DNA from: Komagataeibacter nataicola
Lineage (GTDB): Bacteria; Pseudomonadota; Alphaproteobacteria; Acetobacterales; Acetobacteraceae
NCBI RefSeq assembly: GCF_003207795.1
Contig: NZ_NIRT01000023.1
Coordinates: forward strand, 1 to 50,186
Length of the DNA stretch: 50,186 nt
Direction: 5' to 3'
The position numbers were made by a program, and so were the translations under genes. How positions within the stretch are numbered: the first letter of the stretch is position 1; each line of letters opens with the position of its first letter. Positions 1 through 50,186 of this stretch are shown piece by piece. The notes below the pieces were generated by a model. The model was given only the letters and a program-made list of their open reading frames with translations, was not told where the DNA came from and did not search any database.

Positions 1-33
1 TAAGGCACGGGAAAGTCGGTCGCCGCCAGGTCT
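1..33 (+). rRNA. rrf: 5S rRNA, 3' end (partial)
   Basis: The first 33 bases match the end of an alphaproteobacterial 5S rRNA: the late stem-loop followed by the GCCGCCAGG segment that closes helix I with the 5' end of the molecule. Most of the gene lies before the window. It sits 19 bases upstream of an initiator tRNA, the usual order 16S-23S-5S-tRNA-fMet at the end of alphaproteobacterial rRNA operons. The exact 3' end could be off by a base or two. Confidence 0.8.
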
Positions 34-52
34 TCCAGTCCTCCCTCACAAA

Positions 53-129
<77 letters not shown>

Positions 130-156
130 TGGTTCAAGTGATTGATATCACACATT

Positions 157-186
157 AAAACCTGCCCTCACCGGCGGGTTTTTTGT
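157..186 (+). terminator. Rho-independent terminator of the rRNA operon
   Basis: CCTGCC and GGCGGG pair (one G-T) around a 6-nt loop, flanked by AAAA on the left and a run of six T on the right, 27 bases after the tRNA. Confidence 0.85.
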
Positions 187-304
187 TGTCTGAAATTCCC
201 CGCAGGATGCACATAGGATGCAAATGGGAGTGAAAACGCAGCGTAGTTTGGGCTTAAAGCAGGCCATGTCACGATAGCGTGATGCCTGTCTCTAGCCTTA
301 TTGA

Positions 305-903
305 TCAGTGGAAATTTCGCGATCTGACGACGAGGCGCTCACCGTCAGAATCGTTGTTATGGGTGTTGTCAGTAGAGGAGCGATTACCTACGTCCGCCAG
401 CAATATTGACAGATCGGTGATCTCTTTCGCCACCAGATGCACGACGTCGCCTTCTTTCTGCAGCATGCCTTTCACGGCCAGCATCTGGCCGCCAAGCACC
501 ACGCGCCGGTTGGCGTCGAATAGATCCGGCCAGATGATGACGTTCATGTTGGCCGTCTCGTCCTCCAGCGTCATGAACACCACGCCTTCGGCGGAGCCTG
601 GTCGCTGCCGGACCAGCACCAGCCCGGCGACAGCTAGGCGCTTTCCGTCTTTTGCCGACAATGCTTTCCGACAGGACATGATACCCCTTGCCTGAAGATC
701 CTCGCGTAGGAAGGTCAGCGGATGATCCCGCAGGCTCAGGCCAAGACGGTTGTAGTCCCGCACAACCTCAGCCCCGTCGCGCATGGGCTGCAGCGGCAGC
801 GGTTCATCGCGCAGAGCCTTGATGGCCCACAGCGCCTCGCGCCGTGCCAGCCCGAGCGAAGGGCGGAACGCGTCGGCTTCGGCCAGATGAATTGCCCCGG
901 GTT
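305..903 (-). pseudogene. dnaE2: dnaE2 (error-prone DNA polymerase ImuC), C-terminal fragment
   Basis: The minus-strand frame gives about 200 residues that read as the C-terminus of DnaE2/ImuC: an LAEADAF...LGLARREALWAIKAL segment, then the OB-fold region with VAGLVLVRQRPGSA, FMTLEDETANMN and the terminal RSRNFH. DnaE2 is the damage-inducible alpha subunit working with ImuA and ImuB in mutagenic translesion synthesis and is normally over 1000 residues. The catalytic part is missing. Homology stops near base 903, where IS3-family sequence begins, so this looks like a gene beheaded by an insertion and later rearrangement. The open frame continues to 1021 only by reading through the IS. Confidence 0.8.
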
Positions 904-941
904 GTGTGGAGACAGCAAGACCCGTGAGGTAAGAAATATTC

Positions 942-1264
942 ATGAGTAACAAATCGAAGCGTTTTCCGCCTGATTTCGTGACCGTGCAGCCCGCAAGGTT
1001 CTGGAGGAAGAGAAGAACCATCCGTCACGCTGGTCCGCAGTGATGATGATAGCACCAAAGCTGGATATTCATCCTGACACGCTGTCAAAATGGACACGTC
1101 TGCATGAACGGGCCAATGCACCTGCGGTAAATGATCTGCCTGATCGGGAGAAGATCAGACAACTGGAGCGCGAGAACCGCGAACTGCGGCAGGCCAATGA
1201 AATCCTGCGTAAGGCGTCAGCATATTTTGCGGAAGGGGAACTCGATCGCCGCTTCAGGCCATGA
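942..1264 (+). pseudogene. IS3-family OrfA, frameshifted
   Basis: Begins MSNKSKRFPPD and continues, after a one-base loss near 973-976, in frame 2 as RDRAARKVLEEEKNHPSRWSA and on to an SKWTRLHE helix-turn-helix and a leucine-zipper-like QLERENRELRQANEIL coiled coil. That is the normal OrfA layout (DNA-binding HTH_Tnp_1 domain followed by a zipper). It ends TGA at 1264, overlapping the OrfB ATG at 1261. Because of the frameshift the only open stretch begins inside the gene at 1040. Confidence 0.75.
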
Positions 1265-1820
1265 CGCGCTTCATCGATGAGCACGGGCAGGCATATGGTG
1301 TCGGGTCAATCTGCAGGGTTCTGCCGATTGCGCCATCTGTCTATTACGCTCATCAGGCCAGACAGAAACATCCCTCTGCACGGAGCGCAAAAGACAGATG
1401 GCTCTGCGATCAAATCCGTAGGGTATGGAACGATAATTTTTGTGTTTATGGAGTGCGTAAGGTCTGGCACCAACTCAGACGCGAAGGCATCGATGTCGCC
1501 CGCTGCACGGTAGGGCGGCTGATGCGCCAGATGGGACTGAAAGGTGTCATTCGTGGCAAGGGGGGCAGAACCACACGGCCAGATCCGCAACGCCCCTGCC
1601 CACAGGATCTGGTGCAGCGCCAGTTCCATGCGCCAGCTCCCAACAGGCTGCGGGTTTCGGATTTCACTTACGTTTCCACATGGCAGGGCTTTGTATATGT
1701 CGCTTTCATCATTGATGTATTCGCCCGCGTGATTGTGGGATGGCGCGTCTCGTCAACTGCCCATACCGACATTCGTAATGGATGCCCTGGAGCAGGCTCT
1801 GTGCCAGAGGCAGCGCAAGG
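1261..1820 (+). pseudogene. IS3-family OrfB transposase, frameshifted and 3'-truncated
   Basis: Carries HTH_21-like SICRVLPIAPSVYYAH, YGVRKVWHQLRREGI and the rve integrase core with VSDFTYVSTW (first Asp) and FIIDVFARVIVGW (second Asp). An extra base near 1771 moves the frame: the expected FVMDALEQAL continues one frame over. Coding similarity ends around 1815-1825, before the third catalytic residue (Glu), so the transposase cannot be active. Confidence 0.75.
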
Positions 1821-1824
1821 GGAA

Positions 1825-1990
1825 AGTGCGCCACCCCCAGCACGTAAAAGAACAGAAGCGTTACCAGTTCAAGTGTTATGTCCGTATTACCCACGAAATG
1901 CAGCACGGTATTGGCCGTACCCTGTGCCGTCGTGATCCGGTTGGCCAGCGACCCGACCAGCATCAGGACAACAGACGAAAATATAGACAT
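1825..1990 (-). pseudogene. Putative GntP-family gluconate permease fragment
   Basis: About 55 minus-strand residues (SSVVLMLVGSLANRI, a GNTDITLELVTLLFFYVLG membrane segment) resemble an internal stretch of GntP/IdnT gluconate:H+ symporters. The fragment lacks a plausible start and is cut on its other side by the IS3 remnant at about 1825. The neighbouring ketogluconate genes idnO and idnD make a gluconate/idonate permease plausible. The match is from memory of the family only; another membrane transporter remains possible. Confidence 0.4.
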
Positions 1991-2420
1991 TAAAACTGAA
2001 GATATACATGTCTTTTACAGAAAGTTTTTTATAAAACGGGCAAGGCACAATGCCTGACGCAGGCAGAAGGTTGAAAAACTGCTGAATGGTGTCGTGGTGG
2101 CTTGGTTTTATGGCTTCCTGGAGCGTTAATCGATGGTGCTGCCTGGCGTTCCCCAATCTACTTTTTAAGCAGGATGAATATTTCTCTCCTTCAGGCTATA
2201 AAGCAGCCGCACTTCTGATCCTGATGGTGCCCTGCGTGATCTCGATAGATCGTATGGAACAAATCCATTGGGGTGACAGGTTATTCATTATGATCGCGTA
2301 GCTTTCCAAGAGGGCAACGGGCCCGCGATAGGATTGTCCTGCCGCACGCGCAGACGTGTGAGGGCATTGACGCGTGGTCCTGCTATAATCAAAGCTCTGA
2401 TAATACAGACGGACATTGTC
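1991..2420. other. Intergenic region upstream of idnO
   Basis: No convincing gene. The short open frames on both strands lack family resemblance and good ribosome binding sites. The left part may be more decayed permease sequence; the right part should hold the idnO promoter. Confidence 0.4.
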
Positions 2421-3191
2421 ATGCAGGACGATACCCTTTTTTCACTTGCCGGAAGGCGGGCGCTTGTGACCGGAGCCTCCCGTGGCATTGGCCTGACCCT
2501 GGCGCGTGGCCTTGGCCGACATGGGGCAAAAATTGTGCTGAATGGCCGCCATCCCGAACCGCTGGAGGCTGCCCGCGTCATGCTGGAACGCGAAGGCGTG
2601 GATGCCGCGATCGCACCCTTTGATGTGACTGATCAGGATGCCGTCATTGCGGGGGTTGAAAAGATAGAGGCCGAATGCGGGCCGATTGATATCCTCATCA
2701 ACAATGCGGGTATCCAGCGCCGTGCGCCGCTGGATCAGTTCAGCCGGGCGGACTGGGATGCCCTGATCGCCACGAACCTGAACGCGGTTTTCTTCGTCGG
2801 GCAGGCCGTAGCAAGACATATGCTGCCGCGTGGGCGGGGAAAGATCGTTAATATCTGTTCGGTACAGAGCGAACTGGCACGGCCGGGCATCGCGCCTTAT
2901 ACCGCAACCAAAGGGGCGGTCAAAAACCTGACCAAGGGCATGGCAACCGACTGGGCGCGTCATGGCCTGCAGGTCAACGGGCTTGCGCCAGGCTATTTTA
3001 AAACGGAAATGAATGAAAAGCTTGTGGCGGACCAGGCATTTACCCAGTGGCTGTGCCAGCGCACGCCTGCCGGTCGGTGGGGGAATGTGGAGGAACTGGT
3101 CGGCGCGGCTGTTTTCCTGTCTTCCGATGCCTCAAGCTTTGTCAACGGGCACGTGCTCATGGTTGACGGAGGCATAACCGCTTCCGTGTAA
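2421..3191 (+). CDS. idnO: Gluconate 5-dehydrogenase (short-chain dehydrogenase)
   Basis: A 256-residue classical SDR interconverting D-gluconate and 5-keto-D-gluconate with NAD(P)H in the cytoplasm. The cofactor motif TGASRGIG is at residues 17-24, NNAG near 94-97, and the catalytic Ser147, Tyr160 and Lys164 lie in ICSVQSELARPGIAPYTATK. The C-terminus has the SDR pattern FVNGHVLMVDGG. The frame is open from 2334, but the ATG at 2421 gives the family's usual N-terminus (LFSLAGRRALVTG); the extra 29 residues upstream look non-coding. Convergent with idnD, with strong hairpins between. Ga5DH is well known in acetic acid bacteria, and 2-deoxygluconate dehydrogenase is the main alternative. Confidence 0.85.
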   Translation: MQDDTLFSLAGRRALVTGASRGIGLTLARGLGRHGAKIVLNGRHPEPLEAARVMLEREGVDAAIAPFDVTDQDAVIAGVEKIEAECGPIDILINNAGIQRRAPLDQFSRADWDALIATNLNAVFFVGQAVARHMLPRGRGKIVNICSVQSELARPGIAPYTATKGAVKNLTKGMATDWARHGLQVNGLAPGYFKTEMNEKLVADQAFTQWLCQRTPAGRWGNVEELVGAAVFLSSDASSFVNGHVLMVDGGITASV

Positions 3192-3244
3192 ACGGAAGCG
3201 GGGCGTTTTGCCCATTTCCGCCAGTAAGGTCAGGCGGAAATGGG
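3178..3244. terminator. Paired hairpins between convergent idnO and idnD
   Basis: Two perfect inverted repeats lie back to back. A 10-bp stem (3178-3187 with 3192-3201) spans the idnO stop codon. A 12-bp stem (3211-3222 with 3233-3244) starts CCCATTTCCGCC. The second could end transcription from both sides; T runs are short, so intrinsic termination is likely but not certain. Confidence 0.6.
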
Positions 3245-3254
3245 TATCGTCCTT

Positions 3255-4373
3255 TCAACTGTTCAGGGATAGCAGGATCTTGGCTGCCTGCCTGCGGTCT
3301 GGCGCCAGCGCAAAGGCTGCGGCAAAGTCGCTCAGGGGAAACTGTTGGGTGACCAGAATATCGGCAATTTCAGGCCGTTCAGCCAGTAAGGCAAGGGCTG
3401 CATCGAATTCCGTATCGAACCGGAACGTGCCCCTGAAATCAAGTTCACGGCTGATGATCTGGGCAATCGGCACATCTATGTCTCCCGGCGGGAACATGCC
3501 AACCTGCACCAGTATGCCGCCGCGGCGTGTGCGGGTTATGGCGGCAGGCAGGGCGGCTGGCACGCCTGTGGCTTCAAACAGGATATCGAATTCTTCCTCC
3601 ACCACGGTATGGCGGGTGTTGTAGCACCGGCTTGCACCCAGCCGGGTTGCGCACTGGAGTGGAAAATCCTCCAGGTCGGTTACCACAATCCGTTTTGCTC
3701 CGTGATGTACCAGTCCCGCCACGATTAACAGCCCGATTGGTCCGGCCCCCTGCACCATCACGCTACGACCGCGCACATCGCCCGCGCGCGCAATGGCATG
3801 CAGGGCCACGGATAACGGTTCGGCAAGGCAGGCCCGGCGGAGCGTCAGGCCGGGAGGAAGGGAATGGAGCTGTGTCGCCTTGAGCGTCATCGCCCGACGG
3901 AAGCCGCCATCGGTATGGGGATTACGTGCGGCACTTCCCAGAAAACGCATATTGCGACACAGGTTGCGCTGTTCGCGCGCGCATTCGGGGCAGTGACCAC
4001 AGGGCTGAGCCGGATGAATGGCCACGGCCTCGCCTGCGGAAAAACCTTTTACATCGCAGCCCAGCGCATCAATGGTGCCCGAGACTTCATGCCCAAGAAC
4101 CATGGGGGCATGCAGCACGGATGCCCCGACACCCCCATGGGCAAAATAATGCAGGTCCGAACCGCATATGCCGCCCCAGGCCATATTCACCCGCACTTCA
4201 TCGGGGCCGGGTTGAGGCAGGGGGGCGGGGTCCAGCCTCAGGTCATGCGGCGCATGGATAACCAGTGCTTCGGTCAGGCAGGAACCGATGTTTATATGAC
4301 TTGCTTCAGTGTACACGTTCAGGATGCTCCCTGCCTGTAACAGGGCCACCGCTGCACGGGTATGGCGGGCCAT
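3255..4373 (-). CDS. idnD: L-idonate 5-dehydrogenase, zinc MDR family
   Basis: Medium-chain zinc alcohol dehydrogenase oxidising L-idonate to 5-ketogluconate, the substrate of IdnO next door. Catalytic zinc ligands appear as Cys70 in GGICGSDLHY and His95-Glu96 in VLGHEVSG; four structural-zinc cysteines are in CGHCPECAREQRNLC (125-139). A Rossmann motif GAGPIGLL follows. The open frame begins MARHTRAAV, about 30 residues longer than usual before the conserved TEALVIHAP, so the true start may be internal (for example the GTG of NVYTEA). IdnD versus a general polyol dehydrogenase is decided mainly by context and the GSDLHYF pattern. Confidence 0.75.
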   Translation of the reverse strand: MARHTRAAVALLQAGSILNVYTEASHINIGSCLTEALVIHAPHDLRLDPAPLPQPGPDEVRVNMAWGGICGSDLHYFAHGGVGASVLHAPMVLGHEVSGTIDALGCDVKGFSAGEAVAIHPAQPCGHCPECAREQRNLCRNMRFLGSAARNPHTDGGFRRAMTLKATQLHSLPPGLTLRRACLAEPLSVALHAIARAGDVRGRSVMVQGAGPIGLLIVAGLVHHGAKRIVVTDLEDFPLQCATRLGASRCYNTRHTVVEEEFDILFEATGVPAALPAAITRTRRGGILVQVGMFPPGDIDVPIAQIISRELDFRGTFRFDTEFDAALALLAERPEIADILVTQQFPLSDFAAAFALAPDRRQAAKILLSLNS

Positions 4374-4573
4374 TTACAGGGTTTTGTTGAACCGGCATGA
4401 CGGCTCTGGGCAGTGCATGGCAAAAGATTAAGCGCGTGCTCACCCTAACGAGGCAGCAGAGGGTCTGGTTGCCGACATGAAAAGGATGATGTCTGTTACC
4501 ATCCCGTCCGCACCACCTGCACCCTGCCGGGCGGAGCGGTTACATGGCGGCATGGCAAGGGCGGTACCTGTTC

Positions 4574-6007
4574 TTATAAGGCCGTGCGATAGGGGGCGAT
4601 GCCGCGTCCTTCATTGTTGATATCAACCCGGTGGCCAACCATGGGCAGGGCACGGTGATGGCAGTCTTCGCGGGTGCATGCACGGCATCCCGGCCCGATG
4701 GGAATGATCATCCGCGGATCATTCAGATCCAGTCCCGCGGAATAGACAAGGTGTTCGGCATCGGTAATGGAACAGCCCAGAACCACGGCGGTCAGGCGGG
4801 GGCGGTCAAGGTAGGATATGCTGCTGCGCCCGACAGTGCGGGCTATATTGAGATAGAGGGCACCATCGGTAGTCTGTGAAAGCTGGACCTGGACCTGCTG
4901 GGGCGTGCTGAATGCACGGAAAATGTTCCATAACGGGCACGGGCCGCCAAAGCGGGACTGGGTAAAGCGGTTTGCACTGAAACTCTTGAGGATATTGCCG
5001 GCAATATCCGTTTTGAGAAAGTAAAAGGGTATGCCCTCGCTCCCCGGGCGCTGCATGGTGCTGAGCCGATGGCATGCCTGTTCGAAACTGACCCCGAAAT
5101 GGCGCTGCAACCGTTCCAGGTCATGGCGGACCTCACGTGCGGTGACCCGAAAGCGCTCATAAGGCAGAAGCAGCGCTCCGGCAAAATAATTGGTCAGATA
5201 CACGCGCGCCAGTCCGCGCGCCTCACTTTCGCGCAGGCGGGAACGACGGATGGTACGTGCAAACACGGCCTGATGCTCGATCTGCCCCAGCGCCTGCGCC
5301 ATCCAGAAGGTACTGCTCTCTGCGGGCAGGATGCGGGAAAGGAATATGGTGCGGGCCCGTCGGTCCATCCGCCACATCAGGCCCCGTTGCCCCAGGCTGA
5401 GATCGGTTTCCGTGCGTATGCCATGGTGGTCCAGAAGGTAGCGGGTAAGCTGTTCCCGGGGGCTTCCTTCATTCAGTCGCATCATCTCGAACTGGCGTTC
5501 GGCCGTGCGGTCGACTTCATCAAAATAGTTGCGCTGCAACTGCACCCAGTCATTGACGGCCTCGTAAGGCTCCACCCGATCAGGGGCATCATGGGATGGT
5601 GTGGTCGCGCCAACCAGTGGCGCCGCAGTATGTTCCTGCCGTAGCAGATAGGCACGATAGAGCCGGACAAACTCTGCGCAAAGGTCAGGTGCTGCACGCA
5701 TGGCAGCCTGAATACTGTCCAGCCTGATGGCGTTCGTATCGAATACGGGGTCGGTCAGTATTTCACGCAGTGCCTGTATGCCACGTGTTTCTTCAGTATC
5801 ACTGAAATAATCCGTCCCTACCGAAAATATGTCACACAGGGCACCGAGCAGAGGCAGGGGCAGGGGGCGTATGTCGTGTTCGATCTGGTTCAGGTAACTG
5901 GCCGATATGCCAAGGCGCAATGCGAGCGCGCTCTGTGTCATGCTCACACGGTTGCGTTGATGACGGATGCGTGACCCGGTGAAGGTTTTGGTGGCGGCTT
6001 TTCTCAT
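4574..6007 (-). CDS. XRE/IrrE-type short-chain fatty acyl transcriptional regulator
   Basis: About 477 residues in three parts: an N-terminal HTH_3 domain (MTQSALALRLGISASYLNQIE, residues ~23-43), a middle ImmA/IrrE-like region (~150-280), and a C-terminal DUF2083-type domain with CPLWNIFRAF and cysteine-bearing GCRACTREDCHHR. This is the RamB/PrpR-like ScfR architecture that senses acyl-CoA and controls acetate, propionate or glyoxylate genes. The track extends to 6121, but the ATG at 6007 (MRKAATKTF) directly precedes the HTH domain. It is divergent from an acetyl-CoA-synthetase-like ORF, the usual partner of this regulator. A perfect palindrome at 6264-6278 could be an operator; that is inference. 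Confidence 0.8.
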   Translation of the reverse strand: MRKAATKTFTGSRIRHQRNRVSMTQSALALRLGISASYLNQIEHDIRPLPLPLLGALCDIFSVGTDYFSDTEETRGIQALREILTDPVFDTNAIRLDSIQAAMRAAPDLCAEFVRLYRAYLLRQEHTAAPLVGATTPSHDAPDRVEPYEAVNDWVQLQRNYFDEVDRTAERQFEMMRLNEGSPREQLTRYLLDHHGIRTETDLSLGQRGLMWRMDRRARTIFLSRILPAESSTFWMAQALGQIEHQAVFARTIRRSRLRESEARGLARVYLTNYFAGALLLPYERFRVTAREVRHDLERLQRHFGVSFEQACHRLSTMQRPGSEGIPFYFLKTDIAGNILKSFSANRFTQSRFGGPCPLWNIFRAFSTPQQVQVQLSQTTDGALYLNIARTVGRSSISYLDRPRLTAVVLGCSITDAEHLVYSAGLDLNDPRMIIPIGPGCRACTREDCHHRALPMVGHRVDINNEGRGIAPYRTAL

Positions 6008-6263
6008 CTTCGCAACCTTTGCAATTCGCGGCGCGGCGTTCGCCCCTTTAAACGGCAAAACATCTTCCGCCCGCAACCGGGATTTGTCACAGTCCGTGGT
6101 AACAAAAGCAAACAAGAGCATCGCTTATGAAATGCCATGACCGGGTAATGTCCCGTACAGACAGCAGATTTGCCGTAAAACGGACAGCGCGCCGCCTCGG
6201 GTTTTGGCTCTGGCGCGGGCTGATTGTCCGGCAGGTGGGCACGCGCCCGTCATTGCGTTTTTG

Positions 6264-6278
6264 CGCGTAAATTACGCG
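6264..6278. promoter_or_regulatory. Perfect 15-bp palindrome, candidate operator
   Basis: CGCGTAAATTACGCG has 7-bp arms around a single A. It lies in the 345-bp divergent region between the acyl-responsive regulator and the synthetase-like ORF, 74 bases before that ORF. Binding by the neighbouring regulator is inference. Confidence 0.45.
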
Positions 6279-6352
6279 TTGCCTCTCTTTTAATTTATAG
6301 CTGCATCGCGCGTTAAGCGTGCCGGAGCAGTTAAACGACGGGGAACAGGTCC

Positions 6353-7270
6353 ATGACCAGCAGGGTTTATGACAACGTGTTCGTTCTGCCAGCCATCCAT
6401 GCGCGGCAGCATTATATGCAACCGGTCGAGGACGCGGTCCCACTGCCTGTCGACCCGCTGCCGCACCATGCTTCCCCCATGTTGAATCTCTCCGCCCTGT
6501 GCATTGACCGCCATCTGGGCGATCATGCGGACAAGGCCGCGATGGTCTGGCCGGGATCGGGCGCACGACCGGAGGGGCGGGTTTCCTATCGGGTACTGCA
6601 TGAGGAAGTCTGCCGTCTTGCCAACGCCCTGCTGGATCAGGGCGTGCAACGTGGTGACACGGTTGCGATCCACATGCCATTGATGATGGAAAGTATCGTT
6701 GCAGTACTGGCCTGCATCCGTATTGGTGCGGTGCATGTCGTGCTGGCTGGAGTGTCCGATGTGCCGCGCCTGGCCGAACGGCTGGTGCAATGTGGCGCTG
6801 CTGTCGTTGTGACAGGGCATGAAACAGACAGTGCATCGCTAAAGGCCGGACTGGACAGCGCCCTGCTTGGTGCAGCTTCCCGTTGCCGGGTGCAACTGGT
6901 TCTGGTCGTGGCGCCTGCCGGGGCAGACGTGCCGATGAAGCCGGGCCGCGACCATCGCTATGATGCGGTTGTGGATTGGTACGAGCCTGATTTTCCCCCT
7001 GCGGTCATGTTTTCGGATGACCCGCTGTTTGTGCTTTATCCATTGCACAGGCCAGGCCGGGAGCATGGCGTGACATATACGGTAAGGCAGTACAGCCGCC
7101 TGACCCGCTACGCAATGGAAATGCTGGCGCCACAGGGCAACGAAGAAATTCCTTACAGTCTCCTCGATATGGCATGGAATGCAGGGCAGACTGCGCTTGT
7201 GATCAGCGTGCTAGCAAAGGGCAGCACCATTACCGACCCCGGTGATGGCCTTCAGCCCCCAAATGTCTGA
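6353..7270 (+). CDS. Half-length, degenerate acetyl-CoA-synthetase-like protein
   Basis: A 305-residue open frame resembling the N-terminal half of acetyl/propionyl-CoA synthetase (about 630-650 residues). Recognisable parts are LNLSALCIDRHL, RVSYRVLHEEVCRLANALL, VAIHMPLMMESIVAVLACIRIGAVH and, near the end, LLDMAWNAGQTALVISVLAKGSTI, equivalent to the synthetase segment WCTADVGWVTGHSY. The ATP-grasping loop expected at LFVLYTSGSTGKPKGV reads LFVLYPLHRPGREHGV, losing its Ser/Thr/Gly/Lys residues, and the whole catalytic C-terminus is absent. It cannot be a working synthetase. Yet no stop or frameshift interrupts it, so it is either a recent truncation or a retained regulatory or structural relic. 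Divergent from the ScfR-type regulator. Confidence 0.65.
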   Translation: MTSRVYDNVFVLPAIHARQHYMQPVEDAVPLPVDPLPHHASPMLNLSALCIDRHLGDHADKAAMVWPGSGARPEGRVSYRVLHEEVCRLANALLDQGVQRGDTVAIHMPLMMESIVAVLACIRIGAVHVVLAGVSDVPRLAERLVQCGAAVVVTGHETDSASLKAGLDSALLGAASRCRVQLVLVVAPAGADVPMKPGRDHRYDAVVDWYEPDFPPAVMFSDDPLFVLYPLHRPGREHGVTYTVRQYSRLTRYAMEMLAPQGNEEIPYSLLDMAWNAGQTALVISVLAKGSTITDPGDGLQPPNV

Positions 7271-7489
7271 TCCGGGCCTCATGCTCACGATTTTGTTTTC
7301 AGCCTGACAAAACTGGCCCGATGGGACAGCGTTTTCAGTCAACCGTCACCTGATGCTGACGTTCTGAAATAAAAAATAAATAAAAATCCAACATTCGGTT
7401 GTTTTCCATACCTGATGACACAAGACACGCTCCCTGTGGGGCAGGCGTGTCCATTATGGAGAGGGCCTGCAATTGTCCCTGATTATCCG

Positions 7490-8497
7490 ATGAACAGCCC
7501 TATCGGTTGGGCTCTTATTGGCGCAAGCAATGTTGCCCGGCAGTGGATTGTCGATGCCATTCGTGCGCAGCCAGAAAGTCAGATCCTGAACGTGCTGAGT
7601 TCGAATGAAGAGCGCGGTGCCCGGTTTGCAACTGAAAACGGCATCCCCGCCCATACGGCGGATATCGGCACGATCCTGTCAGACGAGAGCGTGGATGCCG
7701 TATATATCAGCACCGCCAACCAGTTTCATTGTAGCCAGACACTTGCTGCAGCCAGCGCCGGGAAAAATATCCTGTGCGAAAAACCGGTTGCCCTGAGTGT
7801 GGATGACGCCCGGAAAATGATCACCGCCTGCCGTGACGCAGGCGTGGTGTTGGGCGTCAACCACCATCTGCGCTGCAATGCCATGCACCAGAAACTCCGG
7901 CAGCTTCTGGCAGCGGGGGAGATCGGGCGGCTCAATGCCGTGCGGGTCTTTCATGCCAATTTCCTGCCTCAGGCCCTGCAGGGGTGGCGTATCAACGACC
8001 CCAACGGGGGCGGGCTGATACTCGACAGCACGATTCATGACATCGACACGCTACGTTTCCTGATCGGGAGCAATCCGACGCATGTCATGGCCATGACGCA
8101 GAGCGGTCGCCTTGCCCATGATGGCGTGGAGGATGGCATCATGGTTGTCATGCGCTTTCCCGGTGATGTGCTGGTGCAGATCCATGGCTCCTATACTGTT
8201 CCCTTCTCCGAAGGTGGGGTCGAGTTCTATGGCAGTCATGGCGTCCTGATCGGGCGGGACTGCATGAGCCAGCGCGCCGCGGGGCGGCTGTTCATGCGTA
8301 ATGCCGATGGTGAAAGGGAAATACCGGTTCACCATCACAATCTCTATCACTACGCACTTGCCGCATTCAGCAATGCGGTGCGTGGCACGGGGCAACCCGC
8401 CGCAACCGGCGAAGATGGCCTTGCTGCCCTGGCCATAGCGCTGGCCATTCGTGAATCGGCCCTTACGGGCCGTCAGGTCGAAGTGGAAATCCCATGA
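7490..8497 (+). CDS. Gfo/Idh/MocA-family oxidoreductase
   Basis: NAD(P)-dependent sugar or polyol dehydrogenase, about 335 residues. N-terminal Rossmann fold IGWALIGASNVARQ, then YISTANQFHCSQTLAAASAGKNILCEKPVALS holding the family's EKP lysine, and a C-terminal domain with GGGLILDSTIHDIDTLRFL bearing the conserved Asp/His pair. The frame is open from 7415, but MNSPIGWALIGA at 7490 gives the standard short lead-in; neither start has a strong ribosome binding site. The gene overlaps the next one by 4 bases (ATGA), so both are probably co-translated. Substrate unknown; context suggests a sugar acid or inositol-like compound. Confidence 0.8.
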   Translation: MNSPIGWALIGASNVARQWIVDAIRAQPESQILNVLSSNEERGARFATENGIPAHTADIGTILSDESVDAVYISTANQFHCSQTLAAASAGKNILCEKPVALSVDDARKMITACRDAGVVLGVNHHLRCNAMHQKLRQLLAAGEIGRLNAVRVFHANFLPQALQGWRINDPNGGGLILDSTIHDIDTLRFLIGSNPTHVMAMTQSGRLAHDGVEDGIMVVMRFPGDVLVQIHGSYTVPFSEGGVEFYGSHGVLIGRDCMSQRAAGRLFMRNADGEREIPVHHHNLYHYALAAFSNAVRGTGQPAATGEDGLAALAIALAIRESALTGRQVEVEIP

Positions 8498-9888
8498 CAC
8501 AAGCAGCATTCGGGGCTATCGGCGCAAATGGCCGGATAATGCCTCCCCCGGTCCGCCTTGCCCTGACGGTAAGCGAACTGCGTCGCGCCGCATGGACATG
8601 CTCGCTGGGAAGTGCGCTGGAATATTATGACTTCGCACTCTACAGCCTGGCCTCGGCACTGGTTTTCGGGCCACTATTCTTTCCCTCGGCCACGCCGCTC
8701 ACCAGCCTTATCGCCAGCTTTGCCACCTATTTTGTAGGATTTGCGGTGCGCCCCGTTGGCGGAATCATTTTCGGCCGGCTTGGGGACCATATCGGCCGCA
8801 AGCGGGTCCTGCTGATGACGGTAACCCTGATGGGGCTTGCCAGCACGGCCATCGGGCTGATTCCCACCTATCAGACAATAGGGATATGGGCACCCATCCT
8901 GCTGATTACGGCCAGGATGCTCCAGGGGCTTGGGGCAGGGGCGGAGCAGGCGGGGGCTGCCGTGATGATGACGGAATACGCCCCGCCTGGCCAGCGCGGC
9001 TTTTACGCCTCGCTGCCATTCCTGGGTATCCAGATCGGCACGATCATCGCGGCGCTGGTCTATTGCAGCCTGCTGTTCGGGGTAACGGACATCACCCATT
9101 CATGGGTATGGCGACTGCCGTTTCTGGTGAGCGCCGTAATCCTGGTGGTTGCGCTTTACATGCGGCTGAAGCTCAAGGAATCTCCCACGTTCGAGATCAT
9201 TCAGCGCGAGGTGGCGGAAGAGCGTGAGTCGCTGGGTTCCCTCCTGCGCAGTTCAGGGCGCACGATCCTGGCGGGAATTGGCGTAAGAATGGCTGAAAAC
9301 GGCGGTTCATCCATCTATCAGGTGCTGGCGGTCAGCTATCTTGTCAATACGATGGGCCTGCCCGGGCTGTGGGGAACCACATCGCTGATTACGGCTGCGG
9401 TCATTGGTGGCTTTACCGTGCCCGCGGCAGGTATGCTGAGCGACAGGTTCGGGCGGATAAGGACATACCGCACCTTTGCAATCCTGCAGGCCGTAACGGC
9501 GTTGCCGGTATGGTATGCCTTCAGCACCGGGCGTCCGCTGCCAGCTGTCATCGGCCTGTCCGTGGCGCTGGGTGTGACGACATGGGGCATGTTCGGCACG
9601 CAGGCCGCGATGCTACCCGAAATGTTTGGCGCCCGGCACCGTTATATGGCCGTGTCGATGTCGCGTGAAGTCTCGGCGGTTATCGGCGGTGGCCTGACGC
9701 CGCTGGTGGGTTCGTGCATCATCAGGTGGGTTGCGACCTTTTCCCCGCATGCGGCGCATCCGGGCCAGATGTCATGGCTGCCCATTTCGGTCTATGTCAT
9801 GTTTCTTGCTGGCATTACCATCGGCACGACTTTTATTATTCCGGAATGTCGCGACCGTGATCTCGTTGAGCAGCACGACATACTGTAG
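8494..9888 (+). CDS. MFS transporter, metabolite:H+ symporter (MHS) family
   Basis: 464 residues, 12 predicted membrane segments. The start ELRRAAWTCSLGSALEYYDFALYS is the MHS hallmark (compare ShiA, ProP, KgtP), followed by the loop GRLGDHIGRKRVLL, the MFS signature between TM2 and TM3, and a second copy, GMLSDRFGRIRTY, in the second half. The family imports small carboxylates and similar compounds with protons across the inner membrane. Translationally coupled to the upstream oxidoreductase and followed after 17 bases by a hydratase, so it likely brings in the substrate of this operon. Confidence 0.85.
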   Translation: MTQAAFGAIGANGRIMPPPVRLALTVSELRRAAWTCSLGSALEYYDFALYSLASALVFGPLFFPSATPLTSLIASFATYFVGFAVRPVGGIIFGRLGDHIGRKRVLLMTVTLMGLASTAIGLIPTYQTIGIWAPILLITARMLQGLGAGAEQAGAAVMMTEYAPPGQRGFYASLPFLGIQIGTIIAALVYCSLLFGVTDITHSWVWRLPFLVSAVILVVALYMRLKLKESPTFEIIQREVAEERESLGSLLRSSGRTILAGIGVRMAENGGSSIYQVLAVSYLVNTMGLPGLWGTTSLITAAVIGGFTVPAAGMLSDRFGRIRTYRTFAILQAVTALPVWYAFSTGRPLPAVIGLSVALGVTTWGMFGTQAAMLPEMFGARHRYMAVSMSREVSAVIGGGLTPLVGSCIIRWVATFSPHAAHPGQMSWLPISVYVMFLAGITIGTTFIIPECRDRDLVEQHDIL

Positions 9889-9905
9889 TTGTTTTTTATT
9901 TTGTA

Positions 9906-10682
9906 ATGGAAAATATGTACATGTGCACCGTTATGTCATCCGATGTCGCGCACCTGCTGCAATCCGTGCGGAATGGAACGGCAGCCCCCCCCGCCCAGGT
10001 GCCCGACAGCCTGATCCCACGCTCCATTGAGGAAGCCTATGCCATACAGGATGTGGTCAGGCGCCATCTCGGGCCGATCGCAGGATGGAAGGTTGGATCG
10101 GAAACCCCTGATTCAGAACCGTTCTGCGCGCCCATCCACGCCGCCACCGTGTTCAGCGATGGCGCTGACATTCCGGCCGGCCTCTGCCGCCACCGGGGCG
10201 TGGAAGCCGAACTTGTCTATCGGTTCGATCGCGCCCTGCCACCGCGTGCTGAGGAATGGACCCGCGACGAGGTGCTTGACGCCATCGGCACGATTCATCC
10301 AGCCATCGAGATTCTGGACAGCCGTTTTGAAAAGCCCGGTTCACAGCACAGGTTTCTTCATACGGCGGACCAGCAGAGCCACGGCGCCCTGATCGTGGGG
10401 CATGGCGTGGCGCAGTGGCGTCAGTTTACGCCGGTGGCGCAACAGGTGATCCTGTCCATCAATAACCAGACCGTGGCAGATCATGCTGGTGGCAACTCAG
10501 CAGGTGATCCCCTGCGCCTGCTGGTGTGGCTGGCCAACCATGCCAGCAGGCGCAAAATCGGCATCTCCGCTGGCAGTGTTGTCACAACCGGTTCAACAAC
10601 CGGAACGATTTTTGTTGGGCATGATACCGCAGTCACGGCCCGCTTTCCCGGTATTGGCAGCGTGCATGCCCATCTTTCCTGA
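9906..10682 (+). CDS. FAH-family hydratase (2-keto-4-pentenoate hydratase-like)
   Basis: 258 residues or slightly fewer, related to MhpD/HpaH: IPRSIEEAYAIQDVV near the start, AGWKVGSETP, then GVEAELVYRF with the metal-binding acidic residues, IHPAIEILDSRF, and GNSAGDPLRLLVWLANH near the C-terminus. Such enzymes add water to 2-keto-4-enoates, and relatives act on sugar-acid-derived keto acids. Several in-frame ATGs (9906, 9915, 9921, 9933) make the start uncertain. It lies between the MHS transporter and a 2-hydroxyacid dehydrogenase in one direction, so a role in a keto- or sugar-acid pathway is more likely than aromatic ring cleavage; that is inference. Confidence 0.75.
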   Translation: MENMYMCTVMSSDVAHLLQSVRNGTAAPPAQVPDSLIPRSIEEAYAIQDVVRRHLGPIAGWKVGSETPDSEPFCAPIHAATVFSDGADIPAGLCRHRGVEAELVYRFDRALPPRAEEWTRDEVLDAIGTIHPAIEILDSRFEKPGSQHRFLHTADQQSHGALIVGHGVAQWRQFTPVAQQVILSINNQTVADHAGGNSAGDPLRLLVWLANHASRRKIGISAGSVVTTGSTTGTIFVGHDTAVTARFPGIGSVHAHLS

Positions 10683-10699
10683 ACTGGAAACCTGATATT

Positions 10700-11629
10700 A
10701 TGAAACCCGAAATTCTGCTGATTGAACCCATGATGCCCGAAATCGAAAGGCAGCTTGATGCGGCCTATACCGTGCATCGCTTTACCTCGGTTGCGCAACT
10801 GAAGGACATTGCGGCCAATATACGCGGCATTGCGACGGGTGGCGCCACCGGTGTGCCACAGGCCGTCATGGACAGCCTGCCTGCCCTTGAAATCATAGCC
10901 ATAAACGGAATTGGCACGGATGCCGTAAACCTGAAGCAGGCCAGGGAGCGCAATATCCATGTCACCACCACGCCGGGTGTCCTGACTGATGATGTGGCGG
11001 ATATGGCCATCGGGCTTGTCCTGTCGCTTCTGCGCGGTCTGCCCGCAGGGGACCGGTATGTCCGTGATGGGGCGTGGGGTGATAAACCGGCCCTGCCGCT
11101 CGGGCGCAAGGTAACGGGCAGGAAGCTCGGGATCATAGGCATGGGCCGGGTGGGGCGTGCGATTGCGCATCGCGCCCAGGCTTTTGCCATGCCTGTATCC
11201 TATACCGACCTGCGGGATTTTGAACTGAAGGATTACGCCTTCGTGCCTGATCTGCTGTCATTGGCGCGGAACAGTGAAATTCTGGTCATTGCGGCATCGG
11301 GTGGCGGGGGATCACGGCATCTGGTCAACGCTGAGGTTATGGAGGCGCTGGGGCCTGATGGTTTTCTGGTCAATGTCGCCCGCGGTTCGGTTGTGGATGA
11401 ACAGGCGCTGATACAGGCGCTTGACGCGGGAAAACTCGGTGGTGCGGCGTTGGATGTGTTCGAGCATGAACCCGACGTGCCTGCGCCGCTCCGTCATTCC
11501 ACCCGTGTGGTACTGCAGCCTCATCGTGCCAGCGCAACGGTGGAAACACGGCTGGCCATGGGAGATCTGGTTGTAAAAAATCTTGCTGCCCATTTTGCGG
11601 ATCAGGCACTGCTGACTGCCGTGATCTGA
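10700..11629 (+). CDS. D-isomer-specific 2-hydroxyacid dehydrogenase
   Basis: 309 residues of the hydroxypyruvate/glyoxylate reductase type, cytoplasmic and NAD(P)H-dependent. Cofactor motif GIIGMGRVGRAIAHR near residue 145; catalytic Arg in VNVARGSVVDE, Glu in LDVFEHEPDVP, and His in LQPHRASATVETR (the usual HxxS becomes HRAS, still with Ser). Starts 17 bases after the hydratase stop. It may reduce the 2-keto acid made in this operon, such as hydroxypyruvate or 2-ketogluconate. A second, more distant relative lies at 39841. Confidence 0.85.
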   Translation: MKPEILLIEPMMPEIERQLDAAYTVHRFTSVAQLKDIAANIRGIATGGATGVPQAVMDSLPALEIIAINGIGTDAVNLKQARERNIHVTTTPGVLTDDVADMAIGLVLSLLRGLPAGDRYVRDGAWGDKPALPLGRKVTGRKLGIIGMGRVGRAIAHRAQAFAMPVSYTDLRDFELKDYAFVPDLLSLARNSEILVIAASGGGGSRHLVNAEVMEALGPDGFLVNVARGSVVDEQALIQALDAGKLGGAALDVFEHEPDVPAPLRHSTRVVLQPHRASATVETRLAMGDLVVKNLAAHFADQALLTAVI

Positions 11630-11650
11630 ACTGACGTACTGCTTGTGTGA

Positions 11651-11675
11651 GATACGCCACGTAGCCTGGCGTATC
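11651..11675. terminator. 9-bp inverted repeat after the hydroxyacid dehydrogenase
   Basis: GATACGCCA pairs perfectly with TGGCGTATC across a 7-nt loop, 21 bases past the stop codon. No T run follows, so it may be a weak terminator, an RNA-stabilising hairpin or a binding site. Confidence 0.4.
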
Positions 11676-11739
11676 CACCACATACTGAAGACATACCTGC
11701 GGGCAGGGCATGCTTCATGCATCTATATTTCCAAATGTC

Positions 11740-11755
11740 ATGAATAAATATTCAT
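11740..11755. promoter_or_regulatory. AT-rich palindrome upstream of the OprB porin
   Basis: ATGAATA and TATTCAT flank AA, 48 bases before the porin ATG within a very AT-rich stretch. Placement fits an operator or promoter element; no factor can be named. Confidence 0.3.
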
Positions 11756-11803
11756 AAAATGGGTATTTATTTATATAAAACAAATTAAAATGGAACAGGA
11801 TGG

Positions 11804-13291
11804 ATGCGTGCGTTCTTGACGGTTATTATGACATTGTGCCGTCCAAAACAGGTTTTCAGAACGGAAGCCTTGATCATCATCGTGGGGATGATGTTGTGCG
11901 GTCAGGCAGCAGCGCAGACTTTTCAGGACAACTCCACCAGTGACGCCAGGCTACGTGTGGCGACGCCGCTTATGGCCCACCCGTCAAACGGGCCTGTGGT
12001 TCCCCCGTTTTCCCGGCCGGAAGCCCTGTTTACGGACCCGTTCGGCATGACATCATGGCTGCGTGCGCGTGGCATTGCACTGACAATGGATAACACGAAT
12101 GAATATACGGCCGCCATTTCAAAGCCGACGCCCGGTTATCCGAATTACAAGCAGGGATCAAGTAACGCAGGGCAGATGAATACCGCCCTTCATATCAATT
12201 GGGAAAAGATCATCGGCCTGAAAGGGTTTGCCACCCATACGCTTTTTACCAGCCGCTATGGCACGACCGCCAACCGTATGATGGGAGACTGGCTTGCGCA
12301 CTCATCAGAAATATATGGCGGAGGGGGCAATGTTGTCGTGCATCTGGTTACGGCATATGGGGAAGAAAACCTGCTGGGTGGTCGCGTCAGTATTGCCGGG
12401 GGGAGGCTGACTGAAATGAGTGAATTCAGTGCCAGTTCGCTGTTCTGCAATTTTCAGAACAACGGTTTCTGCGGACGGCCCAAAGCCGCGATCGATAATC
12501 AGTATATTACGTCCTATCCGGCTGGAGAGTGGGGCTTTCGTGTCCGTGGGCGTCCATCGCGCTACATTTACATACAGGCCGGTGTTTATTTTGCCGAACG
12601 TGGAATTTACGCGAACAGCCAGCATAGAACCGGTTTTCATTTCAATTCATCCAATATTGTAGGGCAGCTTGCGCCGATTGAACTGGGTTGGGAGCCAGTG
12701 TTTGGGCACAGGCATAACCTGCCGGGACATTACAAGATTGGCGGCCAGGTGATTTCCGCCCCCAATCCTGACAATTATTATGACAGTCAGGGTCAACCTT
12801 ATGCCCTTTCTGGCAGGACGGCCCGCAACCACCAGCAGACATGGAGTACATGGTTTGAAATCGACCAGAAGCTCCTTCACCATTCCTATTCCAATGCCGA
12901 AGGCGGTCTGACTGCAATGACTGGCGTGATCTATAATGATCCGCGCACGTCATTGCGTAATTACGAAACTTATGTGGCGTTTGTGGATCGGGGTTTTATC
13001 AGAAGCCGTCCCTATGATTCTTTTGGCATGGTCATGACCTATGTAAAAATTGCTCCCGGTGTTTCAGATACGGATATGCTGGACTTGAGTATGGTTCCCG
13101 CCAAAACGGCGCCTAACCATGCTACGGGTATTCAGGGGCACGAAACTGTATTTGAGGCGAACTACCAGATTCATGTCATGCGCGGTGTGGTGTTTGCTCC
13201 GGATTTCCAGATCTATTTCCGCCCGAATGCACAGAAAAACCTGAAGAATGTGGAGTTCGTGGGGTTCAAATCACAGATACAGATTCTGTAA
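11804..13291 (+). CDS. oprB: OprB-type carbohydrate-selective porin
   Basis: 495-residue outer-membrane beta-barrel. An N-terminal signal peptide is visible (hydrophobic ALIIIVGMMLCGQAAAQ, cleavage after AQA-like site), then the OprB opening PLFTDPFGMTSWLRARGIALTMDNTNEYTA pattern (with ALFTDP here), GSSNAGQMNTALHINWEKIIGLKG, and a C-terminal strand ending with FVGFKSQIQIL. OprB lets glucose, gluconate and related sugars cross the outer membrane passively. It follows the sugar-acid operon by 174 bases with its own AT-rich leader and precedes gluconokinase, suggesting uptake of the same class of compounds. Confidence 0.85.
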   Translation: MRAFLTVIMTLCRPKQVFRTEALIIIVGMMLCGQAAAQTFQDNSTSDARLRVATPLMAHPSNGPVVPPFSRPEALFTDPFGMTSWLRARGIALTMDNTNEYTAAISKPTPGYPNYKQGSSNAGQMNTALHINWEKIIGLKGFATHTLFTSRYGTTANRMMGDWLAHSSEIYGGGGNVVVHLVTAYGEENLLGGRVSIAGGRLTEMSEFSASSLFCNFQNNGFCGRPKAAIDNQYITSYPAGEWGFRVRGRPSRYIYIQAGVYFAERGIYANSQHRTGFHFNSSNIVGQLAPIELGWEPVFGHRHNLPGHYKIGGQVISAPNPDNYYDSQGQPYALSGRTARNHQQTWSTWFEIDQKLLHHSYSNAEGGLTAMTGVIYNDPRTSLRNYETYVAFVDRGFIRSRPYDSFGMVMTYVKIAPGVSDTDMLDLSMVPAKTAPNHATGIQGHETVFEANYQIHVMRGVVFAPDFQIYFRPNAQKNLKNVEFVGFKSQIQIL

Positions 13292-13687
13292 CCGGACTGG
13301 AGGTTATATGTATAAGAGGCATAGCCTGATTGTATCTGTTGTTGAGGGGATTTCACGATATTGTAAAACAGGCGTTTATGGTCTGCAAAAGCTGATGGCC
13401 CGGCCTTGCTGACCTTCAGCCCGGGCATCCTTCCTGCTTTTGGGGGTTTGTCCTGTTTACTTTATAAAAATGGAATTGAAAATTTAACGATTGCCAATGT
13501 TATTGTATTCATGAAACGGAAGTGGCTTTATGTCATCTATTTTACTTGATTTGTGCGTTCCGTTTTTGTCAGAATATCGATATCTGGAATGTTGACCAGC
13601 CGAGAAACGATGACTCGTTGCTTCGTTCCTGGTTACGGTGGACCAGAACTGACTGTTTTCTCATGATGATATTCGGTGGGATACGCC
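13292..13687. other. Intergenic region between oprB and gntK
   Basis: No gene seen. A bulged hairpin at 13394-13429 (GATG-G-CCCGG facing CCCGGGCATC), followed by a T-rich stretch, may terminate oprB. The AT-rich part from 13440 to 13560 is probably the gntK promoter region. Confidence 0.35.
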
Positions 13688-14257
13688 ATGTATGATACTG
13701 CACAGGATACGGTTTCACTCTCACATAGATTTGGTGAGGCAGGACGACCGTGCGTACTGATTGTTATGGGGGTTTCGGGTTGTGGCAAGAGTACGCTTGC
13801 CCAATTGATGGCCGAACGGATGGGCTGGCCCCTTATTGAAGGGGATGAACTGCATCCCCCCGCCAATATCGCCCGCATGAGCAACGGCATCCCGTTGACC
13901 GATACGGATCGTGAGCCATGGCTTGATCTTATTGCCGGGCGGATACGGTCATGGCGCGAGGCAGGCCAGTATGGCATCGTGACGTGTTCATCGCTCAAGC
14001 GCAGCTACCGCAGGCAGATTGGTGCTGACAGCGCGGATGTCTGCTTTGTCTATCTCAAAGGCAGCAGGGAGGACATCATGCCCCGCCTTTACCAGCGTAC
14101 CGGCCACTTCATGCCGGTTGCCATGCTCGACAGCCAGTTCGCCACGCTGGAGGAACCCGATATGCATGAGGAAGTGGTCATGGTGCTGGATGTCAACGCC
14201 CCGCAGGTACAACTGGCGGAACTGGTCTGCGCACATCTGGCCCGGCTTTCTCTTTGA
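13688..14257 (+). CDS. gntK: Gluconokinase
   Basis: About 189-residue thermoresistant-type gluconokinase phosphorylating gluconate to 6-phosphogluconate, the entry to the pentose phosphate or Entner-Doudoroff route. P-loop GVSGCGKST at roughly residues 28-36, then EGDELHPPANIARMSNGIPLTD, the substrate region typical of GntK, and TCSSLKRSYRRQI. The longest frame starts at a GTG at 13676, but that codon overlaps the GGTGGG that serves as ribosome binding site for the ATG at 13688, which is preferred. It stands alone, yet completes the gluconate theme with idnO, idnD and the porin. Confidence 0.9.
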   Translation: MYDTAQDTVSLSHRFGEAGRPCVLIVMGVSGCGKSTLAQLMAERMGWPLIEGDELHPPANIARMSNGIPLTDTDREPWLDLIAGRIRSWREAGQYGIVTCSSLKRSYRRQIGADSADVCFVYLKGSREDIMPRLYQRTGHFMPVAMLDSQFATLEEPDMHEEVVMVLDVNAPQVQLAELVCAHLARLSL

Positions 14258-14579
14258 AAAAACACAGCGTGTCGTGACCGGTATTGAAGCTGTGCCGGTC
14301 ATCCGAACGTTTTAAGTGCGTATCAGGACCCTGGGTAAGTTTGGTCCGGGTTGCGTGCCAGCATCACGTCGGCCCTGTCTTTGTCAGTCCGGGTCAGCCG
14401 CGTCGGGCTTCAGTCTCATGACAGATTGTGGAAATGCCCGGATGGCCTGCTTGCCAATCTTCCAGAAAGCGCATGGCGCATTCATGGAAGGCAGGCGCAT
14501 GACGTGATGTTTTTTCTCTACCATGGTGTTGTTTTCCGCGCATTTTACTCTGCGGTAAACCCGTAGCTGTTCAGGGTCT
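14258..14579. other. Intergenic region between convergent gntK and HAD gene
   Basis: Short open frames here have no family resemblance and no clear ribosome binding sites. Apart from the hairpin at its right edge I see nothing in it. Confidence 0.4.
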
Positions 14580-14610
14580 GGCGCCGCCTTTATTCAATAC
14601 AGGCGGCGCC
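14580..14610 (-). terminator. Hairpin downstream of the first HAD gene
   Basis: GGCGCCGCCT and AGGCGGCGCC form a perfect 10-bp stem with an 11-nt loop, 11 bases beyond the minus-strand stop. There is no T run, so termination is probable rather than certain; it could also act on gntK transcripts. Confidence 0.5.
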
Positions 14611-14621
14611 TGGATGCTCTT

Positions 14622-15341
14622 TTATGCCATGGCGGCTACGGGGGCGTTTTCATCCATGAAGTCAGCCAGTTCGGCTAACGTGGCAAAATGATAATCGGGC
14701 ATGGTAGCTTCTTCTGCGGCGATAGTCGCGCCATAGCCTTCGAGTCCCTGCCGGCGTTCGATCCAGCACACGCAATAGCCCATCTCCCGCGCAATGCCGA
14801 TATCATGGAACTGGCTCTGGGCGACATGCAGGATCTTGTCCTTTACAATACCGTCACGGCTGAGTCGCCCGCGCGTAAAGGCAAAGAATTCCGGGTCCGG
14901 CTTTTCACATAAGGCGTCATCTACCGTTATGGTATCAAAGAACGGATGGTCCAGTGACTTTTCCAGCCCTGTAAATGCCCAGCGCTGGCAATTTGTCATG
15001 GCTACCAGTTTGAAGTGCTTCGAAAGCCGCTTTAGCGCCGCAACCGTATCGGGGAAGGGCTTCCAGTTGCGGGCATCCAGTGCAAAGGCTCTGGCAATGC
15101 CGTTATCGCGCGGCAGGTCGAACTGTTCGGCCAGGATGTGATAGACGGGCACCATATCATCAGGAAACAGGAGCGTGCCCGCGCGGTCATGTGCCGCGCC
15201 ATAGGCGGCGAGAAAGGCCTCGCGGTCCATGGCCTGCCCCGCCGGGCCGCAATGGGCGCGGATGAAGTCCACCATGCCGCTTTCAAAGTCGATCAGGGTT
15301 CCAACTACATCAAATGTCAGTACTTCCGGCCATGATTTCAT
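14622..15341 (-). CDS. HAD type II hydrolase (haloacid-dehalogenase-like), copy 1
   Basis: About 239 residues with HAD motif I LTFDVVGTLID (nucleophile Asp10, then Thr14), motif II LVAMTN, motif III lysine in CEKPDPEFF, and motif IV in a QFHDIG segment. Start chosen at MKSWPEVLTFD; the 15 extra residues upstream do not look coded. The ortholog-like copy at 43965 is very similar throughout, well over half identical by eye. The halide-handling residues of L-2-haloacid dehalogenase (WRxKQ arginine, SSNxWD motif) are not recognisable, so a phosphatase or another acid hydrolase activity is as likely as dehalogenation. Convergent with gntK. Confidence 0.8.
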   Translation of the reverse strand: MKSWPEVLTFDVVGTLIDFESGMVDFIRAHCGPAGQAMDREAFLAAYGAAHDRAGTLLFPDDMVPVYHILAEQFDLPRDNGIARAFALDARNWKPFPDTVAALKRLSKHFKLVAMTNCQRWAFTGLEKSLDHPFFDTITVDDALCEKPDPEFFAFTRGRLSRDGIVKDKILHVAQSQFHDIGIAREMGYCVCWIERRQGLEGYGATIAAEEATMPDYHFATLAELADFMDENAPVAAMA

Positions 15342-15544
15342 GTCAGCACTCCTTGCCGCGATTGCTGGAATTCGGCGGCATTTCATTATCTGAAGGCAAG
15401 TCCTTCATGAATCATGCCTATCATTGCGAACAAGGAATATCATGCTGAAGTCCACATGGTTTTCAGTGCTTTGCGCCGTTCTGCATCGGCCGGGTAGGGC
15501 GAAAACAAGGGCAAAGGCATTGCGCCTGCGCTCAGCCCGCGCTT

Positions 15545-15745
15545 CTAGCGCCGCATGAGCCACAGGATGCACGACGCAAGGAGGCTGATGAGCAGGCCGC
15601 TCGTAATCGGCATATAAAGAGTGAAATTCGGCCGCTGTATCAGGATATCACCCGGTAGCCTGCCAAGGGGAAGGCGCGACAGGAAAGGCCATAACAGGCC
15701 TGCGGCAACAAGAAGCACGCCTGCGGCAATCAGGATGCGGGGCAT
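15545..15745 (-). CDS. DUF2905 family small membrane protein
   Basis: 66 residues with two hydrophobic segments (ILIAAGVLLVAAGLLWPFL and ITSGLLISLLASCILWLM) flanking the conserved LPLGRLPGDILIQRPNFTLYMP that defines DUF2905 proteins. An inner-membrane protein of unknown function, at the family's usual length. Stands alone between two HAD genes. Confidence 0.85.
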   Translation of the reverse strand: MPRILIAAGVLLVAAGLLWPFLSRLPLGRLPGDILIQRPNFTLYMPITSGLLISLLASCILWLMRR

Positions 15746-16159
15746 AGGGTATGATCCAGTCCAGTCATGATCGGCTTGTCCGTGCCTGTGTCATAGACAC
15801 GGTTTTCTGTTATGAAAATGGCTATCATGGTGACGGGATCAAGCCCTGCAGGCACGCGGCGTGACCTGCCGTGGGCTGTATGCGCGATGCCCTACATTCT
15901 GCCGTTTCATGCGCCGGTACGACATGGAATATCGTTTTTATATCGAAATATAATAGAATGGCGCATACCGGATGTGCCATCGTATCGTTAATGAAACGCT
16001 TGTGCTTCAACTGGCTTCATAAAGGAATTGGATGAAATAAGATCATCAATCCATTGTACATAGTATTACATATCGCAAATGCACACGGTTTTAGGTAATG
16101 TTACTTTGTGTTTTCGGCCTGCGCCGGGGGCAGGATGCATTTTCGCAATGATGGAGCGC
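15746..16159. other. Intergenic region before second HAD gene
   Basis: No gene supported. The 61-residue minus-strand frame at 15825-16010 has no recognisable features. The AT-rich part from about 15925 to 16080 probably carries the promoter of the next gene. Confidence 0.4.
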
Positions 16160-16888
16160 ATGATGAAATTAAAGGACTTCAAGGTTCTGACCTTTGACTG
16201 TTACGGCACCCTGATCGATTGGGAGACAGGCATCATCAACGCCCTGACCCCCCTGACATCGCGCCTCAGGACGCCACTCAGCCGCGATGCCATCTTGCAG
16301 GCGCATGCCAAATATGAGTCCCGCCAGCAAAAATGGACCCCGGGCCGCCCCTATCCGGCCATTCTGGCCAGTGTCTATCGCCGCCTTGCGGAGGAGTGGG
16401 GCGTGCCTCACACCATTTCTGAAGCGCAGGATTACGGACAGTCCGTTCCGAACTGGCCTGCATTCCCCGATAGCACTGACGCGCTTCAGTACCTCAAACA
16501 GCATTTCAGGCTGGTGATCCTGTCCAATGTCGATGCGCGTTCCTTCAGTGGCAGTAATGCCCGGCTGAATGTCGTTTTTGATGGTATCTACACCGCCGAG
16601 GATATCGGGTCGTACAAGCCGTCCATGCGCAATTTCGAATACATGCTCGAATACCTTGCCGACCTCGGGCTGGGGCCGTCAGATGTGTTGCACACGGCGG
16701 AAAGCCTGTTTCATGACCATCAGCCCGCCAACAGGGCGGGGCTGGCATCGTGCTGGATCTACCGCCGCCACGCGCAGGACGGGTTCGGGGCGACGATGGA
16801 CCCCGGCAGCATGCCGAAAATTGATTTCCGCTTCAACTCCATGGCGGAACTGGCCGAGGCGCACAAAAAAGAAATGGCCGAAGGCTGA
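16160..16888 (+). CDS. HAD type II hydrolase, copy 2
   Basis: About 242 residues. Motif I LTFDCYGTLIDWE, motif II LVILSNVD, motif III lysine in IGSYKPSMRNFEYM, motif IV in ESLFHDHQPANRAGL. Start placed at the paired ATGs 16160/16163 behind GGAG; the frame's first ATG at 16079 adds an unlikely lead. Closer to copy 3 (31391; both have FDCYGTLI and YKPxMR) than to copies 1 and 4. Followed 50 bases on by a flavin amine-dehydrogenase-like gene in the same direction. Activity unknown; the dehalogenase SSNxWD motif is replaced by ESLFHD. Confidence 0.8.
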   Translation: MMKLKDFKVLTFDCYGTLIDWETGIINALTPLTSRLRTPLSRDAILQAHAKYESRQQKWTPGRPYPAILASVYRRLAEEWGVPHTISEAQDYGQSVPNWPAFPDSTDALQYLKQHFRLVILSNVDARSFSGSNARLNVVFDGIYTAEDIGSYKPSMRNFEYMLEYLADLGLGPSDVLHTAESLFHDHQPANRAGLASCWIYRRHAQDGFGATMDPGSMPKIDFRFNSMAELAEAHKKEMAEG

Positions 16889-16938
16889 AACCCGTTTCCT
16901 GTCATCATTTCCTGATATCCCTGGTGTTGAGGTCATGT

Positions 16939-18897
16939 ATGAAGAGCAGTGACAGAAAGCTGGGCATGGGCGCCGCGATTTCACGGCGTGATCTCATTCA
17001 TGGCATTGCCGCAACTGCGCTTGGCGCTGCCATGACCCGATCAGGCGCCAGCGAGGCTGCTGCCCCGATTGCCGGTGCCGCGACCTATCCCCCCCTGCGC
17101 GAGGGCATGCGCGGCGCCCATCCAGGTGCGTTCGAGGCTGCGCATGGCCGCCGTGATGGCGCGGCTTATCCTGCTCCCGTCCCGACCGGTGAAACCTATG
17201 ACCTTGTTGTGGTGGGCGGAGGGCTGAGCGGGCTTGCGGCGGCCTGTTTCTACCGTCGGCGCTTCGGGCCGTCGGCGCGGGTTCTGGTTCTGGACAACCA
17301 TGATGATTTCGGGGGGCATGCCAGGCGCAACGAGTTTGTCAGCGATGGCCGCACGCTCATGACCACCGGGGGCTCGGCCTATTTTGTCGCGCCAGACCAG
17401 TGGACGGATCAGGCGAAGGAATTTGTCAGAAGCCTTGGCGCCGATTTTACGGTCAGGCGCAGGGAAACCAGCCCTTTCGCCGCGTTGGGCATGCGGCCTG
17501 CAACCTTCCTGTCGCGCGAAAGCGGGGGCGATGGGCGGCTTTACCCGCATGTCCGTTTTACCGCGCCAACGCCCGCGTTCCTCAAGGCCGCGCACCTGCC
17601 GCAGCGCGTGCGCGAAGATCTTGCCGCAGTCTATCACGGCACGGTCGATTATATGGCGGGCATGAGCACGGCGCAGAAGATCGCGCGCCTGCAATCCATA
17701 ACATATCAGCAGTACCTGCTGGATTACGTGAAGGTGGCCCCCGAGAGCCTGCCGTGGCTGCCGGGCGTGTGGTGCCTGAGCAAGACCGCGGCCAGCGCCT
17801 GGTTTGCCTATTTCCGTTATGCGCCGGGTTTTTCAACATTGGGGGTGGCGCGCGCGCCCTATTCGCCAGAAGCCCCGGAGGACGAGGCGGCTGATTTCCA
17901 TATGCCCGCAGGCAATTCGGATCTGGCGCGGCTCATGGTGCGCGAACTGGTGCCGCAATCCCTGCCGCAGGGCACGTGGCAGTCGCTGGAAACGGTGCGG
18001 CTGCGCTATGATACGCTTGACCGCCCGAAGGCTCCGGCCCGCATCCGGCTGAACAGTATTGTGGTGCGTGTCCAGCATGTCGGTGCGGCTCCGGTGGGGC
18101 TGTTTGAACCCGAAACGCGCCCGGTCGCCGTGGATTACATGCGCGATGGCAGGTGCAGCCGCGTGATGGCAAGAAATGTCATTCTTGCTGGTAATAACAA
18201 CATGATTCCCTATCTGTGCCCCGAAATGCCCGAGGAACAGAAAGCCGCCCAGCACAAGGCCGTACGCGCCGCCAACCAGATCACCACCGTCCTGATCCGC
18301 AACTGGGAGGCCTTCCGTAAGGCCGGGGTGACGCATGTGGATACGCCAACCGGCTTCTTTGGCAGTTTTGCCCTTGATGTGCCGTGGGCGCAGGATGACG
18401 GGCAGCCGGATATGGACCCCGGCAAGGGCGTTATCGTGATCTTCATGACCGGGACCAATTCCGGAATCCTGAATAACGAAACCATGACGCGCGCCATAAT
18501 GGGCACCGACATGCCCGACAACCTGACCATGCAGCAGCAGTTCAGGATGGTGAGGATGGGCCTGCTCCAGACACCCTTCTCGGTTTTTGAACGCGCCGTG
18601 CGCACCCAGATGAACGATGCGCTGGGCCCTTATGGTTTTGATGCCGCGCGCGACATTCTGGGCATTACCGTCAATCGCTGGCCGCATGGTTTTGCCATGG
18701 CGCAGAATTCGCTGTTTGACCCGCCCAGCCCGACGGGTGAACAGCCCTGCGAGATTGCTCGCCGCCAGTTTGGCCGGATTTCCATCGCCAATAGCGATGC
18801 CTCTGGGCAGGATCTGTGCAATACCGCCATCGATCAGGCATGGCGCGCAGTAGAAGAAATGGTACCCCATAATTACGGTTATTATAACAGGATATAG
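16939..18897 (+). CDS. Tat-exported FAD oxidoreductase, spermidine-dehydrogenase-like
   Basis: 652 residues. The N-terminus has a twin-arginine signal (SRRDLIHGIAATALGAAM, Arg16-Arg17), so the folded flavoprotein should reach the periplasm. YPPLREGMRGAHPGAFEAAH follows, then the Rossmann FAD site DLVVVGGGLSGLAAACFYRR near residue 91 and NDDFGGHARRNEF-like pattern. The opening SSDRKLGMGAAISRRD and the GMRGxHPGxFExAH block are those of bacterial spermidine dehydrogenases, which cleave spermidine into diaminopropane and aminobutyraldehyde. ATG at 16939 sits six bases after GAGG; the upstream GTG start is not needed. Followed by a small exported protein. Assignment to polyamines is by family resemblance. 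Confidence 0.75.
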   Translation: MKSSDRKLGMGAAISRRDLIHGIAATALGAAMTRSGASEAAAPIAGAATYPPLREGMRGAHPGAFEAAHGRRDGAAYPAPVPTGETYDLVVVGGGLSGLAAACFYRRRFGPSARVLVLDNHDDFGGHARRNEFVSDGRTLMTTGGSAYFVAPDQWTDQAKEFVRSLGADFTVRRRETSPFAALGMRPATFLSRESGGDGRLYPHVRFTAPTPAFLKAAHLPQRVREDLAAVYHGTVDYMAGMSTAQKIARLQSITYQQYLLDYVKVAPESLPWLPGVWCLSKTAASAWFAYFRYAPGFSTLGVARAPYSPEAPEDEAADFHMPAGNSDLARLMVRELVPQSLPQGTWQSLETVRLRYDTLDRPKAPARIRLNSIVVRVQHVGAAPVGLFEPETRPVAVDYMRDGRCSRVMARNVILAGNNNMIPYLCPEMPEEQKAAQHKAVRAANQITTVLIRNWEAFRKAGVTHVDTPTGFFGSFALDVPWAQDDGQPDMDPGKGVIVIFMTGTNSGILNNETMTRAIMGTDMPDNLTMQQQFRMVRMGLLQTPFSVFERAVRTQMNDALGPYGFDAARDILGITVNRWPHGFAMAQNSLFDPPSPTGEQPCEIARRQFGRISIANSDASGQDLCNTAIDQAWRAVEEMVPHNYGYYNRI

Positions 18898-18952
18898 TCA
18901 TACCCACGATTGACGACCCTGTTGTTGTCTCCTGTCGTGGCATGGAGCAGAA

Positions 18953-19504
18953 ATGGATATGTACAGGAAAGCTGCCCCCACCGGTTCCCGCTTGCGCTGG
19001 CGCGGGGCCACGATGGGCCTGTCGGTTGTGGCCATGATGTCGATGATGCCCACGGCCCGGGCGGCGGAGGAAGCATGGCACGGCACCGATGCACGCCAGC
19101 AGGTATCTGCCGCCCTGCTCGGGCCGTGGAAAGCCGATATTGCCGCCTCGCATTACACCGACCCGCCACCGCGCAAGGCGCTGCGGTTTTTTTCCTATAC
19201 GGAGGGAGGGAAGGTTCTGGTCTCCTTCATGACGCTCAATGCCAGGGGACAGTTCAGTTCCGGGCACTGGGCAGCGCAGGTCGATGGCACGCCCGGCATC
19301 GAGTATCACAGCCAGGGCGGCGCGATCCCGTTCAATGTCGTGTATTTTACAAAGGTCGATGATGACAATTACCATCTTGTGGTCAAAAGAAATGGCAAGG
19401 TGGAAATCACGGCGGATTATGCTCTCTCAAGAGATGGCAGGACACTGTCCTATCGTTACGGGGAGACGGTGGTTATCTATCACCGCTGGGACATGATGGA
19501 ATAA
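18953..19504 (+). CDS. Exported protein of unknown function
   Basis: 183 residues. Signal peptide: basic RLRWRGATMG, then hydrophobic LSVVAMMSMMPTARA with a cleavage site after ARA. The mature part is about 145 residues rich in beta-prone stretches (GKVLVSFMTLNARGQFSSGHW, YHLVVKRNGKVEITADYALS), which suggests a small beta-barrel or lipocalin-like fold, but I do not recognise the family. A good GGAG lies five bases before the ATG. It is 55 bases after the Tat flavoprotein gene and in the same direction, so the two may act together in the periplasm. Confidence 0.65.
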   Translation: MDMYRKAAPTGSRLRWRGATMGLSVVAMMSMMPTARAAEEAWHGTDARQQVSAALLGPWKADIAASHYTDPPPRKALRFFSYTEGGKVLVSFMTLNARGQFSSGHWAAQVDGTPGIEYHSQGGAIPFNVVYFTKVDDDNYHLVVKRNGKVEITADYALSRDGRTLSYRYGETVVIYHRWDMME

Positions 19505-19592
19505 GGTTTGATGCAACCGGTGCGCCATGATCCCATTACGATGCAACAACATCGGCGCCATTTGCCCGTTACATGATGGAGAATGACATCTC

Positions 19593-19925
19593 ATGGAAAA
19601 AATCAGCTGGAATGATTTTGAAAAGGTTCTGATCGTTGCGGGCACCATTGTCCGTGTCGAGGATTTCCCCGAAGCCCGCAAGCCAGCCTATAAGATATGG
19701 GCCGATTTCGGCCCCTATGGCGAACTGAAAACCAGCGCGCAGTTTACAAGACTGTATGACCGCGACACGCTGGTGGGGCGGCAGGTGATCGGGATCATCA
19801 ATTTTCCCGAAAAACAGATCGGTCCCTTCCGCTCGCAGTTCCTGCTATCGGGTTTTGAAACGCCTGATGGCGTTGTGCTGGCATCGATCGAGCGCAGTGT
19901 GCCCAATGGCACCCGGCTGAGCTGA
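19593..19925 (+). CDS. csaA: CsaA-type tRNA-binding-domain protein
   Basis: 110 residues, all one OB-fold of the tRNA_bind family: [37 protein letters not shown], then [38 protein letters not shown]. This is the length and pattern of CsaA, a dimeric secretion-related chaperone also able to bind tRNA. Starts with ATG after GGAG 12 bases upstream. Probably independent of its neighbours. Confidence 0.9.
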
Positions 19926-20025
19926 AACCTGCCGCGCATAATATTTCTAAAAAGAAACATTAATAAACGATACAGGTCAGATATATGCCAGTACTATAAA
20001 TGGCTGGGAACGATATGGACTGGTC

Positions 20026-21459
20026 ATGGTGGATAAGAAAAATTCATCCACCATGGTCAGTATTCTTCCAACCTTGCAGGGAATGGTACACGGCATGGGC
20101 GATACGGCTGGTCCTTCTTATTCCAATCATACCCTGTCCACGCTCAGGCAGCGCCATGTCATCATGATCGCCCTTGGCGGGGCCATTGGGGCGGGGCTGT
20201 TTGTGGGCAGCAGCGCTGCCATTGCCGCGGCCGGACCGGCCGTGCTGGTGGCGTTCGTGGCGGTGGGGCTGCTGGTCATGCTGGTCATGCGCATGTTGGG
20301 TGAAATGGTAACGGCCCGTCCCGGCCGGGGCTCCTTCGTGGCTTATATCCGTGAGGCCCATGGTAATGGAGCCGCGTTTACCGCAGGCTGGCTGTACTGG
20401 TTTTTCTGGCTGGTCGTGCTGGGCAGCGAGGCGATTGCTGGCGCCATCCTGCTGCATGAAGGCATCAATCTGCCTGTCTGGCTGCTGGCAACGGGGCTGA
20501 TTGTCACGCTCATGGTCATCAATCTGGTGGCGGTGCGCATATTTGGCGAATGTGAATTCTGGCTGTCCATGGTCAAGGTGGTCAGTATCGTGCTGTTCGT
20601 GCTGCTGGGCAGCCTGTATGTTGGGCATCTGTTGGGGCCGCCCGTGCCGGTGGCGCGTAACCTGCTGGGGCATGGCGGTTTCATGCCACATGGCAGTATT
20701 GCGGTGCTTTCTATTGTGCCCACTGTCCTGTTTACCATGATCGGCTCCGAAATCGCGACGGTGGCGGCGGGGGAAACGGCAGAGCCTGCCCGCAATGTCG
20801 CGCACGTAACCCGGAGCCTGGGCACACGGCTGACGTTGTTCTACAGCCTCTCGATCGGCCTGATCCTGATGATCGTGCCGTGGAGTGATATCGTGCCGGG
20901 GCATTCACCCTTTGTCATGGCCATGCAGGCCATGCACATTCCGGGTGCCGCAGCGGGCATGCGTATCGTGGTGCTGACGGCGGTGATCTCGTGCATGAAT
21001 TCCAGCCTGTACATCACATCACGCATTCTGGCGGAACTGGCACGCCATGGTGATGCCCCGGCAGCACTTCAGCATCATGGCCGGCGGAATACACCCGTCA
21101 ACGCCATCGTGGCCAATTCCGTGGCCGGAGGTATTGTGGCCTTCGCTTCCATTGTCGCGCCCGATACGGTCTTTTCGTTCCTGCTCAGTTGCAGCGGCGC
21201 GGTGATCCTTGTGGTGTATTCCCTCATCATGACGGCTTATATCGTTTTGCGCCATCGGGCGGGCAGGGATGAGCAAAAAGCGTTTTTCCATCTGCCGCTG
21301 TTTCCAGCCATCAATATTGCCTGCCTGGGCGGAGTGGTGGTGATTTTTGCCGCCATGTTCAGCAACCCCGCGCAGCGTGAAACGGCGGTTGCAAGCCTGG
21401 GCACATGCCTGCTGTTTGTCGTGATCTACAGGGTACGGCAGCGGGGGAGCCAGGGCTGA
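20026..21459 (+). CDS. Amino-acid permease, APC superfamily (GabP-like)
   Basis: 477 residues with about 12 membrane segments. The first carries the APC motif MIALGGAIGAGLFVGSSAAIAAAGPAVLV, then MRMLGEMVTARPGRGSFVAYIREAHGNGAAFTAGWLYWFFW, characteristic of the amino acid transporter family with GabP, AnsP, ProY and others. Conserved VLFTMIGSEIATVAAGETAEP in TM6-7 supports this. Substrate cannot be fixed; GABA is attractive because the neighbours are an amine aminotransferase and, further on, a GabD-type dehydrogenase. Converges with the aminotransferase gene across a repeat and a terminator. Confidence 0.85.
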   Translation: MVDKKNSSTMVSILPTLQGMVHGMGDTAGPSYSNHTLSTLRQRHVIMIALGGAIGAGLFVGSSAAIAAAGPAVLVAFVAVGLLVMLVMRMLGEMVTARPGRGSFVAYIREAHGNGAAFTAGWLYWFFWLVVLGSEAIAGAILLHEGINLPVWLLATGLIVTLMVINLVAVRIFGECEFWLSMVKVVSIVLFVLLGSLYVGHLLGPPVPVARNLLGHGGFMPHGSIAVLSIVPTVLFTMIGSEIATVAAGETAEPARNVAHVTRSLGTRLTLFYSLSIGLILMIVPWSDIVPGHSPFVMAMQAMHIPGAAAGMRIVVLTAVISCMNSSLYITSRILAELARHGDAPAALQHHGRRNTPVNAIVANSVAGGIVAFASIVAPDTVFSFLLSCSGAVILVVYSLIMTAYIVLRHRAGRDEQKAFFHLPLFPAINIACLGGVVVIFAAMFSNPAQRETAVASLGTCLLFVVIYRVRQRGSQG

Positions 21460-21502
21460 TTATTATCGCCCGGCCCACAGTGGTACTATCGTCTGACCAT
21501 AA

Positions 21503-21567
21503 GGAAGTTTTTGGTGAAGCTTGTTTCAGAAAGCTTCAGAAGAGACGGCATCCAGAAAATTCTATCA
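21503..21567. repeat. Copy of a dispersed hairpin repeat
   Basis: AGTTTTTGGTGAAGCTT, then a spacer, then AAGCTTCAGAAGA: GAAGCTT (21516-21522) pairs with AAGCTTC (21531-21537). Similar wording recurs at about 40905-40950 (CTTGTGAAGCTTTTTT, CTTCGGAAGA). I associate this GAAGCTT-hairpin repeat with intergenic regions of acetic acid bacteria. Confidence 0.5.
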
Positions 21568-21578
21568 GGACAGCATAA

Positions 21579-21610
21579 TAAAAAAAGCCGGGATATGCAC
21601 ATATCCCGGC
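21579..21610 (-). terminator. Rho-independent terminator of the aminotransferase gene
   Basis: GCCGGGATAT and ATATCCCGGC form a perfect 10-bp stem with a 4-nt loop (21587-21610). On the minus strand it ends in a run of seven T, 31 bases after the stop codon. Confidence 0.9.
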
Positions 21611-21640
21611 CCGGTCCTGATAACGGTTCAGGGGCAGTAA

Positions 21641-23035
21641 CTAGCCCTTGAGGGCAGCGCGCACTTCCGCATCGTCGCGCACGGTATCGAGCACGTCGGT
21701 CAGGCGGTCGCACAGCAGGTCGACTTCCTCAATGGTGCAGCACAGCGGCGGGGCGAGGCCGATGATGTCATCACCAAAGGCACGGAACAGCACGCCCTTT
21801 TCATAACCGATGCTCGACAGCTTGCTGGCAATCTTGAGCTTCGCATCCGGCTTGTGCTTGGTCATCTTGTCAGTAACCAGTTCAATCCCGGCCAGCATGC
21901 CGCTGATGCGCACATCACCCACCAGCGCGTGGTTGCCCAGCGCATGCAGGCGGTGGGCCAGATGCTCGCCCGCCTTGACGCCATTGGCCAGCAGGCCCTG
22001 TTCATACAGGTCCAGCACGGCCAGGCCGATGGCGGCGCTGACGGGGTGCGCGCTATAGGTCATGCCATGGCCAACCGCAACGCCGGGGGGCGTGTTGTCG
22101 CGGATGGTGGTGTAAATATCTTCAGACATGAACACGGCGCCCATCGGGGCATAGCCTGATGTCAGGCCCTTGGCGACCGTCATCATGTCGGGCACCACGT
22201 TTTCGCGCTCGCAGGCGAATAGCGGGCCTGTGCGGCCAAAACCCGTAATGACCTCATCGGCCACGAACAGGATGCCCAGTTCACGGCAGGTCTCGCGCAT
22301 GGCCTTCATCCAGCCCGCGGGCGGCACGATCACGCCGCCCGACCCCTGCACCGGTTCGCAGAAGAAGGCCGCAACCTTGTCCGCGCCGAGTTCGGCCACC
22401 TTGGCCTTCAGCGCGGCGACGGAGGCCGCCGTGACGGCGGCATCGCTATTGTCGCCGGGGTGGCGATAGGCATAGGGGCTGGGAATGTGGTGTTGCCACG
22501 ACAGGGGCACATCGGCATCACGATGGAAAGCCGCCAGCGCCGTCAGTCCCGCGCCGGTATAGGTGGAGCCATGATAGCCACGGGCCAGGCCAATGACATG
22601 GCGGCGCTCGGGCGTGCCGCGGGCATGCTGGTAGAAGCGGATGAAGCGCAGCGCGCTATCCACCGCATCCGACCCGCCCTGCGAGAAGAAGATGCGGTTG
22701 AGGTTGCCCGGTGCGCGCGCGGCCAGTCGGCCCGCAAGGGTAATGGCGGGTTCGCTGGCGAAGCCGAAATACCCCGTGGCATAGGGCAGGCGCGCCATCT
22801 GCTCGGTCGCGGCTTCGACCACGCTCTTGCAGCCATATCCGACATTGACGCACCACAGGCCGGAAAAGCCATCAAGCAGTTCCTTGCCGTTGATGTCCTT
22901 GAGCCAGGCGCCATGGCCTGAATGCAGGATGCGGGGACCAGCCTCTTCCTGATCCCGCCAGGAGGAAACGGGATGGATCAGGTGGTCCCGGTCGATGGAA
23001 ATCAGTTTTTCTGGGGTCATGTCGCGCTTGGCCAA
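21641..23035 (-). CDS. Class III aminotransferase (putrescine/beta-alanine:pyruvate type)
   Basis: 464 residues, PLP-dependent omega-aminotransferase moving an amino group from a terminal amine to pyruvate or 2-ketoglutarate. Visible landmarks: LLDGFSGLWCVNVGYG near residue 55, FFSQGGSDAVDSALRFIRFY for phosphate binding, ARGYHGSTYTGAGLTA, the PLP Asp in ILFVADEVITGFGRTG, and the lysine in TVAKGLTSGYAPMGAV. The LWCVNVGYG and MTYSAHPVSAA patterns are those of SpuC/putrescine and related pyruvate aminotransferases. The Lrp regulator lies upstream in the same direction. The product aldehyde would suit the aldehyde dehydrogenases nearby. Confidence 0.85.
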   Translation of the reverse strand: MAKRDMTPEKLISIDRDHLIHPVSSWRDQEEAGPRILHSGHGAWLKDINGKELLDGFSGLWCVNVGYGCKSVVEAATEQMARLPYATGYFGFASEPAITLAGRLAARAPGNLNRIFFSQGGSDAVDSALRFIRFYQHARGTPERRHVIGLARGYHGSTYTGAGLTALAAFHRDADVPLSWQHHIPSPYAYRHPGDNSDAAVTAASVAALKAKVAELGADKVAAFFCEPVQGSGGVIVPPAGWMKAMRETCRELGILFVADEVITGFGRTGPLFACERENVVPDMMTVAKGLTSGYAPMGAVFMSEDIYTTIRDNTPPGVAVGHGMTYSAHPVSAAIGLAVLDLYEQGLLANGVKAGEHLAHRLHALGNHALVGDVRISGMLAGIELVTDKMTKHKPDAKLKIASKLSSIGYEKGVLFRAFGDDIIGLAPPLCCTIEEVDLLCDRLTDVLDTVRDDAEVRAALKG

Positions 23036-23215
23036 ATGTTATGGAGTTTTAACAGACCTGTTGATTGTGTCATAGACCAACAGAAGATGTTACGGGAAAT
23101 GCCGCTACCCAGGGCAGATTATGCCGTTTCCGACATTTGTGCAGTCCATCATCCTGATGGCAGGGCATTGATTCTGGTAGTATTCTGGTCCTGCCTTGCG
23201 GGCGGGGCATGAAAT

Positions 23216-23713
23216 TCACGTATCATTACTATCCAGCAGGCTTTCAATCGCTACGGCGGATTTTATGATGGGGGATTTAATAACGATATAGCTGAAATAC
23301 TTTTCAATGCCGATATTGCGATCAAGCATTGTTTCCACGATTTCCTGATAATGATCCACGCTTTTGGTCATGAACTTCAGCAGATAATCATAGCCACCAC
23401 TGACCAGGTGGCATTCCACCACTGACGAGATCTTCTGGATATAGGTCTCAAAACGGGAAAAATCATCCCGCCGGTGGTCCGATAGTGTCACTTCGGTAAA
23501 GACCGTGAGCAGGCTGCTTATTTTCTGCAAATTGATCTGTGCGCCATAACTGACGATATATCCCGCTTTTTCCAGGCGCTTGACCCTGATCAGGCACGGA
23601 CTGGCCGACAGGCCCACCCGGCGTGCGAGTTCCACGTTGGTCAGTCGTCCGTTGCGCTGCAGTTGCGCGAGGATACGCAGGTCAATCCGGTCCAGTTTTG
23701 GCTGGGATATCAT
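23216..23713 (-). CDS. Lrp/AsnC-family transcriptional regulator
   Basis: 165 residues. N-terminal winged HTH: LDRIDLRILAQLQRNGRLTNVELARRVGLSASPCLIRVKRLEKAGYI (residues ~7-53). C-terminal RAM/AsnC effector domain: LLTVFTEVTL, VVECHLVSGGYDYLLKFMTKSVDHYQEIVE. Family members bind amino acids and form octamers that wrap DNA. It lies 180 bases upstream of the aminotransferase, same direction, and is the obvious local regulator of that gene and perhaps of the oxidase trio behind it. Confidence 0.9.
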   Translation of the reverse strand: MISQPKLDRIDLRILAQLQRNGRLTNVELARRVGLSASPCLIRVKRLEKAGYIVSYGAQINLQKISSLLTVFTEVTLSDHRRDDFSRFETYIQKISSVVECHLVSGGYDYLLKFMTKSVDHYQEIVETMLDRNIGIEKYFSYIVIKSPIIKSAVAIESLLDSNDT

Positions 23714-23920
23714 GTTGGCCGATTACCTTTGTCCATATAAAAACCGCTGTCGGGGCGTGGATGTGCAGTGCAGCATGAAGGTGGCATGTCCGCACGGATA
23801 AGAAAAGAAGATCGCATGCCCCCAGCGCTTTATCATGCACCCTGCGCCGGGACGGGAGGCGCGTTAAGGAGGACCGGCAATGGCGTGAACGCGCGCGTGC
23901 CATGCCATTGCCGGGCCGGG

Positions 23921-25060
23921 TTACTGGAACCGTTTTATATGGAAGGGCTCCAGCGGAATATCGGTGCGCCCGGTTGCAATCAGTTCCGCCATGGTCATGC
24001 CCACGCCGGGACCAAGCTGGAAGCCATGACCGCAGAAGCCGAAGGCGAAGAACAGCCCCGGCACCCTGCTGCTCGGCCCCATGATGGGCAGGTTGTCGCC
24101 CACATATCCTTCCACCCCCGACCAGGTGCGGATAATGCGCAGGCGCGCCATCTGTGGCACCAGCCGGGCAAGGTGGGGCATCTGGCGCATGGTGTTGAGC
24201 GGGTCTATCGGCGCGCGTTTGGTCACGATGTCCGCCACGCTGCGCAGCCCGCCGCCAAAGACGATATTCCCGCGTTTGACCTGCCGCAGGTAGACACCCT
24301 CCTCCGGCACGCTCGAGGCGCAGCCGATGACCGGTTCGATGCGGTAGGGGAGCGGTTCGGTCACCCCCATCTGCGGGCCATTGGCGGCAAAGGGAATATC
24401 CTCACCAAAGGAGGCAGCCATGGCGCGCCCCCATGCCCCGCTCGAAATCTGGAGCAGGGGGGCCTGGAAGGACTGCCCGTTCCGGGTCTCGACAATAAAG
24501 TCCTCAGCCGATTTGGTAATGGCGCACACTTCGGTGTTTTCGATCACCCGCGCACCTGCCCGCCGCGCCGCGCGCCCGAAGGCCGGGGCGGCAAGGCGGG
24601 GATTGGCATGCCCATCGAGCGGGGAATAGGAAACGGTGCGGATCTCGGGGCCGACCATGGGGAACTTCGCACGCGCCTGCGCCCCGGTCATGATGGTCAG
24701 GTCCAGGCCGTAGGGCTTGCAGTCCACCGCGTATTTTTCCAGCCGGTCGCCGTCTTTTTCGCTGGTGGTGACCAAAATGTGCCCGCTCATGACAAACTCT
24801 GCATCTTCCCCGATCAGGCGGGGCATGTTGAGCCAGATATCGCGCGAGCGGTTGGCCAGTGGGAGCTGGCCCAGATAGCGGCTCTGGCGGCGCACATTGC
24901 CAAAATTGACGCCACTTGCCGCCTGCCCCACCAGGTCACGTTCCAGCAGGATGACTGACAGCCCCTGCCTGCGCAGGAAAAAAGCCGTCGCGGCCCCCAT
25001 GAAGCCACCGCCGACGATAATCACATCGGCCTGCATGCGGTTGGTCGGATAGGCGGTCAT
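23921..25060 (-). CDS. FAD oxidoreductase, HcnC/opine-oxidase subunit B-like
   Basis: 379 residues of the D-amino-acid-oxidase fold (DAO family). FAD site DVIIVGGGFMGAATAFFLRRQGLSVILLERD at residues ~12-42, then ASGVNFGNVRRQSR, and C-terminal TWSGVEGYVGDNLPIMGPSSRVPGLFFAFGFCGHGFQLGPGVG, the second FAD-binding end. With the two genes before it, this is the catalytic flavin subunit of a three-part oxidase like HcnABC, nopaline/octopine oxidases or D-hydroxyproline dehydrogenase. Its ATG overlaps the stop of the upstream gene by four bases (ATGA), implying coupling. Confidence 0.8.
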   Translation of the reverse strand: MTAYPTNRMQADVIIVGGGFMGAATAFFLRRQGLSVILLERDLVGQAASGVNFGNVRRQSRYLGQLPLANRSRDIWLNMPRLIGEDAEFVMSGHILVTTSEKDGDRLEKYAVDCKPYGLDLTIMTGAQARAKFPMVGPEIRTVSYSPLDGHANPRLAAPAFGRAARRAGARVIENTEVCAITKSAEDFIVETRNGQSFQAPLLQISSGAWGRAMAASFGEDIPFAANGPQMGVTEPLPYRIEPVIGCASSVPEEGVYLRQVKRGNIVFGGGLRSVADIVTKRAPIDPLNTMRQMPHLARLVPQMARLRIIRTWSGVEGYVGDNLPIMGPSSRVPGLFFAFGFCGHGFQLGPGVGMTMAELIATGRTDIPLEPFHIKRFQ

Positions 25061-26427
25061 GATCTTACCGTGCAGTTAAGGGGGAGGGGCTTGACGGGGG
25101 CCGCCGTGCGCAGGCGGCCGACTTCGCGCACCGGCACATTGCGCGCGGCGGCCAGAATCTCGGCTGCGGCGAGGCCGCACATGCGCCCCTGGCACCGCCC
25201 CATGCCGGGGCGGGTGAGGGCCTTGGCGCGGTTCATCTCGGGGGCATCGAGTTCGCCCGCCGCGCGGCGGATCTCGCCTGCCGTTATGTTTTCACACCGG
25301 CACACCACCGTGTCATCTGGCAGGGCGCGGGCCAGATGCGCAGGCCAGGGGAATGCCTCGGCCAGTCCTCGGCCAAAGCGGTTCATGACCGTCAGTGTCT
25401 CGTGCAGTTGCGTGAATTCCGTATCGGCAACAACATGGCCGCCATCGCGCAGCACGGCGCAGGCTGCAAGCTGGCCTGCGGCCTCGGCTGCATCGGCCCC
25501 GCGCAGCAGTACGCCATCGCCTGCCAGATAGACATCGGGCCGGCTGGTGCGGCCGTTGCGGTCAACATGCGGGCGCCACTGGGTAAAGCAGGGGTCGAAG
25601 ATGAATTCGCATTTCAGCAGGTCGGCCAGCTGCGTTTCCGAGCGCAGGCCGTAGCCCATGCCCACCGCATCGCACGCAGCATGGCGCAGCTTGCCCCGGC
25701 TGTCGCGCCATACCACACCCGATACCTGGTTGTTGCTGCCTTCAATGGCGCGCGGCGTGATCCCGGCATGCAGCCGCACGCCTGCCCGCGCGAGGTTGGC
25801 CATGTAACGCACGCCATTGGCTACGACCCGCGCCCGGCTGGCCATGCGGCGCAGGCCCCGCATGCGGGTGGAAAGCGCACTGGTATCAAGCACGGCGGCC
25901 GGTTTTACGCCCGCCTGCAGGTATTGCCAGGCCACAAGATAAAGCAGCGGGCCCGTGCCCATGAAAACCGGCTTCCGCCCGATGGCGCAGGCCTGTGCCT
26001 TGAGCGCGATCTGGGCGGCGCCAAGGCTGTAGGCCCCTGGCGTGGTCCAGCCCGGCACCGGCATGATCCGGTCGGTCGCCCCCGATGTGATAATGACCCG
26101 GCTGAATGGCACGATGGTCACGTCCTGCCCGCGCACGGTCATGAGCCCTTCATTCGAAACACCCCATACGGTTGTGCCGGGGCGGTAGTCGATATGGGGG
26201 CGCAGCAGGTCGAAATCCGTGTGCAGGCTGCTAGCTTTCGCCGCTTCGGTGCCGTACAGCTTTTCGGGCGCGCGGTGAAAGTTTTCCGGCTGGCGGCGAT
26301 AGATCTGACCACCCTGGCGGTCGTTTTCATCAATGACGACCGGGCGCAGGCCCGCCTGCACCAGCCGTTGCGCCGCGCGCGTGCCAGCCGGCCCCGCGCC
26401 GATGACGATTACAGGTTCGTCAGCCAT
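25057..26427 (-). CDS. FAD/NAD-type oxidoreductase with [2Fe-2S] BFD-like tail, HcnB/OoxA-like
   Basis: About 456 residues. N-terminal ADEPVIVIGAGPAGTRAAQRLVQAG FAD site, then ENDRQGGQIYRR, a second Rossmann region (PVFMGTGPLLYLVAW), and a C-terminal cysteine cluster VCRCENITAGEIRR ... GMGRCQGRMCG that fits the BFD-like [2Fe-2S] motif of NoxA, OoxA and HcnB. Start is the ATG at 26427 (MADEPVIV), since the 33 residues before it in the frame lie inside the upstream ferredoxin-like gene. Overlaps that gene by 19 bases and the next by 4. Confidence 0.8.
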   Translation of the reverse strand: MADEPVIVIGAGPAGTRAAQRLVQAGLRPVVIDENDRQGGQIYRRQPENFHRAPEKLYGTEAAKASSLHTDFDLLRPHIDYRPGTTVWGVSNEGLMTVRGQDVTIVPFSRVIITSGATDRIMPVPGWTTPGAYSLGAAQIALKAQACAIGRKPVFMGTGPLLYLVAWQYLQAGVKPAAVLDTSALSTRMRGLRRMASRARVVANGVRYMANLARAGVRLHAGITPRAIEGSNNQVSGVVWRDSRGKLRHAACDAVGMGYGLRSETQLADLLKCEFIFDPCFTQWRPHVDRNGRTSRPDVYLAGDGVLLRGADAAEAAGQLAACAVLRDGGHVVADTEFTQLHETLTVMNRFGRGLAEAFPWPAHLARALPDDTVVCRCENITAGEIRRAAGELDAPEMNRAKALTRPGMGRCQGRMCGLAAAEILAAARNVPVREVGRLRTAAPVKPLPLNCTVRS

Positions 26428-26711
26428 GGGACCTCCGTTGTGGTAATGCGCATGCCGGGCTGCGCCGTGGTCGAGCATGCGCGCAGCTGCGTGCCGTCCT
26501 CGGTCCACACCCAGCAGTCCTGGCATGCCCCCATCAGGCAGAAACCCGCCCGGGGCGCGTTGTCGAATTCGTTGTGGCGCAGTCGCCCGGTCCGTGTCAG
26601 CACGGCCACAAGCACTGTGTCGCCTTCCAGTGCTTCGATTTCATGGCCATCCACGAACAGGTGTATGGTTTTTCGGTCTTTTTCGGCTACGCGTCGGAAT
26701 AAAGCCGGCAT
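26409..26711 (-). CDS. Small [2Fe-2S] protein, HcnA-like subunit
   Basis: About 100 residues: TIHLFVDGHEIEALEGDTVLVAVL then GFCLMGACQDCWVWTEDGTQLRAC. Four cysteines in a CxxxxCxxC...C spacing bind one plant-type [2Fe-2S] cluster, as in HcnA and small subunits of opine or D-hydroxyproline dehydrogenases. ATG at 26711 preferred over 26747 because conserved sequence begins there; an AGAGA stretch precedes it. First gene of the three-gene overlapping operon (26711 down to 23921). Confidence 0.8.
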   Translation of the reverse strand: MPALFRRVAEKDRKTIHLFVDGHEIEALEGDTVLVAVLTRTGRLRHNEFDNAPRAGFCLMGACQDCWVWTEDGTQLRACSTTAQPGMRITTTEVPWLTNL

Positions 26712-27005
26712 TGGTTCTCTCTTGGGTTGGGTCCGCTGGCGGGGCATATGCCGAATGATATGAGAATGTGACCTGAACTTACATACCCGGAAGAGTCACG
26801 CACCCGGAATGAAATTTGTTTAAAAAAAACAGGGGCAGGAAAGCAGGAAGTACCGTTTCTGTGTGGAGTACGAAACATAATGTCCGGCCTGCGCCTTACA
26901 ATGACGGGCAGGCCCTGCGTGTCATGCGCGCCCCGTTGATGGCCGCCGCCGCCCGGGCCGGTCTGGCATTACGGATAAAACGCATATTGGTTCAGGAAAC
27001 GTTTC
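26712..27005. promoter_or_regulatory. Divergent promoter region
   Basis: Separates the oxidase operon (minus) from the ALDH-M20-dehydrogenase operon (plus). No repeat or strong palindrome stands out. Shared control of both operons is possible because both start here. Confidence 0.4.
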
Positions 27006-28490
27006 ATGTCGTCCTCACTGTCTTTCGATCCCGCCCTTGCTGATATTCCCGCTGGCCACTTCATTGGTGGCCAGTTGCTCGCGGATGGGGAGCAGATTGC
27101 GGTACATGCTCCCTCGAGCGGCGCGGTGGTGGGGCATATCCCCGCAGGGAGCGCGGATATTGTCGATCAGGCCGTGCGCCGTGCGGCCCATGCGCAGGCC
27201 ACGAGCGGCTGGGCCACCTGCGCCCCGCGTGAGCGCGCGCGGGTGATCCGGCGGTGGGCGCAACTGGTGGAAGAACATGCAGGGGAGCTGGCCCGTCTGG
27301 AATCCTTCTGCTCCACCCGCCCCATTGCCGAGACCACGGCGTGGGATGTGCCGTTTACGGCGGAGGGGATGCGTTTCTTCGCGGAATATGCCGACAAGCT
27401 GGGTGGTGATGTGGCCGCCACCCAGTCGGACCTGCTGGGCATGACGATTGCCGAGCCCTATGGCGTGATCGGCGCCATCGCACCATGGAATTTCCCGCTG
27501 GTGATGGGGAGCTGGAAAGTGCTGCCCGCCCTGGTGGCGGGCAATGGCGTGGTGCTCAAGCCATCGGAAATGACGCCGTTCTCCGCCGTGCTGCTGGCCC
27601 GGCTTGGCGAGCAGGCGGGTCTGCCCGCTGGGCTGTTCAATGTGGTGCAGGGTGCGGGCAGCGTGGTGGGGGCGGCGCTGTCGCAGCACCCGCTGGTGGG
27701 AAAGCTCACCTTTACCGGCTCCACCCGCACGGGCATCGCGGTCATGCAGGCGGCGGCGCAGAGCGGGCCCAAGCCGGTTACGCTGGAACTTGGTGGCAAG
27801 AGCCCGCAGGTGGTCTATCAGGACATCACCTGCGTTGACACGGTGGCCGCCCGCATTTTTCGTGCCTTCACCGGCAATGCCGGGCAGGTGTGCGTGACCG
27901 GTTCGCGCCTGATCGTGCATGAAAAGGTCGCAGCCCCCCTCATTGAGCGCATCGCTACGCTGGCAGGTCAGGTCCGCCCCGGCCCCACATGGGATGGGAA
28001 TGCGGCCTATGCCCCGATTATTTCCCCCCCCCAGGCACAGCGGATAGAAGACATTGTCAGCCGTGCCTGTGCGGCGGGCGCGCAGCAGGCCGTGCCCATG
28101 CGCCGTCTCCTGCCAGATAGTGGCGGGGTGTTCCTCTCGCCCGCGGTGCTGACGAACGTGACCATGCAGAATGTGGCCGTGCGCGAGGAAATCTTTGGCC
28201 CGGTCCTGACCGTGCAGACCTTCAGGGAGGAAGAGGAGGCCATGATGCTGGCCGAACACCCCGAATATGGGCTGGCCGCTGGCGTGCATACCGCTGATCT
28301 CGGTCGCGCCATGCGGGCGGTCAGGCGGCTGAAGGCGGGCACGGTGTGGGTCAACCGGTACGGGCGATCAGCTGATTTTGTCATTCCCACCGGCGGCTTT
28401 GGCGGTTCGGGCCTTGGCAAGGACCTCGGGCGGCAGGCGGTGGAAGCCAACCTGCGGCACAAAAGCGTGCTGATATCGTTTGAGGGATAA
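27006..28490 (+). CDS. NAD(P)-dependent aldehyde dehydrogenase
   Basis: 494 residues. IGAIAPWNFPLVMGSWKVLPAL near residue 155, LTFTGSTRTG for NAD, active-site Glu in VTLELGGKSPQ, and catalytic Cys in NAGQVCVTGSRL. The C-terminal GGFGGSGLGKDLGRQAVE is also typical. Oxidises an aldehyde, perhaps gamma-aminobutyraldehyde-like or a ketoacid semialdehyde, to its acid. Starts at ATG behind AGGAAA and leads an operon with the amidohydrolase (6 bases on) and the tartrate-like dehydrogenase. Lies divergent from the oxidase trio, whose product it may process. Substrate not identifiable. Confidence 0.85.
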   Translation: MSSSLSFDPALADIPAGHFIGGQLLADGEQIAVHAPSSGAVVGHIPAGSADIVDQAVRRAAHAQATSGWATCAPRERARVIRRWAQLVEEHAGELARLESFCSTRPIAETTAWDVPFTAEGMRFFAEYADKLGGDVAATQSDLLGMTIAEPYGVIGAIAPWNFPLVMGSWKVLPALVAGNGVVLKPSEMTPFSAVLLARLGEQAGLPAGLFNVVQGAGSVVGAALSQHPLVGKLTFTGSTRTGIAVMQAAAQSGPKPVTLELGGKSPQVVYQDITCVDTVAARIFRAFTGNAGQVCVTGSRLIVHEKVAAPLIERIATLAGQVRPGPTWDGNAAYAPIISPPQAQRIEDIVSRACAAGAQQAVPMRRLLPDSGGVFLSPAVLTNVTMQNVAVREEIFGPVLTVQTFREEEEAMMLAEHPEYGLAAGVHTADLGRAMRAVRRLKAGTVWVNRYGRSADFVIPTGGFGGSGLGKDLGRQAVEANLRHKSVLISFEG

Positions 28491-28496
28491 CGCGCG

Positions 28497-29675
28497 ATGA
28501 GCCGGGCCGCATGCCTTACCGAACTGACCGCCCTGCGGCAGGATCTGCACGCCCACCCCGAACTGCGCTTCGAGGAAGTCCGCACAGCCGATCTGGTGTA
28601 TGAATATCTGACCGAAATTGGTTACACGCCTGTCCGTGGCCTTGCCACGACCGGGGTTGTGGCAAGCCTGCATGGCAACCAGCCCGGCCCATCGATCATA
28701 CTGCGTGCCGACATGGATGCGCTGCCGGTGCAGGAACGGAGCACGCATGGCCATGTCTCGCGCCATGCGGGCCGCATGCATGCCTGCGGGCATGACGGGC
28801 ACACGGTCATGCTGCTTGGCGCCGCCGCCCGGCTGGCGGCACGGCCGCCGGAGCATGGGGTGATCCACTTCGTCTTCCAGCCCGGAGAGGAAGGGGGCGC
28901 GGGCGCGCGCGTGATGATCGAGGAAGGGCTGTTCACGCGCTTTCCGGCCGAAGCGTGTTTCGGGCTGCATAACTGGCCCGGCCTGCCGGCGGGGCAGCTC
29001 GCGGTGCGCAACGGGCCGATCATGGCGGGGGGCTGGCGGTTCCGTATCCGCATCAGGGGGCGCGGGGCGCATGCGGCGCAGCCTCATCTTTCAGCCGATC
29101 CGGTTCTGGCCGGGGCGGCGCTGGTGCAGGCCATCCAGCAGCTTGTGGCGCGGCGCACGAACCCGCTGGTGCCAGCCGTGGTGTCTGTCTGTACATTCCA
29201 TGCGGGCAGCACGGACAATATCATTCCCGACCAGGCGGAACTCGCTGGCACGATCCGGGCACTGGACCGCGCCACGCTCGAACGCCTGCGTGAAGAACTG
29301 GTGGAACTGGCCGCAGGCATGGCGCAGGCGGGCGGGGTTGAAATGGCGGTGGAATATCACAGCCCGTATCCCGTTACCGTCAACGCGGCAGCCCCCACCC
29401 GCATTGTAGGCGAAGTGATGCGTGACATGGATGCGGATACAGCTTGGCCACCTGCCGATACCGATGTGCCGCCCAGTCTGGCCTCGGAGGATTTCGGCTT
29501 CATGCTCGAACAGCGTCCGGGCACCTATGCCATGATCGGCAATGGCCCGTCTGCTGCCCTGCATGCGCCGGATTATGATTTCAATGACAGCGTGATTGGT
29601 CGCGGCGTGACCTACTGGGAGCGCCTGGCCCGTTATTATCTTGCGCAACAGACGCGGAGAGATGAAGTATCATGA
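28497..29675 (+). CDS. M20 amidohydrolase (hippurate hydrolase/N-acyl-amino-acid type)
   Basis: 392-residue metallopeptidase-like enzyme that removes acyl groups from N-acyl amino acids. ILRADMDALPVQE near residue 75 and MHACGHDGHTVMLLGAA near 98 hold metal ligands; then FQPGEEGGAGARVMIEEGLF, where the glutamates act as base and ligand; FGLHNWPGLPAGQ; dimerisation domain RIRGRGAHAAQPHLSADPV; and PPSLASEDFGFMLEQRPGTYAMIGNG. Six bases after the ALDH stop, and overlapping the next gene by ATGA. Fits N-acylated amines or amino acids as inputs. Confidence 0.88.
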   Translation: MSRAACLTELTALRQDLHAHPELRFEEVRTADLVYEYLTEIGYTPVRGLATTGVVASLHGNQPGPSIILRADMDALPVQERSTHGHVSRHAGRMHACGHDGHTVMLLGAAARLAARPPEHGVIHFVFQPGEEGGAGARVMIEEGLFTRFPAEACFGLHNWPGLPAGQLAVRNGPIMAGGWRFRIRIRGRGAHAAQPHLSADPVLAGAALVQAIQQLVARRTNPLVPAVVSVCTFHAGSTDNIIPDQAELAGTIRALDRATLERLREELVELAAGMAQAGGVEMAVEYHSPYPVTVNAAAPTRIVGEVMRDMDADTAWPPADTDVPPSLASEDFGFMLEQRPGTYAMIGNGPSAALHAPDYDFNDSVIGRGVTYWERLARYYLAQQTRRDEVS

Positions 29676-30745
29676 AGACATACAAGATCGCGGTCCTGCC
29701 CGGTGATGGCATTGGCAAGGAAGTCATGCCGCCTGCGCTGAAGGTGCTCGATACCATTGGCAGGATCTGCGATATCGGTTTCCAGTATTCTGAATATGAC
29801 TGGAGTTGCGAGACCTATCTCGCGACCGGCAGCATGATGCCTGCCGATGGCATGGACCGCCTGTCGCAGCATGATGCCATCCTGCTCGGTGCGGTGGGGT
29901 ATCCGACCGTGCCGGACCATATTTCGCTGTGGGGGATGCTGATTCCCATCCGGCGTGATTTTGACCAGTACGTCAACCTGCGCCCCGTCCGCCTGTTGCC
30001 CGGCATTCGCTGCCCGCTGGCTGACCGCAAGCCCGGTGATATTGATTTCTGGATCGTGCGTGAAAACACCGAGGGCGAATATTCGCGCATCGGCGGCCGT
30101 TTTGCCGAGGGCACGGATGCCGAAGGCGTGGTGCAGACCGCCGTGTTCACCCGGCATGGCACGGACCGCATCATCCGGTATGCTTTTGAACTGGCCAAGA
30201 AGCTGGACCGCCCGCATGTTTCATCGGCCACGAAGTCCAACGGTCTGTTCCATTCCATGCCGTTCTGGGATGAACGGTTCGAGAAAATGGCCGCGCAGTA
30301 TCCGGGCACCCGCATCGACAGCCACCATATCGATATTCTGGCCGCGCGTTTTGTCCTGTCGCCTGAATATTTTGATGTTGTGGTTGGCAGTAACCTGTTT
30401 GGCGATATCCTGTCCGATCTCGGACCGGGGGTGACGGGCACGATCGCGGTGGCGCCGTCCGCCAACATCAATCCCGAGCGGCGTTATCCCTCCATGTTCG
30501 AACCCGTGCATGGCTCTGCTCCCGACATCGCCGGGCGCAACATCGCCAATCCCGTTGGCCAGATCTGGGCGGCTTCCATGATGCTCGATCACCTTGGCGA
30601 GCCGGAAGCCGGGCGCATGGTGCTCAGGGCCATCGAGACGGTTCTGGCCAATCCCGCAGCTCCCCGCACGCCTGACATTGGTGGCAAGGCCAGCACGGCA
30701 CAGTTCGGGGATGCTATTGCCGCGGCCCTGCACGACATGCGCTGA
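29672..30745 (+). CDS. Tartrate/D-malate-type decarboxylating dehydrogenase
   Basis: 357 residues of the isocitrate/isopropylmalate dehydrogenase family, subgroup TtuC/DmlA: KIAVLPGDGIGKEVMP at the N-terminus, DFWIVRENTEGEYSRIGGR, SATKSNGLFHSMPFWDERF with the catalytic lysine, DILAARFVLSPEYFDVVVGSNLFGDILSDL with metal-binding Asp residues, and FEPVHGSAPDIAGRNIANPVG. The ENTEGEYS and HSMPFWDERF patterns separate it from LeuB. It oxidises D-malate, tartrate or a 3-substituted malate to a ketoacid and CO2 with NAD. Last gene of the operon, followed by a very strong terminator. Confidence 0.85.
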   Translation: MKTYKIAVLPGDGIGKEVMPPALKVLDTIGRICDIGFQYSEYDWSCETYLATGSMMPADGMDRLSQHDAILLGAVGYPTVPDHISLWGMLIPIRRDFDQYVNLRPVRLLPGIRCPLADRKPGDIDFWIVRENTEGEYSRIGGRFAEGTDAEGVVQTAVFTRHGTDRIIRYAFELAKKLDRPHVSSATKSNGLFHSMPFWDERFEKMAAQYPGTRIDSHHIDILAARFVLSPEYFDVVVGSNLFGDILSDLGPGVTGTIAVAPSANINPERRYPSMFEPVHGSAPDIAGRNIANPVGQIWAASMMLDHLGEPEAGRMVLRAIETVLANPAAPRTPDIGGKASTAQFGDAIAAALHDMR

Positions 30746-30816
30746 CAGGACGCTGTCGATCCTTCCCCATGACGGGAACATGAACGTGCTGGCATGATGA
30801 TGCCATGCCGGCTGGA

Positions 30817-30854
30817 GCGGATGAACCAGGCAGACTGGTTCATCCGCTTTTTTT
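30817..30854 (+). terminator. Rho-independent terminator of the ALDH-M20-dehydrogenase operon
   Basis: A perfect 13-bp stem GCGGATGAACCAG/CTGGTTCATCCGC with a 5-nt loop, followed directly by seven T. The clearest terminator in the window. Confidence 0.95.
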
Positions 30855-31390
30855 ATGAGGCGGAAAGTAACCGTATGAATTGTTGCGACCCGTTATCTAT
30901 TGTGCTGCCGTCTGTGGCATGACAGGTTATGCGGTTGTGTGAGGAGGCATATGAGCAGGGGCTGCGGCGGTGTCCTCTCCTCATTTTTTTCTGATGGTTC
31001 GTTTATATAACTTCATTTTTTCGGTAATGGGCCTCGAATCCATAAAGCCGGGCAGGGCTGCGCATGCTGCCCGAGTGCGCCTGTGGTGGGCAGTCCGTGG
31101 CATATTCTGCTTTGTGAATCGCCCTGTGTGGTCATTCTGGCATGATCTGCCTTCCGCATGGTGGCGCGGGGTGTTCCAGGTAGCATGGGCCAGATATGGG
31201 TTCGGCCATAACCCTATGTATGGTATAAAGAAATCGCATATTTTCTGTGTCCGCATGTACGAAAGCAGACCCTGCTCGTGTTGGTTTCCAATTCGATACA
31301 TTATGCTGAAAATTATATATAAACGAGTATTCCCGCGTGGCGTTTTCATGATTTATTGATGAGCACTACGGAATGAGGTGTTATCCTGTC
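30855..31390. other. Long intergenic region before HAD-ABC operon
   Basis: A plus-strand frame of 129 residues spans most of it, but its protein (many Trp, Arg, Cys, no family likeness) and a poor start argue against a gene. The AT-rich part from about 31250 to 31370 probably holds the promoter for the following operon. Nothing else seen. Confidence 0.4.
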
Positions 31391-32059
31391 ATGTCCCTTT
31401 TTAAGCCCAAATTCATCACTTTCGACTGCTATGGCACGCTGATCCATTTCGAAATGGGTGAGACGGCCCGCAAGCTCTATGCCGATGTCATCGCGCCCGA
31501 GCACATGGACCAGTTCGTGGCCGACTTTGCCGGCTACCGCCTTGATGAAGTGCTTGGCGCCTGGAAGCCGTACCGTTACGTCGTGCTGGGCGCGATCGAG
31601 CGCACCTGCAAACGCTGGAACATTCCGTTTGATGTTGCCGTGGCCAATAAGTTTTACGATGCAGTGCCGACATGGGGCCCGTGGCCCGATGTAACCGAGC
31701 CGCTGCGCCGCGTGGCCAGGGAGTTTCCGCTCGTCATTCTGTCCAACGCCATGAATTCGCAGATCCATTCCAATGTCGCGAATATCGATGTGCCTTTCCA
31801 TAAGGTGTTCACGGCAGAAGACGCGCAGGCCTACAAGCCGCGCATGCGCGCGTTTGAATACATGTTCGATCAGCTCGGCTGCGGGCCGGAAGACATCCTG
31901 CATGTCTCGTCTTCCCTGCGTTACGACCTCATGCCCGCGCGTGACCTTGGCATCCGTAACAAGGTGTTCGTGGCCCGTGGGCATGAACCCTCCACGCCGG
32001 AATATGGTTATACCGAAATCAGGGATATCGGCGGCCTTCCGGGCGTTCTGGGCCTGTAA
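31391..32059 (+). CDS. HAD type II hydrolase, copy 3
   Basis: 222 residues: FITFDCYGTLIHFE (motif I), LVILSNAMNSQ (motif II), AQAYKPRMRAFEYMF (motif III Lys), DILHVSSSLRYDLMPARDLGI (motif IV region). Of the four copies in this window it comes nearest the dehalogenase VSSNxWD wording, but has SSSLRYD. Start is the ATG at 31391, a few residues inside the frame, with GAGGTG upstream. First gene of a run containing a mini-ORF and an ABC importer, so it probably acts on something that the importer brings in. Confidence 0.8.
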   Translation: MSLFKPKFITFDCYGTLIHFEMGETARKLYADVIAPEHMDQFVADFAGYRLDEVLGAWKPYRYVVLGAIERTCKRWNIPFDVAVANKFYDAVPTWGPWPDVTEPLRRVAREFPLVILSNAMNSQIHSNVANIDVPFHKVFTAEDAQAYKPRMRAFEYMFDQLGCGPEDILHVSSSLRYDLMPARDLGIRNKVFVARGHEPSTPEYGYTEIRDIGGLPGVLGL

Positions 32060-32116
32060 ACCGGCAGGGCGCGCGTCACCATATCCGGGATCACCACACC
32101 GCAGGGAAGCACGATC

Positions 32117-32212
32117 ATGACACTTGCCAGCAACTGCTCTGACATGCTGGCCGCCCGCGTGCCGGGTGGCATGTGGTGGCAGGCGCGCCAGCCCGAGGGC
32201 GCGCTTTCCTGA
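32117..32212 (+). CDS. 31-residue small ORF coupled to the ABC binding protein
   Basis: ATG at 32117 has a GGGAAG ribosome site seven bases before it. It encodes 31 residues (begins MTLASNCSDML, includes ARVPGGMWWQ) and its TGA at 32210-32212 shares a base with the ATG of the next gene (TGATG). That arrangement suggests translational coupling: ribosomes ending here would restart on the binding protein. It may be a leader peptide, a true microprotein, or the relic of an aminotransferase N-terminus (the AARVPGG piece faintly resembles one). No family recognised. Confidence 0.45.
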   Translation: MTLASNCSDMLAARVPGGMWWQARQPEGALS

Positions 32213-33804
32213 TGCGGGGTGGTCGTGCTCCCTATGGTACGACAGGCGCGCTTGGTCGGCGGCAGGCGCTACGCCTGGCCGGTGCGGGGCTGGTTGCCGC
32301 AGGCCTGCCCGCGCGCGCGGCCCGGGCCGCAGGCGGGCAGGACCCGCAGCCCCGCCGGGGCGGGCACCTGAATTTTGCGGGTCTGGCCGCCTCAACGGCG
32401 GATACGCTGGACCCGGCGCGTTTCGCCCTGGCAACCGACTATATCCGTGGTCATATGTTCTATGATGGTCTGGTCATGCTCGATGCGGAAATGATGCCGC
32501 ATCCAGCCCTGGCTGAACGCATAGAGAGTGATGACCTGCAGACATGGCACATCACCTTGCGCCGGGATGTGACCTTTCATGATGGCGCGGCGCTGAATGC
32601 GGCGGATGTGGTCTATTCGCTGGCGCGGCACAAGGATCCGGCCACAGGCTCCCAACAGCGTGTCATCGCGCAGGAAATGGCGGACATAAAAGCTGTAGGT
32701 CCGCTGGAAGTGCGCGTGACGCTGCATGGGCCGAATGCCGATTTCCCGTCCATGCTCGGCATTGTCAGTTTCAGTATCGTGCGCGATGGCACGACGGATT
32801 TTTCGCGGGCCAATGGAACGGGGCCCTTCATCTGTACGGAATTCACGCCCGGCGTGCGTACATCGGGGCGGCGTAATCCGGATTTCTGGCGGGGGCCTGC
32901 GCCCTGGCTGGACAGTGTCGACATGATTGGCATTTCCGATGACATGTCGCGTCACAATGCGTTGCTGTCGAATGATGTGGATATCATTGCCTCCGTCAAT
33001 CCGCGCCTCGTGCGCCTGCTGCGCGCGCGCGGGTTCGGGGTCATGGAAAGTCCTGTCGGCACCTATACCGATCTGGCCATCCGTCTTGATGAAGGACCGG
33101 GCCGGTCGCAGGATTTTGTCACGGGCATGAAATACCTGTTCAATCGTGAGCAGGTGCGTGATTCCGTTTTTCTGGGTTTCGCCCGGCTGGGCAATGACCA
33201 GCCCATCCCGCCCGAACACCGTTATTTTGCAGCCGACCTGCCGCAGCGTCCCTTTGATCCCGACCGCGCGCGTTTTTACCTCAAGCGTTCGGGCATGATG
33301 GAAGCAGGCGTGCCGCTGGTCTGTTCACCCGCGGCGCTGGCCTCGGTTGATATTGCGGTCGTGCTGCAATATGCGGCGCAGCAGGCCGGCATGAGCCTGC
33401 CCATCCGCCGCATGCCAGCCGATGGTTACTGGACGGAATACTGGATGAAGACCCCGATGGGGTTTGGCAACACCAATCCCCGCCCGTCGCTGGACATGAC
33501 GTTTGCCCTCAACTTCGCCTCGGGCGCGCCGTGGAATGAGTCGCACTGGCGCGACCCGCGTTTTGACCAGCTGCTGCTTGCCGCGCGCAGCCAGCGCGAT
33601 GAGGGCGCGCGGCGGCAGATCTATCACGACATGCAGGTGATGATTCATGATGGAGCGGGCATCTGCCTGCCAGCCTTCACCACCAGCCTTGATGCGTTCA
33701 GTCCGCGCGTGCGGGGGCTTGCACCAAGCCAGGCGGGGCAGTTGATGGGGTATGATTTTCTCAGTCACGTCTGGCTGGCCGATGCGCCGGGAGGGGCCGC
33801 ATGA
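32212..33804 (+). CDS. ABC transporter substrate-binding protein, family 5 (peptide/opine)
   Basis: About 530 residues. A twin-arginine-like signal GRRQALRLAGAGLVAAGLPARAARA exports it to the periplasm; the mature domain shows the SBP_bac_5 features MFYDGLVMLDAEM, PALAERIESDDLQTWHITLRRDVTFHDGAALNAADVVYSLAR, and NREQVRDSVFLGFARLGNDQPIP. Family members bind di- and oligopeptides, opines, nickel or glutathione. The frame begins at 32173, but ATG 32212 gives a proper signal and is coupled to the small ORF upstream. Ends overlapping the first permease (ATGA). Confidence 0.88.
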   Translation: MRGGRAPYGTTGALGRRQALRLAGAGLVAAGLPARAARAAGGQDPQPRRGGHLNFAGLAASTADTLDPARFALATDYIRGHMFYDGLVMLDAEMMPHPALAERIESDDLQTWHITLRRDVTFHDGAALNAADVVYSLARHKDPATGSQQRVIAQEMADIKAVGPLEVRVTLHGPNADFPSMLGIVSFSIVRDGTTDFSRANGTGPFICTEFTPGVRTSGRRNPDFWRGPAPWLDSVDMIGISDDMSRHNALLSNDVDIIASVNPRLVRLLRARGFGVMESPVGTYTDLAIRLDEGPGRSQDFVTGMKYLFNREQVRDSVFLGFARLGNDQPIPPEHRYFAADLPQRPFDPDRARFYLKRSGMMEAGVPLVCSPAALASVDIAVVLQYAAQQAGMSLPIRRMPADGYWTEYWMKTPMGFGNTNPRPSLDMTFALNFASGAPWNESHWRDPRFDQLLLAARSQRDEGARRQIYHDMQVMIHDGAGICLPAFTTSLDAFSPRVRGLAPSQAGQLMGYDFLSHVWLADAPGGAA

Positions 33805-34757
33805 ACGCGCGCCTGGCCACACTGGTGCTGCGCCGGGTCGGGGCGGCATTGTGTTCGCTGCTGTTTGTGGTGGTGGCGATCTTTGTTCTCACCGCAGCCC
33901 TGCCGGGTGATGTGGCGGATATGCTGCTGGGCCAGAACGCAACGCCCGATGCCACGCAGGCCCTGCGGCATGCGCTGCATCTCGACCAGCCGCTCTGGCT
34001 GCGGTTCGTGCACTGGTGCGGCGGCATGCTGCGGGGGGATGCGGGCAATTCGCTACTGACTGGGCGCCCGGTCAGCGAAATGCTTGCCCCACGGCTTTAC
34101 AACTCCCTGCTGCTTGCCGGTGCCACCACGCTGGTTGCCGTGCCGCTGGCGCTGGTGCTCGGGCTGGCCTGCGCGACATGGCGCCATACCGTTTTTGACC
34201 GTGTCATGACGGTGCTGACGCTGGGTATTGTCTCTGTGCCTGCCTTTCTCATCGCCACGGTGTCGGTGTTTGTGTTTGCCGTGCAGTTCCGGGTCGTGCC
34301 GGCGCTGTCCGATATCCGGTCGATCCATTCCGTTGGGCAGTTTTTCCTCACCTTCGCCATGCCGGTGGCCACGCTGGCCAGCATTACCATGGCGCAGATG
34401 ATCCGCATGATCCGGGCCTGCATGATCGATGTGTTTTCTGCCCCTTATATGGAGATGGCGGTAATCAAGGGCGTGCCGCCCGTCCGCATCATGCTGCACC
34501 ATGCGCTGCCCAATGCGATTGGCCCGGTGGCCAATGCCATAGCACTCAGCCTGTCATCGCTGCTCGGCGGCGTGGTCGTGATCGAGACCATTTTCAACTA
34601 TCCCGGCCTTGCACAGCTTATGGTGGATTCCGTCATGTCGCGTGATGTGCCGATCATCCAGGCCTGCACCCTCCTGTTCTGCATGACCTACCTGTTCCTG
34701 ACCACACTGGCCGATATCGTGGCGCTGGCCTCCGTGCCGAAGGGGCGGGGCGCATGA
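33801..34757 (+). CDS. ABC transporter permease, DppB-like
   Basis: 318 residues, six membrane segments, N-terminal VLRRVGAALCSLLFVVVAIFVLTAALPGD as in DppB/OppB, and the EAA loop MEMAVIKGVPPVRIMLHHALPNAIGPV that contacts the ATPase. TIFNYPGLAQLMVDSVMSRDVPIIQA near the end is also family-typical. Inner membrane. Overlaps the genes on both sides by four bases, so it is part of one transcript. Confidence 0.9.
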   Translation: MNARLATLVLRRVGAALCSLLFVVVAIFVLTAALPGDVADMLLGQNATPDATQALRHALHLDQPLWLRFVHWCGGMLRGDAGNSLLTGRPVSEMLAPRLYNSLLLAGATTLVAVPLALVLGLACATWRHTVFDRVMTVLTLGIVSVPAFLIATVSVFVFAVQFRVVPALSDIRSIHSVGQFFLTFAMPVATLASITMAQMIRMIRACMIDVFSAPYMEMAVIKGVPPVRIMLHHALPNAIGPVANAIALSLSSLLGGVVVIETIFNYPGLAQLMVDSVMSRDVPIIQACTLLFCMTYLFLTTLADIVALASVPKGRGA

Positions 34758-35578
34758 GTGGCACGACAACCCGCTACAGGGTTCTGGGCCTGCCTGTCCT
34801 GACACCGGCGCAGCGTGTCATGGGGCTGTTCGGGTTCTGGCTGGTGCTGGCAGTGTGCGGGCCGTTCTTCGCGCCCTATGCGCCGGGGCAGATCATCGAT
34901 ACGGAGGTGTTTGCCCCGCTGTCGCACCGGCACTGGCTGGGCACGGATTACCTGGGGCGTGATCTGGGCAGCCGCCTGCTTTATGCCGTGCGCTACACGG
35001 TGCTGATATGCACCCTGTCCACCGCATTTTCATGCAGCTGTGGCATCCTGCTGGGCATCGCCACCACGGCCATGCCAGCCTGGGTGGAACAGGTTGCGGG
35101 GCGGTTGATGGATGGCATCCTGTCCATTCCCAGCCTGCTGTGCGCGCTGCTCGTCATCGCGGCGTTCGGGGATTCGCTCTTGGCGCTGATCCTGACCATG
35201 GGGGTCATCTATACGCCCGGTGCCTACCGCACCAGCCGCGCGCTGGCGCTGCGTATTGCGCGGATGGATTACATCACCGTTGCCATGGCGCGGGGTGAAG
35301 GAGCGTTCTTCATTATCTGGAAGGAAATCCTGCCCAACATGCGCGGGCCGCTGCTGGCCGATGTCGGGCTGCGGTTCATCTACGCGGTGCTGCTGCTCAG
35401 CAATCTCAGCTTTCTCGGACTGGGGGTGCAGCCGCCGCTGGTCGATCTGGGCTCACTGGTGCGCGAAAACGTGCTGGGGCTGGTGTATGGATCGGCCGCC
35501 GTGATCCTGCCTACAGTCGTGATCGGGGCGCTGACGGTAGGGATCAACCTCGTGCTCGATGGAACGTCGCGGCGATGA
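34754..35578 (+). CDS. ABC transporter permease, DppC-like
   Basis: 274 residues. Begins with a membrane segment (VMGLFGFWLVLAVCGPFFAPYAPGQ), then HWLGTDYLGRDLGSRLLYAVRYTVLIC, the DppC/OppC hallmark, and the ATPase-contact loop DYITVAMARGEGAFFIIWKEILPNMRGPL. Pairs with the DppB-like permease to form the channel. ATGA overlaps on both sides. Confidence 0.9.
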   Translation: MSGTTTRYRVLGLPVLTPAQRVMGLFGFWLVLAVCGPFFAPYAPGQIIDTEVFAPLSHRHWLGTDYLGRDLGSRLLYAVRYTVLICTLSTAFSCSCGILLGIATTAMPAWVEQVAGRLMDGILSIPSLLCALLVIAAFGDSLLALILTMGVIYTPGAYRTSRALALRIARMDYITVAMARGEGAFFIIWKEILPNMRGPLLADVGLRFIYAVLLLSNLSFLGLGVQPPLVDLGSLVRENVLGLVYGSAAVILPTVVIGALTVGINLVLDGTSRR

Positions 35579-37434
35579 GCAGGGCGCATGTGATCTCGGT
35601 CCGGAACCTCGATATCGTCGGGCATCGCCCCGACGGGCATGACGTGCCGATCGTGCGCGATGTCAGCCTGGCGGTGCGCGAAGGCCAGATGCTGGCCCTG
35701 ATCGGGGAATCCGGCTCGGGCAAGACCACCATCGCCCTGTCGCTGCTGGGGTATGTTCGGTCGGGATGCACGATCAGCGGCGGCCAGATCAGGGTTGCGG
35801 GGCATGACGTGACCAGCATGACCACGCATGAATTGCGAAGCATGCGGGGGCGCACCATCAGCTACGTGGCGCAGAATGCGGGCACGGCGTTCAATCCGGC
35901 GCTGAGCATCGCGCAGCAGGTGATCGAACCCGCGCGCGTGCACTGGGCCATGACGCGCGAGCAGGCGGAACGCAAGATGGTCGACCTGTTCCGCGCACTG
36001 GCGCTGCCCGAGCCTGAAACGATCGGCGCGCGTTACCCCTATCAGCTCTCCGGTGGGCAGCTTCAGCGCCTCATGGCGGCCATGGCGCTGATTACGGACC
36101 CCGAAATCGTTGTCTTCGATGAGCCGACAACCGCGCTTGATGTCACGACCCAGATCGAGGTCCTGGCCGCGTTTCGCACCGTGCTGGCCGACCGGGGCAT
36201 TACGGGCGTGTACGTAACGCATGATCTGGCCATCGTGGCGCAGATTGCCGATCATGCCGTGGTGCTACGTCACGGGCAGGTGCGTGAAAGCGGCACGGTG
36301 GCGGATATTCTGGGCAACCCGCAGGATGATTACACGCGCGAACTGGTGGCCGCATGCCGGATTCCACCACGCGCCACGCCCTGTGCGCCGATGGAGCCCG
36401 CGCGCAGGGACAGGGTGCTTGACCTGTCCGATGTCGTTGTCGGTTATGGCAGCCGCACGGCCGGGGGCCTGCCGGAGCGGCGTATTCTCGATCATGTCAG
36501 CCTGTCGGTGCCGCAGGGCAGCACGTTGGGGATCATTGGGGAATCCGGCTGTGGCAAAAGCACGCTCGCGCGCACCATATCGGGCCTGCAGCCATGGGCC
36601 GCGGGGCAGATAATGTTCCGGGGCGAAGCACTTGCACCCGCCGTGGCCGACCGCACGCGCGAGCAGCGCCGCCGTTTGCAGATCGTGGCGCAGAATGCTG
36701 ATCTGGTGCTCAACCCGGCATGGCGTATCGGGGCCACGATCGAGCGGATGCTGACCTTCTTTCATGGCATGAAGGGGGCTGAAGCCCGCGCGGAGGCGAT
36801 GCGCCTGCTCGACATGGTGCGCCTGCCCCATGCCGTGCTGGAGCGCTACCCCGCTGAACTGTCGGGCGGGCAGAAGCAGCGCGTCAATTTTGCCCGTGCC
36901 CTGGCCGCCCGGCCTGATCTGGTGCTGTGCGATGAAATTACCGCAGCGCTTGACCCCGTCGTGGCTGCGGCCATTCTTGAACTGATGGTGGAATTACAGG
37001 AAACGCTGGGCATTTCCTATATTTTCATTACCCATGACCTGCATGCCGTGCGCGCGGTATGCGACCAGGTGGCGGTGCTGTATGCGGGGCATGTGGTTGA
37101 ACAGTGCGACAGCCAGTCCCTCGCGGTGGGTGCGCATCATCCCTATACGCGCCTGCTGGTATCTTCCGTACCGGAAATGCGGGCGGGCTGGCTGGCCGAT
37201 GCCGTGGCCCTGCGGCACGCGGACGAGTTACCTGTGGCGCAGCATGACGCAGGCGGCGGGTGCCAGTTCTTTTCACGCTGCGACATGCGGATGCCGGGTC
37301 AATGCGACCGGGATCCCGTGCCGGTGCACACACTGCCCGATGGTGCACGGATTGCGTGTTACCGGCCGTGTCCGGATCTTGCCTTTCCAGGGGGCGTCGC
37401 GTCCGATGCGTCCCCGCATTCCTGTGAATCCTGA
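35575..37434 (+). CDS. ABC transporter ATPase, fused DppD-DppF-type
   Basis: 619 residues carrying two complete nucleotide-binding domains instead of the separate DppD and DppF. First: Walker A GESGSGKTT (~residues 44-52), signature LSGGQLQRLM, Walker B IVVFDEPTTALD. Second: Walker A GESGCGKST, signature LSGGQKQRVNFARAL, Walker B LVLCDEITAALDP, where the usual DEPT/DEA is DEIT, a known variant in this family. Each half ends with an oligopeptide-type C-terminal helix region; the last cysteine-rich part (GGCQFFSRCDMRMPGQC) may bind an iron-sulfur cluster as in DppD/F. Powers the importer. Nineteen bases before gabD-like gene. Confidence 0.88.
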   Translation: MSRAHVISVRNLDIVGHRPDGHDVPIVRDVSLAVREGQMLALIGESGSGKTTIALSLLGYVRSGCTISGGQIRVAGHDVTSMTTHELRSMRGRTISYVAQNAGTAFNPALSIAQQVIEPARVHWAMTREQAERKMVDLFRALALPEPETIGARYPYQLSGGQLQRLMAAMALITDPEIVVFDEPTTALDVTTQIEVLAAFRTVLADRGITGVYVTHDLAIVAQIADHAVVLRHGQVRESGTVADILGNPQDDYTRELVAACRIPPRATPCAPMEPARRDRVLDLSDVVVGYGSRTAGGLPERRILDHVSLSVPQGSTLGIIGESGCGKSTLARTISGLQPWAAGQIMFRGEALAPAVADRTREQRRRLQIVAQNADLVLNPAWRIGATIERMLTFFHGMKGAEARAEAMRLLDMVRLPHAVLERYPAELSGGQKQRVNFARALAARPDLVLCDEITAALDPVVAAAILELMVELQETLGISYIFITHDLHAVRAVCDQVAVLYAGHVVEQCDSQSLAVGAHHPYTRLLVSSVPEMRAGWLADAVALRHADELPVAQHDAGGGCQFFSRCDMRMPGQCDRDPVPVHTLPDGARIACYRPCPDLAFPGGVASDASPHSCES

Positions 37435-37452
37435 GTTCTCAAGAGGTATGTC

Positions 37453-38913
37453 ATGATTAACATGCAGCTTTCTGATCCGTCGCTGTTCCGGCAGCAGGCC
37501 TATATTGCAGGCCAGTGGCAGGATGCGACCGATGGCGCCCGTATCGCGGTGGACAATCCTGCAACGGGCGAAGTCATGGGCCATGTGCCCGCCTGTTCAC
37601 GGGCGCAGACGCTTGAGGCCATTGCCGCGGCTGAAGTGGCGCAGGCCGAATGGAAAAAGCGCCTGCCAGCCGAGCGGGCAGACATCCTGATGGCATGGCA
37701 TGACCTGGTCATGGAAAATGTTGATGACCTGGCCCGCATCATGACCATCGAGCAGGGCAAGGTACTGTCCGAGGCGAAGGGCGAGGTCAGGTATGCCGCG
37801 TCCTTCTTCAAATGGTTTGCGGAGGAGGCACGCCGCATTGATGGCGCCATCCTGGCGCCCCCCACGCCCGGCCGCCATGTGCTGGTCATGAAGGAGCCGG
37901 TGGGTGTTACGGCAGCAATCACGCCGTGGAACTTTCCTCTGGCCATGATTACGCGCAAATGCGCTCCCGCCCTCGCCGCCGGGTGCTCCATGGTGGTCAA
38001 GCCATCGGAACTGACGCCATTCTCGGCTCTGGCGGTTGCCGTGCTTGGTGAGCGCGCGGGCGTGCCTGCAGGGCTGGTCAGTGTCGTGACCGGCATGCCC
38101 GATCAGGTTGGCATCGAGCTGAGCACCAATGTCACGGTGCGCAAGCTGTCCTTTACCGGTTCGACCCGTGTCGGCTCCATCCTGATGGAACAGTCCGCTG
38201 CGACCATCAAGCGCCTCAGCCTTGAACTCGGAGGCAATGCGCCGTTCATCGTGTTTGATGATGCCGATGTGGAGCAGGCGGTTGAAGGCGTGATGACCAG
38301 CAAGTTCCGCAATGCCGGGCAGACCTGCATCTGCGCCAACCGCGTGTTCGTGCATAACGCCATTCATGACCGGTTTGTCGAACGCCTCATGCAGGCGGTG
38401 GCCGAACTGAAGGTGGGTAATGGCCTGGCAAACGGCATGACCATGGGGCCGCTGATTAACGCGGCAGCCGTTGCCAAGGTGAAGGAGCATGTTGCGGATG
38501 CGCTGGCCAGGGGCGCGCGTTATGTCAGCAGCCCGATCGAGGTTGATGGCTGTTTCGTAAGCCCCGTCGTGCTGACGGATGTCACGACCGAAATGCGCGT
38601 CGCCTCCGAGGAAACCTTCGGGCCGGTGCTGCCCATCTTCCGTTTTGATGTGGAGGCGGATGCGGTAGCCATGGCCAACGCCACGCCGTTCGGTCTGGCC
38701 AGTTATTTCTTTACCCGTGATCTCGACCGCGCCTGGCGCGTGGGCGAGGCGCTTGAATTTGGCATGGTTGGCCTCAATACGGGCGCCATCTCCATGGAAT
38801 CCGCGCCGTTTGGTGGCATGAAGCAGTCAGGCCTCGGCCGTGAGGGCGGTCATCCCGGCATTGATGAATTCCTCGAAATCAAAAGCTTTCATATGGGCGG
38901 GCCAAAAGCCTGA
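37453..38913 (+). CDS. gabD: Succinate-semialdehyde dehydrogenase, NAD(P)+
   Basis: 486 residues with the full GabD wording: AYIAGQWQDATDGARIAVDNPATGEVMGHVP, LPAERADILMAWHDLVMENVDDLARIMTIEQGKVLSEAKGEV, AITPWNFPLAMITRKCAPALAAGC, Glu in LELGGNAPFIVFDDAD, Cys in NAGQTCICANRVFVH, and NTGAISMESAPFGGMKQSGLGREGG. Oxidises succinate semialdehyde, the end of GABA and putrescine breakdown, to succinate; glutarate semialdehyde is a possible alternative. AAGAGG lies six bases before the ATG. Placed right after the ABC importer, so the import product probably yields a semialdehyde. Confidence 0.88.
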   Translation: MINMQLSDPSLFRQQAYIAGQWQDATDGARIAVDNPATGEVMGHVPACSRAQTLEAIAAAEVAQAEWKKRLPAERADILMAWHDLVMENVDDLARIMTIEQGKVLSEAKGEVRYAASFFKWFAEEARRIDGAILAPPTPGRHVLVMKEPVGVTAAITPWNFPLAMITRKCAPALAAGCSMVVKPSELTPFSALAVAVLGERAGVPAGLVSVVTGMPDQVGIELSTNVTVRKLSFTGSTRVGSILMEQSAATIKRLSLELGGNAPFIVFDDADVEQAVEGVMTSKFRNAGQTCICANRVFVHNAIHDRFVERLMQAVAELKVGNGLANGMTMGPLINAAAVAKVKEHVADALARGARYVSSPIEVDGCFVSPVVLTDVTTEMRVASEETFGPVLPIFRFDVEADAVAMANATPFGLASYFFTRDLDRAWRVGEALEFGMVGLNTGAISMESAPFGGMKQSGLGREGGHPGIDEFLEIKSFHMGGPKA

Positions 38914-38954
38914 AGCCCGCAACCCCGGAAAACCAAGAACCATGATAATGGGAT

Positions 38955-39830
38955 ATGACCATGACTGATGCAGCCCTGCTGACCCGGATCAGCATCCGCT
39001 CCATGCGCGAGGCCGATCTGGAAGCCGGTTACAGCCTGTCAAAGGCATTGTCCTGGCCGCATCGTCTGGAAGACTGGCAATTCATGTTTTCCGTGGGGGA
39101 AGGCAGGGTGGCCGAGACCGATACGGGCGAGGTCATCGGCACGATCATGTGGTGGCGGTATGGGAAAACCCATGCCTCCCTGGGCATGGTGATCGTTGAT
39201 GATGCATGGCGCGGCCACGGGATCGGTCGACGGCTGATGACCGAGGCCCGCAATGCCCTGCCGGGTGCGATCATTCACCTCAACGCCACGCCCACGGGGG
39301 TGCCGTTATACGAGAAAATGGGCTTCCGCCCCTGTGGCATTGTCGAGCAGCGGCAGAGCAACGCCGCCGCACAGCCGCTGATCGCCCTGCCACAGGGGGT
39401 GCGCCTGCGACCTGCGGGGCATAATGATCTTGATGCCCTCGTGGCGTGTGACACGCAGGCGTGCGGCATGGACCGGCGCGACCTGATCGCCGCCCTGCTG
39501 ACGGCAGGCAAGGGCATGATTGTCGATGAAGGCGGAGAGGTGGCCGGTTACGCGTTCTGTCGCAAATTTGGCTGGGGCATGGTTGTTGGCCCTGTTGTCG
39601 CCACATCGCTTGAATACGCGGCGGCCATGATCGCTTATTGGATCGGCAGCCATGCCGGGCAGTTCATGCGCCTCGATATTCCCCAGGACTGCGCCCTGTC
39701 ACGCTGGCTCGATGAAATCGGCCTGCTGCGGGTCGATGCGGTCGCTGCCATGGTGACCGATAGCCATGACAGTCATGATGTGGAGAACCCTATGCATCGC
39801 TTTGCCCTGTGCAGCCAGGCTTTTGGTTAA
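38955..39830 (+). CDS. Double GNAT-domain N-acetyltransferase
   Basis: About 291 residues (or two fewer from the ATG at 38961). The first half is a complete GNAT domain: ISIRSMREADLEAGYSLSKALSWPHRLEDW, acetyl-CoA loop VDDAWRGHGIGRRLM, FRPCGIVEQRQ. The second half, from about residue 150 (LRPAGHNDLDALVACDTQACGMDRRDLIAALL), looks like another GNAT-like domain ending VGPVVATSLEYAAAMIAYWIG. Such pairs occur in uncharacterised amine or amino-acid acetyltransferases. Sits between gabD and a GhrA-type gene, ten bases ahead of the latter's start. Confidence 0.8.
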   Translation: MTMTDAALLTRISIRSMREADLEAGYSLSKALSWPHRLEDWQFMFSVGEGRVAETDTGEVIGTIMWWRYGKTHASLGMVIVDDAWRGHGIGRRLMTEARNALPGAIIHLNATPTGVPLYEKMGFRPCGIVEQRQSNAAAQPLIALPQGVRLRPAGHNDLDALVACDTQACGMDRRDLIAALLTAGKGMIVDEGGEVAGYAFCRKFGWGMVVGPVVATSLEYAAAMIAYWIGSHAGQFMRLDIPQDCALSRWLDEIGLLRVDAVAAMVTDSHDSHDVENPMHRFALCSQAFG

Positions 39831-39840
39831 GGAACGCGTC

Positions 39841-40767
39841 ATGTCCATGCTTCTCAAATCCACGGCTGAACGGGCGGATGTGTGGGGCAGGCTGTTTGCC
39901 CGGTACCTGCCCGATGTGCCCTTCCGGGTCTGGCCTGATATTGGCGACCCGGCGGAGGTGGAATACCTTGCCACCTGGGTGCCGCCTGAAAACCTGCTGG
40001 AACAGTTCCCCAACCTGAAAATCCTGTTTTCGGTTGGCGCGGGCATCGATCAGTTCGACCTGAGCCGGATCCCGCCCCATATCCAGGTCGTGCGCACCAT
40101 TGAAACCGGCCTGACCGATGGCATGGTGGCCTATGTGCAGTTTGCCGTGCGGGCCATCCAGCGTGACATGCTGCGCTATATCCACCAGCAGCGCCAGCAT
40201 GTGTGGCAGGCGCGCCCCGTGCGCAGTGCATCGCAGTTCCGGGTGGGCGTGATGGGGCTTGGGCAACTGGGCGTGCCCGTGGCGCAGTCCCTGCGGGGCA
40301 TGGGGTATGTGACGCAGGGCTGGGCACGTTCCCGCCATGACATTGATGGCGTAAAATGCTTTGCTGGTGAAGCGGAACGAATGGAATTCCTGGCCACCAC
40401 CGATATTCTGGTATGCCTGTTGCCCCTGACTGTAGAGACGACGGGCATACTGAACCGTGACCTGTTTGCGCAACTGCCGCGTGGCGCTGCCCTGGTCCAG
40501 TGCGGGCGCGGGCGGCAGATGGTGATGGATGACCTGATGGCAGCCCTTGAGGAAGGGCAGCTTGCCGCCGCCATACTCGATGTAACGGACCCCGAGCCCC
40601 TGCCTGCCGATCATCCGCTATGGGACCGGCCGGATGTGCTGATTACGCCGCATATTGCCAGTTCTACGCCTGCGGAAAGTGGCGGCATGACGATTATCAA
40701 CAACATTCGCCGTTATCTCAATAACGAAGCGCCGGTTGGCCTGGTTGACCGCGCGATGGGATACTGA
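39841..40767 (+). CDS. ghrA: Glyoxylate/hydroxypyruvate reductase A-type dehydrogenase
   Basis: 308 residues of the GhrA branch of D-2-hydroxyacid dehydrogenases. NAD(P) motif GVMGLGQLGVPVAQSLRGMGY; catalytic Arg in LVQCGRGRQMV, Glu in DVTDPEPLPADHPLW, His in ITPHIAS. Start at 39841 (MSMLLKST) follows AAGGA; the longer frame from 39766 runs inside the upstream GNAT gene. Reduces glyoxylate or hydroxypyruvate, or another 2-ketoacid. Last gene of the run that begins at 31391. Confidence 0.85.
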   Translation: MSMLLKSTAERADVWGRLFARYLPDVPFRVWPDIGDPAEVEYLATWVPPENLLEQFPNLKILFSVGAGIDQFDLSRIPPHIQVVRTIETGLTDGMVAYVQFAVRAIQRDMLRYIHQQRQHVWQARPVRSASQFRVGVMGLGQLGVPVAQSLRGMGYVTQGWARSRHDIDGVKCFAGEAERMEFLATTDILVCLLPLTVETTGILNRDLFAQLPRGAALVQCGRGRQMVMDDLMAALEEGQLAAAILDVTDPEPLPADHPLWDRPDVLITPHIASSTPAESGGMTIINNIRRYLNNEAPVGLVDRAMGY

Positions 40768-40830
40768 ACCCACACTGGCATGGCTGACGTTGCGGCATTA
40801 AACGGTCGTAACGTCCATATACGCTACGGT

Positions 40831-40900
40831 TCATAAAAAGCTTTGAGGGTGAAGCCTGTTTTAGAAAGTTTGGCGGCTGTTTGAAAAGGCAGGCCCAATC
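40831..40900. repeat. Degenerate copy of dispersed hairpin repeat
   Basis: Carries AAAAAGCTTTGAGGGTGAAG, then TTTTAGAAAGTTT. The wording resembles the repeat at 21503 (GGTGAAGC...TTTCAGAAAG) but is eroded. Possibly a second partial copy next to the following one. Confidence 0.35.
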
Positions 40901-40904
40901 ATAT

Positions 40905-41075
40905 TCTGAAATGACAACAGTTCTTGTGAAGCTTTTTTTGAAAACTTCGGAAGACATCACCTTTTTTAGAAGTAAGGTGGGCCTGGAAAGCTTTCCTACT
41001 TTTTTATCAGTGATCTGTTGTCAGACAACATTTTAACGGAACACCGCCCTTTTTGAAAAAAAGGCGGTGCCCGGA
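40905..41075. repeat. Composite hairpin repeat between convergent genes
   Basis: Left part has CTTGTGAAGCTTTTTTTG and CTTCGGAAGA like the 21503 copy. Right part holds a long hairpin CACCGCC...GGCGGTG (41042-41069) whose arms run through T5 and A7, followed by CCCGGAAAC. This may act as a bidirectional terminator for the ghrA-like gene and the flavin oxidase gene. Confidence 0.45.
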
Positions 41076-41118
41076 AACGTCTGTCATGTATTCATTCGCC
41101 TGAGGCAGGCCAGGCCGA

Positions 41119-42390
41119 TTACATCAGCTTGTCCTTGATGCGGTAATACATGCCAATGGCGGGCAGGAAGTGTTCAGCCAGCCCATACATGGGAATGCGC
41201 GGCCAGGGCATGTTTTCCAGCGGGTTCGCATGCGGGTTGCCCGCAATCACATCGGCCATGCACTGCCCCATATGCACTGACATCTGCGTGCCATGGCCGC
41301 TATAACCCATGGTGTAGAAAACACCGTTCCATTCGCCAGCGCGCGGCAGGCGGTCTATGGTCATGTCCACATCGCCGCCCCAGCAGTAATCGATGCGGAT
41401 ATCGGGCACCTGCGGGAAAACGGCCTGCAGCGCGGAACGCAGCATCTCGCCGCTCGAGATATCCGTGCTTTCGCGGGATTTGGAAAAACGGGCCCGTCCG
41501 CCAAAAATCAGGCGGTTATCAGCGGCAATGCGGAAATAATGGTGAATGTTCTGCGTCGTGACTACATTGCGGTGGCCGGGCATGATCGATCTGACCGTGG
41601 CGTCATCAAGCGGCTCGGTTGCTACGATAAAGCTGCCGACCGGCATGATGCGCTTGCGGAAATAGGAGGGCGCATGCCGGCTGGTGCCAGTGGCCAGCAG
41701 CACCGCCCCGGCGTCGATCACGCCATGGGGGGTGGTAACGCGGGTGATCCGGCCCTCACGGCGCAGGGCGGTCATGGGCGTGTTTTCAAAGATATGGCCG
41801 CCAGCCCTGAGCACACTGTTGGCCAGGCCGATGCCGAATTTGCCCATATGCATCTGCCCGCTATGCGGATACAGCACGCCGCCGGAGAATTTGGATGAGC
41901 CGATTTCAGTGCCCAGCGCATCGGCTTCCAGCAGGCGGGAATCCGGGTCAACATCAAGGGCGATGCGCGCCTGGTCCGCGCGCAGGCTGGCCATGTGGCT
42001 TTCGCGGCTGGCCAGCTTGAGTTTGCCGCAGCGGCGGAAATGGCAGTCAATTTCATTTTCAGTGACAATACGCTCGACTGTATCCACCGCGCGGTTCAGC
42101 ACCTTGTACAGCCGTGCTGCCGTAGCGACGCCAAGCTTGTCGCACGCCATGCCGTAATTGCCAGCCAGACCGTTATTGACGTGGCCACCATTGCGGCCCG
42201 ACGCCTTGCCGATAACCCGGCCTTCATCAATGACCACAACGCTGGCGCCCGATTTGGCCAGTTTCAGCGCGGCGGAGAGGCCGCTAAACCCGGCGCCGAT
42301 CACCACCACATCCGCCTTTGCAGGCAGGGCGGCAATCGGGGTGCCGGTAAAGGCCGGTGCGGTATCCAGCCAGTAAGATGTCAGCTTCAT
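41119..42390 (-). CDS. FAD-dependent amine oxidase, PuuB/OrdL-like
   Basis: 423 residues, DAO fold. Opening SYWLDTAPAFTGTPIAALPAKADVVVIGAGFSGLSAALKLAKSGASVVVIDEG includes the FAD dinucleotide site; then GKASGRNGGHVNNG, typical of gamma-glutamylputrescine oxidase, FGGRARFSKS, and C-terminal GVFYTMGYSGHGTQMSVHMGQCMADVI. Family members oxidise gamma-glutamylputrescine and similar secondary or primary amines, giving aldehyde, ammonia and peroxide. It lies 21 bases downstream of the MFS gene. A role in amine breakdown fits gabD and the aminotransferase elsewhere in the window; the substrate is unproven. Confidence 0.82.
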   Translation of the reverse strand: MKLTSYWLDTAPAFTGTPIAALPAKADVVVIGAGFSGLSAALKLAKSGASVVVIDEGRVIGKASGRNGGHVNNGLAGNYGMACDKLGVATAARLYKVLNRAVDTVERIVTENEIDCHFRRCGKLKLASRESHMASLRADQARIALDVDPDSRLLEADALGTEIGSSKFSGGVLYPHSGQMHMGKFGIGLANSVLRAGGHIFENTPMTALRREGRITRVTTPHGVIDAGAVLLATGTSRHAPSYFRKRIMPVGSFIVATEPLDDATVRSIMPGHRNVVTTQNIHHYFRIAADNRLIFGGRARFSKSRESTDISSGEMLRSALQAVFPQVPDIRIDYCWGGDVDMTIDRLPRAGEWNGVFYTMGYSGHGTQMSVHMGQCMADVIAGNPHANPLENMPWPRIPMYGLAEHFLPAIGMYYRIKDKLM

Positions 42391-42411
42391 TGGAAATGAC
42401 TCCGTATCCGA

Positions 42412-43749
42412 TCAGGATGTAAGCGATTGACTGGCTTCAGACAGGTTGAGGGTAGCGGTTTCGGGCGCCCATCGCCATGAAATGGCGGCCCCCAGTGTCA
42501 GAAGCATTGCGGCCACCAGCATCATGGCGTGCACCCCGAACTGTATTGTGCCCATGGGCAGCAGCACGGTGCCCACCGCAGCCCCGAGCCTGCTGGCCGA
42601 TGAGGCGAAGCCTACGGCGGTGCCACGAATTTCGGTGGGAAAGAGTTCATTGGGGTAAACAAACTGTAGGCCACTCCCCGCAGCTTCAACCGCAGAGTAT
42701 ATTATGAATGCAACGATTATAAACCAGTTGGCCGGGTGGGGATAGAGACCCACAAAAAATAAGGCGATGGCCCCCCACGCAAATGAACCGATCAGCAGTT
42801 TGCGTCGGCCCATTACATTTATTAGCCCCAGAGAGACAGGAACGGAGCCCAGTAACGTGAAGCTCGTTACAATGCATGAGGCCAGAAGGGAGTTCCCCAT
42901 CCTGAGCTGCTCGAGTATCGGGGCCTGCAGGGTATGGATGGCAAAGGAGGGCGCGCTTTGCAGGATCCAGAAAGCACATACAAAAGCCAGGGCGCCACGG
43001 TAACGGGTCTGGAATAGATGTCTGAGCGACAGTCTGGGCGTGTCGCCCGGCTTGGGTTCATCAAGCAGGACATGCGCGCCCAGATGTTCGCGCACAACCG
43101 CCCGGGCCTCTTCCGCGCGGCCGGCCTGCATGAGCCAGCGCGGGGATTCCGGCATGCCGATGCGAAAGAGCATGAGCAGCGCCGAGGGCACGAGGCTCGA
43201 CCCCAGGATGATGCGCCAGTTATCGGGGAAGTAGAGTGAAAGCAGGTAGCCCGCAATAAAACTGACGATATATCCCACCCACCAGAACGTAATCAGCCCC
43301 GACAGCACGGGGCCACGCCAGACACGGGGCATGAACTCGGTCACGTAAGCGGTGGCAATGGGGTAATCCGCGCCGATGGCCATGCCGATCAGCAGCCGCC
43401 AGAACAGCAGCGCATACAGGCTGCCTGCAAAATACTGCGCGCACGAGCATATCGCAAACATGAGCAGGTTGAGCGTATAGAGCCGCTTGCGGCCCAGGCG
43501 ATCTGAAATGATGCCGCCACCCAGGCCGCCGAGCAGCACGCCGAACAGTGAGGACGCCCCCAGCAGCCCCGTCATGTTGCCTGACAGGTGGAAGTCCTTG
43601 ACCATGACGGGCAGGGCAATGCCGATGATGCCCAGGATGTACCCATCGCAAAACGGACCGCCACCGGCGACAAGGGCCAGTCGCAGGTGGAAGCCCGAGG
43701 GTTTGAGATCATCGATGAGGCAGGGAGAAGTCTGTGGTTGTTCTTGCAT
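42412..43749 (-). CDS. MFS transporter (sugar/acid porter group)
   Basis: About 445 residues and 12 membrane segments. LALVAGGGPFCDGYILGIIGIALPVMVKDF, then GGGIISDRLGRKRLYTLNLL between TM2 and TM3, and PESPRWLMQAGRAEEARAVV after TM6, which is the sugar-porter-style loop. VYPNELFPTEIRGTAVGFASSASRLGAA near TM10-11 confirms the group. Start put at MQEQPQTS (43749); ATG at 43773 is a close alternative. Gene order TBDR-HAD-MFS-flavin oxidase on this strand suggests it imports the compound handled by the flavin oxidase. Confidence 0.82.
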   Translation of the reverse strand: MQEQPQTSPCLIDDLKPSGFHLRLALVAGGGPFCDGYILGIIGIALPVMVKDFHLSGNMTGLLGASSLFGVLLGGLGGGIISDRLGRKRLYTLNLLMFAICSCAQYFAGSLYALLFWRLLIGMAIGADYPIATAYVTEFMPRVWRGPVLSGLITFWWVGYIVSFIAGYLLSLYFPDNWRIILGSSLVPSALLMLFRIGMPESPRWLMQAGRAEEARAVVREHLGAHVLLDEPKPGDTPRLSLRHLFQTRYRGALAFVCAFWILQSAPSFAIHTLQAPILEQLRMGNSLLASCIVTSFTLLGSVPVSLGLINVMGRRKLLIGSFAWGAIALFFVGLYPHPANWFIIVAFIIYSAVEAAGSGLQFVYPNELFPTEIRGTAVGFASSASRLGAAVGTVLLPMGTIQFGVHAMMLVAAMLLTLGAAISWRWAPETATLNLSEASQSLTS

Positions 43750-43929
43750 TGCGCGGCCGGTCCCATCCTTCATGATCGCTGGTGGATATGTGCGGGTAAG
43801 CGGGATATGCCGCCGGTGGCGCAGGGGCCCCGTGCCGGGGCTGCGGGCCGGTGATAAACAGGTGCAGCCCCGTTTTGGCCCTGTCCACAACGGACATCTC
43901 GGTTTCGATGATGGTGCTGTTACAAACAC

Positions 43930-43956
43930 GCACGCGACCCGTTATGGATCGCGTGC
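43930..43956 (-). terminator. Hairpin after HAD copy 4
   Basis: GCACGCGA and TCGCGTGC form a perfect 8-bp stem with an 11-nt loop, nine bases after the minus-strand stop, followed on that strand by a weak GTGTTTGT. Possible attenuating terminator between the receptor-HAD pair and the MFS-oxidase pair. Confidence 0.5.
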
Positions 43957-43964
43957 GGGCTGGC

Positions 43965-44684
43965 TCAGTCGTAAATCATGAACAGTTCGTTGCGGTCCGC
44001 CATGTCAGCCAGTTCTTTCATGGTGGAGAAGTGGTAATCCGGCGTGGTCAGCTCGGCTACGGCAATCGTGCCGCCAAACCCGCCCACGGCCTTGCGGCGC
44101 TCGATCCAGCACACGGTGTAGCCAAGGTCACGCCCCACCGAGATGTCATGATACTGGCTTTGCGCCACATGCAGGATCTCGTTCTTAACGATGCCATCAC
44201 GGCTCAGGCGCCCGCGGGCGAAGGCGAAGAACTCGGGGTCCGGCTTTTCGCACAGCGCGTCATCCACCGTGACCGAATCATGGAAAGGCATGCCCAGGGT
44301 CTTTTCCATGCCCTTGAAGGCCCAGCGCTGCGTGTTGGTCATGGCCACGAGCTTGAAGTGCTTGGCCAGGCGGGCCAGGGCATCGACTGAATCAGGGAAG
44401 GCGGGCCAGTCATGGGCAGCCTGGGCAAAGGCCTTTACCTGCTCCGCGCCTTCAGGCAGGCCAAAGCGCGGGGCCAGGGTTTCATAGATGGGCATCAGGT
44501 CATCGGGAAAATTAAGGGTTTCGCCGCGTGCGCGCATTTCGCGGTAAGCGCTCAGGAAGGCTTCGCGCTCCACTTTCGCACCGGCTTCACCACACCGGGT
44601 GTGGATGAAGTTCATCATGCCGGTTTCAAAATCGATCAATGTGCCCACGACATCGAACGTCAGGGCTTTGGGTAAACGCTTCAT
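43965..44684 (-). CDS. HAD type II hydrolase, copy 4
   Basis: 239 residues. LTFDVVGTLIDFETGM (motif I), LVAMTNTQRWAF (motif II), CEKPDPEFFAFARGRLSRDGIV (motif III Lys), ILHVAQSQYHDISV (motif IV). Start at MKRLPKALTF, five bases after GAGGAA. Nearly collinear with copy 1 at 14622 (same length, same SRDGIVK and VCWIERR blocks), so they are recent paralogs. It starts 25 bases after the TonB receptor stop and is almost surely co-transcribed with it. Dehalogenase halide motifs not visible. Confidence 0.82.
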   Translation of the reverse strand: MKRLPKALTFDVVGTLIDFETGMMNFIHTRCGEAGAKVEREAFLSAYREMRARGETLNFPDDLMPIYETLAPRFGLPEGAEQVKAFAQAAHDWPAFPDSVDALARLAKHFKLVAMTNTQRWAFKGMEKTLGMPFHDSVTVDDALCEKPDPEFFAFARGRLSRDGIVKNEILHVAQSQYHDISVGRDLGYTVCWIERRKAVGGFGGTIAVAELTTPDYHFSTMKELADMADRNELFMIYD

Positions 44685-44709
44685 GATATTCCTCAGCCTG
44701 TTGTAGTGA

Positions 44710-47211
44710 TCAGAAACCCGTGGTGAAGGACAGGACGCCAGCAAAGCCGCCGCCAACGTAATACTGCGGCGCGGAGGCAGCGACCTGATGCCCGTTGACC
44801 ACCATGGCCTGCCCGTTGGTCTTGATGCTGCTGGTGCCGGACAGATAGCCGTTATTGCCAATGTTGATCAGGTTCAGCTGGATCTGCGGGTGCTTGGCAT
44901 ACCAGAACGACTTGAACCGGTAGCCCATGTTCATGTTGAACGTTTCGTAGCCGGGGATCGACTCATCGTTCATGAAGGTCGAATACTGTTTGCCGATATA
45001 GTTCATGTTGAACCCGGCAAAGACGGAGCCATTGTCGTAATTCAGGCCCACGGCCACCGTAACTTCGGGTGTATTGACCGCGTTCTTGCCTGCCGTGGGC
45101 ATGTAGACCGTCGTGCCATCGGTGGCGGCGGCCTTCAGGTTATTGTCGATGGTGGCATGTTCATACTGCGCGGAGAGGTATGGGCTGAAGTGATGCCACG
45201 GGCGCAGGCCGATTTCGATCTGGGCGCCGCGCGCGGTCTGGCCACCTGCATCTATGGATTCCGAGATGGCCTGCGTGCCGGAATAGGTTGTCGTGCTGAG
45301 CTGGCGGTGGGTGAAGTTGTAGTTGAACAGGGCAAGCGACAGGTTGACGAAGCCGGTATGGCGGTAGCCGATTTCTTCCCCGATGGCGAACTCAGGCTGC
45401 AGGCCCCTGGCGTGGCGGGTGGAAAGCTGGCCGCTGGAAATGCTGTAGCGGTCCGCGTAGGTCATGATCGAGGCGGGCATGCGGAAGGAAGACGTGCCGT
45501 TGATGTAGATCTGGTCATGAGGCGTGATCTTGTAGCTGGCCATGAACTGCGGCAGGGGTTCGGCCACGCTCTGCCCGGTGCCATATGTCACATCGGGGAT
45601 GGCGTTGGTTTCGCTGCGCGTCACCATGACTTCCTTGAAGCCCGCCGTCAGGGTCAGCCGGTCATGCAGCGCGCGGTAAGTGTCGTTGATGAACAGCGCG
45701 TTGGTCTGCTGGATGAGGTGGATGTTGTAGGTGGAGAGCACCTGCCCGTTCTGGGTCAGGATGGCGTTGCTGCCCCACTGGCCCGATGGCGTGCCATCGC
45801 CATTGGCGGCCTGGTAGCTCTGCGGTTCCGACTGGTCGAAGTAGGAATACCATGCACCGCCCGTCAGGGTGTTGTGGCCCTTGGTCCATGACAGTGCGGC
45901 GTTGATGCCGGAATAGGCGAGGGTATAGGTATCGATCGACCCGGCAAGGATGGAGGAGCCGGTCTGCGCGCCCGTGTTCTGCAGGGTGCCAGCGGGCTGG
46001 CTGCCATAATAGGAGCCGTTGCGGCTCAGGGTCGAAGCGCCGTTGTCGTAACCCCAGGAATAGGTGAAGTAGGGGGTGACATCCAGCGTCAGGCCCTTGG
46101 CCAGCTTGACATTGACCGGTGCGCCCATGGTGATTTTCTTCATGCGGTTTTCTTCAAAACCGTAGTAATTCGCAGGTGAGCTGCCGCCTGGCGTGTCGTT
46201 GTAATTGAAATTGACGCCGTACTGGTTCCACTGCGCCTTGGTGGGCGCGCGCAGGTAGTACTGCTGTGCGTCGTTGTAGGCGAAAACAAGGGAGGCACGG
46301 TTGCCGTCACCCCATTCTTTCAGGAACTTCATATCGACATGATAACGCTTTGTCGCGCCAACGCCGCGCCATTCATCGGCCGTGCGGTCGGAAAAGGACA
46401 CGAAGCCACGGATGCCGGTATGGCCGATCTCGCCGGTATCGAAACGCACGAACTCACGCCGCAGGCTGAAAGAGCCATAGCTGAGATTGACATGACCGCC
46501 CATTTTGCGTGACGGGTCACGCATTTTCACGGACATTTCGCCGCCGACGGCGTTGTATAGCGGGGACTTCGTATCCGGTGAGCCCTGGGTCAGGGTAACG
46601 GATTCAATGTTTTCGTTATCGGATGAAGCAGATGTATAGGGCAGAAGGTAAACCGGGGCTGCTGCCGGTATGCCTTCGAACAGATAGCCGATTTCCTGCT
46701 GGTTCAGGCCGCGAATGGTCAGTCCCTGCTGGTCATCATTGGTGCCCAGCGGGTCATTGCCACCATAAACGACGCCCGGCAGGCTGGCGATCATGGCAAC
46801 CGCGTTGGAGGTCGGGCTCTGTTTTGCAATGAAATCGCGCGTCAGCCCGCTACGGGACTTTGCAATGGTCTGTGGTGGCATGAGGCCGCCGCCCGGCGTG
46901 GTGTTCGTCACCCCGTTTGATGTTGGCGTGCCATGGGTAACATGAATGAATTCCGTCTTGGCCTGCGGTGGCGCGGCGGCGGCAGCAGCCGGGGCGGGCT
47001 TGGCTGTTGTCGTGGTTGTCTTGGCGTGTTGTGACGCGGCGGTTCTGGTGTTTTCTGCCGCATCGGCGCCCGCGCTCATGAAAGGCAGCATGAAAGAGGC
47101 AACGGAAAGAAACAGGAACCTGGATCGTGACCATGCCGGATAACGGAACAGGTCATGTGTACGGACGGTCGTGTGGATACCAACCAATGAGCACAATTTA
47201 TTATCAGTCAT
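44710..47211 (-). CDS. TonB-dependent outer-membrane receptor
   Basis: 833 residues. Long N-terminal lead with a signal (SRFLFLSVASFMLPFMSAGADAA), an Ala/Thr/Pro-rich linker, a possible TonB box at EFIHVTHGTP, then the plug: LPGVVYGGNDPLGTNDDQQGLTIRGLNQQEIGYLFEGIP and GSPDTKSPLYNAVGGEMSVKM. The barrel follows, ending in the aromatic FTTGF expected of outer-membrane proteins. It imports a large or scarce substrate using TonB energy. ATG 47211 is chosen; a GGGGAT precedes it. Co-directional with HAD copy 4, MFS and flavin oxidase, so the ligand may be an amine-containing or chelated compound rather than a siderophore; that is inference. Confidence 0.88.
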   Translation of the reverse strand: MTDNKLCSLVGIHTTVRTHDLFRYPAWSRSRFLFLSVASFMLPFMSAGADAAENTRTAASQHAKTTTTTAKPAPAAAAAAPPQAKTEFIHVTHGTPTSNGVTNTTPGGGLMPPQTIAKSRSGLTRDFIAKQSPTSNAVAMIASLPGVVYGGNDPLGTNDDQQGLTIRGLNQQEIGYLFEGIPAAAPVYLLPYTSASSDNENIESVTLTQGSPDTKSPLYNAVGGEMSVKMRDPSRKMGGHVNLSYGSFSLRREFVRFDTGEIGHTGIRGFVSFSDRTADEWRGVGATKRYHVDMKFLKEWGDGNRASLVFAYNDAQQYYLRAPTKAQWNQYGVNFNYNDTPGGSSPANYYGFEENRMKKITMGAPVNVKLAKGLTLDVTPYFTYSWGYDNGASTLSRNGSYYGSQPAGTLQNTGAQTGSSILAGSIDTYTLAYSGINAALSWTKGHNTLTGGAWYSYFDQSEPQSYQAANGDGTPSGQWGSNAILTQNGQVLSTYNIHLIQQTNALFINDTYRALHDRLTLTAGFKEVMVTRSETNAIPDVTYGTGQSVAEPLPQFMASYKITPHDQIYINGTSSFRMPASIMTYADRYSISSGQLSTRHARGLQPEFAIGEEIGYRHTGFVNLSLALFNYNFTHRQLSTTTYSGTQAISESIDAGGQTARGAQIEIGLRPWHHFSPYLSAQYEHATIDNNLKAAATDGTTVYMPTAGKNAVNTPEVTVAVGLNYDNGSVFAGFNMNYIGKQYSTFMNDESIPGYETFNMNMGYRFKSFWYAKHPQIQLNLINIGNNGYLSGTSSIKTNGQAMVVNGHQVAASAPQYYVGGGFAGVLSFTTGF

Positions 47212-47758
47212 TGCGATCCCCTGAGCGCGTCGTTCGAAACGGAGTGAAGTCGAACCGATGACGGTTTCTTGCTTTCGATACTGCAACATTCTGCCCACAG
47301 AACGGGAAGGGCATACTATCAATTTACATTCCGCAACCAGAACATAATCGCGTTGTTTCGCCTCAAATGAGAGGAAAATGCCGATTCATTATGAAAGTAT
47401 AATAATTGGGAAATTTTTAGACCAATCTGCTGTCTGAAGCGGAGTGAAGGCCGAAAACAAAAGCTAAGGTATTATAAAACAAAAATAAATATGGCACGGA
47501 TGCGTGTTCCCGTTATCGGGGCGGGAAAGGATATTCCGGATTTCATATGCATGAATGAGCATGTGGGTGGGGAATATTACGTTACCTGTATGTAACGATA
47601 TGACACTACCCCCTTACGCGCCGCGTTCGGATTACAGGTTTTATCGGCCCCTTACTTCGGGCAGGCATTCTGGGGCTGCGTGTTGCAACGGGCTCATATT
47701 GGAATTCGTAGTCTGTATCTGGTATTTTGCGTTTCACTGTAGTGAGGAGATATCCGCG
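47212..47758. other. Divergent region between TonB receptor and quinone-oxidoreductase-like gene
   Basis: Very AT-rich from about 47380 to 47490; no gene recognised. GGAGTGAAG occurs twice (47241 and 47441), too short a repeat to interpret. Promoters for both neighbours should lie here. Confidence 0.4.
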
Positions 47759-48766
47759 ATGCCCAGAACGGTTATTGTGCAGCCGCCCGGCGGTTTCGAT
47801 CATGTTGTCATGTCCGACCAGCCCATCCGCGCGCCGGGACAGGGTGAAATCAGGGTCCGGCTGCATGCATCCTCGCTGAACTATCATGATTATGCGGTTG
47901 TCAGCGGCATGTGGGCACCCGCGGCGCGGCGCATTCCCATGGCCGATGGCGCGGGTGAAGTGTTGGAAGTGGGGGCAGGGGTGAGCGAATTCGCACCCGG
48001 TGACCGGGTTGTCAGCACATTCTTCCCCACCTGGCTGGGGGGCGCGCCAGAGGTGATCGGGTTTGCCACGGTGCCGGGCGATGGAGTGGATGGCTATGCG
48101 CGGGAGGAAGTGACCGCGCCAGCCACCTCCTTTACTCATGCGCCACGCGGCTGGTCATATGCCGAGGCGGCGACGCTGACCACGGCAGGGCTGACGGCAT
48201 GGCGCGCGCTGTTTGTTGATGATGCTGTAAAGCCCGGTGATACGGTGCTGGTACAGGGCACGGGCGGCGTGTCGATCTTTGCGCTGCAATTTGCCAAGAT
48301 GGCGGGGGCGACGGTTATCGCCACTTCATCAAGTGCCGCGAAGCTGGAACGCCTGCGCGCCCTTGGCGCGGACCATGTGATCAATTATCGTGAAAACCCG
48401 CAATGGGGTGCCACCGCATGGGAACTGACCGGCGGCAGGGGCGTGGATCATATTATCGAGGTTGGTGGCCCAGCCACGCTGGCGCAGTCGATGGCGGCCA
48501 TCCGGGTGGCGGGCCATATTTCCGTCATCGGCATTCTTACTGGCGTGGCGGGGCAACTGGAAGTGGTGCCCATGCTGCTCAAGCAGTTCCGGCTGCAGGG
48601 CGTTCTGGTGGGCAGTCGGTCAGACCAGAAGGCTATGGTGCGGGCCTTTGAGGGCAGCGGCATCCGTCCGGTCCTTGATCGCAGCTTTGCACTTGAAGAT
48701 ATCGTGGCGGCCTTCCGCTATCAGGAAAGCAACCAGCATTTCGGCAAGATCTGTCTAGAATTCTAA
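47759..48766 (+). CDS. Zinc-independent MDR, quinone-oxidoreductase-like
   Basis: 335 residues: LHASSLNYHDYAVVSGMW in the catalytic domain, PMADGAGEVLEVGAGVSEFAPGDRVVS, TLTTAGLTAWRALF, the NADPH motif DTVLVQGTGGVSIFALQFAKMAGATVIATSSS, and IEVGGPATLAQSMAAIRVAGHISVIG. No structural-zinc cysteine set is present, so it belongs with quinone/alkenal reductases rather than zinc alcohol dehydrogenases. ATG 47759 follows GAGGAG nine bases upstream; the longer frame reads through non-coding sequence. Substrate unknown. Its 3' end touches an IS remnant. Confidence 0.8.
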   Translation: MPRTVIVQPPGGFDHVVMSDQPIRAPGQGEIRVRLHASSLNYHDYAVVSGMWAPAARRIPMADGAGEVLEVGAGVSEFAPGDRVVSTFFPTWLGGAPEVIGFATVPGDGVDGYAREEVTAPATSFTHAPRGWSYAEAATLTTAGLTAWRALFVDDAVKPGDTVLVQGTGGVSIFALQFAKMAGATVIATSSSAAKLERLRALGADHVINYRENPQWGATAWELTGGRGVDHIIEVGGPATLAQSMAAIRVAGHISVIGILTGVAGQLEVVPMLLKQFRLQGVLVGSRSDQKAMVRAFEGSGIRPVLDRSFALEDIVAAFRYQESNQHFGKICLEF

Positions 48767-48768
48767 GG

Positions 48769-48866
48769 CGTGTCGTCAGTTAAACATGATAATAATTGAT
48801 GCGAATGGGATGGCGGCAAGGAATGTGGATTTGAGCCTGTCGTAGCGAGTTGCGACAACTCTAAAG
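48769..48866 (-). mobile_element. IS5-type element, terminal remnant
   Basis: On the minus strand 48866 to 48780 reads RVVATRYDRLKSTFLAAIPF and ends in a stop: the C-terminus of an IS5/IS427-like transposase (family ending ATRYDKLxxNFLAAV). The adjoining GGCGTGTCGTCAGTTAA looks like its terminal repeat. About 100 bases survive; it starts three bases after the preceding gene's stop codon. Confidence 0.6.
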
Positions 48867-48896
48867 TGTCTGACCGAAAATGAGTGGAGTGATTTC

Positions 48897-49146
48897 ATGG
48901 GTTTGCGAGAACCTGGTGAGATCAAGAGGGCCTGGACTGAACTCACCCGCGCGCAGTATCAAAGGGACGACCTGGAGTATGGAGTATGCAAGCGACCTTC
49001 GCGATGCGGAGTGGGCGCTGATTGCACCGCTGATGCCCGAGAAGAAACGACTGGGCAGACCATGATGTACGGATTGGCGCCGGGTCGTGGAGGCGATCCT
49101 CTATATCGTCACGACCGGCTGCTGCCAGTGGCAACATTTGCCATTC
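48897..49146 (+). pseudogene. IS5-family transposase fragment, frameshifted
   Basis: Starts AWTELTRAQYQRDDLEY, continues in another frame YASDLRDAEWALIAPLMPEKKRLGRP, stop, then WRRVVEAILYIVTTGC and QWQHLPF, which is the N-terminal quarter of an IS5-family (IS1031-like) transposase. The first shift comes from a 7-bp tandem duplication, GAGTATG GAGTATG at about 48976-48991; with one copy the frame would read DLEYASDL without a break. It ends where the capsule gene begins. Confidence 0.7.
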
Positions 49147-49848
49147 GCAGCACGTCAGACCGCTACGGGAGCGAAACAGGGGGCGGGGCTGGCATATTCG
49201 GGCCGCCCACCGGCCCGGTCTCGGCCACGCAGTCATACGGGCTGCTCAGCTACCTCAATTCCGCGCCCGCTATCGAAGACCTGACCCAGACGGGCGTGAA
49301 CGTGCGCGTGATGCTGTCATCACCCCGGGCCGATTTTTTCAGCAGGCTTTCATCGCATGCGAAGATCGAGGATGTCGTGGCGGACTGGCACAAGAAGGTG
49401 CGCCTGCAATATGATGTCACCAAAGGCATCATCATGCTCAATACCTATGCCTTTAGCGCCAATGATTCCTATGCGCTGGCCGATGGCGTGCTGCAATTGA
49501 GCGAACGCATGGCCAATACCATTTCGCAGCGCGTCAGTGGCGCTCCGGCGGATCAGACCACGCCTCCGGCGGGCGGGTGGGCTTCTGTCATTGACACCAA
49601 CACCCTCTTGCTTGACCAGATGAAAGAAGCCCAGATCCATTATGACGAAGCCCGCAATACATTGCGTGAGCTGCGCCAGAATGCCGCCAAGCAGAATGCG
49701 TACGTGCTGATCTATGTCCGGCCGGTCAAGGCGGGCGAGGCAACCTTTCCCCATTTATCTGTTTTCCCCGCTGACCGTGACGGGCTGCGCGTTCATCGCA
49801 TGGGCCATTTCGCTTCTGCTTTTCTACGCGCTCCGCGATTCCCGTTAA
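49147..49848 (+). pseudogene. KpsE/CtrB-like capsule export protein, headless and frameshifted
   Basis: After the IS remnant the frame reads STSDRYGSETGGG, YLNSAPAIEDL, PRADFFSRLSS, VRLQYDVTKGIIMLNTYAFSANDSYALADGVLQLSERM and a coiled-coil-like LLLDQMKEAQIHYDEARNTLRELRQ, matching the periplasmic part of capsule polysaccharide co-polymerases that span the inner membrane and link to the ABC exporter. The N-terminal membrane segment is gone. Near 49751-49756 the frame shifts; the C-terminal membrane helix (TVTGCAFIAWAISLLLFYAL) continues one frame over to TAA at 49848. Non-functional as it stands. Confidence 0.65.
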
Positions 49849-49932
49849 GGGAGCGCGAGAGCCTCGTCTTGTTCCATCAGGACCAAACAGGGGTGGCTTA
49901 TGTCAGGCCACCGCAATTTTCTGGAGTATAGA

Positions 49933-50087
49933 ATGCGTATTCTTGTTACCGGCACGGCCGGATTCATCGGTTTCCATGTTGCCCAGCGCCTGCTGCGCGA
50001 GGGCCATGAGGTTACCGGCATTGATGGCATGACCGCCTATTACGATGTAACGCTCAAGCAGAAGCGCCATGCGATGCTGCGGGAATT
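49933..50087 (+). pseudogene. NAD-dependent sugar-nucleotide epimerase, N-terminal fragment
   Basis: About 50 residues: [20 protein letters not shown] (Rossmann TGxxGFIG), then [25 protein letters not shown], the opening of UDP-glucuronate 4-epimerase/capsule-type epimerases. The coding match stops at about 50087, where an IS256-family end begins, and the frame hits a stop at 50100. Lies 84 bases after the kpsE-like fragment, consistent with a capsule cluster. Confidence 0.7.
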
Positions 50088-50186
50088 GGGACTATCCTGA
50101 ATTTTGTGCGGTGTGGTGATAAATTGCTCGAAGAGGAGCCCCCGCATGAGCATTGATAAAGACCTCCTGGACCGCCTGATGGAAGG
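50088..50186 (+). mobile_element. IS256-family element, left end (continues past window)
   Basis: From about GGGACTATCCTGAATTTTG the sequence turns into an IS256-type end, followed by GAGGAG and an ATG at 50146 that opens MSIDKDLLDRLMEG, the usual start of IS256-family (Transposase_mut) transposases. The remainder is outside the window. Exact terminal repeat not confirmed. Confidence 0.65.
50146..50186 (+). CDS. IS256-family transposase, 5' end (partial)
   Basis: Only the first 13 codons are in the window. MSIDKDLLDRLME matches the common opening of Transposase_mut proteins; ribosome site GAGGAG is at about 50133. The DDE catalytic part lies beyond the window. Confidence 0.6.
   Translation, partial: MSIDKDLLDRLME

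Follow-up and report, generated by a model that had tools for sequence, protein, structure and literature searches.

A Komagataeibacter nataicola gene group that looks like an import and digestion kit for plant azetidine compounds

In Pseudomonas sp. A2C, according to the accessible text of PMC8016842 (pathway of Gross 2008), the product of a HAD hydrolase acting on azetidine-2-carboxylate (Aze) is followed by a GABA-transporter homologue and then by transamination. Mugineic acids are degraded by soil microbes, and the four-membered ring is blamed for the instability of DMA; the accessible portions of the two papers concerned (PMC7946895, PMC12723747) describe phytosiderophore loss in soil without naming genes, and the former compares PDMA biodegradation with that of citrate and EDTA, not of DMA. 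Our literature searches, in which coverage of subscription papers was thin and an absence weighs little, turned up no publication describing bacterial genes for nicotianamine catabolism. Here we analysed contig NZ_NIRT01000023.1 of Komagataeibacter nataicola (GCF_003207795.1), the whole stretch of 50,186 nt being the window and positions 14622-47211 the region studied; 42 window ORFs were scanned with Pfam, and NCBIfam models were searched as well (Table 1). The gene group looks like an import and digestion kit for plant compounds whose four-membered azetidine ring is toxic, the plant metal carrier nicotianamine possibly among them. We rate it an even call that the locus is catabolic and centres on hydrolytic opening of the Aze ring.

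Table 1. Features of the region studied, with coordinates in the window and supporting matches.
Feature	Coordinates	Strand	Evidence
HADa, HAD hydrolase	14622..15386	-	paralogue of HADc, 61% identical; best solved relative 3smv (Aze hydrolase), 129 bits
HADb, predicted L-azetidine-2-carboxylate hydrolase	16163..16888	+	321 bits vs 3smv, 360 vs 8hp5
SpdH-like flavoenzyme	16924..18897	+	PDB spermidine dehydrogenase SpdH 342 bits, E 7e-101
Small protein, signal-like start	18953..19504	+	kept in G003, G007, G018
tRNA-binding protein (CsaA/YgjH-like)	19593..19925	+	NF007495 139 bits, cut-off 117; linked to HADb loci
GABA-permease-like APC transporter	20026..21459	+	Pfam AA_permease 299 bits
AMT, class III omega-aminotransferase	21641..23035	-	NF004625 752 bits, cut-off 729
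Lrp/AsnC regulator	23216..23713	-	domain searches
HcnC-like DAO subunit	23921..25060	-	domain searches
HcnB-like subunit with BFD [2Fe-2S] domain	25057..26526	-	domain searches
HcnA-like [2Fe-2S] subunit	26409..26747	-	Fer2_4, 85 bits
ALDH1, aldehyde dehydrogenase	27006..28490	+	domain searches
M20 amidohydrolase	28497..29675	+	nearest model DoeB2, 347 bits, under cut-off of 550
TtuC, tartrate/D-malate dehydrogenase family	29672..30745	+	TIGR02089 541 bits, cut-off 470
HADii, HAD hydrolase of core	31391..32059	+	TIGR01428 167 bits, cut-off 125
Family-5 solute-binding protein of ABC importer	32173..33804	+	domain searches
ABC permease B	33801..34757	+	domain searches
ABC permease C	34754..35578	+	domain searches
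Fused double ABC ATPase with oligo_HPY	35575..37434	+	domain searches
SSADH-type aldehyde dehydrogenase	37453..38913	+	TIGR01780 656 bits, cut-off 646
Double GNAT acetyltransferase	38955..39830	+	Acetyltransf_18 + Acetyltransf_7
GhrA-like D-2-hydroxyacid dehydrogenase	39766..40767	+	201 bits, under cut-off 403
DAO-fold FAD amine oxidase	41119..42390	-	closest NCBIfam model is AmaA (176 bits against a cut-off of 600)
MFS transporter	42412..43929	-	domain searches
HADc, HAD hydrolase	43965..44684	-	143.5 bits vs 3smv, best solved relative
TonB-dependent receptor	44710..47322	-	Plug domain; TonB-hemin 50 bits

An initial annotation had read the region as a single catabolic supercluster for amines, opines and N-acyl compounds, and its gene content held up. 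The APC permease, family-5 importer (32173-37434 as a whole), MFS transporter, TonB receptor, SpdH-like enzyme, HcnABC-like trio and DAO oxidase lie at or near the places it gave, and domain searches likewise recovered the aminotransferase, M20 amidohydrolase, two aldehyde dehydrogenases, TtuC, GhrA-like dehydrogenase and double GNAT. The genes support a block with a catabolic role, covering import, the oxidation of amines and semialdehydes, and transamination. Left unnamed there were the four HAD hydrolases (14622, 16163, 31391 and 43965), the Lrp regulator (23216) and the tRNA-binding protein (19593). The SpdH-like flavoenzyme, previously called Tat-exported, carries a twin-arginine signal, ISRRDLIHG, as judged by eye only. 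The best NCBIfam match of the APC permease is a GABA permease at 378 bits, under the cut-off of 678. Pfam and NCBIfam searches gave no match for the small protein, and a PDB search with DAO returned none at E<=1e-10.

All four HAD hydrolases have as best solved match 3smv, an Aze hydrolase, or its near relative 8hp5; epoxide and cis-epoxysuccinate hydrolases are the next families, at no more than 48 bits. For HADa, only an Aze-hydrolase-type match passed E 1e-6 in the solved-structure search. HADb is 58% identical to 3smv and 63% to 8hp5, and falls in a 24-row clade with 3smv (support 99/94), where the tree tool flags long branches for both rows. HAD motifs supply an Asp nucleophile, a Ser/Thr, a Lys and an acidic motif, all of which the alignment of HADb keeps (FDCYGTLI, LSN, YKP and ESLFHDH). 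On its identity to the known enzyme, HADb is a predicted L-Aze hydrolase. The other three lie outside the 3smv clade, in separate clades at 29-36% identity to 3smv (HADa 36% over the aligned fragment; HADii 100 bits with 8hp5 and 94 with 3smv, its best solved relatives); they are relatives of Aze hydrolase and are not filed as Aze hydrolases, and the substrates of HADii and of HADa/HADc are possibly other than Aze. A genome search with HADii as query (E<=1e-10) gave four matches, all within this region. Four HADs of the Aze hydrolase family here point to an azetidine ring compound. As to open reading frames, that of HADb spans 16079-16888 with homology beginning at 16163, and that of HADc spans 43965-44861 with homology beginning near 44684.

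The family name would instead make these enzymes 2-haloacid dehalogenases, and HADb (149 bits) and HADii (167 bits) do pass the cut-off of 125 of the type II model TIGR01428, which HADa (89) and HADc (106) fail. Haloacid use nevertheless seems to us very improbable: HADii scores at most 37 bits against solved L-2-haloacid dehalogenases and 94-100 against 3smv/8hp5; 3smv, a known Aze hydrolase, itself carries the PDB label (S)-2-haloacid dehalogenase; and the aminotransferase, importer and oxidases would be left unexplained. TIGR01428 does not separate Aze hydrolases from 2-haloacid dehalogenases. As the key enzymes are publicly annotated as haloacid dehalogenases, an azetidine pathway would be hidden from view.

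Among 18 other genomes of the genus, five carry an orthologue of the aminotransferase (at least 91% identity). Four of them (G003, G004, G014 and G018) keep all 17 core genes, from the aminotransferase to DAO, together; in the fifth, G007, the core is kept as far as the contig reaches, which ends inside an importer gene. By this conservation the clustering of the core is above chance. Eleven of the 13 genomes without the orthologue have no match to the HADii query, and two (G002 and G010) have one distant match. The flanking HADa, HADb, SpdH-like, APC, MFS, HADc and TonB genes are kept in G003 and G018 and absent within the 56 kb fetched from G004. Neither G004 nor G014 has a HAD of the Aze hydrolase family apart from HADii (the G014 contig stops at both core ends, so its flanks were judged by the HAD search only). 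The set does not form one block: next to the 17-gene core sits a distinct module made up of the Aze hydrolase, the SpdH-like enzyme, the tRNA-binding protein and the permease.

This distribution bears on polyamine/GABA catabolism, in which the SpdH-like enzyme and DAO would oxidise spermidine or putrescine derivatives and the aminotransferase and SSADH would finish via GABA to succinate. The SpdH match at 342 bits, the GABA-permease-like transporter, the SSADH and an aminotransferase close to PDB polyamine and GABA transaminases all fit such a route. We consider it unlikely, since the SpdH-like gene is missing from the stretch fetched from G004 and is rare (among 289 genomes of the class, just one more has it at E<=1e-80), the 42 window ORFs give no Pfam match for PuuA (glutamine-synthetase-like) or PuuD (C26), and four HADs, TtuC and GhrA go unexplained. 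Ectoine or 2,4-diaminobutyrate-type (Doe-like) catabolism would account for DoeB2 being the nearest model of the M20 enzyme and for the Lrp/AsnC regulator, class III aminotransferase and SSADH, which we take to be a Doe-like set; with the M20 score under the cut-off, no M24 (DoeA ectoine hydrolase) domain in the same ORFs, and the HADs and TtuC unaccounted for, it appears improbable. HcnA-, HcnB- and HcnC-type oxidase subunits, as in opine (octopine/nopaline) catabolism, are all present. Overall the polyamine/opine reading is partly supported, while the polyamine, GABA, opine and N-acyl theme gave way to azetidine, to which the four HADs point. Polyamine, ectoine, opine and haloacid readings were considered and then set aside.

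Beyond the genus, most of the core recurs in Azospirillum, rhizobia and Chelatococcus; gene order is thus not scattered in all relatives, but it is reshuffled. TonB receptor orthologues at 64-67% occur in four Gluconobacter/Neokomagataea loci. We inspected the best 80 of 573 confirmed aminotransferase-anchored loci, which are not independent of one another and include contigs already counted above (L033, L034 and L038 are those of G007, G014 and G003). Twelve of these 80 contain HADb but not HADii, and in all 12 the two genes share a strand, the HADb start lying between -10 and +17 bases from the aminotransferase gene; Lrp accompanies them in 11, SSADH in nine and TtuC in eight; a Leisingera plasmid carries the row AMT-HADb-Lrp-SSADH-TtuC-tRNA-binding protein. 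DAO is present in 23 of the 47 HADii-only loci of this set, within 77 bases of HADii in 19 of the 23; in the window the two are separated by 9 kb. An Aze-hydrolase-type HAD is absent from 17 of the 80, six of them Pandoraea and four Methylobacterium, which indicates other uses of the aminotransferase; in four Acetobacteraceae among the 17, the HAD may sit beyond the 10-kb flank.

Anchoring on the hydrolases gave a looser picture, which weighs against the azetidine reading. Nine HADii-anchored loci have DAO nearby in six cases at 50% or more and in a seventh at 30%, and an orthologous aminotransferase in none. Neither that aminotransferase nor the tRNA-binding protein was found at 20 HADb-anchored loci of the class sample (46-66% identical to HADb; several contigs short), and class-wide HADb contexts do not bear out an obligatory aminotransferase link. 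Plasmid records of HADb at 60-80% number 22; the aminotransferase is present in two of the six loci fetched, and two others (L029 and L032) have no related neighbour. Three HADc-anchored loci contain almost no core genes. The tRNA-binding protein is associated with HADb loci in ten cases, one of them (L056) 8.5 kb from the aminotransferase, by a Fisher test whose value takes no account of relatedness.

Homology, clustering and conservation are established; from them we infer the reactions, of which that of HADb alone draws on 58% identity to a characterised enzyme. A HAD hydrolase would open the ring with inversion to D-4-amino-2-hydroxybutyrate, which the class III aminotransferase would convert to D-2-hydroxy-4-oxobutanoate, the SSADH-type enzyme to D-malate, and TtuC, of the D-malate/tartrate dehydrogenase family, to pyruvate. 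HADb, together with the SpdH-like enzyme and a permease of the GABA type, would deal with free or released Aze, and the HADb module is plausible by itself as a full pathway. The whole set might then serve detoxification and use of free Aze, with the core as a second, divergent route; fungal GNAT enzymes detoxify Aze, according to the accessible text of PMC8016842. We doubt that this is the whole explanation: free Aze creates no need for the family-5 importer, HcnABC, DAO, two aldehyde dehydrogenases or the TonB receptor, and G004 and G014 have the core without HADb.

The presence of the importer and the oxidases hints at a larger substrate that carries the ring, for example nicotianamine. In this preferred reading, a larger N-substituted azetidine carboxylate would be handled by the core through the ABC importer, DAO, HcnABC, ALDH1, HADii, HADc, GNAT and M20, the latter two of which may serve to mask a toxic intermediate and later unmask it. 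As substrate we tentatively favour nicotianamine or mugineic acids, because their two aminobutyrate arms would yield aldehydes for the oxidases and aldehyde dehydrogenases. With similar reserve we suggest that the core could be a widespread bacterial cluster breaking down nicotianamine/mugineic-acid metallophores, in which ABC and TonB import would be followed by HAD ring opening, DAO and HcnABC would cut the arms, and fragments would end as D-malate and aspartate. A side suggestion, equally tentative, is that the tRNA-binding protein travels with Aze-hydrolase operons and perhaps handles Aze-mischarged tRNA; a literature search on tRNA editing with Aze found nothing in support, and the accessible part of PMC9425024 has azetidine in its reference list only and lends the idea no support. 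If the core acts on nicotianamine or mugineic acids, it supplies candidate genes for microbial phytosiderophore loss in soil and makes it testable why proline in place of the four-membered ring (PDMA) prolongs the life of the compound there.

Compared with the A2C pathway, as far as its accessible description goes, the locus shares a HAD hydrolase (58% identical), a GABA-transporter homologue and transamination, and adds three HADs, an ABC importer, two oxidase systems, SSADH, TtuC, GNAT, M20 and a TonB receptor; the conversions that follow, to D-malate and then pyruvate, are our proposal. The available text of PMC8016842 also describes AzhA/NgnA of Aspergillus nidulans, which similarly pair a HAD hydrolase with a GNAT acetyltransferase and assimilation by the GABA pathway; that system is fungal and apparently unclustered, and the GNAT here is double-domain with another Pfam make-up. 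Like the Doe cluster for ectoine degradation, the locus has M20, Lrp, class III aminotransferase and SSADH types, but it lacks a DoeA-type domain and its M20 is under the cut-off. The importer belongs to family 5, as do the staphylopine and nickelophore importers (Cnt, Nik). Its ATPase scores above the cut-offs of the CntD, CntF, NikD and NikE models, which means little for a fused double domain whose score sums two stretches, and the CntA model gives its solute-binding protein no more than 29 bits against a cut-off of 800.

The genes listed by the initial annotation were all found in the window; four HAD hydrolases (HADa, HADb, HADii and HADc), an Lrp regulator and a small tRNA-binding protein had been left unnamed. 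The closest solved relative of each HAD is the L-azetidine-2-carboxylate (Aze) hydrolase 3smv or its near relative 8hp5. HADb shares 58% identity with 3smv and 63% with 8hp5; the values against 3smv are 36% for HADa and HADc and 29% for HADii. In a 99-row tree, for which the program warns of long branches, HADb fell into a 24-row clade with 3smv (support 99/94), HADa and HADc shared a second clade and HADii was in a third. 8hp5 is nearly identical to HADb of a Novosphingobium locus (L049), whose operon also contains an aminotransferase, Lrp, TtuC, SSADH, the tRNA-binding protein and an SpdH-like gene. A HADii query (E<=1e-10) gave four matches in the window's genome, all inside this region; matches were absent from 11 of 13 same-genus genomes without the cluster, and the other two have one distant match each.

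Features of the window and their coordinates
Feature	Coordinates	Observation
tRNA-Met	53-129	
ALIL pseudoknot and ORF with HTH_21 and integrase-core domains	1219-1935	IS3-type insertion element remains, ~1 kb from tRNA-Met
ScfR-type short-chain fatty acyl-CoA regulator and adjoining ORF	4574-7270	ORF has a partial AMP-binding domain (234/384 profile positions)
Consecutive GFO/IDH/MocA oxidoreductase, MFS, FAA-hydrolase-like protein, 2-hydroxyacid dehydrogenase, OprB porin	7415-13291	Resembles a distinct operon of sugar-acid type
HADa	14622-15386	61% identical to HADc; the two lie near opposite ends of the region
HADb	16163-16888	
Conserved small protein	18953-19504	Signal-like start, no family match; between SpdH-like gene and tRNA-binding protein
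tRNA-binding protein	19593-19925	CsaA/YgjH-like
Aminotransferase	21641-23035	
HADii	31391-32059	
DAO	41119-42390	
HADc	43965-44684	

The locus is genuine, conserved and catabolic, and an azetidine theme for it is probable. It had been proposed as a single supercluster. An aminotransferase orthologue (91-98% identity) occurs in 5 of 18 other same-genus genomes, four of which (G003, G004, G014 and G018) keep the 17 genes from aminotransferase to DAO together in the window's order and orientation; in the fifth, G007, the contig stops inside the importer gene, and the core is seen only to there. The outer parts vary: HADa, HADb, the SpdH-like gene, the tRNA-binding protein and the permease are retained in G003, G007 and G018, and the MFS, HADc and TonB end in G003 and G018. 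Neither flank is present within the 56 kb fetched from G004, and the G014 contig finishes together with the core. The locus thus consists of a core and outer parts.

The window combines a HADb module and a HADii module. Among the best 80 of 573 confirmed aminotransferase-anchored loci, 12 carry HADb only, 47 HADii only, two (both K. xylinus) both, two HADa/c only and 17 none. The HADb-only loci contain Lrp (11), SSADH (9), TtuC (8), the tRNA-binding protein (8), GNAT (1) and the binding protein (1), with no DAO or GhrA; HADb and the aminotransferase share a strand in all 12, with HADb beginning -10 to +17 bases beyond the latter. The HADii-only loci contain SSADH (36), GhrA (36), Lrp (33), GNAT (30), cupin (27), binding protein (26), DAO (23), ALDH1 (22), TtuC (21) and HADa/c (11), with no tRNA-binding protein. 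Where both DAO and HADii are present (23 loci), no more than 77 bases separate them in 19, and they share a strand in 15.

Anchoring on the HADs gave contrary results. HADb matched 33 of 289 class genomes at E<=1e-40; 20 contexts were fetched (10 at 55-66%, 10 at 46-55%; four on contigs <8 kb), and none held an orthologous aminotransferase or tRNA-binding protein, one having a 34% aminotransferase paralogue and one SSADH. Nine HADii contexts (seven class genomes, two of the same family) lacked the aminotransferase; DAO was present in seven (six at >=50%), the binding protein in three at >=49% and weakly in one, and GNAT in four. The three HADc contexts had little of the core nearby, HADii being present in two of these genomes. 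Of 22 plasmid records with HADb, six loci were retrieved; these held aminotransferase (2), Lrp (4) and tRNA-binding protein (3). The linkage of HAD, DAO and importer is therefore firm, and that of the aminotransferase is valid for part of the HAD family.

Outside the genus, four plasmid regions were fetched among 20 listed of 928 matching records. All four have orthologues of ALDH1, TtuC, SSADH, DAO, HADii, GNAT, aminotransferase, HADc and GhrA in an order differing from the window's; the importer is seen in three, and the sequence of the fourth breaks off there. Hydantoinase/oxoprolinase genes (HyuA/HyuB) stand alongside some core versions (L092, L001, L004, L080). TonB receptors near the cluster in Sphingomonas/Novosphingobium (L053 13678-16017, L049 17574-20183) gave no tblastn match to the window's receptor.

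Of the 14 aminotransferase loci with HADb, 10 have the tRNA-binding protein, versus 0 of the 66 others (best 80 of 573). Beside predicted Aze-hydrolase genes it recurs in L027, L028, L030, L049, L058, L060, L061, L105, L108 and L111. Ten of these proteins, taken from HADb loci across several families, group together (87/94, under the program's star level), with the window's protein outside that group. In a search that covered the window's genome, G003 and G007, each of the three had a second, chromosomal copy. Aze is toxic by being charged in place of proline, so this protein may have a link to tRNA handling.

L-2-Haloacid dehalogenases invert configuration, so an extension of the Pseudomonas A2C pathway would be expected to yield a D-configured ring-opening product. 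Transamination and then SSADH would lead to D-malate, and that would explain why the locus retains a TtuC-type enzyme, of a family that includes D-malate dehydrogenases, instead of depending on L-malate dehydrogenase. The importer, DAO, HcnABC and ALDH1 of the core would fit a larger substrate with secondary amines. Searches of a partial literature collection turned up no paper describing genes by which bacteria degrade nicotianamine or mugineic acids. According to PMC7946895, mugineic acids are readily degraded by soil microbes, and the instability of 2'-deoxymugineic acid (DMA) is ascribed by the authors to its strained four-membered ring. This is suggestive and not proof: strain could act chemically with no enzyme involved, and an assay there set the proline-ring analogue PDMA against citrate and EDTA. 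For A2C itself, a HAD is described that converts Aze by ring opening to 2-hydroxy-4-aminobutyrate; a homologue of GABA transporters could take this product up for transamination (PMC8016842).
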